Origin: a virus
DNA: 39,261 bases
Reading direction: 5' to 3' (one strand)
IMG/VR virus record: IMGVR_UViG_3300017963_000456
Location: 1 to 39,261 of that record
Shown here: piece after piece, positions 1 to 39,261 of the stretch
Layout of the letters: the number at the start of each line of letters is the position of its first letter
Numbering within the stretch: position 1 is the stretch's first letter
The notes under the pieces: model-generated
The model's database searches: none
What the model was told of the DNA's origin: nothing
What the model saw: only the letters and a program-made list of their open reading frames with translations
Translations under genes and position numbers: made by a program

Positions 1-2
1 AC

Positions 3-704
3 GTGCTGCCGACCGATGACGATGAACTGGAAAAGGAAGTCGCCCGCATGGCCGGTGTCGACCTGACCGATCCCGTTGCGCTTCCGGCGATGCTTCCGGC
101 CTACGAGGACGCGGCGAGCCGCCTGTTGGGCATGCCGCTTGTTGAGGACAGCCGCCGCGAGGCTTTCCTTGAGCGTTTGTGGCGTTTTGAGAAGACGCTC
201 GCAAAGGGATATCGCGACGACGAGCGCAATGCGCTTTTGTCGGAGTGGAAGACGTTGACCGTTACAGAAGGCGGCAGCGGCGATCCGCACAACCAGATTC
301 TCGCAGCGGCACCTAAACAACTGCGAAAAGAAATAAGTATTTTGCTAAAAGCCGCGCCACATTTTTATCAGGATGCAGCTAAGGGCGTTAAGTTTATTAT
401 GGACGAAAGTGCTTTTTTGAAAGCGCTCAATGATAATGTCGTATATCAAAGAATTAAAGGTGACTCGATGCAAGGTGGTTTGGGTAGTGTAATCCACAAT
501 CTATATGGAAAACGCGGACAACATTTAACAATCGTAGTCAGAAAAAACGGCTCCTTAAAGGACTATGATGGCAAGCCACTGACAGACCAATTAAAAGAAT
601 GGGAAAAGCTAGCTGGAATGTCTTTTGAAAAAAGCCAAAATCTCAAAACCTCTATTGACCTCGAATTAAACGTGAAAGAGTTAAAGGCTTTAGGTTTGGA
701 ATAA
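3..704 (+). CDS. Unrecognised protein, probably 5'-truncated by the window edge
   Basis: The frame is open to the left edge, so the GTG at position 3 is probably not the true start; 233 codons are visible. The first ~97 residues are acidic, helical and GC-rich (for example REAFLERLWRFEKTLAKGY). From about base 300 the DNA turns AT-rich and the protein lysine-rich (LRKEISILLK, ELNVKELKALG), unlike the neighbouring genes. No family motif is recognised. It sits before putative neck genes, so a head or neck role is possible by position only. The C-terminal half may be a swapped cassette, because the next two genes carry a duplicated start region. Confidence 0.6.
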   Translation: MLPTDDDELEKEVARMAGVDLTDPVALPAMLPAYEDAASRLLGMPLVEDSRREAFLERLWRFEKTLAKGYRDDERNALLSEWKTLTVTEGGSGDPHNQILAAAPKQLRKEISILLKAAPHFYQDAAKGVKFIMDESAFLKALNDNVVYQRIKGDSMQGGLGSVIHNLYGKRGQHLTIVVRKNGSLKDYDGKPLTDQLKEWEKLAGMSFEKSQNLKTSIDLELNVKELKALGLE

Positions 705-772
705 TACAAAGACATATGGCTTCTCAGTATTTGAAGCGCATGGGTACGAACGAGATCGTTAATCCGGAGTCG

Positions 773-843
773 TGATGAAAACCGCCGGCCAATCACTGCT
801 AAAGGACGTCGCCGCTGTCGCAGCGATGCTTAGCGAGTGGACC
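773..843 (+). repeat. 71-bp direct repeat, copy 1
   Basis: Starts at TGATGAAAACCGCC and ends at GAGTGGACC. It matches 1148-1218 with only about three differences (for example AAAGGAC against GGAGGAC). It covers the start codon and first ~23 codons of the gene at 775. Confidence 0.95.
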
Positions 844-1065
844 ACGGACGAGGAGTTGAGTGAAGTGAAGGCAGGAAAAAATCTTGATTGGGAAAGTGTA
901 GAAAAGGCTTTAGAAGCCGAAGATTTTGAAACTAAAAGTGTCCCACTGGCGATACTTAGAGTTGTGGGCTTCACGTTCGGCGATTTTGAAAAAGCCATGA
1001 GGAATATTGTCAAAAATAAAGACGAGATTCCTTTTATTGACAATGTTCTAGCAAGGCTGCGGTGA
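775..1065 (+). CDS. Unrecognised small protein with duplicated N-terminus
   Basis: The ATG at 775 is preferred over the GTG at 772 because GGAG at 766-769 is then properly spaced. The first ~23 residues (MKTAGQSLLKDVAAVAAMLS and a few more) are nearly identical to those of the next gene. The remaining ~70 residues are encoded by AT-rich DNA, have no counterpart there and are acidic and helical (KALEAEDFE, IVKNKDEIPFIDN). No known domain is recognised. The hybrid structure, a local conserved head on a foreign tail, suggests recombination at the 71-bp repeat. It could be a functional allele or a by-product of cassette insertion. Confidence 0.55.
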   Translation: MKTAGQSLLKDVAAVAAMLSEWTTDEELSEVKAGKNLDWESVEKALEAEDFETKSVPLAILRVVGFTFGDFEKAMRNIVKNKDEIPFIDNVLARLR

Positions 1066-1072
1066 GCAGCGC

Positions 1073-1150
1073 ATGTGGGTTGATTTTGGCGATGGTGACC
1101 ACTCGGTGCACATAAGCAGTCCAGATCAAAGATATGGGATGGATTTTTGA
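1073..1150 (+). pseudogene. Short 25-codon frame, possible gene remnant
   Basis: A short GC-richer frame (begins MWVDFGDGDHSV, ends QRYGMDF) fills the gap between two genes and ends in the TGA that overlaps the next ATG. A similar leftover frame of 19 codons occupies 716-775 before the other repeat copy. Both follow a similar GCGCATG(T)GGGT string. They may be the displaced 3' ends of earlier versions of the upstream genes. There is no evidence of independent function. Confidence 0.2.
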
Positions 1151-1218
1151 TGAAAACCGCCGGCCAATCACTGCTGGAGGACGTCGCCGCTGTCGCGGCG
1201 ATGCTTAGCGAGTGGACC
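1148..1218 (+). repeat. 71-bp direct repeat, copy 2
   Basis: Near-identical to 773-843, offset by 375 bp. It covers the start and first ~23 codons of the gene at 1150. The DNA between the two copies is AT-rich. Confidence 0.95.
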
Positions 1219-1818
1219 TCAGCCGAGGAGAGCTGGATCGAGGCGACAGCCAAAAAGTACGGCGTGCGATTTGAAAGTCAGCTCTACGGCGTCACGGACG
1301 CGCAGTTTGAGAAGTTTCTAAAATCGTTCCTGTCCAAAATCCATCCCGATGAAGTCGAGATCCAGCGCGCCGCGATGGAGATGGCTCGCGAGATGCTACG
1401 GGAAGGGGTCGAGGAGGCGATCGACCTCTCGCGGATATGGAAGGGCATCAAAGACGCCGCCGCGCGCACGGCCAAATCGTCAAAGGATTCGTTTGTGCGT
1501 GGATATCGGCGCGGTGCCGGATTAGACGACAAACCAGATCCCAAGGCGGCTGCCAAACCAGAGCCCAAGGCGAAAAATCCGACCGCTAAGTCCGCTTCCG
1601 AAAAAAAATCGGAACCGCCCGAGGCGTCGACCACGAAGCCGCCGCGCGCTGCTAAGCCCGATGACAAGGACGCGGCACCTCCCAAGCCGGCAGCTAAAGA
1701 ACGGCAGCAGGCGCGCTGTAAACCCCTTAAAGGCCGCCCGGGAAGCATGAAGTGCGTCTCCGCATCGGGGAATGTTTACTACAAAGATTCAAGCGGCCAG
1801 TCCAGGAGAGTCAAATGA
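1150..1818 (+). CDS. Unrecognised protein with Lys/Pro/Ala-rich C-terminal tail
   Basis: 222 residues from ATG 1150; a TTG at 1147 is less likely. The N-terminal ~115 residues look helical (FEKFLKSFLSKIHPDEVEIQ, EMAREMLREGVEEAI). Residues from about 130 form a low-complexity linker rich in Lys, Pro and Ala (PDPKAAAKPEPKAKNP). A short C-terminal patch with two cysteines follows (ARCKPLKGRPGSMKC). The basic, disordered tail could bind nucleic acid, but no family is recognised. It lies among neck genes and its stop overlaps the next start (ATGA), so the two are translationally coupled. The first 23 residues are shared with the gene at 775. Confidence 0.65.
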   Translation: MKTAGQSLLEDVAAVAAMLSEWTSAEESWIEATAKKYGVRFESQLYGVTDAQFEKFLKSFLSKIHPDEVEIQRAAMEMAREMLREGVEEAIDLSRIWKGIKDAAARTAKSSKDSFVRGYRRGAGLDDKPDPKAAAKPEPKAKNPTAKSASEKKSEPPEASTTKPPRAAKPDDKDAAPPKPAAKERQQARCKPLKGRPGSMKCVSASGNVYYKDSSGQSRRVK

Positions 1819-2126
1819 TCACGCGCTTTCAGATCCGCGAAGAGGTCGAGCTGCTTGAGCGCGCAATCGATGGCCTCGAAGAGACATTTTTGTCGTCTAG
1901 CGACCCATCGATAGCTGTGCTCGCCTTCGTCGAAAAGCTGTCCTCTCAGCTCGGGGCGATCAAACACGCTTACGCCCACACGGCCAAGGATCGCAACGCT
2001 CTGCCGGATCAGGTCATGCCATACATCCGAGCAATCCGTGACGCCTGCGCGGCTCTCGAGGCATCCCTTTCCGGACCTCCAGAGGACACCAACCGGAGTC
2101 TGGAGGACGATCGGTGGGACGGCTGA
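1815..2126 (+). CDS. Small helical protein of unknown function
   Basis: 103 residues starting at ATG 1815, overlapping the previous stop by ATGA, with AGGAGAG at 1804-1810 as ribosome binding site. The frame could be extended upstream, but that would run inside the preceding gene. The protein looks entirely helical (REEVELLERAIDGLEE, IRAIRDACAALEASL), with no enzyme motif. Its position between neck-region genes suggests an accessory virion or assembly protein; this is inference from context only. Confidence 0.65.
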   Translation: MITRFQIREEVELLERAIDGLEETFLSSSDPSIAVLAFVEKLSSQLGAIKHAYAHTAKDRNALPDQVMPYIRAIRDACAALEASLSGPPEDTNRSLEDDRWDG

Positions 2127-2611
2127 GAGGCGATTACGAAGCCCCTTTGATGCGGAGTGTCGCCGAGGAGGTCAATGACCTTTTCGGGGTCAATCGCGAC
2201 TCCTACCTGTTCCGGTGGTCCCCGGCCAATAACAATACGATCAAGGACCCGTTGTGGGACGAGCCCACGTCGACGGCCAGATTCGTCCGGTATCCAATCC
2301 AGGTCCATTATTCCGAGTACGACCGGACGACCGAGAGCGACGACTCCGGACGGGACCGCAGTCTCGACGTCAGCATCTACATATCGCTCAACCATCTGAT
2401 AAAGGCGCAAGTCCCCAAGGATGCCGAGGGGGAGTCGGTCGCTCCCGGCGACGTGGTAGGATTCCACTGGCGCGGCGAATACGTCGAAGTTGACGTGATC
2501 GAGGCAAAGCGAGACGGGTGGGTGAATGATTCCGATTCATTCGTTGGTTACAGGCTCGATTGCAAGCGGCGCGACAAGTACGTTTCGGAACGAAAAACAG
2601 GCGATGACTAG
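2114..2611 (+). CDS. Putative head-tail connector / neck protein
   Basis: 165 residues from GTG 2114, with GGAGG at 2102-2106 seven bases upstream; it overlaps the previous gene by 13 bases. After a helical N-terminus (APLMRSVAEEVNDLFGVNRD) the sequence is rich in beta strands (RFVRYPIQVHYSEY, DVVGFHWRGEYVEVDVIEA, FVGYRLDCKRRDKY). A small beta-barrel of this layout fits head-closure or adaptor proteins of tailed phages. No diagnostic motif is visible, so the role rests on position upstream of the tail genes and on the predicted fold. Confidence 0.4.
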   Translation: MGRLRGDYEAPLMRSVAEEVNDLFGVNRDSYLFRWSPANNNTIKDPLWDEPTSTARFVRYPIQVHYSEYDRTTESDDSGRDRSLDVSIYISLNHLIKAQVPKDAEGESVAPGDVVGFHWRGEYVEVDVIEAKRDGWVNDSDSFVGYRLDCKRRDKYVSERKTGDD

Positions 2612-2622
2612 GAGCAAGTCAC

Positions 2623-3435
2623 ATGAATAGCGTCAAATTTGCGGGCAACGGGGAAGCCTCAAGACCGATCATCCTGCAGGACCCGCAGGGATATAAAAGA
2701 GCAAGTGCAGCCTGGCACAAGTCGGCACAGGCTGCGCAGCGAGCATTCGATGACGTGAGCGTTCCGGGAGGGGGCGACTGGGGAAACGTCCTAGGCAATC
2801 CTGATTGGCACGTGAAAGCATACGACAAGGCCATCGACATTATGGGCGACGTGAAAAAGCTCACCGCCGAAGGCACGCCGCTTATGGCGGCAGTCGATAA
2901 AGCGATAGATGAGTTGAAATCGAACAAATCCAAAGTCGAAAAAGTCGTTCGTAAGTTTCGCGGAGAATTGAATGATTCAAACAGCGAGGGATGGCATTCA
3001 GTGCAGTATTTGCACGGGATGGCAAAGCGCGCGCTAAAGGAGATGTTCATGGCTCGATATGACGAAAGTATTGCTTCTGTCTCCGGCCTGAGCTCGATGA
3101 TGGAATCTGCCACAAGGGCCATCGTGACCGAGGGCGAATTTGATGGCGAATCCGATGAGGACGCCGCGTCTGCGGAGTCTTCGATTTCTGACGATCTTCT
3201 CGAGGCCATTCTGGTCATGATGGCCGGGACTGCGAATATCGCTGATGCGGGGCCGGGGGAGTCAGGCAATTTCATTGGCGACCTTGACGAGCAGGGGATG
3301 GCCGATGCGCTGCTCTATGTAGCGCGCGAAATGCTTAAGTCCAAAGGACGATTTAAGCAAATCGCACGCGGCGTCAAACGCAATCCCAGTAGCGCGATCC
3401 GCAGTGCCATTGAGGCCGCGAAGGCTGCCAAGTGA
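2623..3435 (+). CDS. Unrecognised 270-aa structural-region protein
   Basis: ATG 2623 has GGAG at 2611-2614 upstream. The protein is mostly helical, with an acidic serine-rich stretch in the middle (GEFDGESDEDAASAESS). It ends in a basic helical tail (KRNPSSAIRSAIEAAKAAK). The pattern of helices, acidic linker and basic tail could suit a scaffold or a protein that binds DNA or capsid, but no family is recognised. The stop codon overlaps the next GTG start, so the genes are co-translated. Confidence 0.6.
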   Translation: MNSVKFAGNGEASRPIILQDPQGYKRASAAWHKSAQAAQRAFDDVSVPGGGDWGNVLGNPDWHVKAYDKAIDIMGDVKKLTAEGTPLMAAVDKAIDELKSNKSKVEKVVRKFRGELNDSNSEGWHSVQYLHGMAKRALKEMFMARYDESIASVSGLSSMMESATRAIVTEGEFDGESDEDAASAESSISDDLLEAILVMMAGTANIADAGPGESGNFIGDLDEQGMADALLYVAREMLKSKGRFKQIARGVKRNPSSAIRSAIEAAKAAK

Positions 3436-3635
3436 ATCACAATCCCTCACAGATCATTGACGCCATCCGCGTCGCGGCAGACTTGCCCGGCGCGGAATCG
3501 CTCAGGCCGGCCCTCCTCGACGGCGTTCGGCTGATCGCGGGGGCCGTCGCGGCGGCGGCTGACCTGCGTCGCCGCGCTGACGCGGTTCAGACGCAGCGTT
3601 CGAGTCTAGTGGAGGCTGGCGCAACGGATGCCTGA
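3432..3635 (+). CDS. Small alanine-rich helical protein
   Basis: 67 residues from GTG 3432, which overlaps the TGA of the preceding gene. The composition is alanine- and leucine-rich and helical (DGVRLIAGAVAAAADLRRRA). It is not a clear membrane segment, because arginines and an aspartate interrupt it. It lies immediately before the tubulin-like gene and overlaps it by eight bases, so it may be made in step with it. It does not look like TubR, the helix-turn-helix partner of plasmid TubZ. Function unknown. Confidence 0.5.
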   Translation: MNHNPSQIIDAIRVAADLPGAESLRPALLDGVRLIAGAVAAAADLRRRADAVQTQRSSLVEAGATDA

Positions 3636-4908
3636 GGCGCGCTACAGGTACGGCGGTCCTATAGACGGTCGCACCGTGGTTCGCATCAAGTCGTATGCTG
3701 TTGACCGTATTAGGCGCCGCACGATCCTGCTAGCATCGGGCGAGTGCTGGACAGAAGAATACGGGCCGGATGGTTGGCCGACCTTGATAACTAATGGGCG
3801 AACGCGCGTTCGCATTCAGACCGAAGGAGACCTGGCTATGGATATGGACTTCCCACAACTCGACGACCTTTCGACCGAGGAGCAAAGTACCGGCGCGATC
3901 GCCGATGAGGCGCCGAAGGCCGAGAAGGTCTGCTTTGTGGGGGTTGGCCAGGCTGGATGCAAGATCGCAGATACGTTTTGGGGAAAGGGATACCGGAGAG
4001 TCCTGCTTATCAACACGACCGAGCAAGACATGGCCGGCCTGACCTGTCCGAATCGCGTGATCATGAAGGGCGCCGGCCAGGGAGCCGGCAAGCAGCGATC
4101 GGTCGGCCGCGCCGCCGCCGAGGCAGCTCGAGAGGAAATCTTGCGCGCCATGACCCGCGCCTTTGGGACGGACTTCGAACGCATCGTCGTCTGCACATCG
4201 GGCGGAGGCGGCACCGGATCGGGGGCTAGTCCGGTCATCATTGAGATTGCGCGTCAGTTCTGCGTGGAGATGGAGAAGCCTCGCAAGGTCGGCGCCATAG
4301 TCGGCGGCCCGCGCAAGTCAGAAGGGGCAGCCGTGTCGGCTAACCATTCGGCGTTGCTGGCTGAGCTGCACGCCATGACCCCGACGCCCATGATCCTCAT
4401 GGACAACGAGCGTATCGCCAAGCTCTATCCGACGGCGTCCGTCGCGCAGTTCATGTCGATCGCCAATCAGAATCTTTGTGGCCTTTACGACGTCTTCAAT
4501 GGCCTCGCCGCTCAGCCGTCCCCATATTCGACCCTAGACCCCGCCGATTACCGATCGGTGCTTGATGCGGGGGTTTTGGTCTTCGGCATGACGACGGTCA
4601 AGGACGCAGCCGACCCGACTTCGATCGCGGCGGCGGTCGAAAAGAACATGGCCGGAGGACTGCTGTCTGACTCGGCAAAAATCCAGCATGCCTCGCATGC
4701 GGCCGGCGTCATCGTTGCTTCCAAGGCGCGGCTTGAAACCCTTGCTCAAACCACTCTGGATCGCGGATTCGAGGCCCTGAATCGACTGATCGGAACTCCG
4801 GGCCTGGTCATACACACCGGGATCTACCAAGGTCCAGATAGTTTAGGTGACAGGGTCTTGGTCTATTGCATCGCGTCGGGACTGAAATGGATGCCGGAGA
4901 GCCGATAA
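3628..4908 (+). CDS. Tubulin/FtsZ-superfamily GTPase (phage tubulin-like)
   Basis: 426 residues. The GTPase core starts near residue 98: VCFVGVGQAGCKIAD (tubulin/TubZ-style GQAG nucleotide loop, 105-110), LLINTTEQDMAGL (127-138), the tubulin signature GGGGTGSG (192-199) and STLDPADYRSVL (301-312), which matches the T7 catalytic loop with its two aspartates. Proteins of this superfamily bind GTP and polymerise; in phages, PhuZ positions capsids and TubZ moves DNA. Residues 1-70 are an extra strand-rich domain. ATG 3838 in the same frame, with AAGGAG at 3824-3829, could give a 356-residue form starting MDMDF. A 16-bp palindrome lies between the two starts. The gene sits in the virion operon, an odd place for a cytoskeletal gene. 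The family call is firm; the role is open. Confidence 0.88.
   Translation: MPEARYRYGGPIDGRTVVRIKSYAVDRIRRRTILLASGECWTEEYGPDGWPTLITNGRTRVRIQTEGDLAMDMDFPQLDDLSTEEQSTGAIADEAPKAEKVCFVGVGQAGCKIADTFWGKGYRRVLLINTTEQDMAGLTCPNRVIMKGAGQGAGKQRSVGRAAAEAAREEILRAMTRAFGTDFERIVVCTSGGGGTGSGASPVIIEIARQFCVEMEKPRKVGAIVGGPRKSEGAAVSANHSALLAELHAMTPTPMILMDNERIAKLYPTASVAQFMSIANQNLCGLYDVFNGLAAQPSPYSTLDPADYRSVLDAGVLVFGMTTVKDAADPTSIAAAVEKNMAGGLLSDSAKIQHASHAAGVIVASKARLETLAQTTLDRGFEALNRLIGTPGLVIHTGIYQGPDSLGDRVLVYCIASGLKWMPESR
3798..3813 (+). promoter_or_regulatory. 16-bp palindrome GCGAACGCGCGTTCGC, copy 1
   Basis: A perfect inverted repeat inside the 5' part of the tubulin-like gene, 24 bases before the internal ATG at 3838. 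The same motif occurs at 11986, 20820 and 37373, always in the same orientation. It could be a DNA operator or promoter element, or an RNA hairpin with a GCGC loop. Confidence 0.7.
3824..3829 (+). promoter_or_regulatory. Strong internal ribosome binding site for ATG 3838
   Basis: AAGGAG lies eight bases before ATG 3838, in frame with the tubulin core. It is better placed than the GGAGG at 3611-3615 that serves ATG 3628 at twelve bases. It supports a second, shorter product. Confidence 0.55.
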
Positions 4909-5189
4909 TGGCGGACGATCGCATTCGGGCGCTCCTTTCCGAGCGCCAGGTTCATTGCACGCTTCGCAAGCAGCCCAAGGCTCTGACGGATTTTTTCTAC
5001 ATGCGCCTGCGCGAGTATGCGGTTCTCGGCGAGATCCAGGGCGAGGAGGCTCAGCTTCTAAGGCCGAGGCTTTTCACGTTTCTAAAGTTCATCGGCAAGC
5101 CCAACGACGTCTGGCGGAAGGAAGCTCTTATCCGCGATCAGTGGCCCTTGCTCGAGCCAGAGATTCGCCAATATGTCCCGGCGCCCTGA
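4908..5189 (+). CDS. Small protein of unknown function downstream of the tubulin-like gene
   Basis: 93 residues from ATG 4908, which overlaps the previous TAA (TAATG) and has GGAGAG upstream. The sequence is amphipathic and helical (KALTDFFYMRLREYAVLGEI, LLRPRLFTFLKFIGKP) with a charged, tryptophan-containing end. No known family is recognised. Its translational coupling to the tubulin-like gene makes it a candidate partner or adaptor, but it could equally be a neck protein, since the next gene resembles tail-completion proteins. It ends by ATGA-type overlap with the next gene. Confidence 0.6.
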   Translation: MADDRIRALLSERQVHCTLRKQPKALTDFFYMRLREYAVLGEIQGEEAQLLRPRLFTFLKFIGKPNDVWRKEALIRDQWPLLEPEIRQYVPAP

Positions 5190-5767
5190 TGTCAAAGCCG
5201 ATACTCGAAACCAAGGGACTCGACGAGGTTCAGGAATTTATCCGAACGCTCCCGCGCCGTGTCGAGGTCATCAAGCGGTACGTCACCAAGCTAATCGCTG
5301 ACGACATGGCTGGCCAGGTTACTCAGCGGGCTCCCAGTAACACGTTGGGCCTGCCGGCGAACTATCCCGATATAGAGGTCGCCGCTGTCGATGATCCGAA
5401 GAACCCAACCTTTGCCGCCATCTATGTGGGTCGCCCGACACGGGCCGGCGCTCTCGACCCAGCAACAACGGTTCTGTACCCGCGCCGTTACGATGACCGT
5501 GATGAATCCCCGATCTCTAGCGATTGCGGCGCTCGAGAAACTGGGGCCGTTCCCAATCGACGTTTTGCCAAGTGCCATCCCCAGGGATCGGGGGTATTTC
5601 ATGTTTCGACGAGCTCGACCAGACGAGGTAATGGCGCTTCGCGAAAGGGTCATAAGTCGTCGGGACGAGATACGGGCGGTGGTCACCGGAGCCGGATTCG
5701 ACGAAGAGGTGACGCCGGACGACATAGCGGCCTACTCCGACGTGGTTTTCGAGGTCCTTCGTCGTGA
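5189..5767 (+). CDS. Tail-completion-like protein, N-terminal part; frame shifts near 5500
   Basis: ATG 5189 overlaps the preceding TGA. The first ~100 codons read sensibly (LDEVQEFIRTLPRRVEVIKR, TFAAIYVGRP, ATTVLYPRRYDD) and fit small tail-completion proteins found near head-tail genes. After about base 5500 this frame becomes Arg/Ser/Gly-rich and looks like out-of-frame translation. The sensible protein continues in the next frame (ALEKLGPFPIDVLPSAIPRD). Joining them needs one base skipped around 5490-5510, either by a sequencing or assembly indel, a real mutation or a +1 recoding event. The end at 5767 is therefore probably not the biological end. Confidence 0.5.
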   Translation: MSKPILETKGLDEVQEFIRTLPRRVEVIKRYVTKLIADDMAGQVTQRAPSNTLGLPANYPDIEVAAVDDPKNPTFAAIYVGRPTRAGALDPATTVLYPRRYDDRDESPISSDCGARETGAVPNRRFAKCHPQGSGVFHVSTSSTRRGNGASRKGHKSSGRDTGGGHRSRIRRRGDAGRHSGLLRRGFRGPSS

Positions 5768-5987
5768 ATTCGGCTATGGGGGCGCCGCGCAGCCTCACTG
5801 GCGCCCTGCGGTCCGGGCTGTTTTACGCGGGTCGACCATGAAGCATCTGGCCGGAAGCCAGGCGCTTGCCGATCTTTTAGTAAGCCCGAACTACCACGGC
5901 TGGGTCCGGCTTGGTATCATCGGCTCAAACGTCACATACGGCGAAATAGAATCGCTTAGCCGATTCCAAAACAAGATCCTTGGCTGA
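5502..5987 (+). CDS. Tail-completion-like protein, C-terminal part in shifted frame
   Basis: This frame has good composition from about base 5500 to the stop at 5987 (RPDEVMALRERVISRRDEIR, DIAAYSDVVFEVLRREFGYG). ATG 5502 or 5493 is available but neither has a Shine-Dalgarno, and the upstream part of the frame looks non-coding. It is most simply the second half of the gene starting at 5189. As an intact fusion it would be about 265 residues. A separate overlapping gene is the alternative. Confidence 0.5.
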   Translation: MNPRSLAIAALEKLGPFPIDVLPSAIPRDRGYFMFRRARPDEVMALRERVISRRDEIRAVVTGAGFDEEVTPDDIAAYSDVVFEVLRREFGYGGAAQPHWRPAVRAVLRGSTMKHLAGSQALADLLVSPNYHGWVRLGIIGSNVTYGEIESLSRFQNKILG

Positions 5988-5997
5988 GGACTAGTCG

Positions 5998-6360
5998 ATG
6001 GCGCGTGATTACGACGATTTTGAGATCGATGACTCTCTCGTGGATGACCACGAAGAGGATTCCGAAGACCACGTCGACGACGATGACGATAGCGTTTGCG
6101 GTCCTCCGACCGAAGTCGATTGCATCGACGAGGAGCTGGAGCACATCGTCGAAGACCTGGAGAGAGCCGGTTACGACTCCGAGTTTGCCGAGGATGCGGT
6201 GTATACGGCGCTGGCGGGACTCTGCGAAGATGGGGAGGGCGACGATACGCCCGAAATGGACGAGGACGTAGCCACAAAGCAGACATGGGTCGCGCGTCAC
6301 GGGCCAATGATACGCCGGAAGCTCAGGGAAGACCTCAAGTTGACGTTCGAAGAGGGCTAG
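5998..6360 (+). CDS. Highly acidic small protein
   Basis: 120 residues from ATG 5998, with TGAGGA upstream. The N-terminal half is extremely acidic (DDHEEDSEDHVDDDDD) and is followed by a helical segment (DEELEHIVEDLERAGYD). A basic patch near the end (RHGPMIRRKLREDLK) follows. The charge could mimic DNA or shield a basic surface, but no family is recognised. It lies between the tail-completion-like gene and the tail-terminator-like gene, so a role in tail joining or assembly is possible. Confidence 0.6.
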   Translation: MARDYDDFEIDDSLVDDHEEDSEDHVDDDDDSVCGPPTEVDCIDEELEHIVEDLERAGYDSEFAEDAVYTALAGLCEDGEGDDTPEMDEDVATKQTWVARHGPMIRRKLREDLKLTFEEG

Positions 6361-6369
6361 GAGGCCATA

Positions 6370-7068
6370 GTGCCGCCCAAGTACACGCCCCGCACCGGAA
6401 ATGTCTTCATTCGCAATTTTGACGAGGGAGTCGTTAAGCGCCTCGGCTCCTATGAGGCTACCTTCGACCAGCAAGGGTACGGGCCGCGTTACGGCTATTG
6501 GCTCGACGTTCCGACTTGCACGCCGATTCAGGTTCCCGTCATCTTCAACCAGCCTGAACAGATTTTTGAGAAAAAGATCTATCCGTCGATTCTGATCACA
6601 CGAGATCCCCCTGATCTCGCGATGCAGCGCTGGCATTCTGTTAAGCAGCTCGAGTATTTCGCAGGCGTCCTTGGCACGGAGACGACCGCTATCGTTGGCG
6701 CGACGACGGTCTCCGGGTTCGGCCAGGTCGAGGTCAAACAGCAGGCGATGCCATATGACATCACGTATACCGTCGCCGCCTATGCCCGATACGAGCACGA
6801 GGCGATCCCTCTGCTTCAGGCCATCCTTCGCAAGTTCACGCCTTACGCCAAGATTCCTGTGGTTGACAGTCTGGGCGACACGAGGTGGTACACGACCGTC
6901 AACGAGGGCGGGGTTCAGGATCTGTCCGAGATCGCGGATATCGCGGATCGGGTCAAGGCGTATGCCCAGCTAGTCCGCGTGGAGGCCGAGCTCGACCTCT
7001 TGGACCCGGTCACTCACTCCACGGTCGGATCTATCGAGTCGACCATCGGTGTGTCGGGAACTTTTTGA
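6370..7068 (+). CDS. Tail terminator / sheath-completion-like protein
   Basis: 232 residues from GTG 6370, with GGAGG at 6360-6364. The middle is strand-rich (MPYDITYTVAAYARYEHEA), then helix and strand (PLLQAILRKFTPYAKIPVVD), then LSEIADIADRVKAYAQLVRV and an acidic strand. This order resembles tail terminators and T4 gp15-type proteins that cap the tail and stop tube and sheath growth. It sits directly before the sheath gene, as expected for that role. The assignment is by pattern and context, without an active-site motif. It is the last gene before a 106-base non-coding gap. Confidence 0.5.
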   Translation: MPPKYTPRTGNVFIRNFDEGVVKRLGSYEATFDQQGYGPRYGYWLDVPTCTPIQVPVIFNQPEQIFEKKIYPSILITRDPPDLAMQRWHSVKQLEYFAGVLGTETTAIVGATTVSGFGQVEVKQQAMPYDITYTVAAYARYEHEAIPLLQAILRKFTPYAKIPVVDSLGDTRWYTTVNEGGVQDLSEIADIADRVKAYAQLVRVEAELDLLDPVTHSTVGSIESTIGVSGTF

Positions 7069-7081
7069 TCGATGGGCATGC

Positions 7082-7119
7082 TTGACACAATTGCGTCGGC
7101 GACCCGAACCCGTTAACAT
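7082..7119 (+). promoter_or_regulatory. Candidate promoter before the tail operon
   Basis: The 106-base gap before the sheath gene holds a perfect -35 hexamer TTGACA (7082-7087), but no -10 at the normal distance. TTGCGT (7091-7096) with TAACAT (7114-7119) is spaced 17 bases. It is plausible only because the gap is unusually long for this operon. Confidence 0.25.
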
Positions 7120-7174
7120 TTTTCTGTAGAACACCTGCACAAGCACAAAGTCAAGTCGAGGGGAGGCCGGGCCA

Positions 7175-8983
7175 ATGTCTGAGTTTCTAAGCGCTGGCGT
7201 CTTCACCGAGGAGGTTCGATCCGGCGAAAGCGCGATCCTCGGCGTTTCGACGTCTACCTTCGCATCGGCGGGATGGCTACCACGCGGCCTAGAGAATAAG
7301 GCCGTTCTGACTACGAGCCTGCCCGACTATTTCCGTAAATGGGGCGGATATTGGAAGAACAGTGATCTTCCGCTTGCCGCGACGGCTTTTTTCAAGAACG
7401 GCGGGTCGCGCGCATACTTCGTTCGCGTTTGCCCGTCTGACGCGACGGCCGCGACCGCGAGCGAGCCATCGAAGTGGAAGTACGATGCCATCTCGCGCGG
7501 CGCGTGGGGAAACAACGTCCGACTCGTGATTCGCGGAAACGAGAACAACTACGATTTCAACACTGCGATCTTCTCGAAGTACGACATTGAGCTTCAAGAA
7601 GAGAGCAGTGATGGTGCCGGCGACTTTGCGATCGTCGAGACCTTCGAAGCGGTGGATCTGTCGGACGCTGACGCTGCCGATTACTTCCCGGAAGTTGTCA
7701 ATGACGACGCCACTGGTTCCAAGATCGTCAAGATCAGCGATCTCGGCGGCGGCATCCCGGCAAGTCTGATCCCATCTGCGACGACGGATGAAGCCGTCGA
7801 TACCGGCGACAACGTCCAGACGTCATTCGCGGCGACCCTCGCGAACCCGACCATCGCGGCGCATACACTGAAGGTGAAGGTCGATGGCGTCGTTGCCGCC
7901 AAAGACAACGGACGCGGTGTGCTGACGCTGGTCGGCACTGTCTTCTCAGGCGTTTCCGGGTCGATCGACTATGAGACCGGCGATCTCGCGATCGCATTCA
8001 CTCCCGCCCCGGGCCTCGGAGAGGCGATCACTGCCGACTACATCAAGAAGGGTGTCGACGAGATCGTCTACGACCTTTCCGGCGGTACGGACGGCACATC
8101 CGTTTCTGCAAACGACATCGTCGATGCTTCTCTGTCGGCTGACAAAAAGGGCCTCTATGCCCTTGATGATGTCGACGAGGTCTTGAACATTGGCCTGCCA
8201 GACTTCGACGGCGACGTTGTGGCAGCCAACGGGATCATCGACTATTGCGCGGGCCGAGAGGATTGCTTCGCGATTCTGGGATGCGCGCGCGGCATCGATG
8301 CCCAGGACGCCAAGATCTACCGCCAAGTGACCCTCAACAGCCTGTCGAGCTATGGCGCCCTTTACTATCCGGGCGTCAAAGTATCCGACCCCTTAAAGAA
8401 TGGTCGCTCTCGCGCGATTTCTGCGGTTGGGCATATCGCTGGTCGATACGCTTACACTGACCAGAAGCGCAACGTGGCGAAGGCGCCAGCCGGAACAGTC
8501 GACGGAGCCCTGGCGTTCACTACGGGTCTTGAGCGAGTCCTGTCCAAGGGCGAGCGCGATCTCATTTACCCGGTGAACATCAATCCATTGATCGACACCC
8601 CGGCAACTGGCCGCGCGATCTGGGGCGCGAGGACGCTGGAGCTTAGCGGCGATTTCACTCTTGTTCCGGTCCGTCGCCTCTTCATCTTCCTGAAGCGATC
8701 CGTGTGGCTCAGCACACAAGATCTCGTTTTTGAGCCGATCGGTGACGATCTCTTCTCGATCACGAGCTTCCGGATGACCGCATTCTTGAACCGCCTCACG
8801 TCGGAGAATTATTTCTCCAGCCGTGTCCCGGCTGAGGCGTTCCGGGTTGTGGTCGACAATTCGAACAACACCGACGCCACGAAGCTCGCTCGCCAACTCA
8901 TCACTGATATCTTGGTGAGCACTCAGACTCCCGGTGAATTCATTCGATTCAGGTTCCAACGCTCGTTGAAGGCGCTCAGCTAA
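7175..8983 (+). CDS. Contractile tail sheath protein
   Basis: 602 residues from ATG 7175, after a GGGGAGG site. The N-terminus has the typical sheath opening: SAGVFTEEV, a strand region with VSTSTFASAGWLPRG, then AATAFFKNGGSRAYFVRVCP. The C-terminus has the conserved sheath core: AIWGARTL, RRLFIFLKRSVWLSTQDLVF, then FRVVVDNSNN. The middle (~150-350) is a variable surface domain with acidic strands. Sheath subunits form the contractile outer tail tube and drive the inner tube through the host envelope. The length is usual for larger myoviruses. It starts the tail operon and is followed by the tube gene. Confidence 0.95.
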   Translation: MSEFLSAGVFTEEVRSGESAILGVSTSTFASAGWLPRGLENKAVLTTSLPDYFRKWGGYWKNSDLPLAATAFFKNGGSRAYFVRVCPSDATAATASEPSKWKYDAISRGAWGNNVRLVIRGNENNYDFNTAIFSKYDIELQEESSDGAGDFAIVETFEAVDLSDADAADYFPEVVNDDATGSKIVKISDLGGGIPASLIPSATTDEAVDTGDNVQTSFAATLANPTIAAHTLKVKVDGVVAAKDNGRGVLTLVGTVFSGVSGSIDYETGDLAIAFTPAPGLGEAITADYIKKGVDEIVYDLSGGTDGTSVSANDIVDASLSADKKGLYALDDVDEVLNIGLPDFDGDVVAANGIIDYCAGREDCFAILGCARGIDAQDAKIYRQVTLNSLSSYGALYYPGVKVSDPLKNGRSRAISAVGHIAGRYAYTDQKRNVAKAPAGTVDGALAFTTGLERVLSKGERDLIYPVNINPLIDTPATGRAIWGARTLELSGDFTLVPVRRLFIFLKRSVWLSTQDLVFEPIGDDLFSITSFRMTAFLNRLTSENYFSSRVPAEAFRVVVDNSNNTDATKLARQLITDILVSTQTPGEFIRFRFQRSLKALS

Positions 8984-9020
8984 GTCAGAACGAACGGGAA
9001 TATGACGGAGGGTTGGACAG

Positions 9021-9527
9021 ATGGCACGCGCGTCAAACACGGACTACTTTCACAATTTCAAGTTCCACATGCGTGTGGTCAGTTCGACCACCGTCGGCGG
9101 GGCTACCGTCGGAGCTCAGGGCGGATTCACGAATATCGCCATGCCTGAGATCACCGTCGAGACGGCGGAGTATCAAGAGGGGACGATGCTTTACCGCCGG
9201 AAATATCCGGGCCAGGTGAGTTTCAGCGACGTTTCGGTGTCGCGCGGCGTCGTCAAAGGAAACACCGAGCTGTATGACTGGATTCGCGCGTCATACCTTG
9301 GCTCGGAATATCGAGCGGATGTGGAGATTCGCCACATGCATCGCGACGAGGTCACAAGCCTCACCGACTTCACAGCGGTGGCAGCCAAGCGTAAAGTAAA
9401 GCTTTACGAGGGCATGGCAACGCGGGTTAAGCTCGGGGGCGACCTCGACGCACAAAGCTCCGACGTCTCGGTCGAGGAATTCGACATCGTGTACGAGAGC
9501 GCCGAGCTCGAAAACCCGGCCGCCTAA
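9021..9527 (+). CDS. Tail tube protein (T4 gp19-like)
   Basis: 168 residues from ATG 9021, with GGAGGG upstream. The pattern fits the tube family: a conserved start (YFHNFKFHMRVV), GGFTNIAMPEITVETAEYQE, then RRKYPGQVSFSDVSVSRGVV, a helix ELYDWIRASYLG, and a last strand VSVEEFDIVYESAEL. Stacked hexameric rings of this protein make the inner tail tube through which DNA passes. The sheath-then-tube order is standard. A second, longer tube-family gene lies at 10949. Confidence 0.88.
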   Translation: MARASNTDYFHNFKFHMRVVSSTTVGGATVGAQGGFTNIAMPEITVETAEYQEGTMLYRRKYPGQVSFSDVSVSRGVVKGNTELYDWIRASYLGSEYRADVEIRHMHRDEVTSLTDFTAVAAKRKVKLYEGMATRVKLGGDLDAQSSDVSVEEFDIVYESAELENPAA

Positions 9528-9552
9528 TGGCGACCCATGAGGGAATCCCAAA

Positions 9553-9876
9553 GTGAAAGCACTCGCAGACGAGTTGAACATTGATGCGGTGAACGAGGCC
9601 CTCGCCGAGGTGCATGGCCTCGGCTTTGACCTCGGCGGTCTTGGCGCCAAGAAGGCGTCGGCGCCGCGCCGTCATCTCGGAGAGGACTCCGAAGCGGTCA
9701 GCAGCCAGATGGAGAACGTGCTGCAAGACGTTCGTGACGCCATCGATGCGGCGCGTAACCAGTGGGACGTCATTGGCAAAGACATGAAAGCTGATGACCA
9801 GCGGGCATGGGCCGCGATTGACAAGGTCATGGACGCCCTTCACGCCGTCGACCGGGCCGTGGCAAAGGTTCTCTAA
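9553..9876 (+). CDS. Small helical tail-region protein
   Basis: 107 residues from GTG 9553, after a GAGGGA site. The protein looks helical throughout, with ENVLQDVRDAIDAARNQWDV and KVMDALHAVDRAVAKVL. A glycine-rich turn (HGLGFDLGGLGAKKAS) lies near the N-terminus. No family is recognised. It is one of three small helical genes between the tube and its paralogue; such genes are often tail-assembly factors. Confidence 0.6.
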   Translation: MKALADELNIDAVNEALAEVHGLGFDLGGLGAKKASAPRRHLGEDSEAVSSQMENVLQDVRDAIDAARNQWDVIGKDMKADDQRAWAAIDKVMDALHAVDRAVAKVL

Positions 9877-9909
9877 TCCCAGACACCCTGAAATAGACGG
9901 GGCAAAAGA

Positions 9910-10371
9910 ATGAGCGGTATCTACAAGCACCTTGGCGGCAAGCCGAAGACTCTTGACGTCGTCCTTAAGGTCGACGAGACCAACGCCATGGTTGAGTCGA
10001 TCACCAAGGCGCATCCAAAGATGGCGATTCACAACAAGACTATGGCCGCCGGCAAACGTCAGCTGGCGGAGAGCGCCGAGGCGGCATCCGACGACCCAAT
10101 CGAGCAAGCTCGCGCTGTCGCTGAGGCCGAGCAGTCTTACGCTGACATGGCAGCTGAGCGCGAAGAGTTTTGGCAGGGCCTCGCGATCCGCATTCGCAAG
10201 TACATGCAGAAAGACGACTGGAATCAAGACGACGACGCTTTGAAGTTCATGAAACTTCTTGCGGCGACGATGATGGATCTCGGCAACGGCGACCTTCGGA
10301 CTGCTCATGTCAATCTGTCCAAAGCTACCGATTGGCTGAAGAAGTTTGCAGTTGCGGGCGGCGCTGAGTGA
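9910..10371 (+). CDS. Helical tail-region protein, possible assembly factor
   Basis: 153 residues from ATG 9910; the ribosome binding site is weak. Starts with a short strand (PKTLDVVLKVDETNAMVESI) followed by long charged helices (EQARAVAEAEQSYADMAAER, LAIRIRKYMQKDDWNQDDDA). It has no membrane segment or enzyme motif. The strand-then-helices layout and position between tube genes suit a small assembly chaperone, but the best chaperone candidate here is the frameshifting gene at 12332. Function is not settled. Confidence 0.6.
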   Translation: MSGIYKHLGGKPKTLDVVLKVDETNAMVESITKAHPKMAIHNKTMAAGKRQLAESAEAASDDPIEQARAVAEAEQSYADMAAEREEFWQGLAIRIRKYMQKDDWNQDDDALKFMKLLAATMMDLGNGDLRTAHVNLSKATDWLKKFAVAGGAE

Positions 10372-10388
10372 AGCGTAAGGAGACCTAG

Positions 10389-10940
10389 ATGAGCCGCGAT
10401 GTCCGAAAAATTCTTGGATACTCTGGTCAGGACATCATGAGCCTCACCGAGTCGACCGCTGACGATCTCGTCGCGGCCTACCGGGAGCTTATCGCGGCGG
10501 CAAAGTCTGGCGCATCCTTTGAGGACTTGGCAGACGGGTTGTCGATCTTTCTTGAGGTCGCTTCGCAGGTCGACGTCGACGGTGTGTTCGACGATAAACT
10601 GGCCTGCTTCCTCCGCGACCGCATTCTCTCGGATGACTTCAAAGAGATGGCGCGTTCGGTTTTCGCCCTCCTCGGGGAATCGAGGACCTATTCTGGCTCT
10701 ATCGCTATGCAGGAGAGCCTTGACGACTTCGACGGGCTTCTGGATCAGGCTAGCAAAGATATTCGGATTGCCCGTGATTTCGCCGAGGCATCGTTGGCGG
10801 TCTCCTCCTTGATCGCCAACGTCAAGGCGCGGTCGCCAGAAGCGGCGGCTGTCGTCGATCACAGCATGATCGAGGCTCTCGAAGGGCTCCTCGTTCAGTT
10901 GCAAGGCCCGCTGCGGAAGCTCGCCGCGCGCCTCGCGTGA
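10389..10940 (+). CDS. Helical tail-region protein of unknown function
   Basis: 183 residues from ATG 10389, with AAGGAGA just upstream. Acidic and helical (ESTADDLVAAYRELIAAAKS, EDLADGLSIFLEVASQVDVD), ending in a basic helix (LVQLQGPLRKLAARLA). No domain is recognised. It is the third of three helical genes placed between the tail tube and the second tube-like gene and is co-transcribed with them by spacing. Confidence 0.6.
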   Translation: MSRDVRKILGYSGQDIMSLTESTADDLVAAYRELIAAAKSGASFEDLADGLSIFLEVASQVDVDGVFDDKLACFLRDRILSDDFKEMARSVFALLGESRTYSGSIAMQESLDDFDGLLDQASKDIRIARDFAEASLAVSSLIANVKARSPEAAAVVDHSMIEALEGLLVQLQGPLRKLAARLA

Positions 10941-10948
10941 GGTGATTC

Positions 10949-11503
10949 TTGGCGAGAGATAGGCTCAGCGACTTCCTTCAGGTCGGCAATTTCCACCTCA
11001 TTGACGTCTCGTTCACTATCCCCATGGTCATGCTGCCCATCTTCGGATTCGCGCGCTGCACGGCGCCCGAGGTCTCGATGGATATGTATCGGATCAAGGA
11101 GGGAAACTACGAGTGGTCGCGCAAGGTGATCAAGGGAGCCGACGCTCAGCCGATAACGCTCGAGCAAGGGGTCCAGATCTTCAATTCCGATTTCGGCGAC
11201 TGGGTTCGAAAGGCGATCACGGGGCGGGTTGATCCTAAAAACCTCATGATCGTTCACTTTTCTCGCATGGGATTTGGAAACGGCGGGACGGTTGGGGCCG
11301 CCGATACCGGGAACGACTTTGTCGGCGAGGCGTTTAGCTTCGAGTTCGTCCGCCGGATTCCTGGTCGGGCATGGATCCTCTACAATTGCCGCCCTTCCAA
11401 TTGGAAGGTAGCCTCTGACTTCGATGCCATGAGTCAGGACATCTCTATGCAGTCCATTTCGCTCGAGTACGAGGAGCTGGACGAAATCTCGCTCGGCGTC
11501 TAG
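10949..11503 (+). CDS. Second tube-family protein (tube paralogue, possible baseplate-tube adaptor)
   Basis: 184 residues from TTG 10949; GAGGTGAT at 10939-10946 supports this rare start. The pattern resembles gp19-type tube proteins: LSDFLQVGNFHLIDVSF, FARCTAPEVSMDMYRIKEGN, EWSRKVIKGADAQPITLEQG, then FGDWVRKAITGR and a late strand WKVASDFDAMSQDISMQSIS. In myoviruses, extra tube-fold proteins such as T4 gp48 and gp54 start the tube on the baseplate. This paralogue is longer than the main tube protein and could do the same. A minor tube subunit is the alternative. Confidence 0.6.
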   Translation: MARDRLSDFLQVGNFHLIDVSFTIPMVMLPIFGFARCTAPEVSMDMYRIKEGNYEWSRKVIKGADAQPITLEQGVQIFNSDFGDWVRKAITGRVDPKNLMIVHFSRMGFGNGGTVGAADTGNDFVGEAFSFEFVRRIPGRAWILYNCRPSNWKVASDFDAMSQDISMQSISLEYEELDEISLGV

Positions 11504-11513
11504 GAGGTAGGTG

Positions 11514-11981
11514 ATGAGCGTCAAATCAGCACTGGATATTTATGGCGCCGTCACACGCGGCGTTCTGGGGCGCCGGCCGGTCGTTGAGTTTGTCGGCGAC
11601 AACACGGTCGACAACTGCATCGACGAGCTCGGGCGCACGGCGACCGTCGAACTCGACCATTTCGTCTGCGGCCTGCTTAACGGGTCGGTCGATGTTTTCG
11701 CTTACGCCTATACCATGCCGCGCTATCAGCCATTCGCCGATTCGCTCAAGGCGCTGGTTCAACGGTTCGTCATCGCCGACGGCATGGAGCGTGGTGACAT
11801 CGAGCTGAAGGTGAAGTCGGCCTTTCGCCGGATCTTCTCCGATCGCTGGTCCGCGCTCGGCCCGGACGCAGCCGATGCCATGGCCGACCGATACGCCGAT
11901 CAAGCTATCGAGTGGATGCGCTCGCAGTCCCCACAACAAGCCGACCTGACCATCCCGCAAAGCGTGTCAAAGTCCTACTGA
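11514..11981 (+). CDS. Unknown tail-region protein before the regulatory island
   Basis: 155 residues from ATG 11514, with GGAGG at 11503-11507; a GTG at 11511 is less likely. Mainly helical, with FADSLKALVQRFVIADGMER and KSAFRRIFSDRW in the centre and a polar tail (SPQQADLTIPQSVSKSY). It is not recognised. It is the last gene before the only long gap in the tail module, so it may close the upstream transcription unit. The motif GTGAACGCGCGTTCGC begins five bases after its stop. Confidence 0.6.
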   Translation: MSVKSALDIYGAVTRGVLGRRPVVEFVGDNTVDNCIDELGRTATVELDHFVCGLLNGSVDVFAYAYTMPRYQPFADSLKALVQRFVIADGMERGDIELKVKSAFRRIFSDRWSALGPDAADAMADRYADQAIEWMRSQSPQQADLTIPQSVSKSY

Positions 11982-11985
11982 GAGA

Positions 11986-12001
11986 GTGAACGCGCGTTCG
12001 C
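11986..12001 (+). promoter_or_regulatory. 16-bp palindrome GTGAACGCGCGTTCGC, copy 2
   Basis: Same motif as at 3798, 20820 and 37373. Core GAACGCGCGTTC is a perfect 12-bp dyad. A TATCTT at 12004-12009 follows, at almost the same offset as TATCAT in the tmRNA promoter. The RHH gene starts about 130 bases downstream. Confidence 0.7.
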
Positions 12002-12006
12002 AATAT

Positions 12007-12028
12007 CTTCTGTCCCTCCTGACAGAAG
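12007..12028 (+). ncRNA. Hairpin with CCTCCT (anti-Shine-Dalgarno) loop; candidate sRNA or leader element
   Basis: CTTCTGTC (12007-12014) pairs perfectly with GACAGAAG (12021-12028), leaving exactly CCTCCT in the loop. A GC-rich terminator-like hairpin follows at 12042. Some bacterial sRNAs use such loops to bind Shine-Dalgarno sequences. It could instead be part of a 3' mRNA end or a DNA operator. Confidence 0.4.
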
Positions 12029-12041
12029 TTCCAACGAGAAT

Positions 12042-12068
12042 GAGGGGGCCGGCTTAGCCAGCCCCCTC
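12042..12068 (+). terminator. Probable terminator hairpin with weak T-tract
   Basis: GAGGGGGC (12042-12049) pairs with GCCCCCTC (12061-12068), then one C/A mismatch and three more pairs close a TTA loop. It is followed by TGCTTGTTA rather than a clean T run, so termination may be partial. Confidence 0.5.
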
Positions 12069-12134
12069 TGCTTGTTACGGCGTCATAAGTGTGCAACGAT
12101 TGCAGCATTACTCTCGCCCTATCGAGGAGTCATC

Positions 12135-12335
12135 GTGAATCGAGACGACCATGTCGATATCGAGCCGCCAACTGATATGGCGCCAAAAGATCGTGTTCGA
12201 GTCAATTTCTGGCTTCGCCGCGATCTCTACGAACAGGTTCTTGAAGTCGCAGCAGAGGACGACATCAAAGTTGCGCCGGCTATCCGCCAGGCCATCAAAT
12301 ATTACGTTAGAGCCCGCAAGGAGGGACGTGCTTGA
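12135..12335 (+). CDS. Ribbon-helix-helix (CopG/Arc-like) DNA-binding protein
   Basis: 66 residues from GTG 12135, five bases after GAGGAG; upstream in-frame starts lack such a site. The core is a short strand (RVRVNFWLRR), a helix (DLYEQVLEVAAEDD) and a second helix after a turn (KVAPAIRQAIKYYVRA), which is the ribbon-helix-helix pattern. Such dimers insert their strands in the major groove at short inverted repeats and usually repress. Charged residues at both ends fit DNA binding. It is the only clear transcription regulator in the window and lies just after palindrome copy 2, so autoregulation is plausible. TTGA overlap couples it to the next gene. Confidence 0.65.
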   Translation: MNRDDHVDIEPPTDMAPKDRVRVNFWLRRDLYEQVLEVAAEDDIKVAPAIRQAIKYYVRARKEGRA

Positions 12336-13129
12336 CACTACCGATCGACAACTCTCAAATCGCAGTACAGACCGCAACATCTCTGGCCGACGCAGCGAAA
12401 TCGTCCGTTGGGACATTCGAGCTTCCGTCCGGATACATCGACTCGAGCGGGAGCCTTCATACGACGGTTCACGTTCGAGAGATGACAGGCGACGAGGAGG
12501 ACGTCCTAACGTCACGGCGTATGCAAGCCCATCAGAAGCTGCAGCAGGTCATGGAGGGATGCGTCACTCAGATCGGAACGATTCGGCGGGAAGGCAACTC
12601 TGAGTGGTCGAAGATTATCCGCGACCTCACGGCGACCGATCGCCTATTCATCATCGTCAAGATCCGCGAGATCACTCTGGGATCCGCCTACACATTCAAG
12701 ACAAAATGTCCCGAATGTGGCGATATCCACGAACAAGCCGTCAGTCTTTCTGAATTTGTCATCAAAGCGCCGCTCGATCCAATGATCAGATCATGGAGCG
12801 GGTCGATGCCGAAGTCTGGCCTAGCCTATACCGCGAAGGTTCAGACTGGGGTCGAGGAGGCCAAGATCGCAAAGGCCGGCGAATCGAAGGATCTGCTTTC
12901 TCTCGGGATGCTCGCGCGCCTTGTCGAGCTCGACGGCAAGCAGCCTGTGACCCTTGCTATGGTGAAATCACTTCCTCTCGCTGATCGGGCCTATCTGCGA
13001 GCCGAGTTCGATAAGCACGAATCGAATATCGAGAATGATTCCGAGATCGAGTGCCCGGCCTGCGGTCACGAGTACAAGGCCAAGATCGATATAGGTGACT
13101 CGAATTTTTTCTTCCCTTCGGCGACATAG
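12332..13129 (+). CDS. Zinc-ribbon tail assembly chaperone / gp26-like baseplate protein
   Basis: 265 residues from TTG 12332, with AAGGAGG at 12318-12324. Features: a strand-rich start (LHTTVHVREMTGDEEDVLTS) and CxxC pairs at 126-129 (CPECG) and 241-244 (CPACG), which could bind one zinc. It fits the T4 gp26-like family, found in many myoviruses just before the tape measure. Near its end the codons AAT TTT TTC contain the slippery heptamer TTTTTTC (13105-13111). A -1 slip adds 53 residues ending at 13269, giving ~312 residues. That mirrors the gpG/gpGT arrangement of tail chaperones, whose long form recruits the tape measure. Confidence 0.65.
   Translation: MTLPIDNSQIAVQTATSLADAAKSSVGTFELPSGYIDSSGSLHTTVHVREMTGDEEDVLTSRRMQAHQKLQQVMEGCVTQIGTIRREGNSEWSKIIRDLTATDRLFIIVKIREITLGSAYTFKTKCPECGDIHEQAVSLSEFVIKAPLDPMIRSWSGSMPKSGLAYTAKVQTGVEEAKIAKAGESKDLLSLGMLARLVELDGKQPVTLAMVKSLPLADRAYLRAEFDKHESNIENDSEIECPACGHEYKAKIDIGDSNFFFPSAT
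13105..13111 (+). promoter_or_regulatory. Slippery heptamer for programmed -1 frameshift
   Basis: T TTT TTC in the frame of the gene at 12332 is a classic X XXY YYZ site. The -1 frame is open from 13099 to 13269 and has no ATG, GTG or TTG before codon 13189. Confidence 0.65.
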
Positions 13130-13269
13130 AGGCGCTGGAGCATCATCTGCTCTACTTTTTCAATGAGTGGGGCATCGGCTACACTGAAGTGATGCGCATG
13201 CCGATCTCTCGCCGCTGGCGCCTCTATGAGCGGCAATGTGAGATCAATCTCAAAGCCAAAGCGAAGTAG
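13108..13269 (+). CDS. -1 frameshift extension of the tail chaperone
   Basis: After the slip the frame reads FFLPFGDIEALEHHLLYFFN, then an aromatic, basic helix (EVMRMPISRRWRLYERQ) and a lysine-rich end at 13269. It has coding-like composition but no usual start codon near its beginning, which argues for frameshift expression rather than a separate gene. It lies directly before the tape measure, the position of the T domain in lambda-type tail chaperones. Starting at ATA or CTG is the less likely alternative. Confidence 0.6.
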   Translation, partial: FLPFGDIEALEHHLLYFFNEWGIGYTEVMRMPISRRWRLYERQCEINLKAKAK

Positions 13270-13283
13270 GCCGGGGGTCCTTC

Positions 13284-16259
13284 ATGGACAAAAATCGACT
13301 GGGTGTCGGCATCGTTTTCAGTGGCCTAGACGATGGATTGTCTAAGTCCGCTAAGGCGGTCGCCAACGACCTCGACGAAACTACCAAGGCGATGAGGGCG
13401 GCGGAGGAGGCGGCCAGGGGCCGAGGCGGGCGCGGCTTCATGGCTGACCTTCGCGAAGGTCTGACGATGCTGTCGATCTCTCGGATCGGCAGCACGATCA
13501 ATGATGTCAACGATGGGGTCTCAGGATCGTCGCGAGGATTCAATGATCTAGCGAAATCCATCGACACTACTGGCGCAAAATTGCGGACAGCTCTCGACCC
13601 CAAAACAGCGTCTCAGTTCACTCGGTCGATCACGGGCCTCGTCGCTGGGATGGGCGTGACCGGCGACCAGGCGCAGCAGATCTCGAATGCGCTGGTGAAC
13701 TCCGGCGCATCTCTCAGTGAGATGCGAACCACCATGCCGATGATTGGAACACTCGTCGGCAAAATGGGCATGGACGCCGAAAAGGTCGCGTCATCCTTTG
13801 CCATGGCAAACGGCAATCTCAACATGACCGGACGCGAAGTTAACGACCTGACGAAAGAGGTCTTCAAGCTTCAGCGTGACTACCAGCTGACCAATTTGGT
13901 TGAGGGGCTTCCGGAGCTATTCGAAAACGCCTACACCAACCTGATCAAGTTCGGAAAGATCAACGGGAAAGAGGCTGCTCGCACGGTGCAAGCTATGTCT
14001 AGGATGACGGCGCAGTTTCAAAAGCTCGGATTCTCGCAGCAACAGGCCGGCAAAATGTCGACCGACTTCAACGACAAGATCACCGATATCCGCGAGGCAT
14101 TCCTTGATCTCGAGGCCGGTCTCGATCCGCAAAGCGACGTTGTCCAGGGCATTTATGATGCGTTCGGAGCTGGCGGCCTCAATGCCACGGGAATCATCGA
14201 GGCTATCAAATCCGGCAAGCACACTCCGGACGAGATCATGAAGCAGATGCAGGGCATGGTCGCGTCGATCACGGACCCGACTGAAAAGAACAACGCCATT
14301 CAGCGTTTGAAGCGCCTATTCGGTCCCGAGATGACAGCCGTGCTCGACCCGTTGGCCGGCCAGATGGCCGATGTCGGCAAGAAAGCGCAGGAGATCGGCA
14401 AGGGAGTAACGGCCGAAAAGGCATTCGCCGATGTCTCTCGAGCTATGGGCGGAACGCTCGAGTACACCGAAAAGCTCAATCAGGCTGCCCATGACTGGAA
14501 GGACGCGATTACTCAGCTGACCATCAAGGGTGGGCTGACAGCGGCCATGAACGCGGACACGAAGGCGACTCATGAGCTGTCCAAAGCCGTGACTGATGCC
14601 GATTCAAAACTGGGAGCGTTCGCGCGCACGATCGAGGGTCTAAAGCTTCAAGGCCTGTCTTACTTGTTCCCGGATGCCGCAGCTGCTCGGCCATTCCTCC
14701 GCGTTTTGTCTGACATGATTTACCCCCTAACCTCTCTGATGGGGCTGATGACAATCTTCGGGAAGCCGCTAGCGCTTCTCGGCAAAGGCTTGATCTTGCC
14801 TTTCAAGCTACTAGGAAAGTCGACGAAGCTCGCTTCCGCCGGTATCCAGGGCGTCGGATTCGCGCTAGGCAAGACCGCGAAAGTCGCCAAGATGGCCTTC
14901 GCGGCGATTTCATCGCCTATCGAAACGCTCGGATCCATGTTCGGATGGCTCAAAGAGATGATCTCGCCAATCATGCGGATTGTCGGCAAATTGATGCCGT
15001 CGGCGATGCGCCGCTTTGGCGGCATAGCGGCTTCGATGATGGGCGGCCCGGTCGTCGCGGCGATAGCGGCCGTCGTTGGAGCCTTGGATCTCCTCGCCAT
15101 GGCATGGCCGCATCTCACTGATCTAGTCCGCAAGTTCTCGCCGGAAATCGCCGACGTCATGGATTCGATCGGAGAGAATGTCGGAGCTGTTTGGGACAGC
15201 ATCAAGGAGGGCGCCTCCTTCGCATGGGATACGATCCTTGATGGATGGGACACTCTGAAAGACGCCATGATGTCTGGATGGAAGGTTCTCAAGCCGTTTC
15301 TAGTCCTTGGCTTCAAGGCGATTGCCACCGTGGCTGGCGTCTACTTGGCGATTGTCGAGAAGGTGGTCGTGTCCCTGTGGAAGGGCATCAAATCTGTGTG
15401 GAGCTCTGGAACGAAATTCATCGGCGATCTATGGCAGTCTGCAGGCGATAAGCTAGCGGCAACGTGGGAGGCGATATCGAGCTTCTTCTCAGAAAAATGG
15501 AAGAGCTTTAAAGGCATGGCCCAGGAAGCGATGAAGCCGATATTTGAGATCGGCGCCTCGATCAAAAATGCCCTTGGCATCGGCGGCGAGGGCATGGGGA
15601 CCTTTTGGGACGACATGCTCGTCAAGCCGTTTCAGCGCAAGCGCGACGAGATCCTCGGTCTTGTATCCAAGCTCGGCGCGCAGATCGTCAACATCCTCCC
15701 TGATTGGGCGAAGAACGCATTCGAGGATGTCTCGTCGTTTGCGTCGGGAATCCTGAACAGGGGCCGAGAGATCGCCGGCTCCATAACAGGGGCCGTGGGG
15801 ATCGGCGGCGACGGTGCGACGGATGCGGGAGCAGGGCTATCGGGTGCGCCGCTCGCAGCCACCGAGGGAGATGCGGCTGGTGCAAAGATCCTCAAGTTCC
15901 CGAGCCCGTCGTCTTCGGCGGCTCAGGATATGGGGATGTTGGCGGGATTCGCCGAGGACGAGCCAGAGGTCAAGGCGATCCCGATCAAGCGCCAGAAGGG
16001 GGCCACGGCAGCCGCTCGCGCGGCCGGGGTCGATCTCAGTGCCCCCAGAAGGCCGCAGGTCGGTGACAAAAACTTTCAGGCAGTTGTCGACGCCATCACC
16101 GAACAGCGCGACACGCTAGCGAAGCTTCTCGCGGCTCTTCTCGACAAAGACACGACCATTGAGATCAAGGGCGACATGCGCAAATTCTTGAAAGCCACAA
16201 ATGCTGCAGCTGCTGATGATGCTGGTCGCCAGGGACTGAACGCCGCAGTCGGGAGGTAG
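13284..16259 (+). CDS. Tape measure protein
   Basis: 991 residues from ATG 13284, the largest gene here. Long helices dominate the first 500 residues (SKSAKAVANDLDETTKAMRA), with typical tape-measure segments such as FNDLAKSIDTTGAKL. Hydrophobic stretches near residues 578-609 (MMGGPVVAAIAAVVGALDLL) and 673-699 (FKAIATVAGVYLAIVEKVVV) could insert in the host membrane on injection. The C-terminal part is rich in Ala, Gly and Pro. The protein sets tail length; at about 1.5 angstrom per residue it predicts a tail near 150 nm. It follows the chaperone and precedes the baseplate hub genes, the standard order. Confidence 0.92.
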   Translation: MDKNRLGVGIVFSGLDDGLSKSAKAVANDLDETTKAMRAAEEAARGRGGRGFMADLREGLTMLSISRIGSTINDVNDGVSGSSRGFNDLAKSIDTTGAKLRTALDPKTASQFTRSITGLVAGMGVTGDQAQQISNALVNSGASLSEMRTTMPMIGTLVGKMGMDAEKVASSFAMANGNLNMTGREVNDLTKEVFKLQRDYQLTNLVEGLPELFENAYTNLIKFGKINGKEAARTVQAMSRMTAQFQKLGFSQQQAGKMSTDFNDKITDIREAFLDLEAGLDPQSDVVQGIYDAFGAGGLNATGIIEAIKSGKHTPDEIMKQMQGMVASITDPTEKNNAIQRLKRLFGPEMTAVLDPLAGQMADVGKKAQEIGKGVTAEKAFADVSRAMGGTLEYTEKLNQAAHDWKDAITQLTIKGGLTAAMNADTKATHELSKAVTDADSKLGAFARTIEGLKLQGLSYLFPDAAAARPFLRVLSDMIYPLTSLMGLMTIFGKPLALLGKGLILPFKLLGKSTKLASAGIQGVGFALGKTAKVAKMAFAAISSPIETLGSMFGWLKEMISPIMRIVGKLMPSAMRRFGGIAASMMGGPVVAAIAAVVGALDLLAMAWPHLTDLVRKFSPEIADVMDSIGENVGAVWDSIKEGASFAWDTILDGWDTLKDAMMSGWKVLKPFLVLGFKAIATVAGVYLAIVEKVVVSLWKGIKSVWSSGTKFIGDLWQSAGDKLAATWEAISSFFSEKWKSFKGMAQEAMKPIFEIGASIKNALGIGGEGMGTFWDDMLVKPFQRKRDEILGLVSKLGAQIVNILPDWAKNAFEDVSSFASGILNRGREIAGSITGAVGIGGDGATDAGAGLSGAPLAATEGDAAGAKILKFPSPSSSAAQDMGMLAGFAEDEPEVKAIPIKRQKGATAAARAAGVDLSAPRRPQVGDKNFQAVVDAITEQRDTLAKLLAALLDKDTTIEIKGDMRKFLKATNAAAADDAGRQGLNAAVGR

Positions 16260-16261
16260 AT

Positions 16262-16579
16262 ATGGGAGTTAGAATCTCGCGTTCCTCGTGGCTCTCGTTG
16301 GCGCCATTGCTGCGAGCAGACGGCATCGTTTTCTGGGACACCCCTGACCTTCCCGAGCTCGCTCCCAGTTCCGGCGACCGTTTCATCGACGTTGACTCGA
16401 CGTATCTTGGACGACTGGACCTCATAGCCCATGATTTTTACGGCGACGTGAATTTGTGGTGGGCGATTGCTCTGGCGAACAATATCGACCAGATTCCTAC
16501 AGATATGCCGATCGGAACCAGGCTGCGCATTCCGGACAAGCAGGTCGTCGATGCAGCTCTGTCGCGCGGCGCGAGGTAA
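16262..16579 (+). CDS. LysM / gp53-like baseplate protein
   Basis: 105 residues from ATG 16262, two bases after the tape-measure stop. A LysM-type pattern occupies the second half (LIAHDFYGDVNLWWAIALAN then PIGTRLRIP). T4 gp53 and the small LysM proteins of P2-like tails share this layout and help hold the baseplate together or touch peptidoglycan. The N-terminal part has hydrophobic strands (RFIDVDSTYLGR). The location between tape measure and hub matches P2 gpX and similar proteins. Confidence 0.75.
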   Translation: MGVRISRSSWLSLAPLLRADGIVFWDTPDLPELAPSSGDRFIDVDSTYLGRLDLIAHDFYGDVNLWWAIALANNIDQIPTDMPIGTRLRIPDKQVVDAALSRGAR

Positions 16580-16582
16580 TCG

Positions 16583-18028
16583 ATGGCTGAATCGACGCTG
16601 GCTGGGGGCACATACGAGGTCGTCGCTTACAAGGGCGGCCAAGAGTGGAATCGCACCAACTTTCCAGCTTTCTTTAACTCCATATCATCTGTCCGCGCGG
16701 ATGTCGGTGGAGGAGGGGCCTCCTCCATCACGATCACTCTGACCCCTAGTTTGATCGACGCTATCCTGATCCTGCAGTCCGGAATCCTAGGGGCCTCGAC
16801 AGCGGACCCGAGTTTGCTTCCGAGCAGCGGGGGTGGTGGATCACAGCAGCCATCGATCAGTAATGTCGGCGGCAATGCGTCCGCGACATCCGCCGACGCT
16901 CCCGCCAGCGCCCCTTCAAACGGTACCTATTATGCCGTTCGATTTCTGTATCCGGGCGTTCCCGAGGGGGACACGCCTTGGTATGGAGGGCACACGTGCC
17001 AGCCTAGTTTCGACATAAGCGGCGGACTAATCGACATCACCGTGAAGGTGACGGGCGTTCAGAACATGATGTCGATCATGGGAGGCCCGGTCGTTATCAA
17101 TAACGAATCGGCGCTCTCAGTCCTGAAGCGATTCGCTTCGAAGTTCAACGTGGAAATTACATTCGACGATGAGGACACGGAGACCGAGGCTCTCCTTTCC
17201 GACACAAAAATCAGCGGCGCTTTCAACGAAGATTACGACGACATCATCCGTCGCGTTCTCACAGACCTATTCTGCTCCTACGTCAAATACGACGGCGATG
17301 AGGCTGACCCGAAACCTCAGTATCGAATCAAATCTCTGAAATATCTGTCGAAGCAGCCGATCGAATATCACATTTGTGTTTTGAGACAGATCGATCCGTC
17401 TAACGGACAGATCCCTGCAGAGTTGTCTCTTGAGTCAGCTGGCGCGCTATTCGCCCCCGGCAATGCATTTGGAACATTTCAGCGCGAGCTTATTACCGGC
17501 GAAAAAAGGTTCGATCCATACGCTGGCAGTCCGCAAGATTACAAAGGTCAGTCTGATTCGGCTTCCAAGGCGGACTCTGGTTCGGTGCCTATGGATACAG
17601 GCGATGGATTGGCGAAAGGCGGCGCTACTGGCCTTGTCGACACTGGAGGCGATCTCGTCGCCGGCCATGTGGCGGCCGGCATCAAAAGAGGTGACCTAGA
17701 AAATCAGGACCGTCTTACGGCTGTTTCTGAGGCGTCCCGCACTGGCGCCTTGGTTTTTTCGGCGACATGCCCAGGAATCCCTCGAGTTCGTCCCCTCTCC
17801 TACGTCCAACTTACGGTTGGCCCAGGGGACGGGGGGATCGAAGCCTTCTCGGGTCCATGCCGAGTCACCGAGATCGCTCACGAATGCAACGATAGCGGTT
17901 GGACGACAACGCTCAAACTCTTCAAAACAGGCGGTCCAACTTACAACGCGTCCGCGACACCGAAGAAGGGCGAGGCGCCGAAAGCGCCAAACAAAGGCGC
18001 AATCAAGCAAGCTACGGATATTCCATGA
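16583..18028 (+). CDS. Baseplate hub protein (gp27 / P2 gpD-like)
   Basis: 481 residues from ATG 16583. The N-terminus has a strand plus glycine-rich region (SSVRADVGGGGASSITITLT). The middle fits hub proteins: LIDITVKVTGVQN, SALSVLKRFASKFNVEITFD, FNEDYDDIIRRVLTDLFCSY. The C-terminal strand domain (ATCPGIPRVRPLSYVQLTVG) resembles the second barrel of gp27/gpD hubs. The protein forms the trimeric centre of the baseplate on which the spike sits. Genes for LysM, hub and spike are adjacent here as in P2-like and T4-like clusters. The stop overlaps the spike start by ATGA. Confidence 0.75.
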   Translation: MAESTLAGGTYEVVAYKGGQEWNRTNFPAFFNSISSVRADVGGGGASSITITLTPSLIDAILILQSGILGASTADPSLLPSSGGGGSQQPSISNVGGNASATSADAPASAPSNGTYYAVRFLYPGVPEGDTPWYGGHTCQPSFDISGGLIDITVKVTGVQNMMSIMGGPVVINNESALSVLKRFASKFNVEITFDDEDTETEALLSDTKISGAFNEDYDDIIRRVLTDLFCSYVKYDGDEADPKPQYRIKSLKYLSKQPIEYHICVLRQIDPSNGQIPAELSLESAGALFAPGNAFGTFQRELITGEKRFDPYAGSPQDYKGQSDSASKADSGSVPMDTGDGLAKGGATGLVDTGGDLVAGHVAAGIKRGDLENQDRLTAVSEASRTGALVFSATCPGIPRVRPLSYVQLTVGPGDGGIEAFSGPCRVTEIAHECNDSGWTTTLKLFKTGGPTYNASATPKKGEAPKAPNKGAIKQATDIP

Positions 18029-19029
18029 GCCTCATCGCGAACCTCATCCGCAACGTGACCGACTTCGGGATTGAGCGCGTCTTCAAGCGCTACTATTCGC
18101 TCTATCGCGGCGAGGTCACTGACAACGTCGATCCCGAGCATCGCGGGCGGGTCAAGCTGCGTTTGCCCACCATCTTCGGCCAGGACGAGCTCCCGACGTT
18201 TGCCGAGCCGCGAGACTTCCGGGGGGCTGGCGCGGGGAAGGGCGAATTCTGGCCCCCGGAGGTAGGAGACTGGGTCTACGTCGAGTTTGAGCAAGGAGAC
18301 CCGCGTTATCCGATTTACTCAGGCGGCTGGCATGCCCAGGAAGAGGTCGACACGTCGGACTTCGAGCATGATGCTGACGCCCCGAAGTCACGTGGTTGGA
18401 AGACCAAATACGGCCACGTGATGAAGTTTGTCGACCAGGCTGGCAAAGAGCGTGTCTATGTCTCGACGCCCAAGGGTCACTTTCTGATCCTCGATGACAG
18501 CGAGGGATCCGAGTCGATCTTTCTGATCCATAAATCTGGCGCACAGATGCAGATCGACCAGACCGGATCGGCAAAAATTGTGGCGTTAGACGGCGGCTAT
18601 GTGTCACTCGACGCGGAGACGCACGAGGTATCGGCGGCGTCTAAGGACGGCTCCCTGATCAAGCTGGGGGAAGACATCCTTCTTTTGCCGAAAGGCGGCG
18701 ACACGCTCCTGCATTTAAAGGAGGGGCTCGCGCAGTTTACGTCCGCCAAGGACATGACTATCGCGGCGAATGCCCTGACAGTGTCGGCGGGATCGGTCAC
18801 GATCGACGCGCAGGGAGCGAAGCTAAATCTCGGGGCCGGCAAAATCGCCATCGGAGCCGGGGCGACGGAGGTGGTAGATTCCATCATTCAGATCATCGAC
18901 TCGCTAACCCAGAGCCCATCTCTGACGACGACCGGAACCGGACCGTCAGGTCCGCTTTCGCCGCCGGCATCGGTTCAACTGGGAGTGCTCAAAGCCCTGC
19001 TGTTGGCCATCAAGGGAAGTCTCGCTTAA
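18025..19029 (+). CDS. Baseplate spike protein with OB-fold (gp5 / gpV / VgrG-like)
   Basis: 334 residues from ATG 18025, overlapping the previous stop. Residues ~28-100 match the OB-fold of phage spikes: LYRGEVTDNVDPEHRGRVKL, then PPEVGDWVYVEFEQGDPRYP and IYSGGWHA. The segment after ~140 has short alternating strands (YVSTPKGHFLILDD, TMTIAANALTVSAGSVTID type) that would form the beta-helix needle. It lacks a lysozyme domain, unlike T4 gp5. The needle punctures the outer membrane on contraction. The C-terminus ends in a Thr/Pro-rich linker and a hydrophobic helix (LGVLKALLLAIKGSLA). Confidence 0.85.
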   Translation: MSLIANLIRNVTDFGIERVFKRYYSLYRGEVTDNVDPEHRGRVKLRLPTIFGQDELPTFAEPRDFRGAGAGKGEFWPPEVGDWVYVEFEQGDPRYPIYSGGWHAQEEVDTSDFEHDADAPKSRGWKTKYGHVMKFVDQAGKERVYVSTPKGHFLILDDSEGSESIFLIHKSGAQMQIDQTGSAKIVALDGGYVSLDAETHEVSAASKDGSLIKLGEDILLLPKGGDTLLHLKEGLAQFTSAKDMTIAANALTVSAGSVTIDAQGAKLNLGAGKIAIGAGATEVVDSIIQIIDSLTQSPSLTTTGTGPSGPLSPPASVQLGVLKALLLAIKGSLA

Positions 19030-19271
19030 TGGGTAAGCTCATCGATTTGACGGCCAGGTTCATCGGAGAAAGGAGCCCGCTTGATTTATCAGCTGGGGTC
19101 GTCGATGCCGGCCTTATTTTGGCGGTCGACGAGATGGAGCAGCTAGTTCACGCCTCGGCGCGCGAGATCGCGATAGAGCTCGTCCGACGGACCCGGGTGA
19201 TGGTTTGTGTTGATGAGCACGAGGACGAGTACGGCCGGGGTTTTTACTCGATCTATACTTCGGAGGTCTGA
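19029..19271 (+). CDS. Small protein of unknown function after the spike
   Basis: 80 residues from ATG 19029, overlapping the previous TAA (TAATG). A helical middle (EMEQLVHASAREIAIELVRR) is flanked by a hydrophobic N-terminal stretch (SAGVVDAGLILAVDE) and an acidic, aromatic C-terminus (HEDEYGRGFYSIYTSEV). It is not recognised. Overlap with the spike gene suggests joint translation and a minor baseplate or assembly role. Confidence 0.55.
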   Translation: MGKLIDLTARFIGERSPLDLSAGVVDAGLILAVDEMEQLVHASAREIAIELVRRTRVMVCVDEHEDEYGRGFYSIYTSEV

Positions 19272-19273
19272 CA

Positions 19274-19849
19274 TTGCCGGTCAAGCCGCAGGCTGAATGG
19301 GCAAGCACCTACGCCGAGGATCTTGAGCAATACTACTCGGACTACCAAGCCGCGCTCGAGCTTGGGGCGCCCGGCCCCCCGATCGTGGAATTCTGGGCTG
19401 GATGGGTCGCCAAGAATGCTGATGGCATCGAGACGACCGCTCCATATCCGGGGTCGATCGCCGTGGTCGACCAGTCCTCCTTCGCGCCGGTCGATTTTAC
19501 GGGCGTGGCGAGCGCTGTGCAGGCGGCCCAAGTTTTGGCCGACGCCTGGCAAGCGTTCATGAACGGCTTAACCTGGCCTCCTATGACGCCGGCCCCTCCA
19601 TTCACGGCCATAACCTCCGTCACCACGAGCGCGCTCGGGTTGACCGCCGCCTATGCTACGCTACTAGCGGGCTTGACCGCCGTGTTTTCGACTCTCCCGG
19701 CAAGCCCCGAGACGGCGATGCAAGAGAAGTCAGAGGCTATTGCCTCTCTTTTCTACACCGCGACCATCTCGGTTGGGGTCCAGATCGACGGCCTGGGGAC
19801 CGGAGCTCCGCCGCCGGCTGTGTCGATACCGCAATCGCCCGCGCTTTGA
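19274..19849 (+). CDS. Baseplate-region protein of unknown function
   Basis: 191 residues from TTG 19274, supported by GGAGG at 19262-19266. The middle is rich in Ala, Thr and Pro with a hydrophobic run (LGLTAAYATLLAGLTAVFST) that is weakly membrane-like. A start of YYSDYQAALELGAPGPP and an end of proline-rich sequence (GTGAPPPAVSIPQSPAL) are visible. No family is recognised. The proline-rich end precedes the even more proline-rich gene at 19859, so the two may act together at the tail tip. Confidence 0.55.
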   Translation: MPVKPQAEWASTYAEDLEQYYSDYQAALELGAPGPPIVEFWAGWVAKNADGIETTAPYPGSIAVVDQSSFAPVDFTGVASAVQAAQVLADAWQAFMNGLTWPPMTPAPPFTAITSVTTSALGLTAAYATLLAGLTAVFSTLPASPETAMQEKSEAIASLFYTATISVGVQIDGLGTGAPPPAVSIPQSPAL

Positions 19850-19858
19850 GGGAGCGAC

Positions 19859-20335
19859 ATGGCCGGTTTGTATGTGAAAATCTCGGGATTCCTTAAAGGG
19901 TCAGAGCGCACTTCGCTGAAGCTCTTCATTCCTCTGCCGGTCTTGCCGATCCCGATCCCTTCATTGCCGGTTTTGAAATTGCCGGAGCTCCCTTCGATCC
20001 CATCGTTACCGAAGATCGGCATCCCCGCACCACTCGCTATCCCGGTCCCGGCATTGCCGGCGCTGGCCATTCCTGCGCTGCCGATTCCGACGCCATCGCT
20101 GCCGGTCATCAAACTTCCCGAGCTTCCGTCGATTCCATCGCTGCCCAAGATTTCCATTCCGGAACCACTATCAATCCCGATTCCATCGCTGCCGACGCTC
20201 GCGATCCCATCCCTGCCGATCCCGATTCCGTCGATCCCGATCCCAACGATCCCGTCGCTACCGTCTCTCCCCAAGATTCCGATCCCACTCTTTCCGGCTC
20301 CCTTCTCGACTGTGGTGAGCACAGGCCAGGAATGA
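19859..20335 (+). CDS. Proline-rich repeat protein (IPxLP repeats)
   Basis: 158 residues from ATG 19859. After ~24 ordinary residues the protein becomes an almost unbroken series of P-x-P and P-x-x-P steps of the kind IPSLPxxxIP. A 45-residue unit repeats nearly exactly: residues ~36-56 and ~81-101 share KLPELPSIPSLPKI. Repeated Pro with Ile, Leu and Ser predicts a long, rigid polyproline-type rod or a stacked fibrous structure. It lies between the spike and gp25 genes, so a spike-tip or baseplate-pin role is possible. No known family is recognised. Confidence 0.7.
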   Translation: MAGLYVKISGFLKGSERTSLKLFIPLPVLPIPIPSLPVLKLPELPSIPSLPKIGIPAPLAIPVPALPALAIPALPIPTPSLPVIKLPELPSIPSLPKISIPEPLSIPIPSLPTLAIPSLPIPIPSIPIPTIPSLPSLPKIPIPLFPAPFSTVVSTGQE

Positions 20336-20400
20336 GGTAGACTGGGTGCAGATCAAGCGCAATCGAGACGCCGAGACGGCACCAACGTGGAGGGAAGACG

Positions 20401-20823
20401 GTGGCAGCACCGCCGCTCAATTCTGGCACCACCCGTCCATCCAGCACCGCCGAATCACAACGTGACTTGGTGGGGATTTCTTTCCCGTTCCGCAAGGAAA
20501 ATGGGGAATTCCCCGCGCGCGTGCGGAACGCGGATTGCGTGCAAAACAACATTTTCACGCTATTCAAAACGCCGAAGCGCAGTCGTATCATGCGGCCGTT
20601 GATGGGAACGAATGCTTACGATCTCGTCTTTGAGTCACAGGGATCTCTGCTCAAGACGCGGCTCGACCGTGGAATTCGCCAGACCATCAAGAATGGCGAG
20701 CCTCGAGCCAATCCCCTCAGTATCAGGATCACTGATACCGACTCCGAGACCACGGCCGAGGTACTCTATGAGGTTCAGGGAGTGCGCGAGGTCATAGCGT
20801 TGGATCCCTTCCAGAAAAAGTGA
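20401..20823 (+). CDS. Baseplate wedge protein gp25-like
   Basis: 140 residues from GTG 20401, six bases after GGAGGG. The first ~28 residues are a low-complexity lead (NSGTTRPSSTAESQRD). The core has the gp25/gpW pattern: LVGISFPFRKENGEFP, NIFTLFKTPKRSRIMRPLMG, TNAYDLVFESQG, then LLKTRLDRGIRQTIKNGEPR and a last strand TAEVLYEVQGV. This protein clamps the sheath to the baseplate wedge in contractile tails. It precedes the gpJ gene, which is the usual pair. Confidence 0.85.
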   Translation: MAAPPLNSGTTRPSSTAESQRDLVGISFPFRKENGEFPARVRNADCVQNNIFTLFKTPKRSRIMRPLMGTNAYDLVFESQGSLLKTRLDRGIRQTIKNGEPRANPLSIRITDTDSETTAEVLYEVQGVREVIALDPFQKK

Positions 20824-20835
20824 ACGCGCGTTCGC
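20820..20835 (+). promoter_or_regulatory. 16-bp palindrome GTGAACGCGCGTTCGC, copy 3
   Basis: Lies across the gp25 stop codon and just before the GGAGG at 20838-20842 of the gpJ gene. As RNA it could form a 6-bp stem with one U-G pair and a GCGC loop next to the ribosome binding site. Confidence 0.65.
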
Positions 20836-20850
20836 ATTGGAGGCTAAGGC

Positions 20851-22518
20851 GTGGCGGTTGAACTCAACAAGGTGCTTTATGTCGATCAGGACTTCGGGAC
20901 GGCTGTAGCCGCGATCCAGAACTTCCTGAGCTCGGAGTACCCGGACGAGTACAACGACTATATAGGCGCCAACCTTGGCCAGGCATTGATAGATATCATC
21001 GCCTACGCCGAGCAGAATCTGCTTTGGTATCTGAACCGCAAGGTCACTGATCTTTATTTCCCGACGGCCCGCACTCCCAACGCGGTCTCCAAGATAGCGC
21101 GCATGTTGGGGTACAAACCGAAAACGGCGACCTATGCTCAGGCGTCGGTAACGATCCGTTTGAAAAAGGGTCCGTATACTTTCCCGGTCACGATCAATCG
21201 CGGTTTCAAGCTCCGAGGTCCGAACCGCACGACCTGGGAATATAGAAGCGACGTCCCGATCGTCTTCGCCCCGGGTGAGCTCGTCAAGACGCTGACGGCG
21301 TCGCAGGGCGAGACGATCACCACGAACTTTATTTCATCCGGCGCGACCAATCAGGTCTTTGAGCTGCGCGGCATCTCGACCGGGAAATTTGTGGCTGGCG
21401 CCGACTTCCAGGTGTTTGTCGATGGGGTCGAGTGGGAGGAGTACGGACAGGTCCCATTCTCGGTGATCGAGGCGTATGAAACGAATCTGGTGACGAATCC
21501 GCCATACCTCCGATTTGGGGACGGCGTTCAGGGAAAGATCCCGCCTCAGGGCGCGGCAATCGAAGTCAAGTATGTGGTTTGCGACGGATTCAAGGGCCGC
21601 ATACTCGCGGGCGCCATCAAGGAGCCGATCTCGAACCTTGTCTCGAATTTCCAGACCATCCCGCTCGAGATCACCCAAACGGCAGCTTCCGCTGGCGGCG
21701 ATGACCCCGAGGATCTCCGGTCTATCGTCGTAAACAGCCCATTGTTTCAGCGGACCCAAGATCGGGCGATCACCAAGGGCGACTATGACTTTCTGTCGAA
21801 TCAATATGAAAACGTGGCGCGAGCGAACGCTTCTATAGTGCGCGGCGTTTCCGGCGACCTGGCGGTGCAGAATATCTACTCTGTATTCCGCGAGCAGATC
21901 GGCAAGCTGATGCTTAACTCATGCGAAACAGTCTCCGGATCTGGAGAATATGTTTCTGGGGTCGCGGGGGCGGTGTCTGGATACCTCGATATTCTCTATG
22001 ACCATATCGACTTGAATTTCACGGATTCCTGTAATGGCAACCTCGTCCAGGTGGCCGTGTTGTCGAAGGACGCGAATCGTCGCTATGTCGCGCCCCTGCA
22101 GGAGACATTAGACGGCCTCAAAGCTCATCTCGAAGAGCGCAAGGACGCGACCCACACGCTTGAGGTTCTATCCGGAACGGCAAACGTGGTCGACGCAACG
22201 ATCACGGTGCGCGTCAAGGTCAGTCAAAACGCGATCGAAGATGACGTCGTCCAGGAGATTAGCGACGCTCTCGAGAAAAGTGATGAGACACCATTCGGAC
22301 TCCTCGTCGAGCGTCCATTCGATCAGAGCCTCTATCTGTGGAACGTGGAGCAGGCTTTGATCGACGGCATCGAAGACGTGAATAATCGCGTCGTCTATAT
22401 CGACGTCGAAATCACTGGTCCGGCCGAGTTTCTCGACGATTACGGCAATTTGATTATTCCCAATGGATACGTCATTCAAAACGGCGGCGTCACGATCGTG
22501 AAGCTGCCTCGATATTGA
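20851..22518 (+). CDS. Baseplate wedge protein gpJ-like
   Basis: 555 residues from GTG 20851. The N-terminal part (LGQALIDIIAYAEQNLLWYL) and the conserved region AGGDDPEDLRSIVVNSPLFQ, RTQDRAITKGDYDFLSNQYE fit the Baseplate_J / T4 gp6 family. The C-terminal part has DATITVRVKVSQNAIEDDV and a wedge-arm domain. The protein forms the baseplate wedge that triggers sheath contraction. It follows gp25 as usual and is preceded by palindrome copy 3, so its transcription or translation may be controlled separately from the hub genes. Confidence 0.92.
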   Translation: MAVELNKVLYVDQDFGTAVAAIQNFLSSEYPDEYNDYIGANLGQALIDIIAYAEQNLLWYLNRKVTDLYFPTARTPNAVSKIARMLGYKPKTATYAQASVTIRLKKGPYTFPVTINRGFKLRGPNRTTWEYRSDVPIVFAPGELVKTLTASQGETITTNFISSGATNQVFELRGISTGKFVAGADFQVFVDGVEWEEYGQVPFSVIEAYETNLVTNPPYLRFGDGVQGKIPPQGAAIEVKYVVCDGFKGRILAGAIKEPISNLVSNFQTIPLEITQTAASAGGDDPEDLRSIVVNSPLFQRTQDRAITKGDYDFLSNQYENVARANASIVRGVSGDLAVQNIYSVFREQIGKLMLNSCETVSGSGEYVSGVAGAVSGYLDILYDHIDLNFTDSCNGNLVQVAVLSKDANRRYVAPLQETLDGLKAHLEERKDATHTLEVLSGTANVVDATITVRVKVSQNAIEDDVVQEISDALEKSDETPFGLLVERPFDQSLYLWNVEQALIDGIEDVNNRVVYIDVEITGPAEFLDDYGNLIIPNGYVIQNGGVTIVKLPRY

Positions 22519-22537
22519 GAACGGGAGTCAAAGGACC

Positions 22538-22996
22538 ATGGCGATCAAATCACCGAAGATCATGCAGTACCTCGGGATCCCATACCCCGATGAGGATTGC
22601 GATCCTTTCTATGATCAGTTTGAGGCTATGGTTCAGGGCATCGAGCGCGCCTTGTTTTTCTCGAAAGTTTTCTCCAACTGCGTTTTCGGCGGGGGCGGAA
22701 CCAGGGCCTGGGACGGCACGACCGGGGTTTTCACTTGGACCAGCGATTTCACGCTGATGGTCCCGCAGTGGGGCTACAAGGCATCGCTGCGATACGGTTC
22801 CGACAACGCCACGCGATACGCCAGCCTATTCGACGGTCAGTTTCTGGTCGCTCGTCTTCCCATGGGGATGAACGACAATATCGTCTTGAACTTTATCCAA
22901 GGGTCGCAGCTCGATCAGTCCCGACATGACGAGATCGTTCTAGCTGCCAGAATTGGCAGCAAGCTTCATCTGCGTTCAATCGGGGAGGTCAGCTGA
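22538..22996 (+). CDS. Baseplate-region protein between gpJ and gpI
   Basis: 152 residues from ATG 22538, with a GGGAG-type site upstream. Helical N-terminus (PYPDEDCDPFYDQFEAMVQG), then a glycine-rich turn (CVFGGGGTRAWDGTTG) and strands (FTLMVPQWGYKASLRYGSDN, GQFLVARLPMGMNDNIVLNF). It is not recognised. Its place between gpJ and gpI suggests a baseplate or fibre-attachment protein. The strand region could bind fibres. Confidence 0.6.
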   Translation: MAIKSPKIMQYLGIPYPDEDCDPFYDQFEAMVQGIERALFFSKVFSNCVFGGGGTRAWDGTTGVFTWTSDFTLMVPQWGYKASLRYGSDNATRYASLFDGQFLVARLPMGMNDNIVLNFIQGSQLDQSRHDEIVLAARIGSKLHLRSIGEVS

Positions 22997-23878
22997 GTGT
23001 CGTTCAATGGAGTAGGATTTGGTCACGGGCGCTTCGGTCACTTTCCATTCGGGAAGAGTGACTTTGGCGACGAAGTCGTCGTCCGCTCGTTTTCAGATGT
23101 CCTGCTCGAGGACGAAGACGATCCGACCGGGATCAATCAGCGTCTTCTAGGATATCTCCGGACTATCCGTGACTCCGTGAATCGGACGAAGACCGAGATC
23201 GACCAGATTTCTGACCAAGTTGACTTTGACAAGGTTAGAGATGATCTGATCGTGCATCTCGGCAGAACCATCGGCGTCGAGATCGACGATGCCGAGCCAG
23301 CCGAGTTCCGACGAGCCCTCGTCGCGAACGCCGTGCTCTTCTACCGCATCAAAGGCACGGTCCAGTCCTACAAGATCCGAGGGAAGATATCCGGATTCGA
23401 CATCGATGTTTTCAACATGTTCCGGATCGACCCGAGCCTTCTGCCGTTCTTCGATCCGGAAGATATCTTTGAAATCCCTTTCGGATCGGGAATCTGGTAC
23501 ACGGACCGCGCTCCAGGCGAGGTGCCCGGAACTCCTACGGAGATCACCTGCGACTATTGTCTGACATCGGCGATCAAACTGAGCTTTACTATCGTCAAGG
23601 AACAGCCGCCGGCCATTGCGGGGCAGGCTAACTTCACAGACCGAGTCATTGCCAAGCTCCGGGACATCGTCCCGATTCACGTCCGGGAATTGCTGTTCGA
23701 GATCGTGGCGATTATCCTGGTGGACGAACATCAGAATATCAAGGTCGAGGGATCGCAGGTGGAGACGTCATTCATTCCGGTGCCTGCTTTTGCACGATTT
23801 GACGCCTTTAGCGTCGACTCTATGCCGCTGGACGCTCATGGGGGCATTGCGGGCACGACAAACGAGTCGCCGGCCTAG
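22997..23878 (+). CDS. Phage tail protein I-like (gpI)
   Basis: 293 residues from GTG 22997, directly after the previous stop. It has the pattern of gpI proteins: a start VRSFSDVLLEDEDDP, a helical region LLGYLRTIRDSVNRTKTEID, then DDLIVHLGRTIGVEIDDAEP, RRALVANAVLFYRIKGTVQS and YKIRGKISGFDID. gpI joins the baseplate wedge to the tail fibres. The gpJ to gpI order, here with one intervening gene, is normal, and the next genes are fibre-related. The C-terminal part (VPIHVRELLFEIVAIILVDE) is strand-rich. Confidence 0.75.
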   Translation: MSFNGVGFGHGRFGHFPFGKSDFGDEVVVRSFSDVLLEDEDDPTGINQRLLGYLRTIRDSVNRTKTEIDQISDQVDFDKVRDDLIVHLGRTIGVEIDDAEPAEFRRALVANAVLFYRIKGTVQSYKIRGKISGFDIDVFNMFRIDPSLLPFFDPEDIFEIPFGSGIWYTDRAPGEVPGTPTEITCDYCLTSAIKLSFTIVKEQPPAIAGQANFTDRVIAKLRDIVPIHVRELLFEIVAIILVDEHQNIKVEGSQVETSFIPVPAFARFDAFSVDSMPLDAHGGIAGTTNESPA

Positions 23879-23892
23879 GTGTGGAGGATTCA

Positions 23893-24333
23893 GTGGCATT
23901 CTTAACAGGTGTTATGACGACCGTCGGGAGAGCCGCTCTCGCCAAATCCTTCGGGAAGCTCGGCGGCAATGACGGCAGTCATGCCGCTTATTTTCGAATC
24001 GGGACCGGCGGATATATCGACACCGGATCCGGCCGCATCCCGAAGGACCCTAGCGAGGCGTTGGCCGAAATCGAGGCTGTCACGGGCGCCATGTTCTATT
24101 TTGAGAAGGCGCTGACTCCCAGTGACTTCGTCTTCGTAGCTCCGTCGATCATTCAGATCCGATGTCGGCTCGACGGCATCGAGGCGAACGATGATGGATT
24201 CGGCGAAGAACCGGAGTTTTTCGAACTCGGAATATATGATGATCAGGACGTGCTCGTCGCCTACACGACTTTTCCACAGCAGACCAAGGCGTCGAATAAA
24301 ATCCTGACGAACTACGTTCAGTGCTACTTCTGA
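23893..24333 (+). CDS. Unrecognised fibre-attachment-region protein
   Basis: 146 residues from GTG 23893, placed five bases after GGAGG at 23883-23887; GTG 23881 contains that site and is less likely. The sequence mixes strands and turns (GSHAAYFRIGTGGYIDTGSG, FVFVAPSIIQIRCRLDGIEA, FFELGIYDDQDVLVAYTTFP). A glycine-rich entry and a final strand with FPQQTK are seen in some virion tail-fibre connector proteins, but no family is certain. It lies between gpI and the first fibre. Confidence 0.55.
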   Translation: MAFLTGVMTTVGRAALAKSFGKLGGNDGSHAAYFRIGTGGYIDTGSGRIPKDPSEALAEIEAVTGAMFYFEKALTPSDFVFVAPSIIQIRCRLDGIEANDDGFGEEPEFFELGIYDDQDVLVAYTTFPQQTKASNKILTNYVQCYF

Positions 24334-24345
24334 CGGGGGCGTCTG

Positions 24346-25770
24346 ATGTCTTTGCTTGACCAGAAGCCGATCGCTTCGGAGTTTATTAAGCTCCGATGGC
24401 TCGAGCCATATGCATCATCTGGCTTCAACAGAAGCCAGTTCAAGACGACTCCAAGAGGCGTTTACAACGGCTTTGTCGTGAAGGCAGGCCCTGGAGCGCG
24501 CGAGGTCAGCGTCGTCCACGACGACCCGACCGGCTGGGATGAGTCGACCGGATATGCTTACGGGGCGTTTGACACGGCTTCCGGATGGTCCGTCGCGGTT
24601 CATTCTTCGCTCACTGGATTCAATACGACGGTAGCGATCCAGGCCGGCCCCGACCGAAACTTCGTCTTTGACGTCGACTCATACGGCGGCCAATCGGTCT
24701 TCTTCGCGCTTGATGTGCAGTATTTGCAGGGGATAGATACAGCGGCTCAGGTCAAACTGGTGCAGGCCGACGACCTCGAGGCGGACCCTGCGCTCGTCGT
24801 GCTTGCTCGCGTCGACGTCCCGGCGGTCGATCCGGTCGACGACCTCAACGTCGTCACTGACGATCCGGCCTATCCAAGGGTCCGTCCGTTTGCCAACCAG
24901 TACAAGCCCGGCTACATGTCGCGCCAGCAGGCCCAGGACCTGCAGGCGCTGCAGCAGGTCTCCGGATCTCCGGCGCTCGTCTATGAGACCGAGATAGCTT
25001 TTGACGGCCCGCAGGACGTCGACTTGCCGCCCGGATATCACTACGTCCTTGGCGGCGAGGATCTCCAGGTATGGAAGAACGGCGTATCTAAAACGGCGGG
25101 GGCGCTGCGCGACTATATCGAAGTCGATCGCGGCGACGGCCGGGGCGAAAAGATCACGTGGGTCGGTCTTGATCTCCGCGAGGGCGATCGGATCAAGTTT
25201 AGAATCCAGAAATACGCCGCGCACCTGACCTCGACGCTGAAGGTTTACGACGAATTCACGCTGATCGACCCCAACGTGGTCTATCTGCGGTTTGTCGGGA
25301 CTGGCGTGCAGGTGCTTCCGGATGGCCCGCGATCCGCCAAGGTCATGATAGGCGGCGGCGGTGGCGGCGGCGGATCCATGCTCCGCACGAAGGCCAACTC
25401 GAGCGGAGCGACCCTGCAAGCGTTTCGGGCGGTTCGGATGCTGAACAGCCTGGAAGCGTCGCCGAATACGCTCGAATACTTCGACCCGGCCGTTTCCGGC
25501 CATGTGTTCTACGGCGTCACGATTCAAGACATTGTCAACGGCGGCTTCGGAGACGTCGCCGTCGGCGGCGTGATAGAGGGGGTGTCTGGCATCTCGGGAG
25601 ACATCAATGATTATCTCTTCGTGCAGCCGGGAGGGTCTGGCGAGCTCGTTACGACAGCGCCTGATCCGCTAACGAATCAAGTCGTCCGTGTCGGATTCCT
25701 GGACGGCGCGACATCGGTGTCCGGCGGCGGTGCCGTCGACCTGATCTTCGACCGTGGGAGGGTAAACTGA
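24346..25770 (+). CDS. Tail fibre protein with glycine linker
   Basis: 474 residues from ATG 24346. The N-terminal half is strand-rich (GVYNGFVVKAGPGAREVSVV, FVFDVDSYGGQSVFFALDVQ). At about 220-285 a beta-sandwich module appears (QVWKNGVSKTAG, then WVGLDLREGDRIKFRIQK) that recurs in later fibre genes. A run of glycines ending in GGGGGSM (~340-345) joins it to a C-terminal capping-type domain (YLFVQPGGSGELVTTAP). The layout suggests a virion fibre or baseplate appendage. The stop overlaps the next ATG. Confidence 0.65.
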   Translation: MSLLDQKPIASEFIKLRWLEPYASSGFNRSQFKTTPRGVYNGFVVKAGPGAREVSVVHDDPTGWDESTGYAYGAFDTASGWSVAVHSSLTGFNTTVAIQAGPDRNFVFDVDSYGGQSVFFALDVQYLQGIDTAAQVKLVQADDLEADPALVVLARVDVPAVDPVDDLNVVTDDPAYPRVRPFANQYKPGYMSRQQAQDLQALQQVSGSPALVYETEIAFDGPQDVDLPPGYHYVLGGEDLQVWKNGVSKTAGALRDYIEVDRGDGRGEKITWVGLDLREGDRIKFRIQKYAAHLTSTLKVYDEFTLIDPNVVYLRFVGTGVQVLPDGPRSAKVMIGGGGGGGGSMLRTKANSSGATLQAFRAVRMLNSLEASPNTLEYFDPAVSGHVFYGVTIQDIVNGGFGDVAVGGVIEGVSGISGDINDYLFVQPGGSGELVTTAPDPLTNQVVRVGFLDGATSVSGGGAVDLIFDRGRVN

Positions 25771-26657
25771 TGTCCCTCTATCTGCTGAAATACATTACAG
25801 ACCAGGGCCGATACGAGATTCTAAAACCCGGCGAATCGGTGACGGTCGGCGGCGTGGTGATCGGCGACGGAACGGATATCGTCACGGTATCTGGGGTCAA
25901 CTCGCTGGCTGCCGTGATAGCCGAGGTTTCCGGAGCGGTTTCCCTCGAAGACGACGCCCTTCGAACACTGATCGAGACGGTGTCGGGAGCGGGGTCGGCT
26001 CGGGACGATGCGCAGGATGCGACGATCGCAGCGGTCTCCGGGGCGTCCAGCCTAAGGGACGACGCGCAGGATCTGACCCTGCAAAGCGTTTCTGGTTCCC
26101 TTCTGGCCCGGATCGATTCCGTATCTGGCGCATCGAGCCTTCGAGACGATGCGCAAGACGCTGTGACACAGGGCGTCTCCGGAAATTTGCAGAGCCAGAT
26201 CAACGCCATTACGGCGGATCGCGCCAAAGAGGAGCGATTCGAGGCGGTCTCTGGGCAGCAGATTTTTACTCTATCGACGATTCAGTTTGACCCAGATGGC
26301 GCCGTGCGCGACGCGCAGGTGTTCAAAAACGGCGTCAAAATGTTCCAGTCGATCAACGGCTCGATCAGTGGCGCCGTCTCTGGCGGCGACTTCATAAAGA
26401 CCGAAACGCAGGTTCAATTTCTCTACCCGCTCAAGGACGGTGACCGGGTCATCGTTCGAGATGAGCGGACCGGGGGCGGCGGTGGGTCGCTAGACCTCGA
26501 GAATATCTCGGTGGATATCGCTCCTGATTCGATCGGATCTCGAAGTGTCGGCAAGGCAATCCGCCCATTTTCGTCAGTTTATCTGTGGGACTACGTTTGC
26601 GGCGTGTCGTGGCGGCTCGAGATCGTTTCGGGTGTGATCCAGGCAGAGCAAGTCTAA
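25770..26657 (+). CDS. Coiled-coil fibre protein with VSG repeats
   Basis: 295 residues from ATG 25770, overlapping the previous stop (TGATG). Residues ~45-150 contain about six units of the form VSGxSSLRDDAQD, suggestive of a trimeric coiled coil with glycine breaks. A C-terminal beta module follows (DAQVFKNGVKMFQ, FLYPLKDGDRVIVRDE), shared with the preceding gene, then a final domain with SIGSRSVGKAIRPF. A fibre shaft is the natural role. It likely assembles with the neighbouring fibre proteins. Confidence 0.7.
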   Translation: MSLYLLKYITDQGRYEILKPGESVTVGGVVIGDGTDIVTVSGVNSLAAVIAEVSGAVSLEDDALRTLIETVSGAGSARDDAQDATIAAVSGASSLRDDAQDLTLQSVSGSLLARIDSVSGASSLRDDAQDAVTQGVSGNLQSQINAITADRAKEERFEAVSGQQIFTLSTIQFDPDGAVRDAQVFKNGVKMFQSINGSISGAVSGGDFIKTETQVQFLYPLKDGDRVIVRDERTGGGGGSLDLENISVDIAPDSIGSRSVGKAIRPFSSVYLWDYVCGVSWRLEIVSGVIQAEQV

Positions 26658-26668
26658 AGAGGGCGGGC

Positions 26669-27238
26669 ATGGCATTCGCATCAATCAAGGTCGCTTACGT
26701 CGAGCTAGTACCTGTGAACCCAACGCAGGTGCCAGCTGGCGCCGTGTTTTTAGACGAGACAAACTCGGATCAGGTAACGATCAAGAATCCCGGCGGGGGC
26801 TCACCCGAGCCAGTCAGCGGCTCCGGCGGAGCGGATTACTTCCGAAAAGCCTGCGTTGCTGGTGGAGCCATCGCGGCCAAGGTTCCGGTCGCAAAGCGAT
26901 CGGATGGAAAGGTCGTAGCGGCCGACACGGACGATGTCACGGCGAGAAACTTTGTGGGCTACTCGCTCAGTGCCGTCGCGGGCGATGGAGACCCGCTTGA
27001 TATCCTTTTGGCTGGCCCCAATCTTGCCGGAGCATTGACGGGCCTCGGATTCGCCCCCGGTGATCTGGTGTATATGTCAGAAACTGCTGGTGGTTATCTG
27101 AAAGAGACCGATATTGCTGGCATGACCGGCAACGATGACGTGATTCGGGTCATAGGGATCGCCGATTGCGCTGCCGGGGTAGCCTCGGCAACAGCGACCG
27201 ACCTTGTGGCGATTACACAGACCATCGCGTACCCTTGA
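26669..27238 (+). CDS. Small virion protein with DUF2190-like capping domain
   Basis: 189 residues from ATG 26669, after AAAGAGGG; an upstream frame extension is not needed. N-terminal strands (MAFASIKVAYVELVPVNPTQ) and a proline/glycine linker (PGGGSPEPVSGSGGADYF) precede a beta domain with FAPGDLVYMSETAGGYLKET and VIGIADCAAGVASATATDLV. This resembles the DUF2190-type decoration fold and matches the ends of the fibres at 24346 and 27515. It could be a fibre tip or head-fibre protein. Confidence 0.55.
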   Translation: MAFASIKVAYVELVPVNPTQVPAGAVFLDETNSDQVTIKNPGGGSPEPVSGSGGADYFRKACVAGGAIAAKVPVAKRSDGKVVAADTDDVTARNFVGYSLSAVAGDGDPLDILLAGPNLAGALTGLGFAPGDLVYMSETAGGYLKETDIAGMTGNDDVIRVIGIADCAAGVASATATDLVAITQTIAYP

Positions 27239-27242
27239 GGTA

Positions 27243-27446
27243 ATGACCATGAAGACCAAGAAGTCCACCCGAAAAAATAAAAAAAGTGCGTCATCAGTTG
27301 ATGATGTCGTGAATAGTGATGTCGCAAAGAAGCTCTCGGCGAAGCTGATCGAATCGTCTGAAGAATTTCGCCAACGGGTTAGTGATATCGCGGCGAGCTT
27401 CGGAGTAAAATTGTCGGCGACGATCGACTTTAAGATTGAAGCATGA
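27243..27446 (+). CDS. Small lysine-rich protein
   Basis: 67 residues from ATG 27243; ATG 27249 is equally possible and better spaced from TTGAGG. Very basic start (MKTKKSTRKNKKSASS) and a helical second half (LSAKLIESSEEFRQRVSDIA) with an ending ATIDFKIEA. The composition is unlike the neighbouring fibres, and the DNA is more AT-rich. It might bind nucleic acid. The stop codon touches a hexanucleotide repeat. Confidence 0.45.
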   Translation: MTMKTKKSTRKNKKSASSVDDVVNSDVAKKLSAKLIESSEEFRQRVSDIAASFGVKLSATIDFKIEA

Positions 27447-27478
27447 CCTGGACCTGGACCTGGACCTGACCTGGACCT
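27445..27478 (+). repeat. Hexanucleotide repeat (GACCTG)4 plus partial copies
   Basis: Four perfect GACCTG units at 27445-27468, followed by two degraded copies ACCTG GACCTT. The tract lies between two genes, 40-70 bases before the fibre gene at 27515, so copy changes would alter the leader rather than a coding frame. Confidence 0.85.
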
Positions 27479-27514
27479 TGGCATACCTCCAAACATGGTT
27501 TAAGGAGTCCCGGA

Positions 27515-28738
27515 ATGGCAGCCTACGATCTCTTACGGATTGGCTCTAACGGTCAACCCAAGCGTCTCCCATCATCGGCATCGACCGTTGATTTCTTGTC
27601 GATCAAGATCGGCGCTTCTGGCCTCGAAATTCTTGAGGCATCGGGTCACTTCGATTTCAGCGCGAAGAAGCTGACCAATATCGCCTCGGGCACGGCGGCT
27701 GGGGAGGCCCTAAGCTACAGCCAGCTCGGCGCGGTGAACGGCGTCGCCTCTCTCGATGGCACCGGCAAGGTCCCGGCAGCCCAGCTTCCCTCGGCGGTTA
27801 TGACTTACGAAGGCGTTTGGAACGCCTCGACCAACAGCCCGACCCTCGCCGATGGCGTCGGTGACGCTGGTATGGTCTATCGCGTTGGCACGGCCGGCAC
27901 ACAAGATCTCGGATCTGGGTCGATCGCTTTCGATGTCGGCGACTATGCCATCTACAACGGCACGACCTGGGAGAAGTCGGACACGACTGATGCCGTTGCG
28001 AGCGTTAACGGCCTAAGCGGGGTCGTGACTCTCGTCACCGATAACATCGCTGAAGACGGATCCCCGGTTAATCTGTGGTTCACCGATCCTCGCGCGCTTG
28101 CAGCTGCAGTCCAAAGCGGCACGATTACCGACGGCGTGACCAAGGCGCCGACTCATGACGCGGTGTTCGACGCCCTTGCCGGCAAGAGCGACACCGGCCA
28201 CACGCACACTGCAGCGAATATCACCGACTTCGATTCAGCGGCCCTGACCGCAGCCGTTCAGTCGGGCGCGATCACAGATGGCGTGACCAAGGCGCCGACT
28301 CATGATGCCGTTTTCGACGCCCTCGCCCTTAAGGCTGATGCTGCATCGGTCGCAACGCTTTACGATCCATCCGGAACATGGACGAACAGCGAAGGCGGCT
28401 CGATCACTGCTCGCCAGGTCGTTTATCAAACGGCGTCTGGGCAGGTCCAGCTTGCCCAGGCCAACGATTCCCTGGCCCCTCACTCCGTCTTCCGCATGGT
28501 GAAGACGGCGAGCGTCGCGGACGCCGCTAGCACGGGCGAGTATTGGAAGGCTGGTGCAAAGGTTCCAGGATTCACGGGCCTGACCGTCGGGTCGCCGATC
28601 TATCTCAGTCGCTCGTCGGCCGGCGGCTACGCACAAGACCTCACGGGCTTCGTCGCTGGCGAGCACGTCGTGAGCCTTGGCCGGGTCCTGTCGACCACTG
28701 AGATCGAGTTCTGGCCTGAGTACAAGTTCGAGTACTGA
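27515..28738 (+). CDS. Tail fibre protein with internal duplication
   Basis: 407 residues from ATG 27515 with a strong AAGGAGT site. Starts with a trimeric fibre-type helix (LTNIASGTAAGEALSYSQLG), seen in many phage fibres, followed by shaft sequence with LTNIASG and VNGLSGVVTL. A unit is duplicated: AAVQSG(T/A)ITDGVTKAPTH and DAVFDALA occur twice, about 50 residues apart (28101 and 28251 in DNA). HTHTAANITDF between the copies is a typical shaft motif. The C-terminal part matches the capping domain of the 26669 protein (LTVGSPIYLSRSSAGGYAQD). Confidence 0.7.
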   Translation: MAAYDLLRIGSNGQPKRLPSSASTVDFLSIKIGASGLEILEASGHFDFSAKKLTNIASGTAAGEALSYSQLGAVNGVASLDGTGKVPAAQLPSAVMTYEGVWNASTNSPTLADGVGDAGMVYRVGTAGTQDLGSGSIAFDVGDYAIYNGTTWEKSDTTDAVASVNGLSGVVTLVTDNIAEDGSPVNLWFTDPRALAAAVQSGTITDGVTKAPTHDAVFDALAGKSDTGHTHTAANITDFDSAALTAAVQSGAITDGVTKAPTHDAVFDALALKADAASVATLYDPSGTWTNSEGGSITARQVVYQTASGQVQLAQANDSLAPHSVFRMVKTASVADAASTGEYWKAGAKVPGFTGLTVGSPIYLSRSSAGGYAQDLTGFVAGEHVVSLGRVLSTTEIEFWPEYKFEY

Positions 28739-28749
28739 CCATTACTTCC

Positions 28750-28785
28750 TGGCGCGGGGGCGTTTTTAGGAATGCTCTCGCGCCA
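28750..28785 (+). other. Stem overlapping an upstream start codon
   Basis: TGGCGCG (28750-28756) is complementary to CGCGCCA (28779-28785). The loop holds TTTTTAGGAATG, including the alternative start ATG 28772. It may hide that start. Confidence 0.25.
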
Positions 28786-28804
28786 TTCTCCTGCGGGGTT
28801 GGGG

Positions 28805-29080
28805 ATGGCGCAGTATTACGCCAAGATTGACGATACGAACGGACGGCTTAAGCGCGTCCCGGTGCTCTACACCGATACCTTGACGGTGGTCTCATCCGGC
28901 GGGGGCGAGGTTGACTTTGCGGTGAGCGGCCTGACGGCGTCAAACCTCGTGGAGTCCTGGGTAAACGGGATGCCACAGGTCGAAGGGGATGACTTCGCGC
29001 GCAACGTGGCTCAGAATAAGATAACCTACACAGAAACTCAGCCACAGAACGCCGTCATTAAGATCCGAGTCTGGTCCTAA
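28805..29080 (+). CDS. Short fibre module protein
   Basis: 91 residues from ATG 28805 (MAQYYAKIDDTNGRLKRVPV); ATG 28772 would add 11 residues but has no ribosome binding site. The C-terminal part is the beta module shared with neighbouring fibres: a strand, VESWVNGMPQVEGDDF, KITYTETQPQNAVIKIRVWS. The protein consists almost only of this module. It may sit on the fibre as a small adaptor or be a relic of a longer fibre gene. Confidence 0.6.
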   Translation: MAQYYAKIDDTNGRLKRVPVLYTDTLTVVSSGGGEVDFAVSGLTASNLVESWVNGMPQVEGDDFARNVAQNKITYTETQPQNAVIKIRVWS

Positions 29081-29090
29081 GGGGGATTTC

Positions 29091-29864
29091 ATGGCCGCTC
29101 CTAGGCAAGAGACATTCGTCCGAACCACCGATATCGTCGCTGATCGCGCGGCGTCGCGGCTTGGCAACAGCGGGACCGATGATCTCAAGGATCTGATTGA
29201 CAGGATCAACACGGCGTTCAGGACGCCCATCGAGGTCAGGGCTCAATCGCCCAACACGACCATCGTCGACGTTTCCCGGGTCACGCGCGATCTCCCGGAC
29301 GGCACGAGAATGGGCATGATGCGCGATGGCGTCATTGCTCCCATCGGCGATGGAACCATCGATTTCTCAACCGGATCGGTGACATCAGGCTCCGTGGCAA
29401 GCTTCACGGTGCCAACGATGACGGCCGGGTTTTACGTCCGAGCTCTCATCCAATACAACGCGAGTCAAAACATTTTGACCGCGACGTTTGGCACCGAAGA
29501 TGCGGCGTTAGCGAGCACCGGCGCTCCTGCCATGCTGACGGGCTACCAGCCGATCAGCCTGGTTGAGCTGCACTCCACCACTGGGGGCCTCGGTGCATTT
29601 GATGTCATTTCGCAGGCTGATCTGATCCGGCTCGAGCCTGGCTTTTCTGACCCAGGTCCGTCGGTCCAGTCGTTCACGGTCGTGGCTCCTCAGGATGTCT
29701 TCGTGCTCACGCAGTTCAAAATTCCAGCGAATCGCGACCGCCTCATGGTCACGGTTAATGGGCAGGTGATGGTTCGCGGCGACGATTATTCGGTTACCGA
29801 CGACACCGCGACATTCGTCGAGCAACAGCCAGAAAATGCGGTCGTCACCTTTAAGCTGATCTGA
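29091..29864 (+). CDS. Fibre protein, paralogue of the next gene
   Basis: 257 residues from ATG 29091. An N-terminal helical region with DDLKDLIDRINTAFRTPIEV and RAQSPNTTIVDV, then strands with GSVASFTVPTMTAGFYVRAL. The same layout opens the 690-residue gene that follows. The C-terminal part is the common beta module (MVTVNGQVMVRGDDYSVTDD, ENAVVTFKLI). The protein may be an alternative, shorter fibre arm using the same attachment domain. Confidence 0.65.
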   Translation: MAAPRQETFVRTTDIVADRAASRLGNSGTDDLKDLIDRINTAFRTPIEVRAQSPNTTIVDVSRVTRDLPDGTRMGMMRDGVIAPIGDGTIDFSTGSVTSGSVASFTVPTMTAGFYVRALIQYNASQNILTATFGTEDAALASTGAPAMLTGYQPISLVELHSTTGGLGAFDVISQADLIRLEPGFSDPGPSVQSFTVVAPQDVFVLTQFKIPANRDRLMVTVNGQVMVRGDDYSVTDDTATFVEQQPENAVVTFKLI

Positions 29865-29880
29865 AACAAGGGGTCAAACG

Positions 29881-31953
29881 ATGCCAGTGAGCAGGATGCA
29901 GACTCACCAGATGGTCCACGAGGCCGCGACGACGCTGACCCGGCGCACGGCCAGGACCGCAGTGAAGCAGCACATCGACGACGTGATGACGGAGCTTAAT
30001 GCGCCGCTTCGTCTGCGCGCCGAGTCGCCGAATAGTTCAAAGCTCGTGATCGAGGCCGCGCAGCAGACGATGCCGGACTCCGGCCTGAAAGTCGCCGGCA
30101 TCCTCGACGACGCGGTGGGGAGTCTGGCACAGACGACCATCGACCTGCAAAGCGGCGCGACAACGGGGGGAACCGTCCTCCGCGATGGCGCGGCCTTCTC
30201 GTTGCCGTCGGGATCGACTACCGGATACTTCCGCATCATGGCCGTGGTTTACAAGCCGGCCATCGATTCGATCGACACCTCATTTTCAGCGGAGGCGGCG
30301 ACCGTCGGCGCGCTGGTGAATCCTGGCGTGGTGTTCGCATCCCTTGACGGCATCAACCTCGGCTATCTTATTCTCGAGGCGACCGCATCGAGCGCATATA
30401 AGACTGAAGCGGCCGCGACGAGCGTGGTCGAGAACGCGAAGATCTACCGATTCGGGGGAAGCTCGGGCGCAGGCGGAGGCGTCGACAAGACCTACCGCCC
30501 ATCGGCTCTCTCGGCGACTGGCTTCACGCTCAAAGGCGGATATGCCGCGATCGACGACAAACGCGTGCTGGCGTCCGGGTCTGGAACGACCAAGGCATCG
30601 GTGACTGACCTTGTCATCAATGGCGACACTCTTCTCTCGGAAGCAGGTCTCGGCGCCAACGTCGCGGCGGCTTCCAAGCCTGTCCGCCTGACTCTCGCTA
30701 TCGACCTATGGACGCTGAGCTCGGCGGTCACGATCACCGACAACCTGCGCGAGGTCTATCGGTGGGGCCAGAGCAATCTGGTTCTATTGACTGGACTCCC
30801 GGAGGAGATCGACCCACGCCGGTATTATTTCCTGAACGAGTTCCATATTCCGACCGGGGCCACAACGTGGGCGGACGCCGAGATCATCTACGCGCCGCAG
30901 CGTGTCCACGACTCTCTCACGAGCTTCGTCGCGCCCGCCCAGGTCGCGTCTCTGACACACACGGGCGTGGCAGCTACTCAAAACCACGGCCTTGCCGGCA
31001 AGCCAGACGTCATCGAGGTCAATTACTTCGACGGGACGAACGAGTATCCCGTCGAAGACATGAGCCATGTCGTCTGGGTGACGTCGACTCAGATCCGAAT
31101 AGAACCGGCTGGGCTCGACACCACGGGCGGCAAAGAGTTCCGGATCAAGCTGATCTATTTCCCGACGCAGACCTTGCTTGCTATCCCGATGAACGGGAAG
31201 ACATTCGGCCCTTACACATCGGCCGGGGCGACCACCGTCGCGCACGGATTGACTGATCCGTCCTACCGGACGCGATTCATGGTGATCGAGCACGACACGT
31301 CGACTGATAGATTCCGGGAGCGAGATCCCAGTTCCATAGTGAAGGAATGGGACGCCACGAATGTCTATCTCGACTGGACCGGCATCAGTTTCACGAACTT
31401 GGAATACTATATCGTGGCCGGCCCTGGTCCGAGTGCGGCTGGCTTGCCGATTGAGTACGGCGGCTACACGAAGTTTGTCGGCGGCGGACCAGGCTCCTAC
31501 CTCACCGTTACCGCCGCCCTCGCCGTCGCTGTGGCCGGCGACCGCATCTTGATTCGCCAGAACACGAGTGAATCGGCGGCGCTTTCGGTCCCTGCCGGGG
31601 TCGAGCTCGATCAAATGCCAAACACGACGGTGACCCTGTCGGCCACGGCGTTTGCATCGGGAGCGATCCGCCTCACCGGCGCCAAGGCGGCCTGGCGGCA
31701 CATGAACGCCAAGGTAACGGGCATCACGGGCACGCTCGCCAAGGCGGTCTCGATCGAGGCTGCTGATTGCAAGATCGACGGTGACCTCGAGATCGACTGC
31801 GCGGGCCAGACGGTCACAGACGCCGTCGAGATCGCGGCTGGCGGCCTGAGAGCCAGGGTCGAGGTCGGCGTGAAGTTCACGGCCGGGGTCGCGATTACTA
31901 ACCTGCTAGACAATCAAGACGGGGCCGGCAACGTATCGGTATGGGGAGGCTGA
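29881..31953 (+). CDS. Large fibre protein
   Basis: 690 residues from ATG 29881. N-terminal attachment domain as in the previous gene (HIDDVMTELNAPLRLRAESP, NSSKLVIEAAQQTMPDS). Several strand-rich sections follow: beta module near 300-370, then a C-terminal stretch with repeated hydrophobic strands and ALSVPAGVELDQMPNTTV and KAVSIEAADCKIDGDLEIDC that looks like a right-handed beta-helix. Such helices occur in phage depolymerases, so polysaccharide binding or cleavage is possible, although no catalytic residues can be named. It could be a main receptor-binding fibre. Confidence 0.65.
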   Translation: MPVSRMQTHQMVHEAATTLTRRTARTAVKQHIDDVMTELNAPLRLRAESPNSSKLVIEAAQQTMPDSGLKVAGILDDAVGSLAQTTIDLQSGATTGGTVLRDGAAFSLPSGSTTGYFRIMAVVYKPAIDSIDTSFSAEAATVGALVNPGVVFASLDGINLGYLILEATASSAYKTEAAATSVVENAKIYRFGGSSGAGGGVDKTYRPSALSATGFTLKGGYAAIDDKRVLASGSGTTKASVTDLVINGDTLLSEAGLGANVAAASKPVRLTLAIDLWTLSSAVTITDNLREVYRWGQSNLVLLTGLPEEIDPRRYYFLNEFHIPTGATTWADAEIIYAPQRVHDSLTSFVAPAQVASLTHTGVAATQNHGLAGKPDVIEVNYFDGTNEYPVEDMSHVVWVTSTQIRIEPAGLDTTGGKEFRIKLIYFPTQTLLAIPMNGKTFGPYTSAGATTVAHGLTDPSYRTRFMVIEHDTSTDRFRERDPSSIVKEWDATNVYLDWTGISFTNLEYYIVAGPGPSAAGLPIEYGGYTKFVGGGPGSYLTVTAALAVAVAGDRILIRQNTSESAALSVPAGVELDQMPNTTVTLSATAFASGAIRLTGAKAAWRHMNAKVTGITGTLAKAVSIEAADCKIDGDLEIDCAGQTVTDAVEIAAGGLRARVEVGVKFTAGVAITNLLDNQDGAGNVSVWGG

Positions 31954-31954
31954 G

Positions 31955-32791
31955 ATGTCTGATGTCATCCGAACTGGCGGCGACAGGATCATAGAAAACC
32001 CCATCCAAGGCGGAAGCCTTATTCTCCGCACAACCGCTGTAGGCGGCGCGAAGAATGATGCTGTTTCAATTTCCGGTTCTGGAGTTATGACTGCTCCTGC
32101 CCAGCCGCCGATCGGCTCTATCGTATCGTACAGCCCAGGGTATTTTACCAACGGTTCAAACGGAGGATTTACTCGCGTAGGTCCTGCTACAAATACGGTC
32201 GCCGGAGTGAATAGCTATTTACCGGGAAATTGGAGAGTGTGCGATGGATCTGCGCTAAACGATCCAGATTCACCTATCTGGGTCGGGGCGAGCCGATTTC
32301 TTCCGAACCTCACTGACTCTCGGTTTCTGATGGGTTCGACAGCGGCAGGGACGACAGGCGGCGCTAATACGGTGCCGCACACTCACTCAGTCACAAGCAA
32401 TGTTACCGTCTCTGCTCAGCCTACTTTCACTGTCCCCGATCACTATCACGGCAAAGGCACTTTGAATATCACGAGTAGTGGTGCTCACACTCACACGTAC
32501 AGCACTACGACCCCACAATACATAACAGCGGGAACAGCCTGGACAGATACCGGAACAGGTTATGATTCTTATACAGCGACAATGAACTCTAGCGGCGCAC
32601 ACACTCACCCCAGCTCGAACTTTGCCGGTTCGGTAGGTTCGACTGGAGGGGCGAACGGCGATGTCGATTTCGCGGCGACCAGGACGACTAACGTCGCGCT
32701 TGCGAACGCCGCTGTTACATCTGAAGCTGCATCTGATTCCGAGAATCGGCCTTTGCACCTGACTGCCTTTTACATCATTAGGGTGAAGTGA
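31955..32791 (+). CDS. Tail collar-type receptor-binding fibre tip
   Basis: 278 residues from ATG 31955, after GGAGG. The central part fits the phage collar/gp12-type fold: PPIGSIVSYSPGYF, GNWRVCDGSALNDPDSPIWV, FLPNLTDSRFLMGSTAAG. The C-terminal part has repeated H-x-H motifs (PHTHSV, HYHGK, GAHTHTYS, GAHTHPSS), as in metal-binding tips of T4 gp12/gp37, and ends NRPLHLTAFYIIRVK. The N-terminal motif GGDRIIENPIQGGSLIL recurs in the secreted protein of the gene at 33052. No signal peptide, so this is the virion form. Confidence 0.75.
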   Translation: MSDVIRTGGDRIIENPIQGGSLILRTTAVGGAKNDAVSISGSGVMTAPAQPPIGSIVSYSPGYFTNGSNGGFTRVGPATNTVAGVNSYLPGNWRVCDGSALNDPDSPIWVGASRFLPNLTDSRFLMGSTAAGTTGGANTVPHTHSVTSNVTVSAQPTFTVPDHYHGKGTLNITSSGAHTHTYSTTTPQYITAGTAWTDTGTGYDSYTATMNSSGAHTHPSSNFAGSVGSTGGANGDVDFAATRTTNVALANAAVTSEAASDSENRPLHLTAFYIIRVK

Positions 32792-33036
32792 TGGGCGTTT
32801 ACTCGGTGCGATATAGGCGCAAGAATCAATGGTTTTGGAGAACCATCAAGAATGTAAAGGGCGACCTGCTCGCATCTGATCTTCCCGGCTCTCCTAGAGT
32901 TTTCATTCTGTCAGACGAGTCTCGTGTAGAGGTCCCGTCAGATGATCTGGAGTTGAGATTTTCCAAAGAGCGATTCATCGTCATTAAGCAGAACATGGAA
33001 AAAGACGCCGGGCAGGTTTTGCCGGTTAGCACCTAG
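32791..33036 (+). CDS. Small protein between virion and secreted fibre genes
   Basis: 81 residues from ATG 32791, overlapping the previous TGA; a GTG at 32788 is also in frame. Starts basic and aromatic (YSVRYRRKNQWFWRTIKNVK), then VFILSDESRVEVPSDDLELR. The order of strand, turn and strand suggests a small SH3-like or beta domain. It is not recognised. It may be a fibre-assembly helper of the preceding tip gene, as such small genes often follow fibre tips. Confidence 0.5.
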   Translation: MGVYSVRYRRKNQWFWRTIKNVKGDLLASDLPGSPRVFILSDESRVEVPSDDLELRFSKERFIVIKQNMEKDAGQVLPVST

Positions 33037-33051
33037 AGATTGAGGGCAACA

Positions 33052-34077
33052 ATGAAAAAATTTCTCCTCTCCCTACTCCTCGCAGTCCCGTCATTCCCCG
33101 CCTTCGCGGGCGACCGGGTCATCATCAATCCCGAGCAAGATGGCGACCTAAAGATCAAGGTGAACGATGGCGGGTCAGTCACGGACGTGATGACGTTCCA
33201 GGGCTCTAGCGGGAATGTTGGCATCGGGACAACCGCACCATCGAGCACGCTCACCGTCGCGGGCGGCGAAACTCGAATCACGGACACGAGCGGGAACCTC
33301 ATTCATCGTTTCGAGCAGGACGGATCACAGACCGGGTACAGGGTAGGGAACGCGGTATCTCACTCTTATCTTAGATACAATGGCTCCTTCGCCTCACCTA
33401 CTGCTGTCGCCAACGGCGAGACGTTGAGCCAGATTCTATTCCGAGGGTACGATGGAAGTAATGCTCTCAGCGCAGCGTCAATCACGGCGACTGTAGACAA
33501 CCCCGTCGGCACCAACGACATGCCGGGTAGGTTGATATTCTCCACTACAGCAGACGGAGCAAGTAGCCCATCTGAACGCATGAGGATTGCCAACACAGGC
33601 AACGTCGGAATCGGTACCAGCTCGCCTAGTGAGAGGCTTGAGGTGAGAGCGACCGGAACATCCAATGTTATGCGAGTCACCTCAGATCAGACGACCGCTA
33701 GGATCATATTCAACACAAGCGGAGCGGATAGAGGGCAGATCACTAGCTCAACTGCGGACGCCATTCGGTTCAATAACGGGGCTGGTAGCGAAATAGCTAG
33801 AATCTCATCAACCGGATTTTTCGCCACACCATCTACCGGGGCAATCTACAACGGCACTGACGCCTCAAATGAGATTGGATTTTTCGCTGGCAGTAACGGA
33901 GGAGCGACTACTGACTCATGCCAGACCATTTGTGACGGAGATAGGGCAGGCCATGGTCTGAGTACGGGCACTGCGGCTTTGTGTGTTGGCGGGTGGAATC
34001 AGCCGACTGGAGTGACAATCACCTGTTCCGACACATCTAATATCTTCAAAAACTGCGTATGCTTCGGACGAAGGTAA
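33052..34077 (+). CDS. Secreted fibre-like protein with signal peptide
   Basis: 341 residues from ATG 33052, after TGAGGG. Clear signal peptide: MKKFLLSLLLAVPSFPAFA then GDR. The mature start (GDRVIINPEQDGDLKIK) matches that of the virion fibre tip at 31955. The shaft contains SGNVGIGTTAPSSTLTV and GNVGIGTSSPSERLEV, repeats typical of trimeric phage fibres and of cell-surface fibres in Bdellovibrio-type bacteria. The C-terminus is cysteine-rich (CQTICDGDRAGHG, TCSDTSNIFKNCVCFGRR), which suits disulfides outside the cytoplasm. Export of a phage fibre homologue is unusual; adhesin, decoy and host-surface modification are options. Confidence 0.75.
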   Translation: MKKFLLSLLLAVPSFPAFAGDRVIINPEQDGDLKIKVNDGGSVTDVMTFQGSSGNVGIGTTAPSSTLTVAGGETRITDTSGNLIHRFEQDGSQTGYRVGNAVSHSYLRYNGSFASPTAVANGETLSQILFRGYDGSNALSAASITATVDNPVGTNDMPGRLIFSTTADGASSPSERMRIANTGNVGIGTSSPSERLEVRATGTSNVMRVTSDQTTARIIFNTSGADRGQITSSTADAIRFNNGAGSEIARISSTGFFATPSTGAIYNGTDASNEIGFFAGSNGGATTDSCQTICDGDRAGHGLSTGTAALCVGGWNQPTGVTITCSDTSNIFKNCVCFGRR

Positions 34078-34084
34078 ACACAAA

Positions 34085-34342
34085 ATGCGCCTACTCCTCA
34101 TCCTCCTAGTCCTACTCGCCGGATGCACCACGACCGCACAGCCGGAACGCTGGGAGCTGCCGACGAGCGAGAAGATCATTTGCTTGCGCTACGAGCAGGC
34201 CGAGTGCGGTTTGTCTCTGCTGTCGTGCGGTGACGATCACTCGGTAGACTTCGAGTGCTTGACCGAGGCAAAATATTTAGGCCCTGGTGAATACCTTGAG
34301 CCAGATTTTTACGACGAGCCAAATGAGGACGAGTCGCCATGA
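34085..34342 (+). CDS. Small lipoprotein
   Basis: 85 residues from ATG 34085. A lipoprotein signal with lipobox LLAGC puts the lipidated cysteine at residue 14. The mature part has four more cysteines (LRYEQAECGLSLLSCGD, DFECLTEAKY) and an acidic C-terminus (DFYDEPNEDESP). Six bases after the preceding secreted fibre-like gene and overlapping the next, it likely belongs to that secreted set. The function is unknown; a surface anchor or superinfection factor are possible. Confidence 0.7.
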   Translation: MRLLLILLVLLAGCTTTAQPERWELPTSEKIICLRYEQAECGLSLLSCGDDHSVDFECLTEAKYLGPGEYLEPDFYDEPNEDESP

Positions 34343-35418
34343 GTAGGTCTTACCGCACCATTGTAGCGTTGTGCTTCCTTGTCGGGCTCGCGTCCCTTGT
34401 CGGGGCGTGGACGATCAAGGAGACGAAGACCGATCAGGATCTAGACTTCTATGTGGCGCCTGGCGGGACGCCGACGAAGGCGTTGTCGATTGATGGCGCG
34501 ACGGGTTCATCTGAAATAGACGGATCATCAGACACGGTACAACTCAACATCAAAGGCCACACGACTCAGACGAATAGTGTATCGCCGCTGCTTCGCCTTC
34601 AGGGTGGTGGTGCTTATATTCCTGACCTTTGGATCACACGATCCGCAACAGACGTTGACTCCCCATCTGCTCCCATAAGCGGTAACTCGGTCGGCGCGAT
34701 AACCTTCAAGGGTTACGACGGGAACTCTTACGAGGAGTCAGCTTCAATAAGGTCGCTAGTTGACGGGACACCGGGCGATGGAGATATGCCTGGGTCTCTT
34801 GCGTTCTCGACTACTCCAGATGGAACCGCTACTCGCGTAGAACGCATGCGAATCGACAACGCTGGCAATGTCGGCATTGGGACAACTTCTCCGGCTGGAT
34901 TGACGCATATTTCAAGAGCGGTTAGCGCAGGAGACGTAAAGCTAATCATAGAAAATTCCCAGGGAACCGGAAGCACAACAGAGCGAGCCGTGCTTGAGTT
35001 AAAGCCTTCTCAGACTCTAAGCGTCCATGGCGCTCAAGTGAGAGCTGTCAGAGATGACAATTTTGTGGCTAATCCAGCCGGACGTGATGTCGGTCTTGAG
35101 TTCGTTGTAGTGCCTAATGATAACCCTTCTGTCGCGATGAAAATAAACAACACAGGGGGCGCCATTATATATGACACCGGAAACAATGGCGGTAACGTGC
35201 CGCATGCTTGCAACCGAGTAGTAGGCACACCTGTTAACAATCAGACATCCACAGTATCGTGCGCTGCTGGCGAGAAAGTTATTGGTGGTGGATGTCAGTC
35301 GGATCTGCCTAACAGCCCATTGAGTAGAAGTTATCCATCTAACGACACTACCTGGACTTGCGTATATACGACTTCCGTTAACTCGAATATAGCCACCGCC
35401 ATCTGCTGCGACTACTAA
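34339..35418 (+). CDS. Second secreted fibre-like protein
   Basis: 359 residues from ATG 34339, overlapping the previous stop by four bases. N-terminal signal or membrane anchor (RTIVALCFLVGLASLVGA). The mature part shares the fibre-shaft motifs of the 33052 protein (AITFKGYDGNSYEESASIRS, RMRIDNAGNVGIGTTSPAGL) and the ALSIDGATGSSEI start motif. The C-terminal part is cysteine-containing and different (VSCAAGEKVIGGGCQSD, TTWTCVYTTS, TAICCDY). It could form a trimeric surface fibre with the other secreted protein. Confidence 0.75.
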   Translation: MSRSYRTIVALCFLVGLASLVGAWTIKETKTDQDLDFYVAPGGTPTKALSIDGATGSSEIDGSSDTVQLNIKGHTTQTNSVSPLLRLQGGGAYIPDLWITRSATDVDSPSAPISGNSVGAITFKGYDGNSYEESASIRSLVDGTPGDGDMPGSLAFSTTPDGTATRVERMRIDNAGNVGIGTTSPAGLTHISRAVSAGDVKLIIENSQGTGSTTERAVLELKPSQTLSVHGAQVRAVRDDNFVANPAGRDVGLEFVVVPNDNPSVAMKINNTGGAIIYDTGNNGGNVPHACNRVVGTPVNNQTSTVSCAAGEKVIGGGCQSDLPNSPLSRSYPSNDTTWTCVYTTSVNSNIATAICCDY

Positions 35419-35427
35419 GAGGCCAAA

Positions 35428-35562
35428 ATGTCCGAGAATAAAATCGACTGGACGCATTTCTGCCTCGCCATCGCTGCGATCTTTGTCGGCTTTACTCTCG
35501 CGGCGTGGGGTGTCGTTGCGGCCAATCACTTGCAGCTGATTATTGCCCCGGCGTCGCCGTAG
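35428..35562 (+). CDS. 44-residue single-span membrane protein
   Basis: ATG 35428, after a short AAGAGG site. The peptide has one hydrophobic segment (FCLAIAAIFVGFTLAAWGVV) preceded by a polar start (MSENKIDWTH) and ends IIAPASP. It is too short to assign, but small one-span proteins in phages often act in lysis or in superinfection defence. It is the last + strand gene before a 193-base gap (35563-35755) in which nothing clear is seen. Confidence 0.5.
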   Translation: MSENKIDWTHFCLAIAAIFVGFTLAAWGVVAANHLQLIIAPASP

Positions 35563-35755
35563 TCTTCTCAATCGCGATCAATCGCGGTACGATCTATATC
35601 AGCCTGATAGCTCAAAAAGCTTAGAGCGCTCTCCAAAACTCGGGCTGGGTTTAGACGAGAGAGATGCCGACTGGCGATCGGCTTGGGCTACACTCTAAAT
35701 GTGAGGATGAGAAATGCGCGACAAAGGCCATTGCATCATCGTCACGATTGCCTAA

Positions 35756-36100
35756 CTAACCCCGCAGCAACGCCACGAGCGCCTCATATCCTTCGTCCAG
35801 AAGGATCTCCGTATCCCCGTCAGTCAAAATCACCGCTGAGTCAGCGCCATCGTTCTGTGGGATGGCGACGGCTATCGCCTTTTTGTTTATCAGCATGGTT
35901 TTGTCGCCGGTCTCGACGACCTCGATGAACGACGGATGATCCGCGAGCGCGCGCGCGATCGCCTGGAAGCCCTCGTCGACTCTCATGACGCCGCCGCATC
36001 TCATGGTGATCAGAGAGCCGCTATCTTCGTGAGCGACTATTTTAAGGATCCAGTCGGCATTGACCGTAACGGGCGTTTCTCGCGTGACTTTGATGAACAT
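35756..36100 (-). CDS. Minus-strand protein with two FlbD-like repeats
   Basis: 114 residues starting at 36100 on the minus strand; AGGAGA lies seven bases upstream (reverse complement of 36107-36112). Two similar halves are visible: a strand VNADWILKIVAHEDSGSLIT then MRVDEGFQAIARAL, and INKKAIAVAI then SAVILTDGDTEILLDEGYEA and LVALLRG. The pattern resembles the small FlbD-type fold, without clear identity. It is the only minus-strand gene with coding quality, and it diverges from the collagen-like lipoprotein gene. It may be a regulator or a moron. Confidence 0.6.
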   Translation of the reverse strand: MFIKVTRETPVTVNADWILKIVAHEDSGSLITMRCGGVMRVDEGFQAIARALADHPSFIEVVETGDKTMLINKKAIAVAIPQNDGADSAVILTDGDTEILLDEGYEALVALLRG

Positions 36101-36308
36101 CTGGGTCTCCTCTAGGTCAGGGTGGTTGGGCCTGGTTTACCCAAAAACGGCAGGGAGCCCGAGTCCTCATTTCCGGCAGCCGCCAACAGCCCGGGTTTTT
36201 GTTAGTCGAGTCGCCGTGTTGCCGGTCAAAAATAGCCCTAAAGTCCTGCCGCAGGATGCCGAAGAAGGTGTCGACGGTCAAAACCGGCCGGAAATTAAGG
36301 GGGTTTAT

Positions 36309-37295
36309 ATGAGGATCTCGATTTTCCTTTTCGTCGGTCTCACGGCAGCCTGCGGCACCGCGCCAACGGCGGGCGATAGTCCTAGCGTGACGGCCTCCCA
36401 GGCGCCTGCGGCGGCCACGCCGATCAGCAACGCCAAGCAGGATAGCGGCGTGACGACGGTCGCCTCGCCGGCCAAGCTGCCGACCTGCGACGGCGCCGCC
36501 GAGGGCACACTGGCCTACGTCCGCTCGGAGCGATCCCTCATGATCTGCGAGGGGGCCGATTGGGTCGCGGCGCCTATCGCCGACGGCGGGGCCGGGAAGG
36601 ACGGGCGCGACGGTCGCGACGGCAAGGACGGCGCCCCGGCGAGCGTCGATATCGCCGAGGTCGAGCCGGGCGACGTCTGCGCGGCGGGCGGCGCTGTCAT
36701 CACGCCATTCGTCGACACGGATGGCGACGGGCTCCTCGGCGCCGACGACGACCCTGGTGACGCCGAGGTCGTCTGCGACGGCGAGGCGGGCGTGGACGGC
36801 GAGGCAGGCGCGAAGGGCGCCAAGGGGGAGGCTGGGGCCAAGGGTGACAAAGGCGACAAGGGCGACGCTGGCGCCGACGGCACCGACAACCATATCGTCA
36901 TGAAGTACGTTTGCACGGGCGCGGTCAGGCACGCCTCGATGGCGAGCGGGACGCCGACCGACCTTTCGAGCACATATCAGGTCTTCGTCGACTCCTCCGG
37001 CGACGCTAGGGCCTGGGCGCAGATCGCCTGGGGCGACATCCCGGCGGTTCCGCAGACGGCCGGCTACGGCCAAATCTGGACGGCCGAGTACAGCGCGTCT
37101 GAGGCGGGCGCTGAGACAGCGATCGTGTCGGGCCTGATGAACTGGAACACCGGCCCATCGGGGGCCTCCTACACGGGGCGCTGGACCTTCACGCTCGACC
37201 GCGCAAACGATACCGCGCAGGCCAAGTATGACGACCCGGACATGACGCCAACGTCGGTTTGGTTTACGCACACCTGCACCAAGACGACCTTCTGA
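36309..37295 (+). CDS. Collagen-like lipoprotein
   Basis: 328 residues from ATG 36309, after AAGGGGG. Signal with the lipidated cysteine likely at residue 15 (LTAAC). A Pro/Ala/Ser-rich linker follows, then a small module with LPTCDGAAEGTLAYVRSE and LMICEGADWV, of a type common in deltaproteobacterial surface lipoproteins. Gly-X-Y collagen-like runs flank a calcium-loop-like motif (DTDGDGLLGADDDP, residues 136-149): GKDGRDGRDGKDGAP and GAKGDKGDKGDAGADG. The globular C-terminal part ends HTCTKTTF. A surface-exposed trimer on the host is likely. The 208-base gap upstream likely holds its promoter, not located. Confidence 0.75.
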   Translation: MRISIFLFVGLTAACGTAPTAGDSPSVTASQAPAAATPISNAKQDSGVTTVASPAKLPTCDGAAEGTLAYVRSERSLMICEGADWVAAPIADGGAGKDGRDGRDGKDGAPASVDIAEVEPGDVCAAGGAVITPFVDTDGDGLLGADDDPGDAEVVCDGEAGVDGEAGAKGAKGEAGAKGDKGDKGDAGADGTDNHIVMKYVCTGAVRHASMASGTPTDLSSTYQVFVDSSGDARAWAQIAWGDIPAVPQTAGYGQIWTAEYSASEAGAETAIVSGLMNWNTGPSGASYTGRWTFTLDRANDTAQAKYDDPDMTPTSVWFTHTCTKTTF

Positions 37296-37318
37296 TCCGA
37301 CCTTGAGGGCGGGCGACG

Positions 37319-37343
37319 AGGGCTGCCATTTGGCGGCCCTTTT
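37319..37343 (+). terminator. Rho-independent terminator after the collagen-like gene
   Basis: GGGCTGCC (37320-37327) pairs with GGCGGCCC (37332-37339), including one G-U pair, around an ATTT loop. A TTTT run at 37340-37343 and further T residues follow. It separates the lipoprotein gene from the tmRNA. Confidence 0.8.
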
Positions 37344-37365
37344 CGCTTTCCGCGCGCTTCCCTCC

Positions 37366-37395
37366 TTGCCGCGCGAACGCGCGTTCGCCTATCAT
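37366..37395 (+). promoter_or_regulatory. Sigma70-type promoter of the tmRNA gene
   Basis: TTGCCG (37366-37371) and TATCAT (37390-37395) are 18 bases apart, and the tmRNA 5' end follows eight bases after the -10. The whole spacer is filled by palindrome copy 4, a usual place for a repressor or activator site. Confidence 0.6.
37373..37388 (+). promoter_or_regulatory. 16-bp palindrome GCGAACGCGCGTTCGC, copy 4
   Basis: Perfect inverted repeat between the -35 and -10 of the tmRNA promoter. Identical to copy 1; copies 2 and 3 differ at one base. Confidence 0.75.
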
Positions 37396-37403
37396 CGAGC
37401 CAT

Positions 37404-37810
37404 GGGGATGATTTGGTTTCGACTGGACCAGGAACAACTGCTAGCGCGTCGAGAATTTCGGCGATCTCGTCAAAACGCCGAGAATCCAAACCAGGCAACG
37501 ACAATGTTGTCCATGTCGACTTCAGCCGCAAGGCTTCGGTCGTCAAGCTCGCGGCTTAAAAATCCGCGAGGGTAGCCGCCGGAACGCTACCGTAATCAGC
37601 CCGGCAAAACGTCGGTTTTCTAGTTCTTCCGACGATAAGTCAAAAGGCTAGATCGAGGTCTCTGGCTCGACGAAAAGTCAGGGTGGTGGAGGCGGCATTA
37701 TAGGTCGCCCTTGGTGTGATAGGATTGCTGGAGCCTTAAAAGACCAGCTACACGCGTAGAATGGCGGAAGCGAACGGTACAGGACCCGGGTTCGAATCCC
37801 GGCATCTCCA
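37404..37810 (+). ncRNA. ssrA: Transfer-messenger RNA (tmRNA), one-piece, phage-encoded
   Basis: The 5' end GGGGATG (37404-37410) pairs with CATCTCC (37803-37809), with one G-U. The conserved ATTTGGTTTCGACTGG follows the 5' acceptor strand. A T-arm with CCGGG, TTCGAAT, CCCGG lies at 37786-37802. The tag frame runs from GGC 37494 to TAA 37557-37559: 21 residues starting GNDN and ending VKLAA, a typical protease-tag end. An A lies four bases before the resume codon, as in E. coli. The tag stop is in the loop of CTCGCGG/CCGCGAG (37548-37570), the usual helix 5. A CUACACGCGUAGA-type pseudoknot segment precedes the 3' end. CCA is not encoded. It rescues stalled ribosomes and marks the product for degradation. 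Confidence 0.93.
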
Positions 37811-37912
37811 CTCTCTGACTATCCCGCTAGCGACCCGATGTCGTAAAATAAGACCCACCCTTCACAGTGTGACTGGCCCGGACCGTTGACCCCATCCAAC
37901 GGAGGACTGGCC

Positions 37913-38692
37913 ATGGCAATCGCTCGCAATTTCAAGGGCTGGACGCGAGACCCCTGGGATCCGAGGGACCGGCGTTTCTCGGCACCATCGCCAAACCTCA
38001 AGTACCCGCGCAAAGCCGACATTTATCGGTTTTGCCAGCCGATGCTGGACCAGGGATCGCTGGGCAGCTGCACGGCTCATATGGCGGTCGAGCTGTATAT
38101 GCAGGCCGAGTTCGAGAGGTTCGGCAAGACGACGCTCAAAAGCCGACTGGCGACATATTGGTGGACCCGTCTTCTTATGGGCACTCTCAACGAAGATTCT
38201 GGCGCGACGATTCGCCTGGCGATCAAGTCGCTCGCCAAGTTTGGCGCGTGCGAGGACTCGCTCTATCCGAACGATGCGCAGCGGTTTGTCGAGAAGCCGA
38301 GCGAACAGGCGATCGCGAGCGCGAAGCAGAACATCGCCGTCCAGTACGCTCGCGTGCCTCACACGGCCGACGGCTTTCGCGACCGGATTATGCGTGGGGA
38401 TGCCATCGGGATCGGCTTCGACTGTTTCGACAGCTTGATGAGCCATCGGACGTTGCAGACCGGCATCATTCCGATGCCAAAGCGCGGGGAGCAGTCAAAC
38501 GGCGGGCACGCCGTCGTCATCGTCGCATACGACGACGATCGCGGCGTCTTTGTGATCAAAAACTCCTGGGGTAATCGGGTCGGTCTATCGCCGCAGCCAG
38601 GCTTGCCGCGAGGATACTTTGAGATCCCAATGGAATACCTGCTCGACCCGAAGTTGTCCGCCGATCCTTGGGCTCTGATGGTCGTCACCTAA
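37913..38692 (+). CDS. Papain-like (C1A family) cysteine peptidase
   Basis: 259 residues from ATG 37913, six bases after GGAGGA at 37901-37906; TTG 37886 lies upstream but lacks a site. Catalytic pattern: MLDQGSLGSCTAHMAVE places Gln47 (oxyanion hole) and Cys53, GGHAVVIVAYDDDRG places His199, and FVIKNSWGN places Asn217. There is no signal peptide and no long propeptide. Enzymes of this family cut peptide bonds; some phages carry them, possibly for processing of virion proteins, host takeover or lysis. It is preceded by the tmRNA and followed by a membrane protein and a lipoprotein, so a lysis or moron context is plausible. Confidence 0.88.
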   Translation: MAIARNFKGWTRDPWDPRDRRFSAPSPNLKYPRKADIYRFCQPMLDQGSLGSCTAHMAVELYMQAEFERFGKTTLKSRLATYWWTRLLMGTLNEDSGATIRLAIKSLAKFGACEDSLYPNDAQRFVEKPSEQAIASAKQNIAVQYARVPHTADGFRDRIMRGDAIGIGFDCFDSLMSHRTLQTGIIPMPKRGEQSNGGHAVVIVAYDDDRGVFVIKNSWGNRVGLSPQPGLPRGYFEIPMEYLLDPKLSADPWALMVVT

Positions 38693-38733
38693 TCCGCTCA
38701 TGCGATGAGCCCGAGAAGACGAGGAGCCGTATC

Positions 38734-39042
38734 GTGGCAGATCCCCGTATGACGTTCGCGAACTTTGTGGACCGCGCCTTCTGGACGCTACTGCTCGCAA
38801 TCATTGGCTTCGGCGTGAAATTTTTGGGGGAGTTGTCGACGAATGTTCGAGAACTCAACTCAAAAATCGAAGCGGTGATTTTTGAATCCCGGGTTCACGA
38901 GACCGAGATCGGCGACCATGAAGTTCGCCTCCAGGATCACGAACATCGTCTAAACGCACTCGAACGTGCCGTCACGCGAAAGGGAAATCTCTATGATCCG
39001 ATTCCGCCTCGCCGCAGTAATGGCTCTCGTCGTCGCGACTGA
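38734..39042 (+). CDS. One-TM coiled-coil protein (holin- or spanin-like)
   Basis: 102 residues from GTG 38734, seven bases after GAGGAG. A membrane segment near residues 17-33 (FWTLLLAIIGFGVKFLG) is followed by a helical, heptad-like region (LSTNVRELNSKIEAVIF, HEVRLQDHEHRLNALERAV) and a basic, proline-rich tail. One N-terminal TM plus a periplasmic or cytoplasmic coiled coil fits an inner-membrane spanin or a small holin. The next gene overlaps its end in another frame and encodes a lipoprotein, as in Rz/Rz1 pairs. The lipoprotein is too long for a classic Rz1, so the spanin idea is only tentative. Confidence 0.55.
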   Translation: MADPRMTFANFVDRAFWTLLLAIIGFGVKFLGELSTNVRELNSKIEAVIFESRVHETEIGDHEVRLQDHEHRLNALERAVTRKGNLYDPIPPRRSNGSRRRD

Positions 39043-39261
39043 GGCTTGTGGATCGAGCCAAGAAGAGGCGGCGGCTCCGCCTCCTGTTCTGCCTCGAGCC
39101 GAGGAGCTCTCGGCGCTCGAGGGCGCAGAAACTGCGGCTATCGGGCGCCTGCTCGAGCGTCACCTGGATTCGGGCATGGTCGTCTCGAGGACTCGCCCAG
39201 ACGACGGTTCTCCTCGTGATATCGGGGACTCAGCCATTTTCACTGGGATCGCGCTCGGAGC
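38993..39261 (+). CDS. Lipoprotein, partial at the right window edge
   Basis: At least 89 residues from ATG 38993; no stop before the window end. N-terminal signal (FRLAAVMALVVATEACGSS) has a weak lipobox with Cys19. The mature part begins acidic and proline-rich (EEAAAPPPVLPRAEELSALE) and includes DGSPRDIGDSAIFTGIALG near the edge, which is not recognised. It starts 50 bases inside the preceding gene in a different frame. It could be an outer-membrane spanin partner or an independent surface lipoprotein. The length beyond the window decides this. Confidence 0.6.
   Translation, partial: MIRFRLAAVMALVVATEACGSSQEEAAAPPPVLPRAEELSALEGAETAAIGRLLERHLDSGMVVSRTRPDDGSPRDIGDSAIFTGIALG

Follow-up and report, generated by a model that had tools for sequence, protein, structure and literature searches.

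Phage tubulins are known mainly from two settings, the nucleus-forming phages that encode PhuZ and the TubZ partition systems. PhuZ filaments carry capsids to the packaging site (PMC13282480; PMC12908238), homologues of PhuZ occur in huge phages (Al-Shayeb 2020, PMC7162821), and Iyer 2021 (PMC7824862) mentions that jumbo phages have two distinct representatives of FtsZ/tubulin. That phages without a nucleus carry FtsZ/tubulin proteins is already known from the annotation of phage G and from Iyer 2021. The literature covered, with one relevant survey lying outside it, held no description of the group considered here or of its placement in a virion operon. The window, that is, the whole 39,261-nucleotide stretch of DNA analysed, which comes from an uncultured tailed phage, has a confirmed open frame of 426 amino acids at 3628-4908, and its product (P0001, with residues numbered along that frame) belongs to this group.

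Judged by its sequence and its modelled structure, P0001 is a member of the tubulin/FtsZ superfamily, with the fold of both the GTPase domain and the activation domain. The preliminary description of this DNA, made from the letters alone, had reached the same family call from a GQAG loop, a GGGGTGSG signature and the acidic residues of a T7-type loop, and the call is upheld by matches to Pfam Tubulin (PF00091; E 7e-18, 66 bits with a cut-off of 33) and Tubulin_2 (1e-8) and by a top phmmer match among PDB sequences to FtsZ (9v7v, 1e-14). Structure prediction, suggested there as a check, gives the tubulin fold: in the AlphaFold model, built from 57 aligned sequences, pLDDT in the core is mostly above 90, and comparison with FtsZ, CetZ and TubZ structures in the PDB returns E of about 1e-21 to 1e-23 and TM-scores of about 0.7-0.83 by target length. 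The sequence marks of the superfamily are present, namely a GGGTGSG-type signature, the T7 acidic residues and the guanine-site Asn. The GQAG loop occupies residues 107-110; G105, G107, Q108, G110, N129, G152, G193-195, G197, N260, N280 and D304 are invariant in the 57 relatives, and position 307 is Asp or Glu in 56 of them. Together, the fold match and the conserved residues exceed chance expectation by far.

Translation probably starts at 3838 rather than 3628, to judge from the nucleotide context and the alignment. An AAGGAG Shine-Dalgarno sequence at 3824-3829 lies 8 bases ahead of the ATG at 3838, the N-terminus of the relatives aligns to P0001 from residue 71, and the codon score of 3628-3837 is -0.05, compared with 0.31 for the tubulin core and with a mean of 0.38 and a minimum of -0.03 for coding 70-codon windows. 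The extension is missing from the relatives, and its pLDDT in the model is mostly 35-74. With a start at 3838 there is no overlap with the upstream gene, and so, of the overlapping starts that had been described around this gene, only the downstream one persists, where the tubulin stop and the next start share TAATG. At its C-terminus P0001 runs 3 residues beyond the last position that is conserved in the fold, and the tail of its megaphage relatives is about 68 residues long. A loose pattern picks out a PDIPMP-like peptide in 24 of 59 relatives, mostly of P0001's own subgroup, and places it in most cases 27-29 residues ahead of the GxGQxG loop; in P0001 the equivalent stretch reads FPQLDD, which suggests that the motif has decayed or diverged there. 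The peptide is conserved at the tubulin N-termini of L191, L203, L231 and other loci and is a candidate docking motif.

Table 1. Features of the tubulin gene and its surrounding operon in the window.
Position	Strand	Feature	Evidence or remark
2114..2611	+	Neck-region gene	phmmer 1.3e-9 to G018 7418-8065; follows the head-tail adaptor in L208's phage
2623..3435	+	Gene, part of the small insert carrying the tubulin	no family match, no homologue in the relatives fetched
3432..3635	+	67-aa ORF directly 5' of the tubulin	codon score 0.22
3628..3837	+	In-frame 70-codon upstream extension; might be an alternative start, but is probably not part of the family's sequence	
3838..4908	+	Tubulin/FtsZ-superfamily GTPase, likeliest translated extent, 356 aa	PF00091, fold model, Shine-Dalgarno, relatives' N-termini
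4081..4224	+	GTP-binding region, GAG (residues 152-154) to GGGGTGSG (192-199)	
4534..4548	+	T7 synergy loop LDPAD (residues 303-307), predicted catalytic acidic residues	
4908..5189	+	93-aa gene, start overlapping the tubulin stop (TAATG)	codon score 0.22
5189..5987	+	Neck-region gene, split in two frames	phmmer 2e-15 to G018 8568-9389
6370..7068	+	Probable tail terminator / sheath stabiliser	phrog_227 at 0.029; G018 homologue in the same place, 1.8e-39
7175..8983	+	Contractile tail sheath	phrog_23 2.9e-50
9021..9527	+	Tail tube	phrog_4542 1.9e-14
13284..16259	+	Tape measure protein	phrog_58 2.6e-20
20851..22518	+	Baseplate wedge (gp6-like)	phrog_219 5.6e-34; the tubulin follows its homologue in L208's phage

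In a contractile-tail operon, homologues of two neck genes flank the tubulin gene; the sheath gene follows 2.3 kb downstream on the same strand, with tube, tape measure and baseplate genes beyond (Table 1), which bears out the earlier placement of the tubulin among neck and tail genes. Genes homologous to the flanking ones (2114-2611 and 5391-5987/6370-7068) occupy the corresponding position of a T4-like virion operon whose upstream part holds portal, protease, major head protein and head-tail adaptor. The gene at 5189-5987 is broken into two frames where two bases, at about 5514, set the window apart from the near-identical contig L001, which matches the window at 99.98% identity over 14.9 kb and extends it upstream; because L001 differs there, the split probably reflects a difference in assembly or sequencing. 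The tail-terminator label of 6370-7068 draws on a weak PHROG match and on synteny, since an AlphaFold model from two sequences had a pLDDT of 32.5. No sigma-70-like promoter was found on the plus strand between position 1 and the tubulin gene.

Other features of the window and of contig L001 can be recorded here. An 83-bp direct duplication (773-855 and 1148-1230, 93% identical) opens two adjacent genes and encodes MKTAGQSLLxDVAAVAAMLSEW, which may be a targeting or propeptide segment that the two share. The genes at 9021-9527 and 10949-11503 both belong to the tail-tube family phrog_4542, of which the collinear L208 phage also has two, and the neighbouring fibre genes at 33040-34077 and 34339-35418 match the same tail-fibre families, phrog_9942 and phrog_18345. 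Upstream of the virion genes, L001 carries at 2327-3805 a 493-aa gene with an N-terminal NUDIX domain and a long C-terminal part.

Scans with one protein at a time, P0001 or the tail sheath, recovered the near-identical contig alone, and tblastn of P0001 gave no match in 50,697 cultured phage records and nothing beyond weak TubZ-like matches in plasmids. A pattern search found one distant relative, which opened the family; the relatives gathered comprise 41 loci, contigs of 180-480 kb among them, 80 more that partly overlap, and three further members in metagenome-assembled bacterial bins. When the other window genes were compared with the megaphage loci by phmmer, the tubulin was the sole gene shared. 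PHROGs contains no dedicated family, and members of the group match PhuZ and one unknown family weakly.

On sequence grounds P0001 belongs to a distinct phage tubulin group and is not a PhuZ, a TubZ or a host FtsZ. It scores 342 bits with a profile of 59 uncultured-phage relatives, 78 with TubZ, 70 with FtsZ/CetZ and 39 with PhuZ; these profiles are unequal in size, and the fair comparison with the last three is the 313 bits obtained with a profile of five relatives. F290 and N291 do not vary within the group, and in the same alignment no FtsZ, PhuZ, TubZ or phage G sequence combines the two. Along with Y122 and Y400 they are specific to the phage group as against FtsZ, several other group residues being common to TubZ, and P0001 has both the high profile score and these four residues that mark the group (L126-L166, L188-L264). 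In the trees PhuZ splits off at 100/100 and FtsZ/CetZ at 99/100 without P0001, so that the protein falls outside host FtsZ; nesting within the sampled FtsZ/CetZ is ruled out with good support. The distinct clade suggested in the preliminary description holds in so far as profile scores set the group apart from PhuZ and TubZ, and as a single clade the phage group can be drawn only tentatively, with support of 61/83 in the careful tree and 86 in the quick tree. P0001 sits on a long branch. For its deep branching, AU tests of low power do not reject a tie of P0001 with FtsZ/CetZ at the base (p 0.51, 0.35) or with PhuZ (p 0.38), and they likewise leave standing the phage group joined to PhuZ and the phage group held together.

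The proposed link to structural genes gains support from the recurrence of virion-operon placement in other members. In six members of the group (the window, L208, L201, L213, L219 and L232) the neighbours of the tubulin gene are packaging, head, neck or tail genes, and its slot shifts within operons that are otherwise homologous. Contig L208 (51.8 kb) is collinear with the window operon, running from portal, head protease, major head protein and head-tail adaptor through the homologues of 2114-2611, 5391-5987 and 6370-7068 to sheath, tubes, hub, tape measure and baseplate, but its tubulin gene follows directly after the baseplate wedge, and the neck genes that flank the insert in the window are about 0.5 kb apart with no tubulin between. 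These are two related operons with different tubulin slots. L201, L213 and L219 share a homologous block of TerL (66% identical between L201 and L213), a portal-like gene and two further genes, in which the tubulin gene sits between TerL and the portal-like gene, past the latter, or one gene beyond that. The tubulins of L213 and L219 have closer relatives than that of L201, as if the gene had been repeatedly replaced or moved. In L232 it is followed, 2 kb on, by genes for a T4-type portal and head protease; in the L243 cluster a relation to the portal was looked for and could not be shown. The neighbourhood changes five times on the tree among 19 members labelled by the analyst. In most relatives, the megaphage subgroup included, the tubulin gene is near replication, helicase, DNA polymerase or nucleotide genes; in the megaphage subgroup and others its neighbours also include DnaB, an ATP-dependent protease and glycosyltransferases, and it is about 30-45 kb from the sheath gene where both share a contig.

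The nuclear-shell family phrog_4795 was found in none of the 26 uncultured tubulin-bearing records (31-481 kb, several of them fragments, with the window a 39-kb fragment whose record overlaps that of L001) and not in phage G, while the positive controls phiKZ and 201phi2-1 scored 1.8e-232 and 1.2e-220. On this ground the group seems not to go with a phage nucleus, within the sensitivity of a single profile that distant homologues could escape; the window itself covers 39 kb of a genome whose remainder may hold a shell gene. TubC-like iterons were absent within 5 kb around the tubulin gene in the window and in L208, and a family search, as distinct from a direct TubR search, gave no TubR-like match among the tubulin neighbours.

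We propose that P0001, with its active site intact, would bind and hydrolyse GTP, would form dynamic filaments in the infected cell, and would use them to position packaging sites, procapsids, assembling virions and/or the genome that fills them, with no phage nucleus. For this combined proposal, in which a filament driven by GTP would place either the phage genome or intermediates of packaging or assembly in the absence of a nucleus, we put the chances at about even. The fold, the conserved residues, the relatives and the gene order are observed, and the GTPase activity, filaments, timing and cargo are predictions; the cargo in particular is suggested by analogy with capsid transport by PhuZ. 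The gene is probably co-transcribed with the neck and tail genes, from which late action would follow, although gene position does not prove timing. A more specific version, in which phage tubulins of a third, widespread group serve as a late, nucleus-free packaging and assembly cytoskeleton expressed from the virion operon, can be put forward only tentatively. Counting against an assembly role is the position of most relatives near replication genes, which fits genome handling equally well or better, and P0001, which is long-branched, may have changed function. The main rival takes up this point: the filament would segregate or position DNA in the manner of TubZ or PhuZ, and its place in the virion operon would be incidental. 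Adjacency to replication genes (also in L200) agrees with such a DNA cargo, as do Y122, D134, N239, D259 and N280, which are common to TubZ and several of which occur in phage G gp138; the repeated placement in packaging, head and tail runs and the failure to recognise a TubR-like neighbour or iterons argue the other way, and we regard a DNA-cargo filament as possible, if doubtful.

A decoy or inhibitor of the host FtsZ ring, blocking division during infection, would suit the FtsZ-type fold and the FtsZ chains that head the structural matches in the PDB. P0001 is, however, only 20-24% identical to FtsZ and ends without a C-terminal peptide, and a full GTP site and T7 loop kept in 57 relatives from unrelated phages are unlike a simple inhibitor, which makes a decoy improbable. 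Reuse of the tubulin fold in a structural or scaffold protein of the neck or tail, with no dynamic polymer, might be read from the positions between neck genes in the window and after the baseplate wedge in L208; the slot nevertheless shifts between related operons, most relatives lie outside virion operons and the catalytic residues are retained, so that the chance of such a scaffold is slimmer still. Recent passive capture of a host FtsZ without phage function is very improbable and was already disfavoured: the AU tests do leave the basal tie to FtsZ/CetZ, but the FtsZ/CetZ split excludes P0001, the profile scores diverge (342 against 70 bits) and the four marker residues are those of the phage group.

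So large an environmental group, with no detectable shell gene and with tubulin genes placed among those for packaging, head, neck and tail, would imply that cytoskeletal positioning of phage replication or assembly is commoner than the phage nucleus. Its proteins also lend themselves directly to experiment, since their GTP sites are complete, their tails are short and the peptide conserved at the N-terminus is a candidate hook for cargo.

Among named proteins, the nearest to the group are Bacillus phage G gp138 and UniProt A0A6J5RW92. The former (JN638751) is, like P0001, a phage-borne tubulin-family GTPase that aligns over the length of the fold (25.8% identity to L123, 24% to P0001); it differs in its long branch of unsettled position, is FtsZ-like by annotation only, and has nucleotide-metabolism genes (thymidylate synthase, DHFR, thymidine kinase) as neighbours. 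A0A6J5RW92, an automatic entry named 'FtsZ Cell division GTPase' from an uncultured Caudovirales phage, is the top viral structural match (27% identity, E 8e-34) and is likened to P0001 by name and structure match alone. Bacterial FtsZ and archaeal CetZ share the fold and GTP site and provide the top PDB matches in sequence and structure, but at 20-24% identity they form a separate split, and the T7-loop Asn of FtsZ is replaced by T302 in P0001. TubZ differs in its score of only 78 bits and in the TubR-like neighbour and iterons that were not recognised near the P0001 gene, and it resembles P0001 in Y122, D134, N239, D259-N260 and N280 and in a TM-score of about 0.68-0.75 to B. cereus TubZ. 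PhuZ (phiKZ, 201phi2-1, RAY) has different residues at G105, N129, P228 and N260 and the 39-bit score against 342, and PhuZ phages form a nucleus, whereas no shell gene was found in the relatives of P0001. PhuZ is nonetheless, like P0001, a phage tubulin with an LDxxD T7 loop, and through its transport of capsids it may be the functional analogue of P0001.

Follow-up and report, generated by a model that had tools for sequence, protein, structure and literature searches.

A dispersed 16-bp palindrome and its gene context

The stretch of DNA analysed here (hereafter the window) is a 39,261-bp IMG/VR record from a virus that carries, among other genes, a tubulin/FtsZ-like gene, a small gene for an RHH-like protein, a baseplate wedge gene and a tmRNA gene. 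As an initial annotation of this DNA had reported, the 16-bp palindrome GYGAACGCGCGTTCGC is found in it with exact matches at 3798, 11986, 20820 and 37373 (Table 1). That all four copies share one orientation is true but has almost no content, since those at 3798 and 37373 are fully palindromic and read the same on both strands; a T at position 2 is the only departure from symmetry at 11986 and 20820.

Three of the four copies lie upstream of genes. Copy 2 is located about 150 bp ahead of the RHH gene and copy 3 overlaps the stop of a gp25-like gene and is then followed by the gpJ/gp6-like gene. Copy 1, which had been placed before an internal start of the tubulin gene, is instead found within the tubulin coding sequence, where it codes in frame for R-TRVRIQT; the IQT just after is common to the homologue in G010, a related phage. 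Neither a shared -10 element nor a T-run of the kind expected at intrinsic terminators was found after the window copies. A steric block of the tmRNA promoter by copy 4, or another local effect of a single site, is possible.

Table 1. Palindrome copies and neighbouring genes, in window coordinates, and all copies on the extended contig (contig c coordinates).
Feature	Position	Strand	Details
Dispersed palindrome copy 1	3798..3813	.	GCGAACGCGCGTTCGC; within tubulin-like ORF, exact match
Dispersed palindrome copy 2	11986..12001	.	GTGAACGCGCGTTCGC; intergenic, stop codon 5 bp before
Dispersed palindrome copy 3	20820..20835	.	GTGAACGCGCGTTCGC; contains the TGA that ends the gp25-like gene
Dispersed palindrome copy 4	37373..37388	.	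GCGAACGCGCGTTCGC; ends 16 bp upstream of tmRNA (Rfam match)
Tubulin/FtsZ-like gene, holds copy 1	3628..4908	+	Pfam Tubulin, E 7e-18; G010 homologue 38% identical
Small gene for an RHH-like protein, follows copy 2	12135..12335	+	Candidate binder, disfavoured on test
gpJ/gp6-like (baseplate wedge) gene, follows copy 3	20851..22518	+	Gene context
tmRNA gene, downstream of copy 4	37404..37813	+	Rfam RF00023, 114 bits
15 palindrome copies on contig c	4644, 6767, 11624, 15985, 19943, 24485, 30351, 33509, 42356, 54026, 57811, 67280, 75468, 84302, 100855		

The palindrome recurs throughout the extended phage genome

When viral contigs were scanned for the 16-mer, 56 stretches came back, with multiple copies in only two contigs (G001 and G002), both of which turned out to be further pieces of the window's phage: the window and G002 share 21.2 kb at 99.98% identity, and G002 and G001 share 9,451 bp at 100%. 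In a collection this large, the single-copy viral matches look like chance events. Using G002 as a bridge, we joined G001 (reversed), 42 bp and the window into contig c, a partial genome of 102,743 bp in which the window is offset by 63,482 and nearly all genes point one way.

On this contig, 15 copies match with at most one mismatch; no sequence differs at two positions, and the three that differ at three positions all lie within the window. With at least 15 sites, the mean interval along the genome of this T4-related phage is about 7 kb. The 12-bp core GAACGCGCGTTC occurs exactly 13 times in the 102,743 bp versus 0.014 expected under a 4th-order Markov model, which bears out the initial view that chance recurrence is negligible, and no other palindrome of at least 10 bp on the joined contig displayed a comparable excess. 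In bacteria, the exact 16-mer was seen only as single copies in unrelated species among the matches listed, in agreement with a phage-wide DNA element rather than a repeat of the host genome.

Five of the 15 copies carry the T variant, each time on the left, and in three of these (c 4644, 57811 and 84302, the last being window 20820) the TGA that is thereby created serves as the stop codon of the preceding gene. Gene calls come from a basic script that we wrote ourselves, so distances to gene ends are approximate; on this basis, 5/15 sites have their centre no more than 15 bp from a gene end versus 0.65 expected. Eight of the 15 copies are intragenic and occupy all three frames with different peptides (GRTRVRIQ, GANARSLF, DCERAFAE and others), indicating that it is the DNA, and not the protein, that is conserved.

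Related phages carry palindromes of the same kind but with other letters

Relatives were reached through their T4-like major capsid protein. Phage by phage, they have their own dispersed palindromes of 14-16 bp (CGAAAGCGcTTTCG, TGAACTtaAGTTCA, CGCAAGCGCTTGCG and GTGCACnCGnGTGCAC), so that the expectation that related phages keep the motif holds for the kind of element but fails for its sequence. The 157-kb genome G010, whose structural module is syntenic with that of the window's phage, has about 24 sites of the near-palindrome CGAAAGCGATTTCG and its variants, mostly intragenic and in both orientations, and the dispersed palindrome of G008 is TGAACTtaAGTTCA. An agnostic scan for gapped palindromes retrieved CGCAAGCGCTTGCG in G012, G029 (site form GCGCAAGCGCTTGCGC) and G014, and GTGCACnCGnGTGCAC in G025, all with the same 5+4+5 layout, as well as 5+4+5 dispersed palindromes in G032 and G033. 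G010, G008 and the cultured phages DLP5, RcZahn and RHph_Y1_11 described below show this geometry too, again with different letters. The scan gave no clear motif in G005 (40 kb), no such palindrome set in shuffled genomes and no such dispersed motif in T4, P1, S-CAM9 or SP-15, save GGGGCn4GCCCC in T4. Repeats that may be RNA hairpins or terminators were left out of the counts, namely GCGACC-n3/4-GGTCGC (G022, G019 and G018), CCGCCCGTACGGGCGG (G021) and AAACTn4-5AGTTT (G014, G029 and G033), and a mismatch-tolerant palindrome count was too noisy for use.

A candidate reader protein with a possible ParB/Noc-type fold

One protein family, family 22 (for example G012 80311-81276), was present in 9/9 near-complete motif-bearing genomes and in 0/4 controls, a test that the RHH, MerR-like and tubulin families do not pass. 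Four more families from the gene module of family 22 displayed this presence pattern, namely 17, 21 (Cas4-like nuclease), 30 (RuvC-like resolvase) and 36. Family 22 genes sit in a recombination/replication module with RecA-, RuvC-, Cas4- and SSB-like genes, named from our own reading of the sequences and from PHROGs where searched. No family 22 member was found in the known 102.7 kb of the window's phage, for which the contigs found are all without the replication region; judging from its relatives, we predict that this phage encodes one in the missing region.

Family 22 also has relatives in cultured phages, including Stenotrophomonas phages DLP5 (gp067) and DLP3, Rhodobacter phage RcZahn, Rhizobium phage RHph_Y1_11 and Vibrio phages, and it is found in VHS1 too, leading to the prediction that dispersed palindromes would be found in such phages. 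DLP5 indeed has 36 sites of TGCAATnAATTGCA (site form TGCAATCAATTGCA), with exact arms in 31 versus 0.13 expected, while RcZahn has 28 dispersed sites and RHph_Y1_11 has 31; TGCAATnAATTGCA is the motif of the Stenotrophomonas, Rhodobacter and Rhizobium phages, and the replication modules of DLP5, RcZahn and RHph_Y1_11 are related to that of the motif-bearing relatives. A clear dispersed palindrome was not found in Vibrio phage 1, G017, G018 or G031, although family 22 is present in each. Neither the DLP3 paper nor the RcZahn paper mentions palindromes, and a search of openly accessible literature found no paper with the site strings.

AlphaFold2 models of two family 22 members that are about 20% identical (pLDDT 82 and 91) were compared with the PDB. 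The best VIA-align matches were ParB/Spo0J/Noc DNA-binding domains for both, at ranks 1-12 for the first model (Z 8.7-6.4 over 93-101 residues, rmsd 2.4-3.2 Å) and at ranks 1-9 for the second (Z 8.1-6.6), Z-scores at which the arrangement of helices may by itself be enough for a match. Among these best matches were parS and Noc-site complexes, and the KorB-operator complex 1r71 was among the fold matches with a Z of 5.7. Foldseek gave no significant E-value for either model, family 22 sequences matched no ParB protein in Pfam or the PDB, and PF02195, the N-terminal CTP-binding domain, had no match in family 22 members. The models suggest, at the level of the fold only, a ParB/Spo0J/Noc-type DNA-binding domain.

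The putative recognition helix of family 22 covaries with the motif: KRT(A/G)ENLR is common to all five CGCAAGCGCTTGCG phages compared and is absent in phages with other motifs. In G025, the distance between a palindrome site and the start of family 22 is about 90 bp. We infer that family 22 proteins bind the palindromes. Most relatives also encode a separate ParB_N protein, whose gene comes after that of family 22, separated from it by one short gene, in G017-G019, G021 and G022; no ParB_N gene was found in G010, though sites are present there.

Sites are evenly spaced and largely indifferent to reading frame

Over ten phages, the spacing of 229 sites was more even than random in each (P<0.031; Fisher P 4e-16). 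A total of 129 of these sites (56%) are intragenic versus 201 expected, with all frames used and differing peptides, and 64 lie within 30 bp of a stop codon versus 20 expected, which is a 3-fold enrichment. This excess near stop codons may reflect a lower coding constraint or some regulation. Altogether, even and frame-neutral spacing favours a genome-wide mechanical role over a role at promoters.

Proposed role and alternatives

We lean towards the view that the palindromes are sites similar to parS, Noc-binding (NBS) and KorB operator sites, read by family 22 as a ParB/Noc-type HTH protein for genome maintenance or compaction, and perhaps for silencing. The phage family 22 protein would bind each palindrome as a dimer, and the separate ParB_N (CTPase-like) protein, often encoded nearby, may load or lock it so that it could spread between sites; with even spacing, the protein might then cover, compact or tether the genome. 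Such a system would help to maintain or segregate the genome while the phage replicates extrachromosomally or is lysogenic, possibly combined with KorB-like silencing. The dispersed palindromes are near-perfect and fall in the 13-16 bp range of parS-like sites, and the CTP-binding N-terminal domain typical of such readers was not found within the family 22 protein itself. Published observations fit with a maintenance role: DLP5 is a phagemid (PMC5834331), DLP3 and DLP5 carry ParB-domain proteins to which the DLP3 paper ties the phagemid state (PMC7326821), and VHS1 lysogens keep the phage genome outside the chromosome (PMC3148565). KorB, a relative of ParB, combines sliding with silencing and acts from distant operators (PMC11790492), and a survey of the ParB CTPase fold described many phage ParB_N proteins outside ParABS (PMC12704722).

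A bolder and distinctly more speculative extension is that a split ParB, made of an HTH-only reader and a separate ParB_N switch, coats or compacts the whole phage chromosome from 15-36 evenly spaced, fast-evolving parS-like palindromes, and that such systems are widespread and unrecognised in large phages and phage-plasmids. Cultured temperate phages that are kept as plasmids are among the groups with dozens of evenly spaced sites genome-wide, and the candidate reader has so far been annotated only as hypothetical. If confirmed, its role would account for a group of phage genes that lack annotation and provide a sequence signature for plasmid-like phages, as well as a natural set of orthogonal protein-site pairs.

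The alternative that deserves most attention, although we judge it improbable, is that the palindromes are stoperators or global repressor sites through which the same or another phage protein silences the genome while it is a prophage or in an early state, in the manner of mycobacteriophage L5, P1 C1 or KorB on RK2. The enrichment of sites near gene ends and in intergenic gaps, with some overlapping stop codons, would fit with this, as would the position of copy 4 next to the tmRNA start region, the temperate lifestyle of DLP5, DLP3 and VHS1 (two of these three shown to be extrachromosomal) and the silencing from a distance by KorB (PMC11790492). Sites of this type would be expected to be oriented with transcription and restricted to gene boundaries, whereas those found here are perfect palindromes that are mostly intragenic in any frame, occur in both orientations in relatives such as G010 and are evenly spaced regardless of promoters. 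Few promoters are expected in the window's phage anyway, considering that nearly all its genes run one way, and among the genes examined we recognised neither an integrase nor a repressor.

A second alternative, which we find unlikely, is that a replication, recombination or packaging enzyme uses evenly spaced Chi-, resolvase-, gyrase- or terminase-like sites for DNA processing. The even spacing is in keeping with it, and families 17, 21, 30 and 36 match the presence pattern of family 22. Chi-type signals are, however, asymmetric and oriented, which these palindromes are not, and resolvases and Cas4-type nucleases are not known to need 16-bp palindromes. The HTH fold match also came from family 22, the one family of the module that was modelled.

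The initial annotation had proposed an operator or promoter regulon linking structural genes, tubulin and tmRNA and read by the RHH protein, a reading that now appears very unlikely. In its favour are the three window copies that lie upstream of genes and the RHH gene that follows copy 2; with about 15 evenly spaced copies, half of them intragenic in all frames, a tubulin reading frame that encloses copy 1, no -10 element common to the sites and both orientations in relatives, the sites do not behave as promoter elements. The RHH family is moreover missing from most site-bearing phages, with no homologue in G025, DLP5, RcZahn or RHph_Y1_11, which speaks against this protein as the binder. A type III (TubZRC) partition system with tubulin as an obligatory partner was considered separately and rejected: G014, G025, RcZahn and RHph_Y1_11 have sites and no member of the tubulin family.

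We see hardly any chance that the sites are SOS boxes with which the phage uses or titrates host LexA. The window motif fits CGAACn4GTTCG, the Gram-positive/actinobacterial LexA box, and TGCACn4GTGCA of G025 resembles the Fibrobacter box; CGCAAGCGCTTGCG, CGAAAGCGCTTTCG and TGCAATnAATTGCA match no LexA box known to us. LexA motifs do differ between phyla, but the motif TGCAATnAATTGCA, found in the Stenotrophomonas, Rhodobacter and Rhizobium phages, is neither the gammaproteobacterial CTGTN8ACAG nor the alphaproteobacterial GTTCN7GTTC (PMC8565304). A box match was thus not found for the motif of every related phage, and a LexA DNA-binding domain was not found in these phages. The even spacing and the intragenic sites in all frames argue against LexA control just as they do against a promoter regulon and terminators. 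Finally, an RNA hairpin role as intrinsic terminators or processing sites, for which one could invoke the repeated GGGGCn4GCCCC palindrome of T4 that looks like its terminators and the mostly intergenic hairpin-like repeats of G021, G022 and G019 that may be such, is unlikely in the extreme because half of the copies are intragenic, no T-run follows the window copies and the self-complementary 4-base centre between the 6-bp arms is conserved.

Comparison with known systems

CtrA sites in alphaproteobacterial phages are sites for a host factor, mainly intergenic and concentrated in certain regions (PMC9437464). They similarly represent a transcription-factor motif that is repeated in phage genomes, whereas the palindromes described here change letters from phage to phage and are evenly spaced. 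In mycobacteriophages, the L5-type stoperators are likewise numerous, short and near-identical sites over the genome that often sit where genes meet. They have an asymmetric sequence and follow the direction of transcription, unlike the present palindromic, evenly spaced and often intragenic sites, and no L5-type repressor was seen.

The KorB system of RK2 shares with the proposed one short palindromes across the replicon and, if the fold prediction holds, a ParB-family HTH, with long-range silencing by sliding in the case of KorB (PMC11790492). KorB, however, has a CTPase domain that family 22 does not have, the site letters differ, and the phage sites are more numerous, many being intragenic. 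ParB-parS and Noc-NBS systems resemble the proposed one through their 14-16-bp palindromic sites and because the predicted fold of family 22 is nearest to Spo0J/ParB/Noc. ParB-parS systems have few sites, near the origin or the plasmid centromere, while Noc sites are scattered over the chromosome. The phage sites differ in being spread evenly over the whole genome rather than near an origin, and family 22 differs in having no CTPase domain of its own, with ParB_N encoded apart, and no similarity at the sequence level. Members of the ParB/Noc family are known to switch specificity (PMC7383237).

A probable terminator upstream of the RHH gene

Between the second copy of the dispersed 16-bp palindrome and the RHH gene, the window carries a hairpin with strong predicted structure (-27.8 kcal/mol over 61 nt, z -3.25). 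The initial annotation had described an sRNA-like island here; we now read it as probably a transcription terminator.

Repeated hairpins were also found in relatives. A second dispersed palindrome, AAACTn4-5AGTTT, lies inside AAAACTC...GAGTTTT and recurs in 10-18 copies in three viral genomes, G029 (stretches L165-L174), G014 (L185-L193) and G033 (L415-L418), where it probably forms terminators. A hairpin-like repeat, AATCCGCCCGTACGGGCGGATT, occurs about 15 times in G021 (L194-L202), mostly between genes.

Other features of the phage

Features of the window's phage
Feature	Position	Detail
Direct repeat, 83 bp	773-855; 1148-1230	93% identical
Tubulin/FtsZ-like gene	3628-4908; L106	
Hairpin	12033-12076	GAGGGGGC...GCCCCCTC
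tmRNA, phage-encoded	37404-37813	Rfam match
Papain-like cysteine protease gene	37886-38692	Pfam Peptidase_C1, E 1e-6
Large terminase gene	L073:3369-6734	apparent intein-like insertion, GCLAAGH...VHTHN

The tmRNA was found by Rfam but not detected by ARAGORN, and its tag reading frame is likely GNDNVVHVDFSRKASVVKLAA; the protease gene follows it. The direct-repeat copies sit where two adjacent small ORFs begin, and an intein-like insertion seems to split the large terminase gene.

Within the T4-related group, several phages encode tubulin/FtsZ-like proteins (the joined partial genome of the window's phage, G010, G012, G015, G017 and G022), and tblastn with the window's tubulin gave no match in the cultured phages searched.

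Comparison with cultured phages

Dispersed palindromes are not mentioned in the papers on DLP3 and RcZahn. The cultured phages DLP5 of Stenotrophomonas (L419-L423), RcZahn of Rhodobacter (L424-L428) and RHph_Y1_11 of Rhizobium (L399-L403) each carry 28-36 of them.

Follow-up and report, generated by a model that had tools for sequence, protein, structure and literature searches.

A one-piece phage tmRNA whose long tag has a conserved interior

A contractile-tailed phage sequence raises the question of whether the phage encodes its own tmRNA and, if so, what the long peptide tag of this RNA might be for. The sequence is a 39,261-base IMG/VR record, analysed as a whole and called the window here, which carries a tail module with sheath, tape measure, baseplate and fibre genes. 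A preliminary description of the window had proposed a phage one-piece tmRNA with an acceptor, a TGGTTTCGAC box, a tag frame, helix 5 and a T-arm at positions 37404–37810. We located all of these parts, and the proposed ends are exact to the base, with the first base of the acceptor (G1) at 37404 and the discriminator A at 37810.

37404..37810, plus strand: one-piece tmRNA gene (ssrA), 407 nt, with no encoded CCA (Rfam RF00023; sequence)

A full-length, unpermuted tmRNA gene

The covariance-model search that had been suggested as a check accepts the gene. Rfam model RF00023 matches positions 37404–37813 (+), scoring 114.2 bits where the cut-off is 47 (E = 4.6e-44), and the match spans the whole model (positions 1–374 of 374). 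Within the window this is the only Rfam model to reach its threshold; the permuted two-piece models RF04321 and RF01850 do not reach theirs anywhere in it. A check of gene order found no T-arm upstream of G1 and one 385 nt downstream, and thus the gene is one-piece and unpermuted. The letters directly after the discriminator A are CTC, not CCA; since the gene does not encode CCA, this end would be added post-transcriptionally. The region 37404–37810 is a full-length one-piece tmRNA.

With default settings, ARAGORN reports zero tRNAs and zero tmRNAs in the window. Lowering its score threshold to 90% recovers the span 37404–37811, wrongly called as permuted and with the wrong tag AGTLP. Because default ARAGORN misses such tmRNA genes, phage tmRNAs have probably been undercounted in the literature.

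Anatomy of the RNA and its tag frame

37404..37410, plus strand: 5′ strand of the acceptor stem, GGGGATG, which pairs with CATCTCC at 37803–37809 and includes a G3·U pair (sequence, Rfam alignment)
37414..37423, plus strand: TGGTTTCGAC box, the D-loop-like segment of the tRNA-like domain (sequence, Rfam alignment)
37450..37483, plus strand: pseudoknot PK1, CGAGA/TCTCG and TTTCGGCG/CGCCGAGA (pseudoknot scan, PK1 position in the Rfam alignment)
37494..37559, plus strand: tag frame, with resume codon GGC at 37494, tag GNDNVVHVDFSRKASVVKLAA and stop codon TAA at 37557–37559 (translation, position after PK1)
37548..37570, plus strand: helix 5, stem CTCGCGG/CCGCGAG (7 bp), with the stop codon TAA in its loop
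37571..37605, plus strand: pseudoknot PK2 (pseudoknot scan)
37610..37652, plus strand: pseudoknot PK3 (pseudoknot scan)
37653..37683, plus strand: pseudoknot PK4 (pseudoknot scan)
37691–37720, plus strand: additional candidate pseudoknot (pseudoknot scan)
37786..37802, plus strand: T-arm, CCGGG-TTCGAAT-CCCGG (sequence, Rfam alignment)

The tRNA-like part of the molecule is typical of a tmRNA, with an alanine-type acceptor, a T-arm and no anticodon arm. The G3·U pair in the acceptor is the mark of alanyl-tRNA synthetase substrates. The tag frame is also as expected of a tmRNA, in that it follows PK1, comprises 21 codons ending LAA-TAA and places its stop codon in the loop of helix 5; the LAA terminus named in the preliminary description is seen in the translated frame. 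This frame is further backed by conserved peptides in related tmRNAs. Its resume codon is GGC, unlike the common GCN.

Four H-type pseudoknots occur in the canonical order, and the sum of the top four was equalled by 2 of 200 dinucleotide shuffles. This chance test is modest because GC-rich shuffles also form knots and because one of the top four knots lies inside the tag. The pseudoknots are thus supportive rather than strong alone, and the covariance-model score is the stronger evidence.

A conserved core inside the tag

The most interesting feature of the locus, which the preliminary description missed, is the conserved interior of the tag.

37503..37532, plus strand: conserved tag core NVVHVDFSRK (common to the tmRNAs L081, L150, L202 and L121)

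The pattern N-V-V/I-H/R-V-D-F-S/G-R/K-K/R is present in five one-piece phage tmRNAs on contigs that are mostly unrelated. Besides the window tag, the core is found in the tags NNSNVVHVDFGRKVASQRMAA (L081), RNDNVIHVDFGKRKQVEVPLAA (L121, the tmRNA of contig G013), GDNVVHVDFGRKAAVARAA (L150, in a 175-kb contig) and ANDNVVRVDFSRKADLRLVA (L202, in a 157-kb contig), and a sixth tmRNA carries a looser version (DENVVSLDAFRAKRAPSLRLAA, L062). Rfam supports L081 (78 bits) and L150 (106 bits), and ARAGORN calls both L202 and L150 as tmRNA. The L081 and L121 RNAs were picked among 126 phage loci by the 5′ tRNA-like motif alone, without reference to the tag. The L150 and L202 RNAs came from targeted scans whose patterns already required the peptide, and for this reason their codon-position counts were not used as proof of selection.

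Between the window and L081, the core is identical at 27 of 30 nt (90%) and the 5′ tRNA-like domain (TLD) at 75%, with all else at 41–55%; the tag outside the core and the pseudoknot regions are only 41–45% identical. Against L121, the corresponding values are 77% for the core, 83% for the 5′ TLD and 41–53% for the remainder. The core thus ranks first in conservation in the comparison with L081, and in that with L121 only the 5′ TLD ranks above it. Across the 126 loci, the best 30-nt core identity was 27 for L081, 18 for L121 and at most 16 for all others. A viral scan with a looser pattern yielded no additional tmRNA with the core, and in the literature searched we found no occurrence of the string NVVHVDF and no description of this tag interior. 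With so much divergence elsewhere in the RNA, the retention of this interior suggests that, at least in these phages, selection acts on the peptide as well as on ribosome release.

Small proteins of phages and bacteria (L133, L134, L135, L145, L168, L184, L185, L205 and others) also carry the motif N-V-V-x-V-D-F close to their C-terminus. The motif lies within 20 residues of the protein end in 9 of 21 sequence clusters, compared with 4.4 expected from position alone. Judged from these sequences, the tmRNA tag and the small proteins may have a short binding motif in common.

Phage context and relatives

36060..37295, plus strand: upstream neighbour, a collagen-repeat tail fibre protein (Pfam PF01391, PHROG tail fibre families)
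37886..38692, plus strand: downstream neighbour, a papain-like (C1) peptidase (PF00112, phrog_16701)

The tmRNA gene sits between these two genes. The peptidase has a homologue in a tmRNA-carrying phage contig, G008 (tblastn E = 8e-24), and an IMG/VR search gave no confirmed relative of it. The window also encodes a PhuZ/FtsZ-group tubulin at about 3838–4908 (Pfam E = 7e-18), for which tblastn against named phages returned no match.

The IMG/VR sheath search returned a single contig (G001), whose sheath is 100% identical and which represents the same phage; it adds about 9.5 kb upstream of the window, an extension referred to as L236. Contig G013 (134,619 bases) encodes a sheath, a baseplate protein and a tubulin that are 40%, 35% and 35% identical, respectively, to those of the window, and its tail genes are inverted but collinear in order. 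Its tmRNA lies at 132063–132465, 14 kb from the tubulin gene and far from the tail genes. No tail sheath genes of PHROG 23 were found in G008, G009 or G012, and these contigs have little in common with the window except for the peptidase and a few matches to fibre proteins or enzymes. By these comparisons, the phages that share the tag interior are mostly unrelated.

A nucleotide search with positions 36900–39261 gave zero matches among 50,697 phage records, and a search with the tmRNA alone gave matches limited to T-arm stretches of actinophages. Matches to the sheath and baseplate proteins in named phages are all below 60% identity (20–30% in the best rows) and indicate no coherent host. No SmpB gene was found in the window record or in six related records, although all seven may be fragments. 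The scan of the larger window ORFs revealed no integrase.

Proposed function and competing explanations

In established tmRNA biology, a G3·U pair directs alanine charging, SmpB, EF-Tu and S1 take part in delivery to the ribosome, the stalled product is tagged, and a terminal LAA directs proteolysis by ClpXP. Our preferred reading, to which we assign a probability of roughly 0.85, is that the window encodes a working, phage-owned tmRNA that is charged by the host, uses host SmpB and tags rescued peptides for proteolysis, with the core probably acting as a second recognition element. The RNA would be transcribed from its own promoter and completed by a host enzyme that adds CCA, after which host alanyl-tRNA synthetase would recognise the G3·U pair of the acceptor and charge the RNA. 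In infected cells, ribosomes stalled on broken messages would receive it through SmpB, EF-Tu and S1 of the host, a rescue that may benefit the infection. The ribosome would then move to the GGC resume codon, append A-GNDNVVHVDFSRKASVVKLAA and end translation at the helix 5 stop codon TAA, and the peptide would carry the terminal LAA as its mark for ClpXP-type proteolysis. The core NVVHVDFxRK probably serves as a second recognition element, for example for a host adaptor or protease, rather than as a spacer. Tagged peptides would be expected to survive with an LDD version of the tag, in which LAA is changed to LDD (A-GNDNVVHVDFSRKASVVKLDD).

What the core signifies can be read in two ways. One tentative proposal, which we consider rather unlikely, is that large-phage lineages share a phage-specific tag whose interior would be a dedicated recognition signal. 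Through it, the products of rescued ribosomes would reach a particular protease, adaptor or binding partner, either in place of the ordinary tag pathway of the host or in addition to it. The other, which falls a little short of an even chance, is that the core belongs to the tag of a host lineage, such that phages took or copied the ssrA gene of one bacterial group and the peptide is a host degron that is not specific to phages. This explanation is a rival to a phage-specific core and leaves the tmRNA call untouched. Resemblance to the tmRNAs of host lineages is frequent among phage tmRNAs (PMC9004378), the L202 tag starts with ANDN as do ordinary proteobacterial tags, and the NNIVxFxR motif of cyanophage-type tags is a lineage-specific interior motif common to many phages. 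We rank a host origin of the core above phage specificity because such cyanophage-type interior motifs can be lineage-wide. Scans of bacterial genomes speak against it. A near-exact core (NVVHVDFxR, with a G-type codon before the R) gave six matches in 84,980 genomes, none of them in a tmRNA, in a scan that placed the variants NVVRVDF and NVIHVDF outside its reach for most bacteria and that would also pass over rare or unsequenced hosts. Furthermore, none of 398 Pseudomonadota genomes, nor any of 5 others, contained a looser, tmRNA-anchored pattern.

Three further explanations challenge the working, phage-owned tmRNA itself, and all are improbable. The RNA could act against host trans-translation as a decoy, by titrating the SmpB of the host or in some other way. 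Such a role has been proposed for an RNA of mycobacteriophage DS6A that consists of a tRNA-like domain only (PMC4131195), and the lack of a detected phage SmpB would suit it. However, the DS6A-type RNA has little beyond the tRNA-like domain, with no tag frame and no pseudoknots, whereas the window RNA retains PK1–PK4, the tag frame, helix 5 and a conserved peptide. Because every part needed for tagging is kept, a decoy role fits poorly and we consider it improbable. Slightly more improbable still is a decaying or non-functional copy, which might explain the rejection by default ARAGORN and the unusual GGC resume codon but is at odds with the 114-bit model score, with intact stems and an open tag frame, and with the conservation of the tag core among phages that have diverged. 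The least probable of all is that the gene stems from the host chromosome next to a prophage, or from a contig chimera. The ssrA gene is a known integration site, as two reports note (PMC9004378, PMC12656738), and the preliminary description had named host DNA flanking a prophage as the finding that would overturn it. This now looks very unlikely, given that the tmRNA gene is complete and one-piece, that it is flanked by genes for a tail fibre and for a peptidase that has a homologue in a phage, and that the scanned ORFs include no integrase. A tmRNA of the same subfamily also lies inside the 134-kb virus contig G013, and because this related phage keeps the gene at a different position, border DNA is an unlikely source.

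Comparison with known phage tmRNAs

The preliminary description considered phage tmRNAs uncommon, a view that the numbers do not bear out: tmRNA genes are present in 402 of 18,146 phage genomes, with 133 unique tmRNA structures of which 53 are two-piece (PMC9004378), and one IMG/VR motif scan recovered at least 119 stretches. Among the matches listed for phage loci, ARAGORN reports 24 unique one-piece tags of 9–21 residues and 43 two-piece tags of 9–31 residues, of which a few reads look to be in the wrong frame. The 21-residue tag thus sits at the long end, as had been claimed, but it has precedents in the 22-residue tag of EniyanLRS and in the cyanophage-type tags of 21–31 residues. Both the presence of a phage tmRNA and a tag of this length are ordinary, as tags of 21–22 residues are already present in cyanophages and mycobacteriophages.

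The Wildcat-type tmRNAs of mycobacteriophages (EniyanLRS, Cosmo and Azrael100) are likewise phage-encoded and one-piece with a long tag, annotated in EniyanLRS as the 22-residue AVDTDVDFAMWEAELASDLVAA. Their similarity to the window RNA is limited to the T-arm and acceptor (29 nt), and the tag, the family of the phages and the phylum of their hosts are different. Two-piece tmRNAs of the cyanophage type in IMG/VR (for example, with the tag ANTSDSAANNIVAFSRSTVAA) and of the methylophage Melnitz are also phage-encoded, but their genes are circularly permuted. The cyanophage-type tags are long, up to 31 residues, and their interior NNIVxFxR resembles N-V-V-x-V-D-F-x-R-K, although in these two-piece tmRNAs the tag core is shorter and lacks H-V-D. 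The available text on Bradyrhizobium elkanii phages (PMC12656738) describes tmRNAs in virulent phages without known lysogeny genes, these being siphophages and podophages. As described in the available text of Al-Shayeb et al. 2020 (PMC7162821), huge phages are large phages with translation genes including tmRNA; their set includes SmpB genes, whereas none was found in the window record.

A candidate promoter and a repeated palindrome

37318..37341, plus strand: candidate intrinsic terminator, which would close the tail-fibre gene unit upstream (3 found against 2.7 by chance, weak alone)
37366..37395, plus strand: sigma70-like promoter, TTGCCG – 18 nt – TATCAT (consensus match only)
37373..37388, no strand assigned: 16-bp perfect palindrome GCGAACGCGCGTTCGC, a candidate operator that fills the promoter spacer

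One sigma70-like promoter match was found near the gene, compared with 0.6 expected by chance over 3.3 kb, and its predicted start site is close to G1 (37404). The palindrome has seven matches with up to three mismatches, compared with 0.9 expected. Near or exact copies are located at 3798–3813, 11986–12001 and 20820–20835 of the window, and two further copies are at positions 39 and 3824 of the upstream extension L236. The preliminary description had placed a shared palindrome in the tmRNA promoter; it does occupy the spacer of the sigma70-like match, but the other copies lack that arrangement. Palindrome-linked regulation of the tmRNA is plausible from this layout.

The copies follow the consensus [GC][TC]GAACGCGCGTTCGCA and are roughly 4–17 kb apart. 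They are mostly intergenic, several stand right before a ribosome-binding site (as at the tubulin and baseplate genes) and one precedes a terminator-like hairpin. We rejected the idea that the other copies mark the same promoter, as only the tmRNA copy is flanked by −35-like and −10-like boxes. The tubulin gene likely starts at the ATG at 3838, just after a palindrome copy, rather than at 3628.

Additional observations

Two tRNAs with a CTA anticodon are encoded in contig G008, at 17622–17698 and 19490–19563 of the segment L260 (G008 60001–80000), which suggests reassignment or suppression of TAG in this phage. Another phage contig that also carries a tmRNA (L008) encodes a tRNA with a TTA anticodon, which reads TAA, at 2407–2482. 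In the window, a 90-nt direct repeat (766–855 and 1141–1230, 90% identical) lies at the starts of two neighbouring ORFs and suggests that a gene was recently duplicated in tandem.
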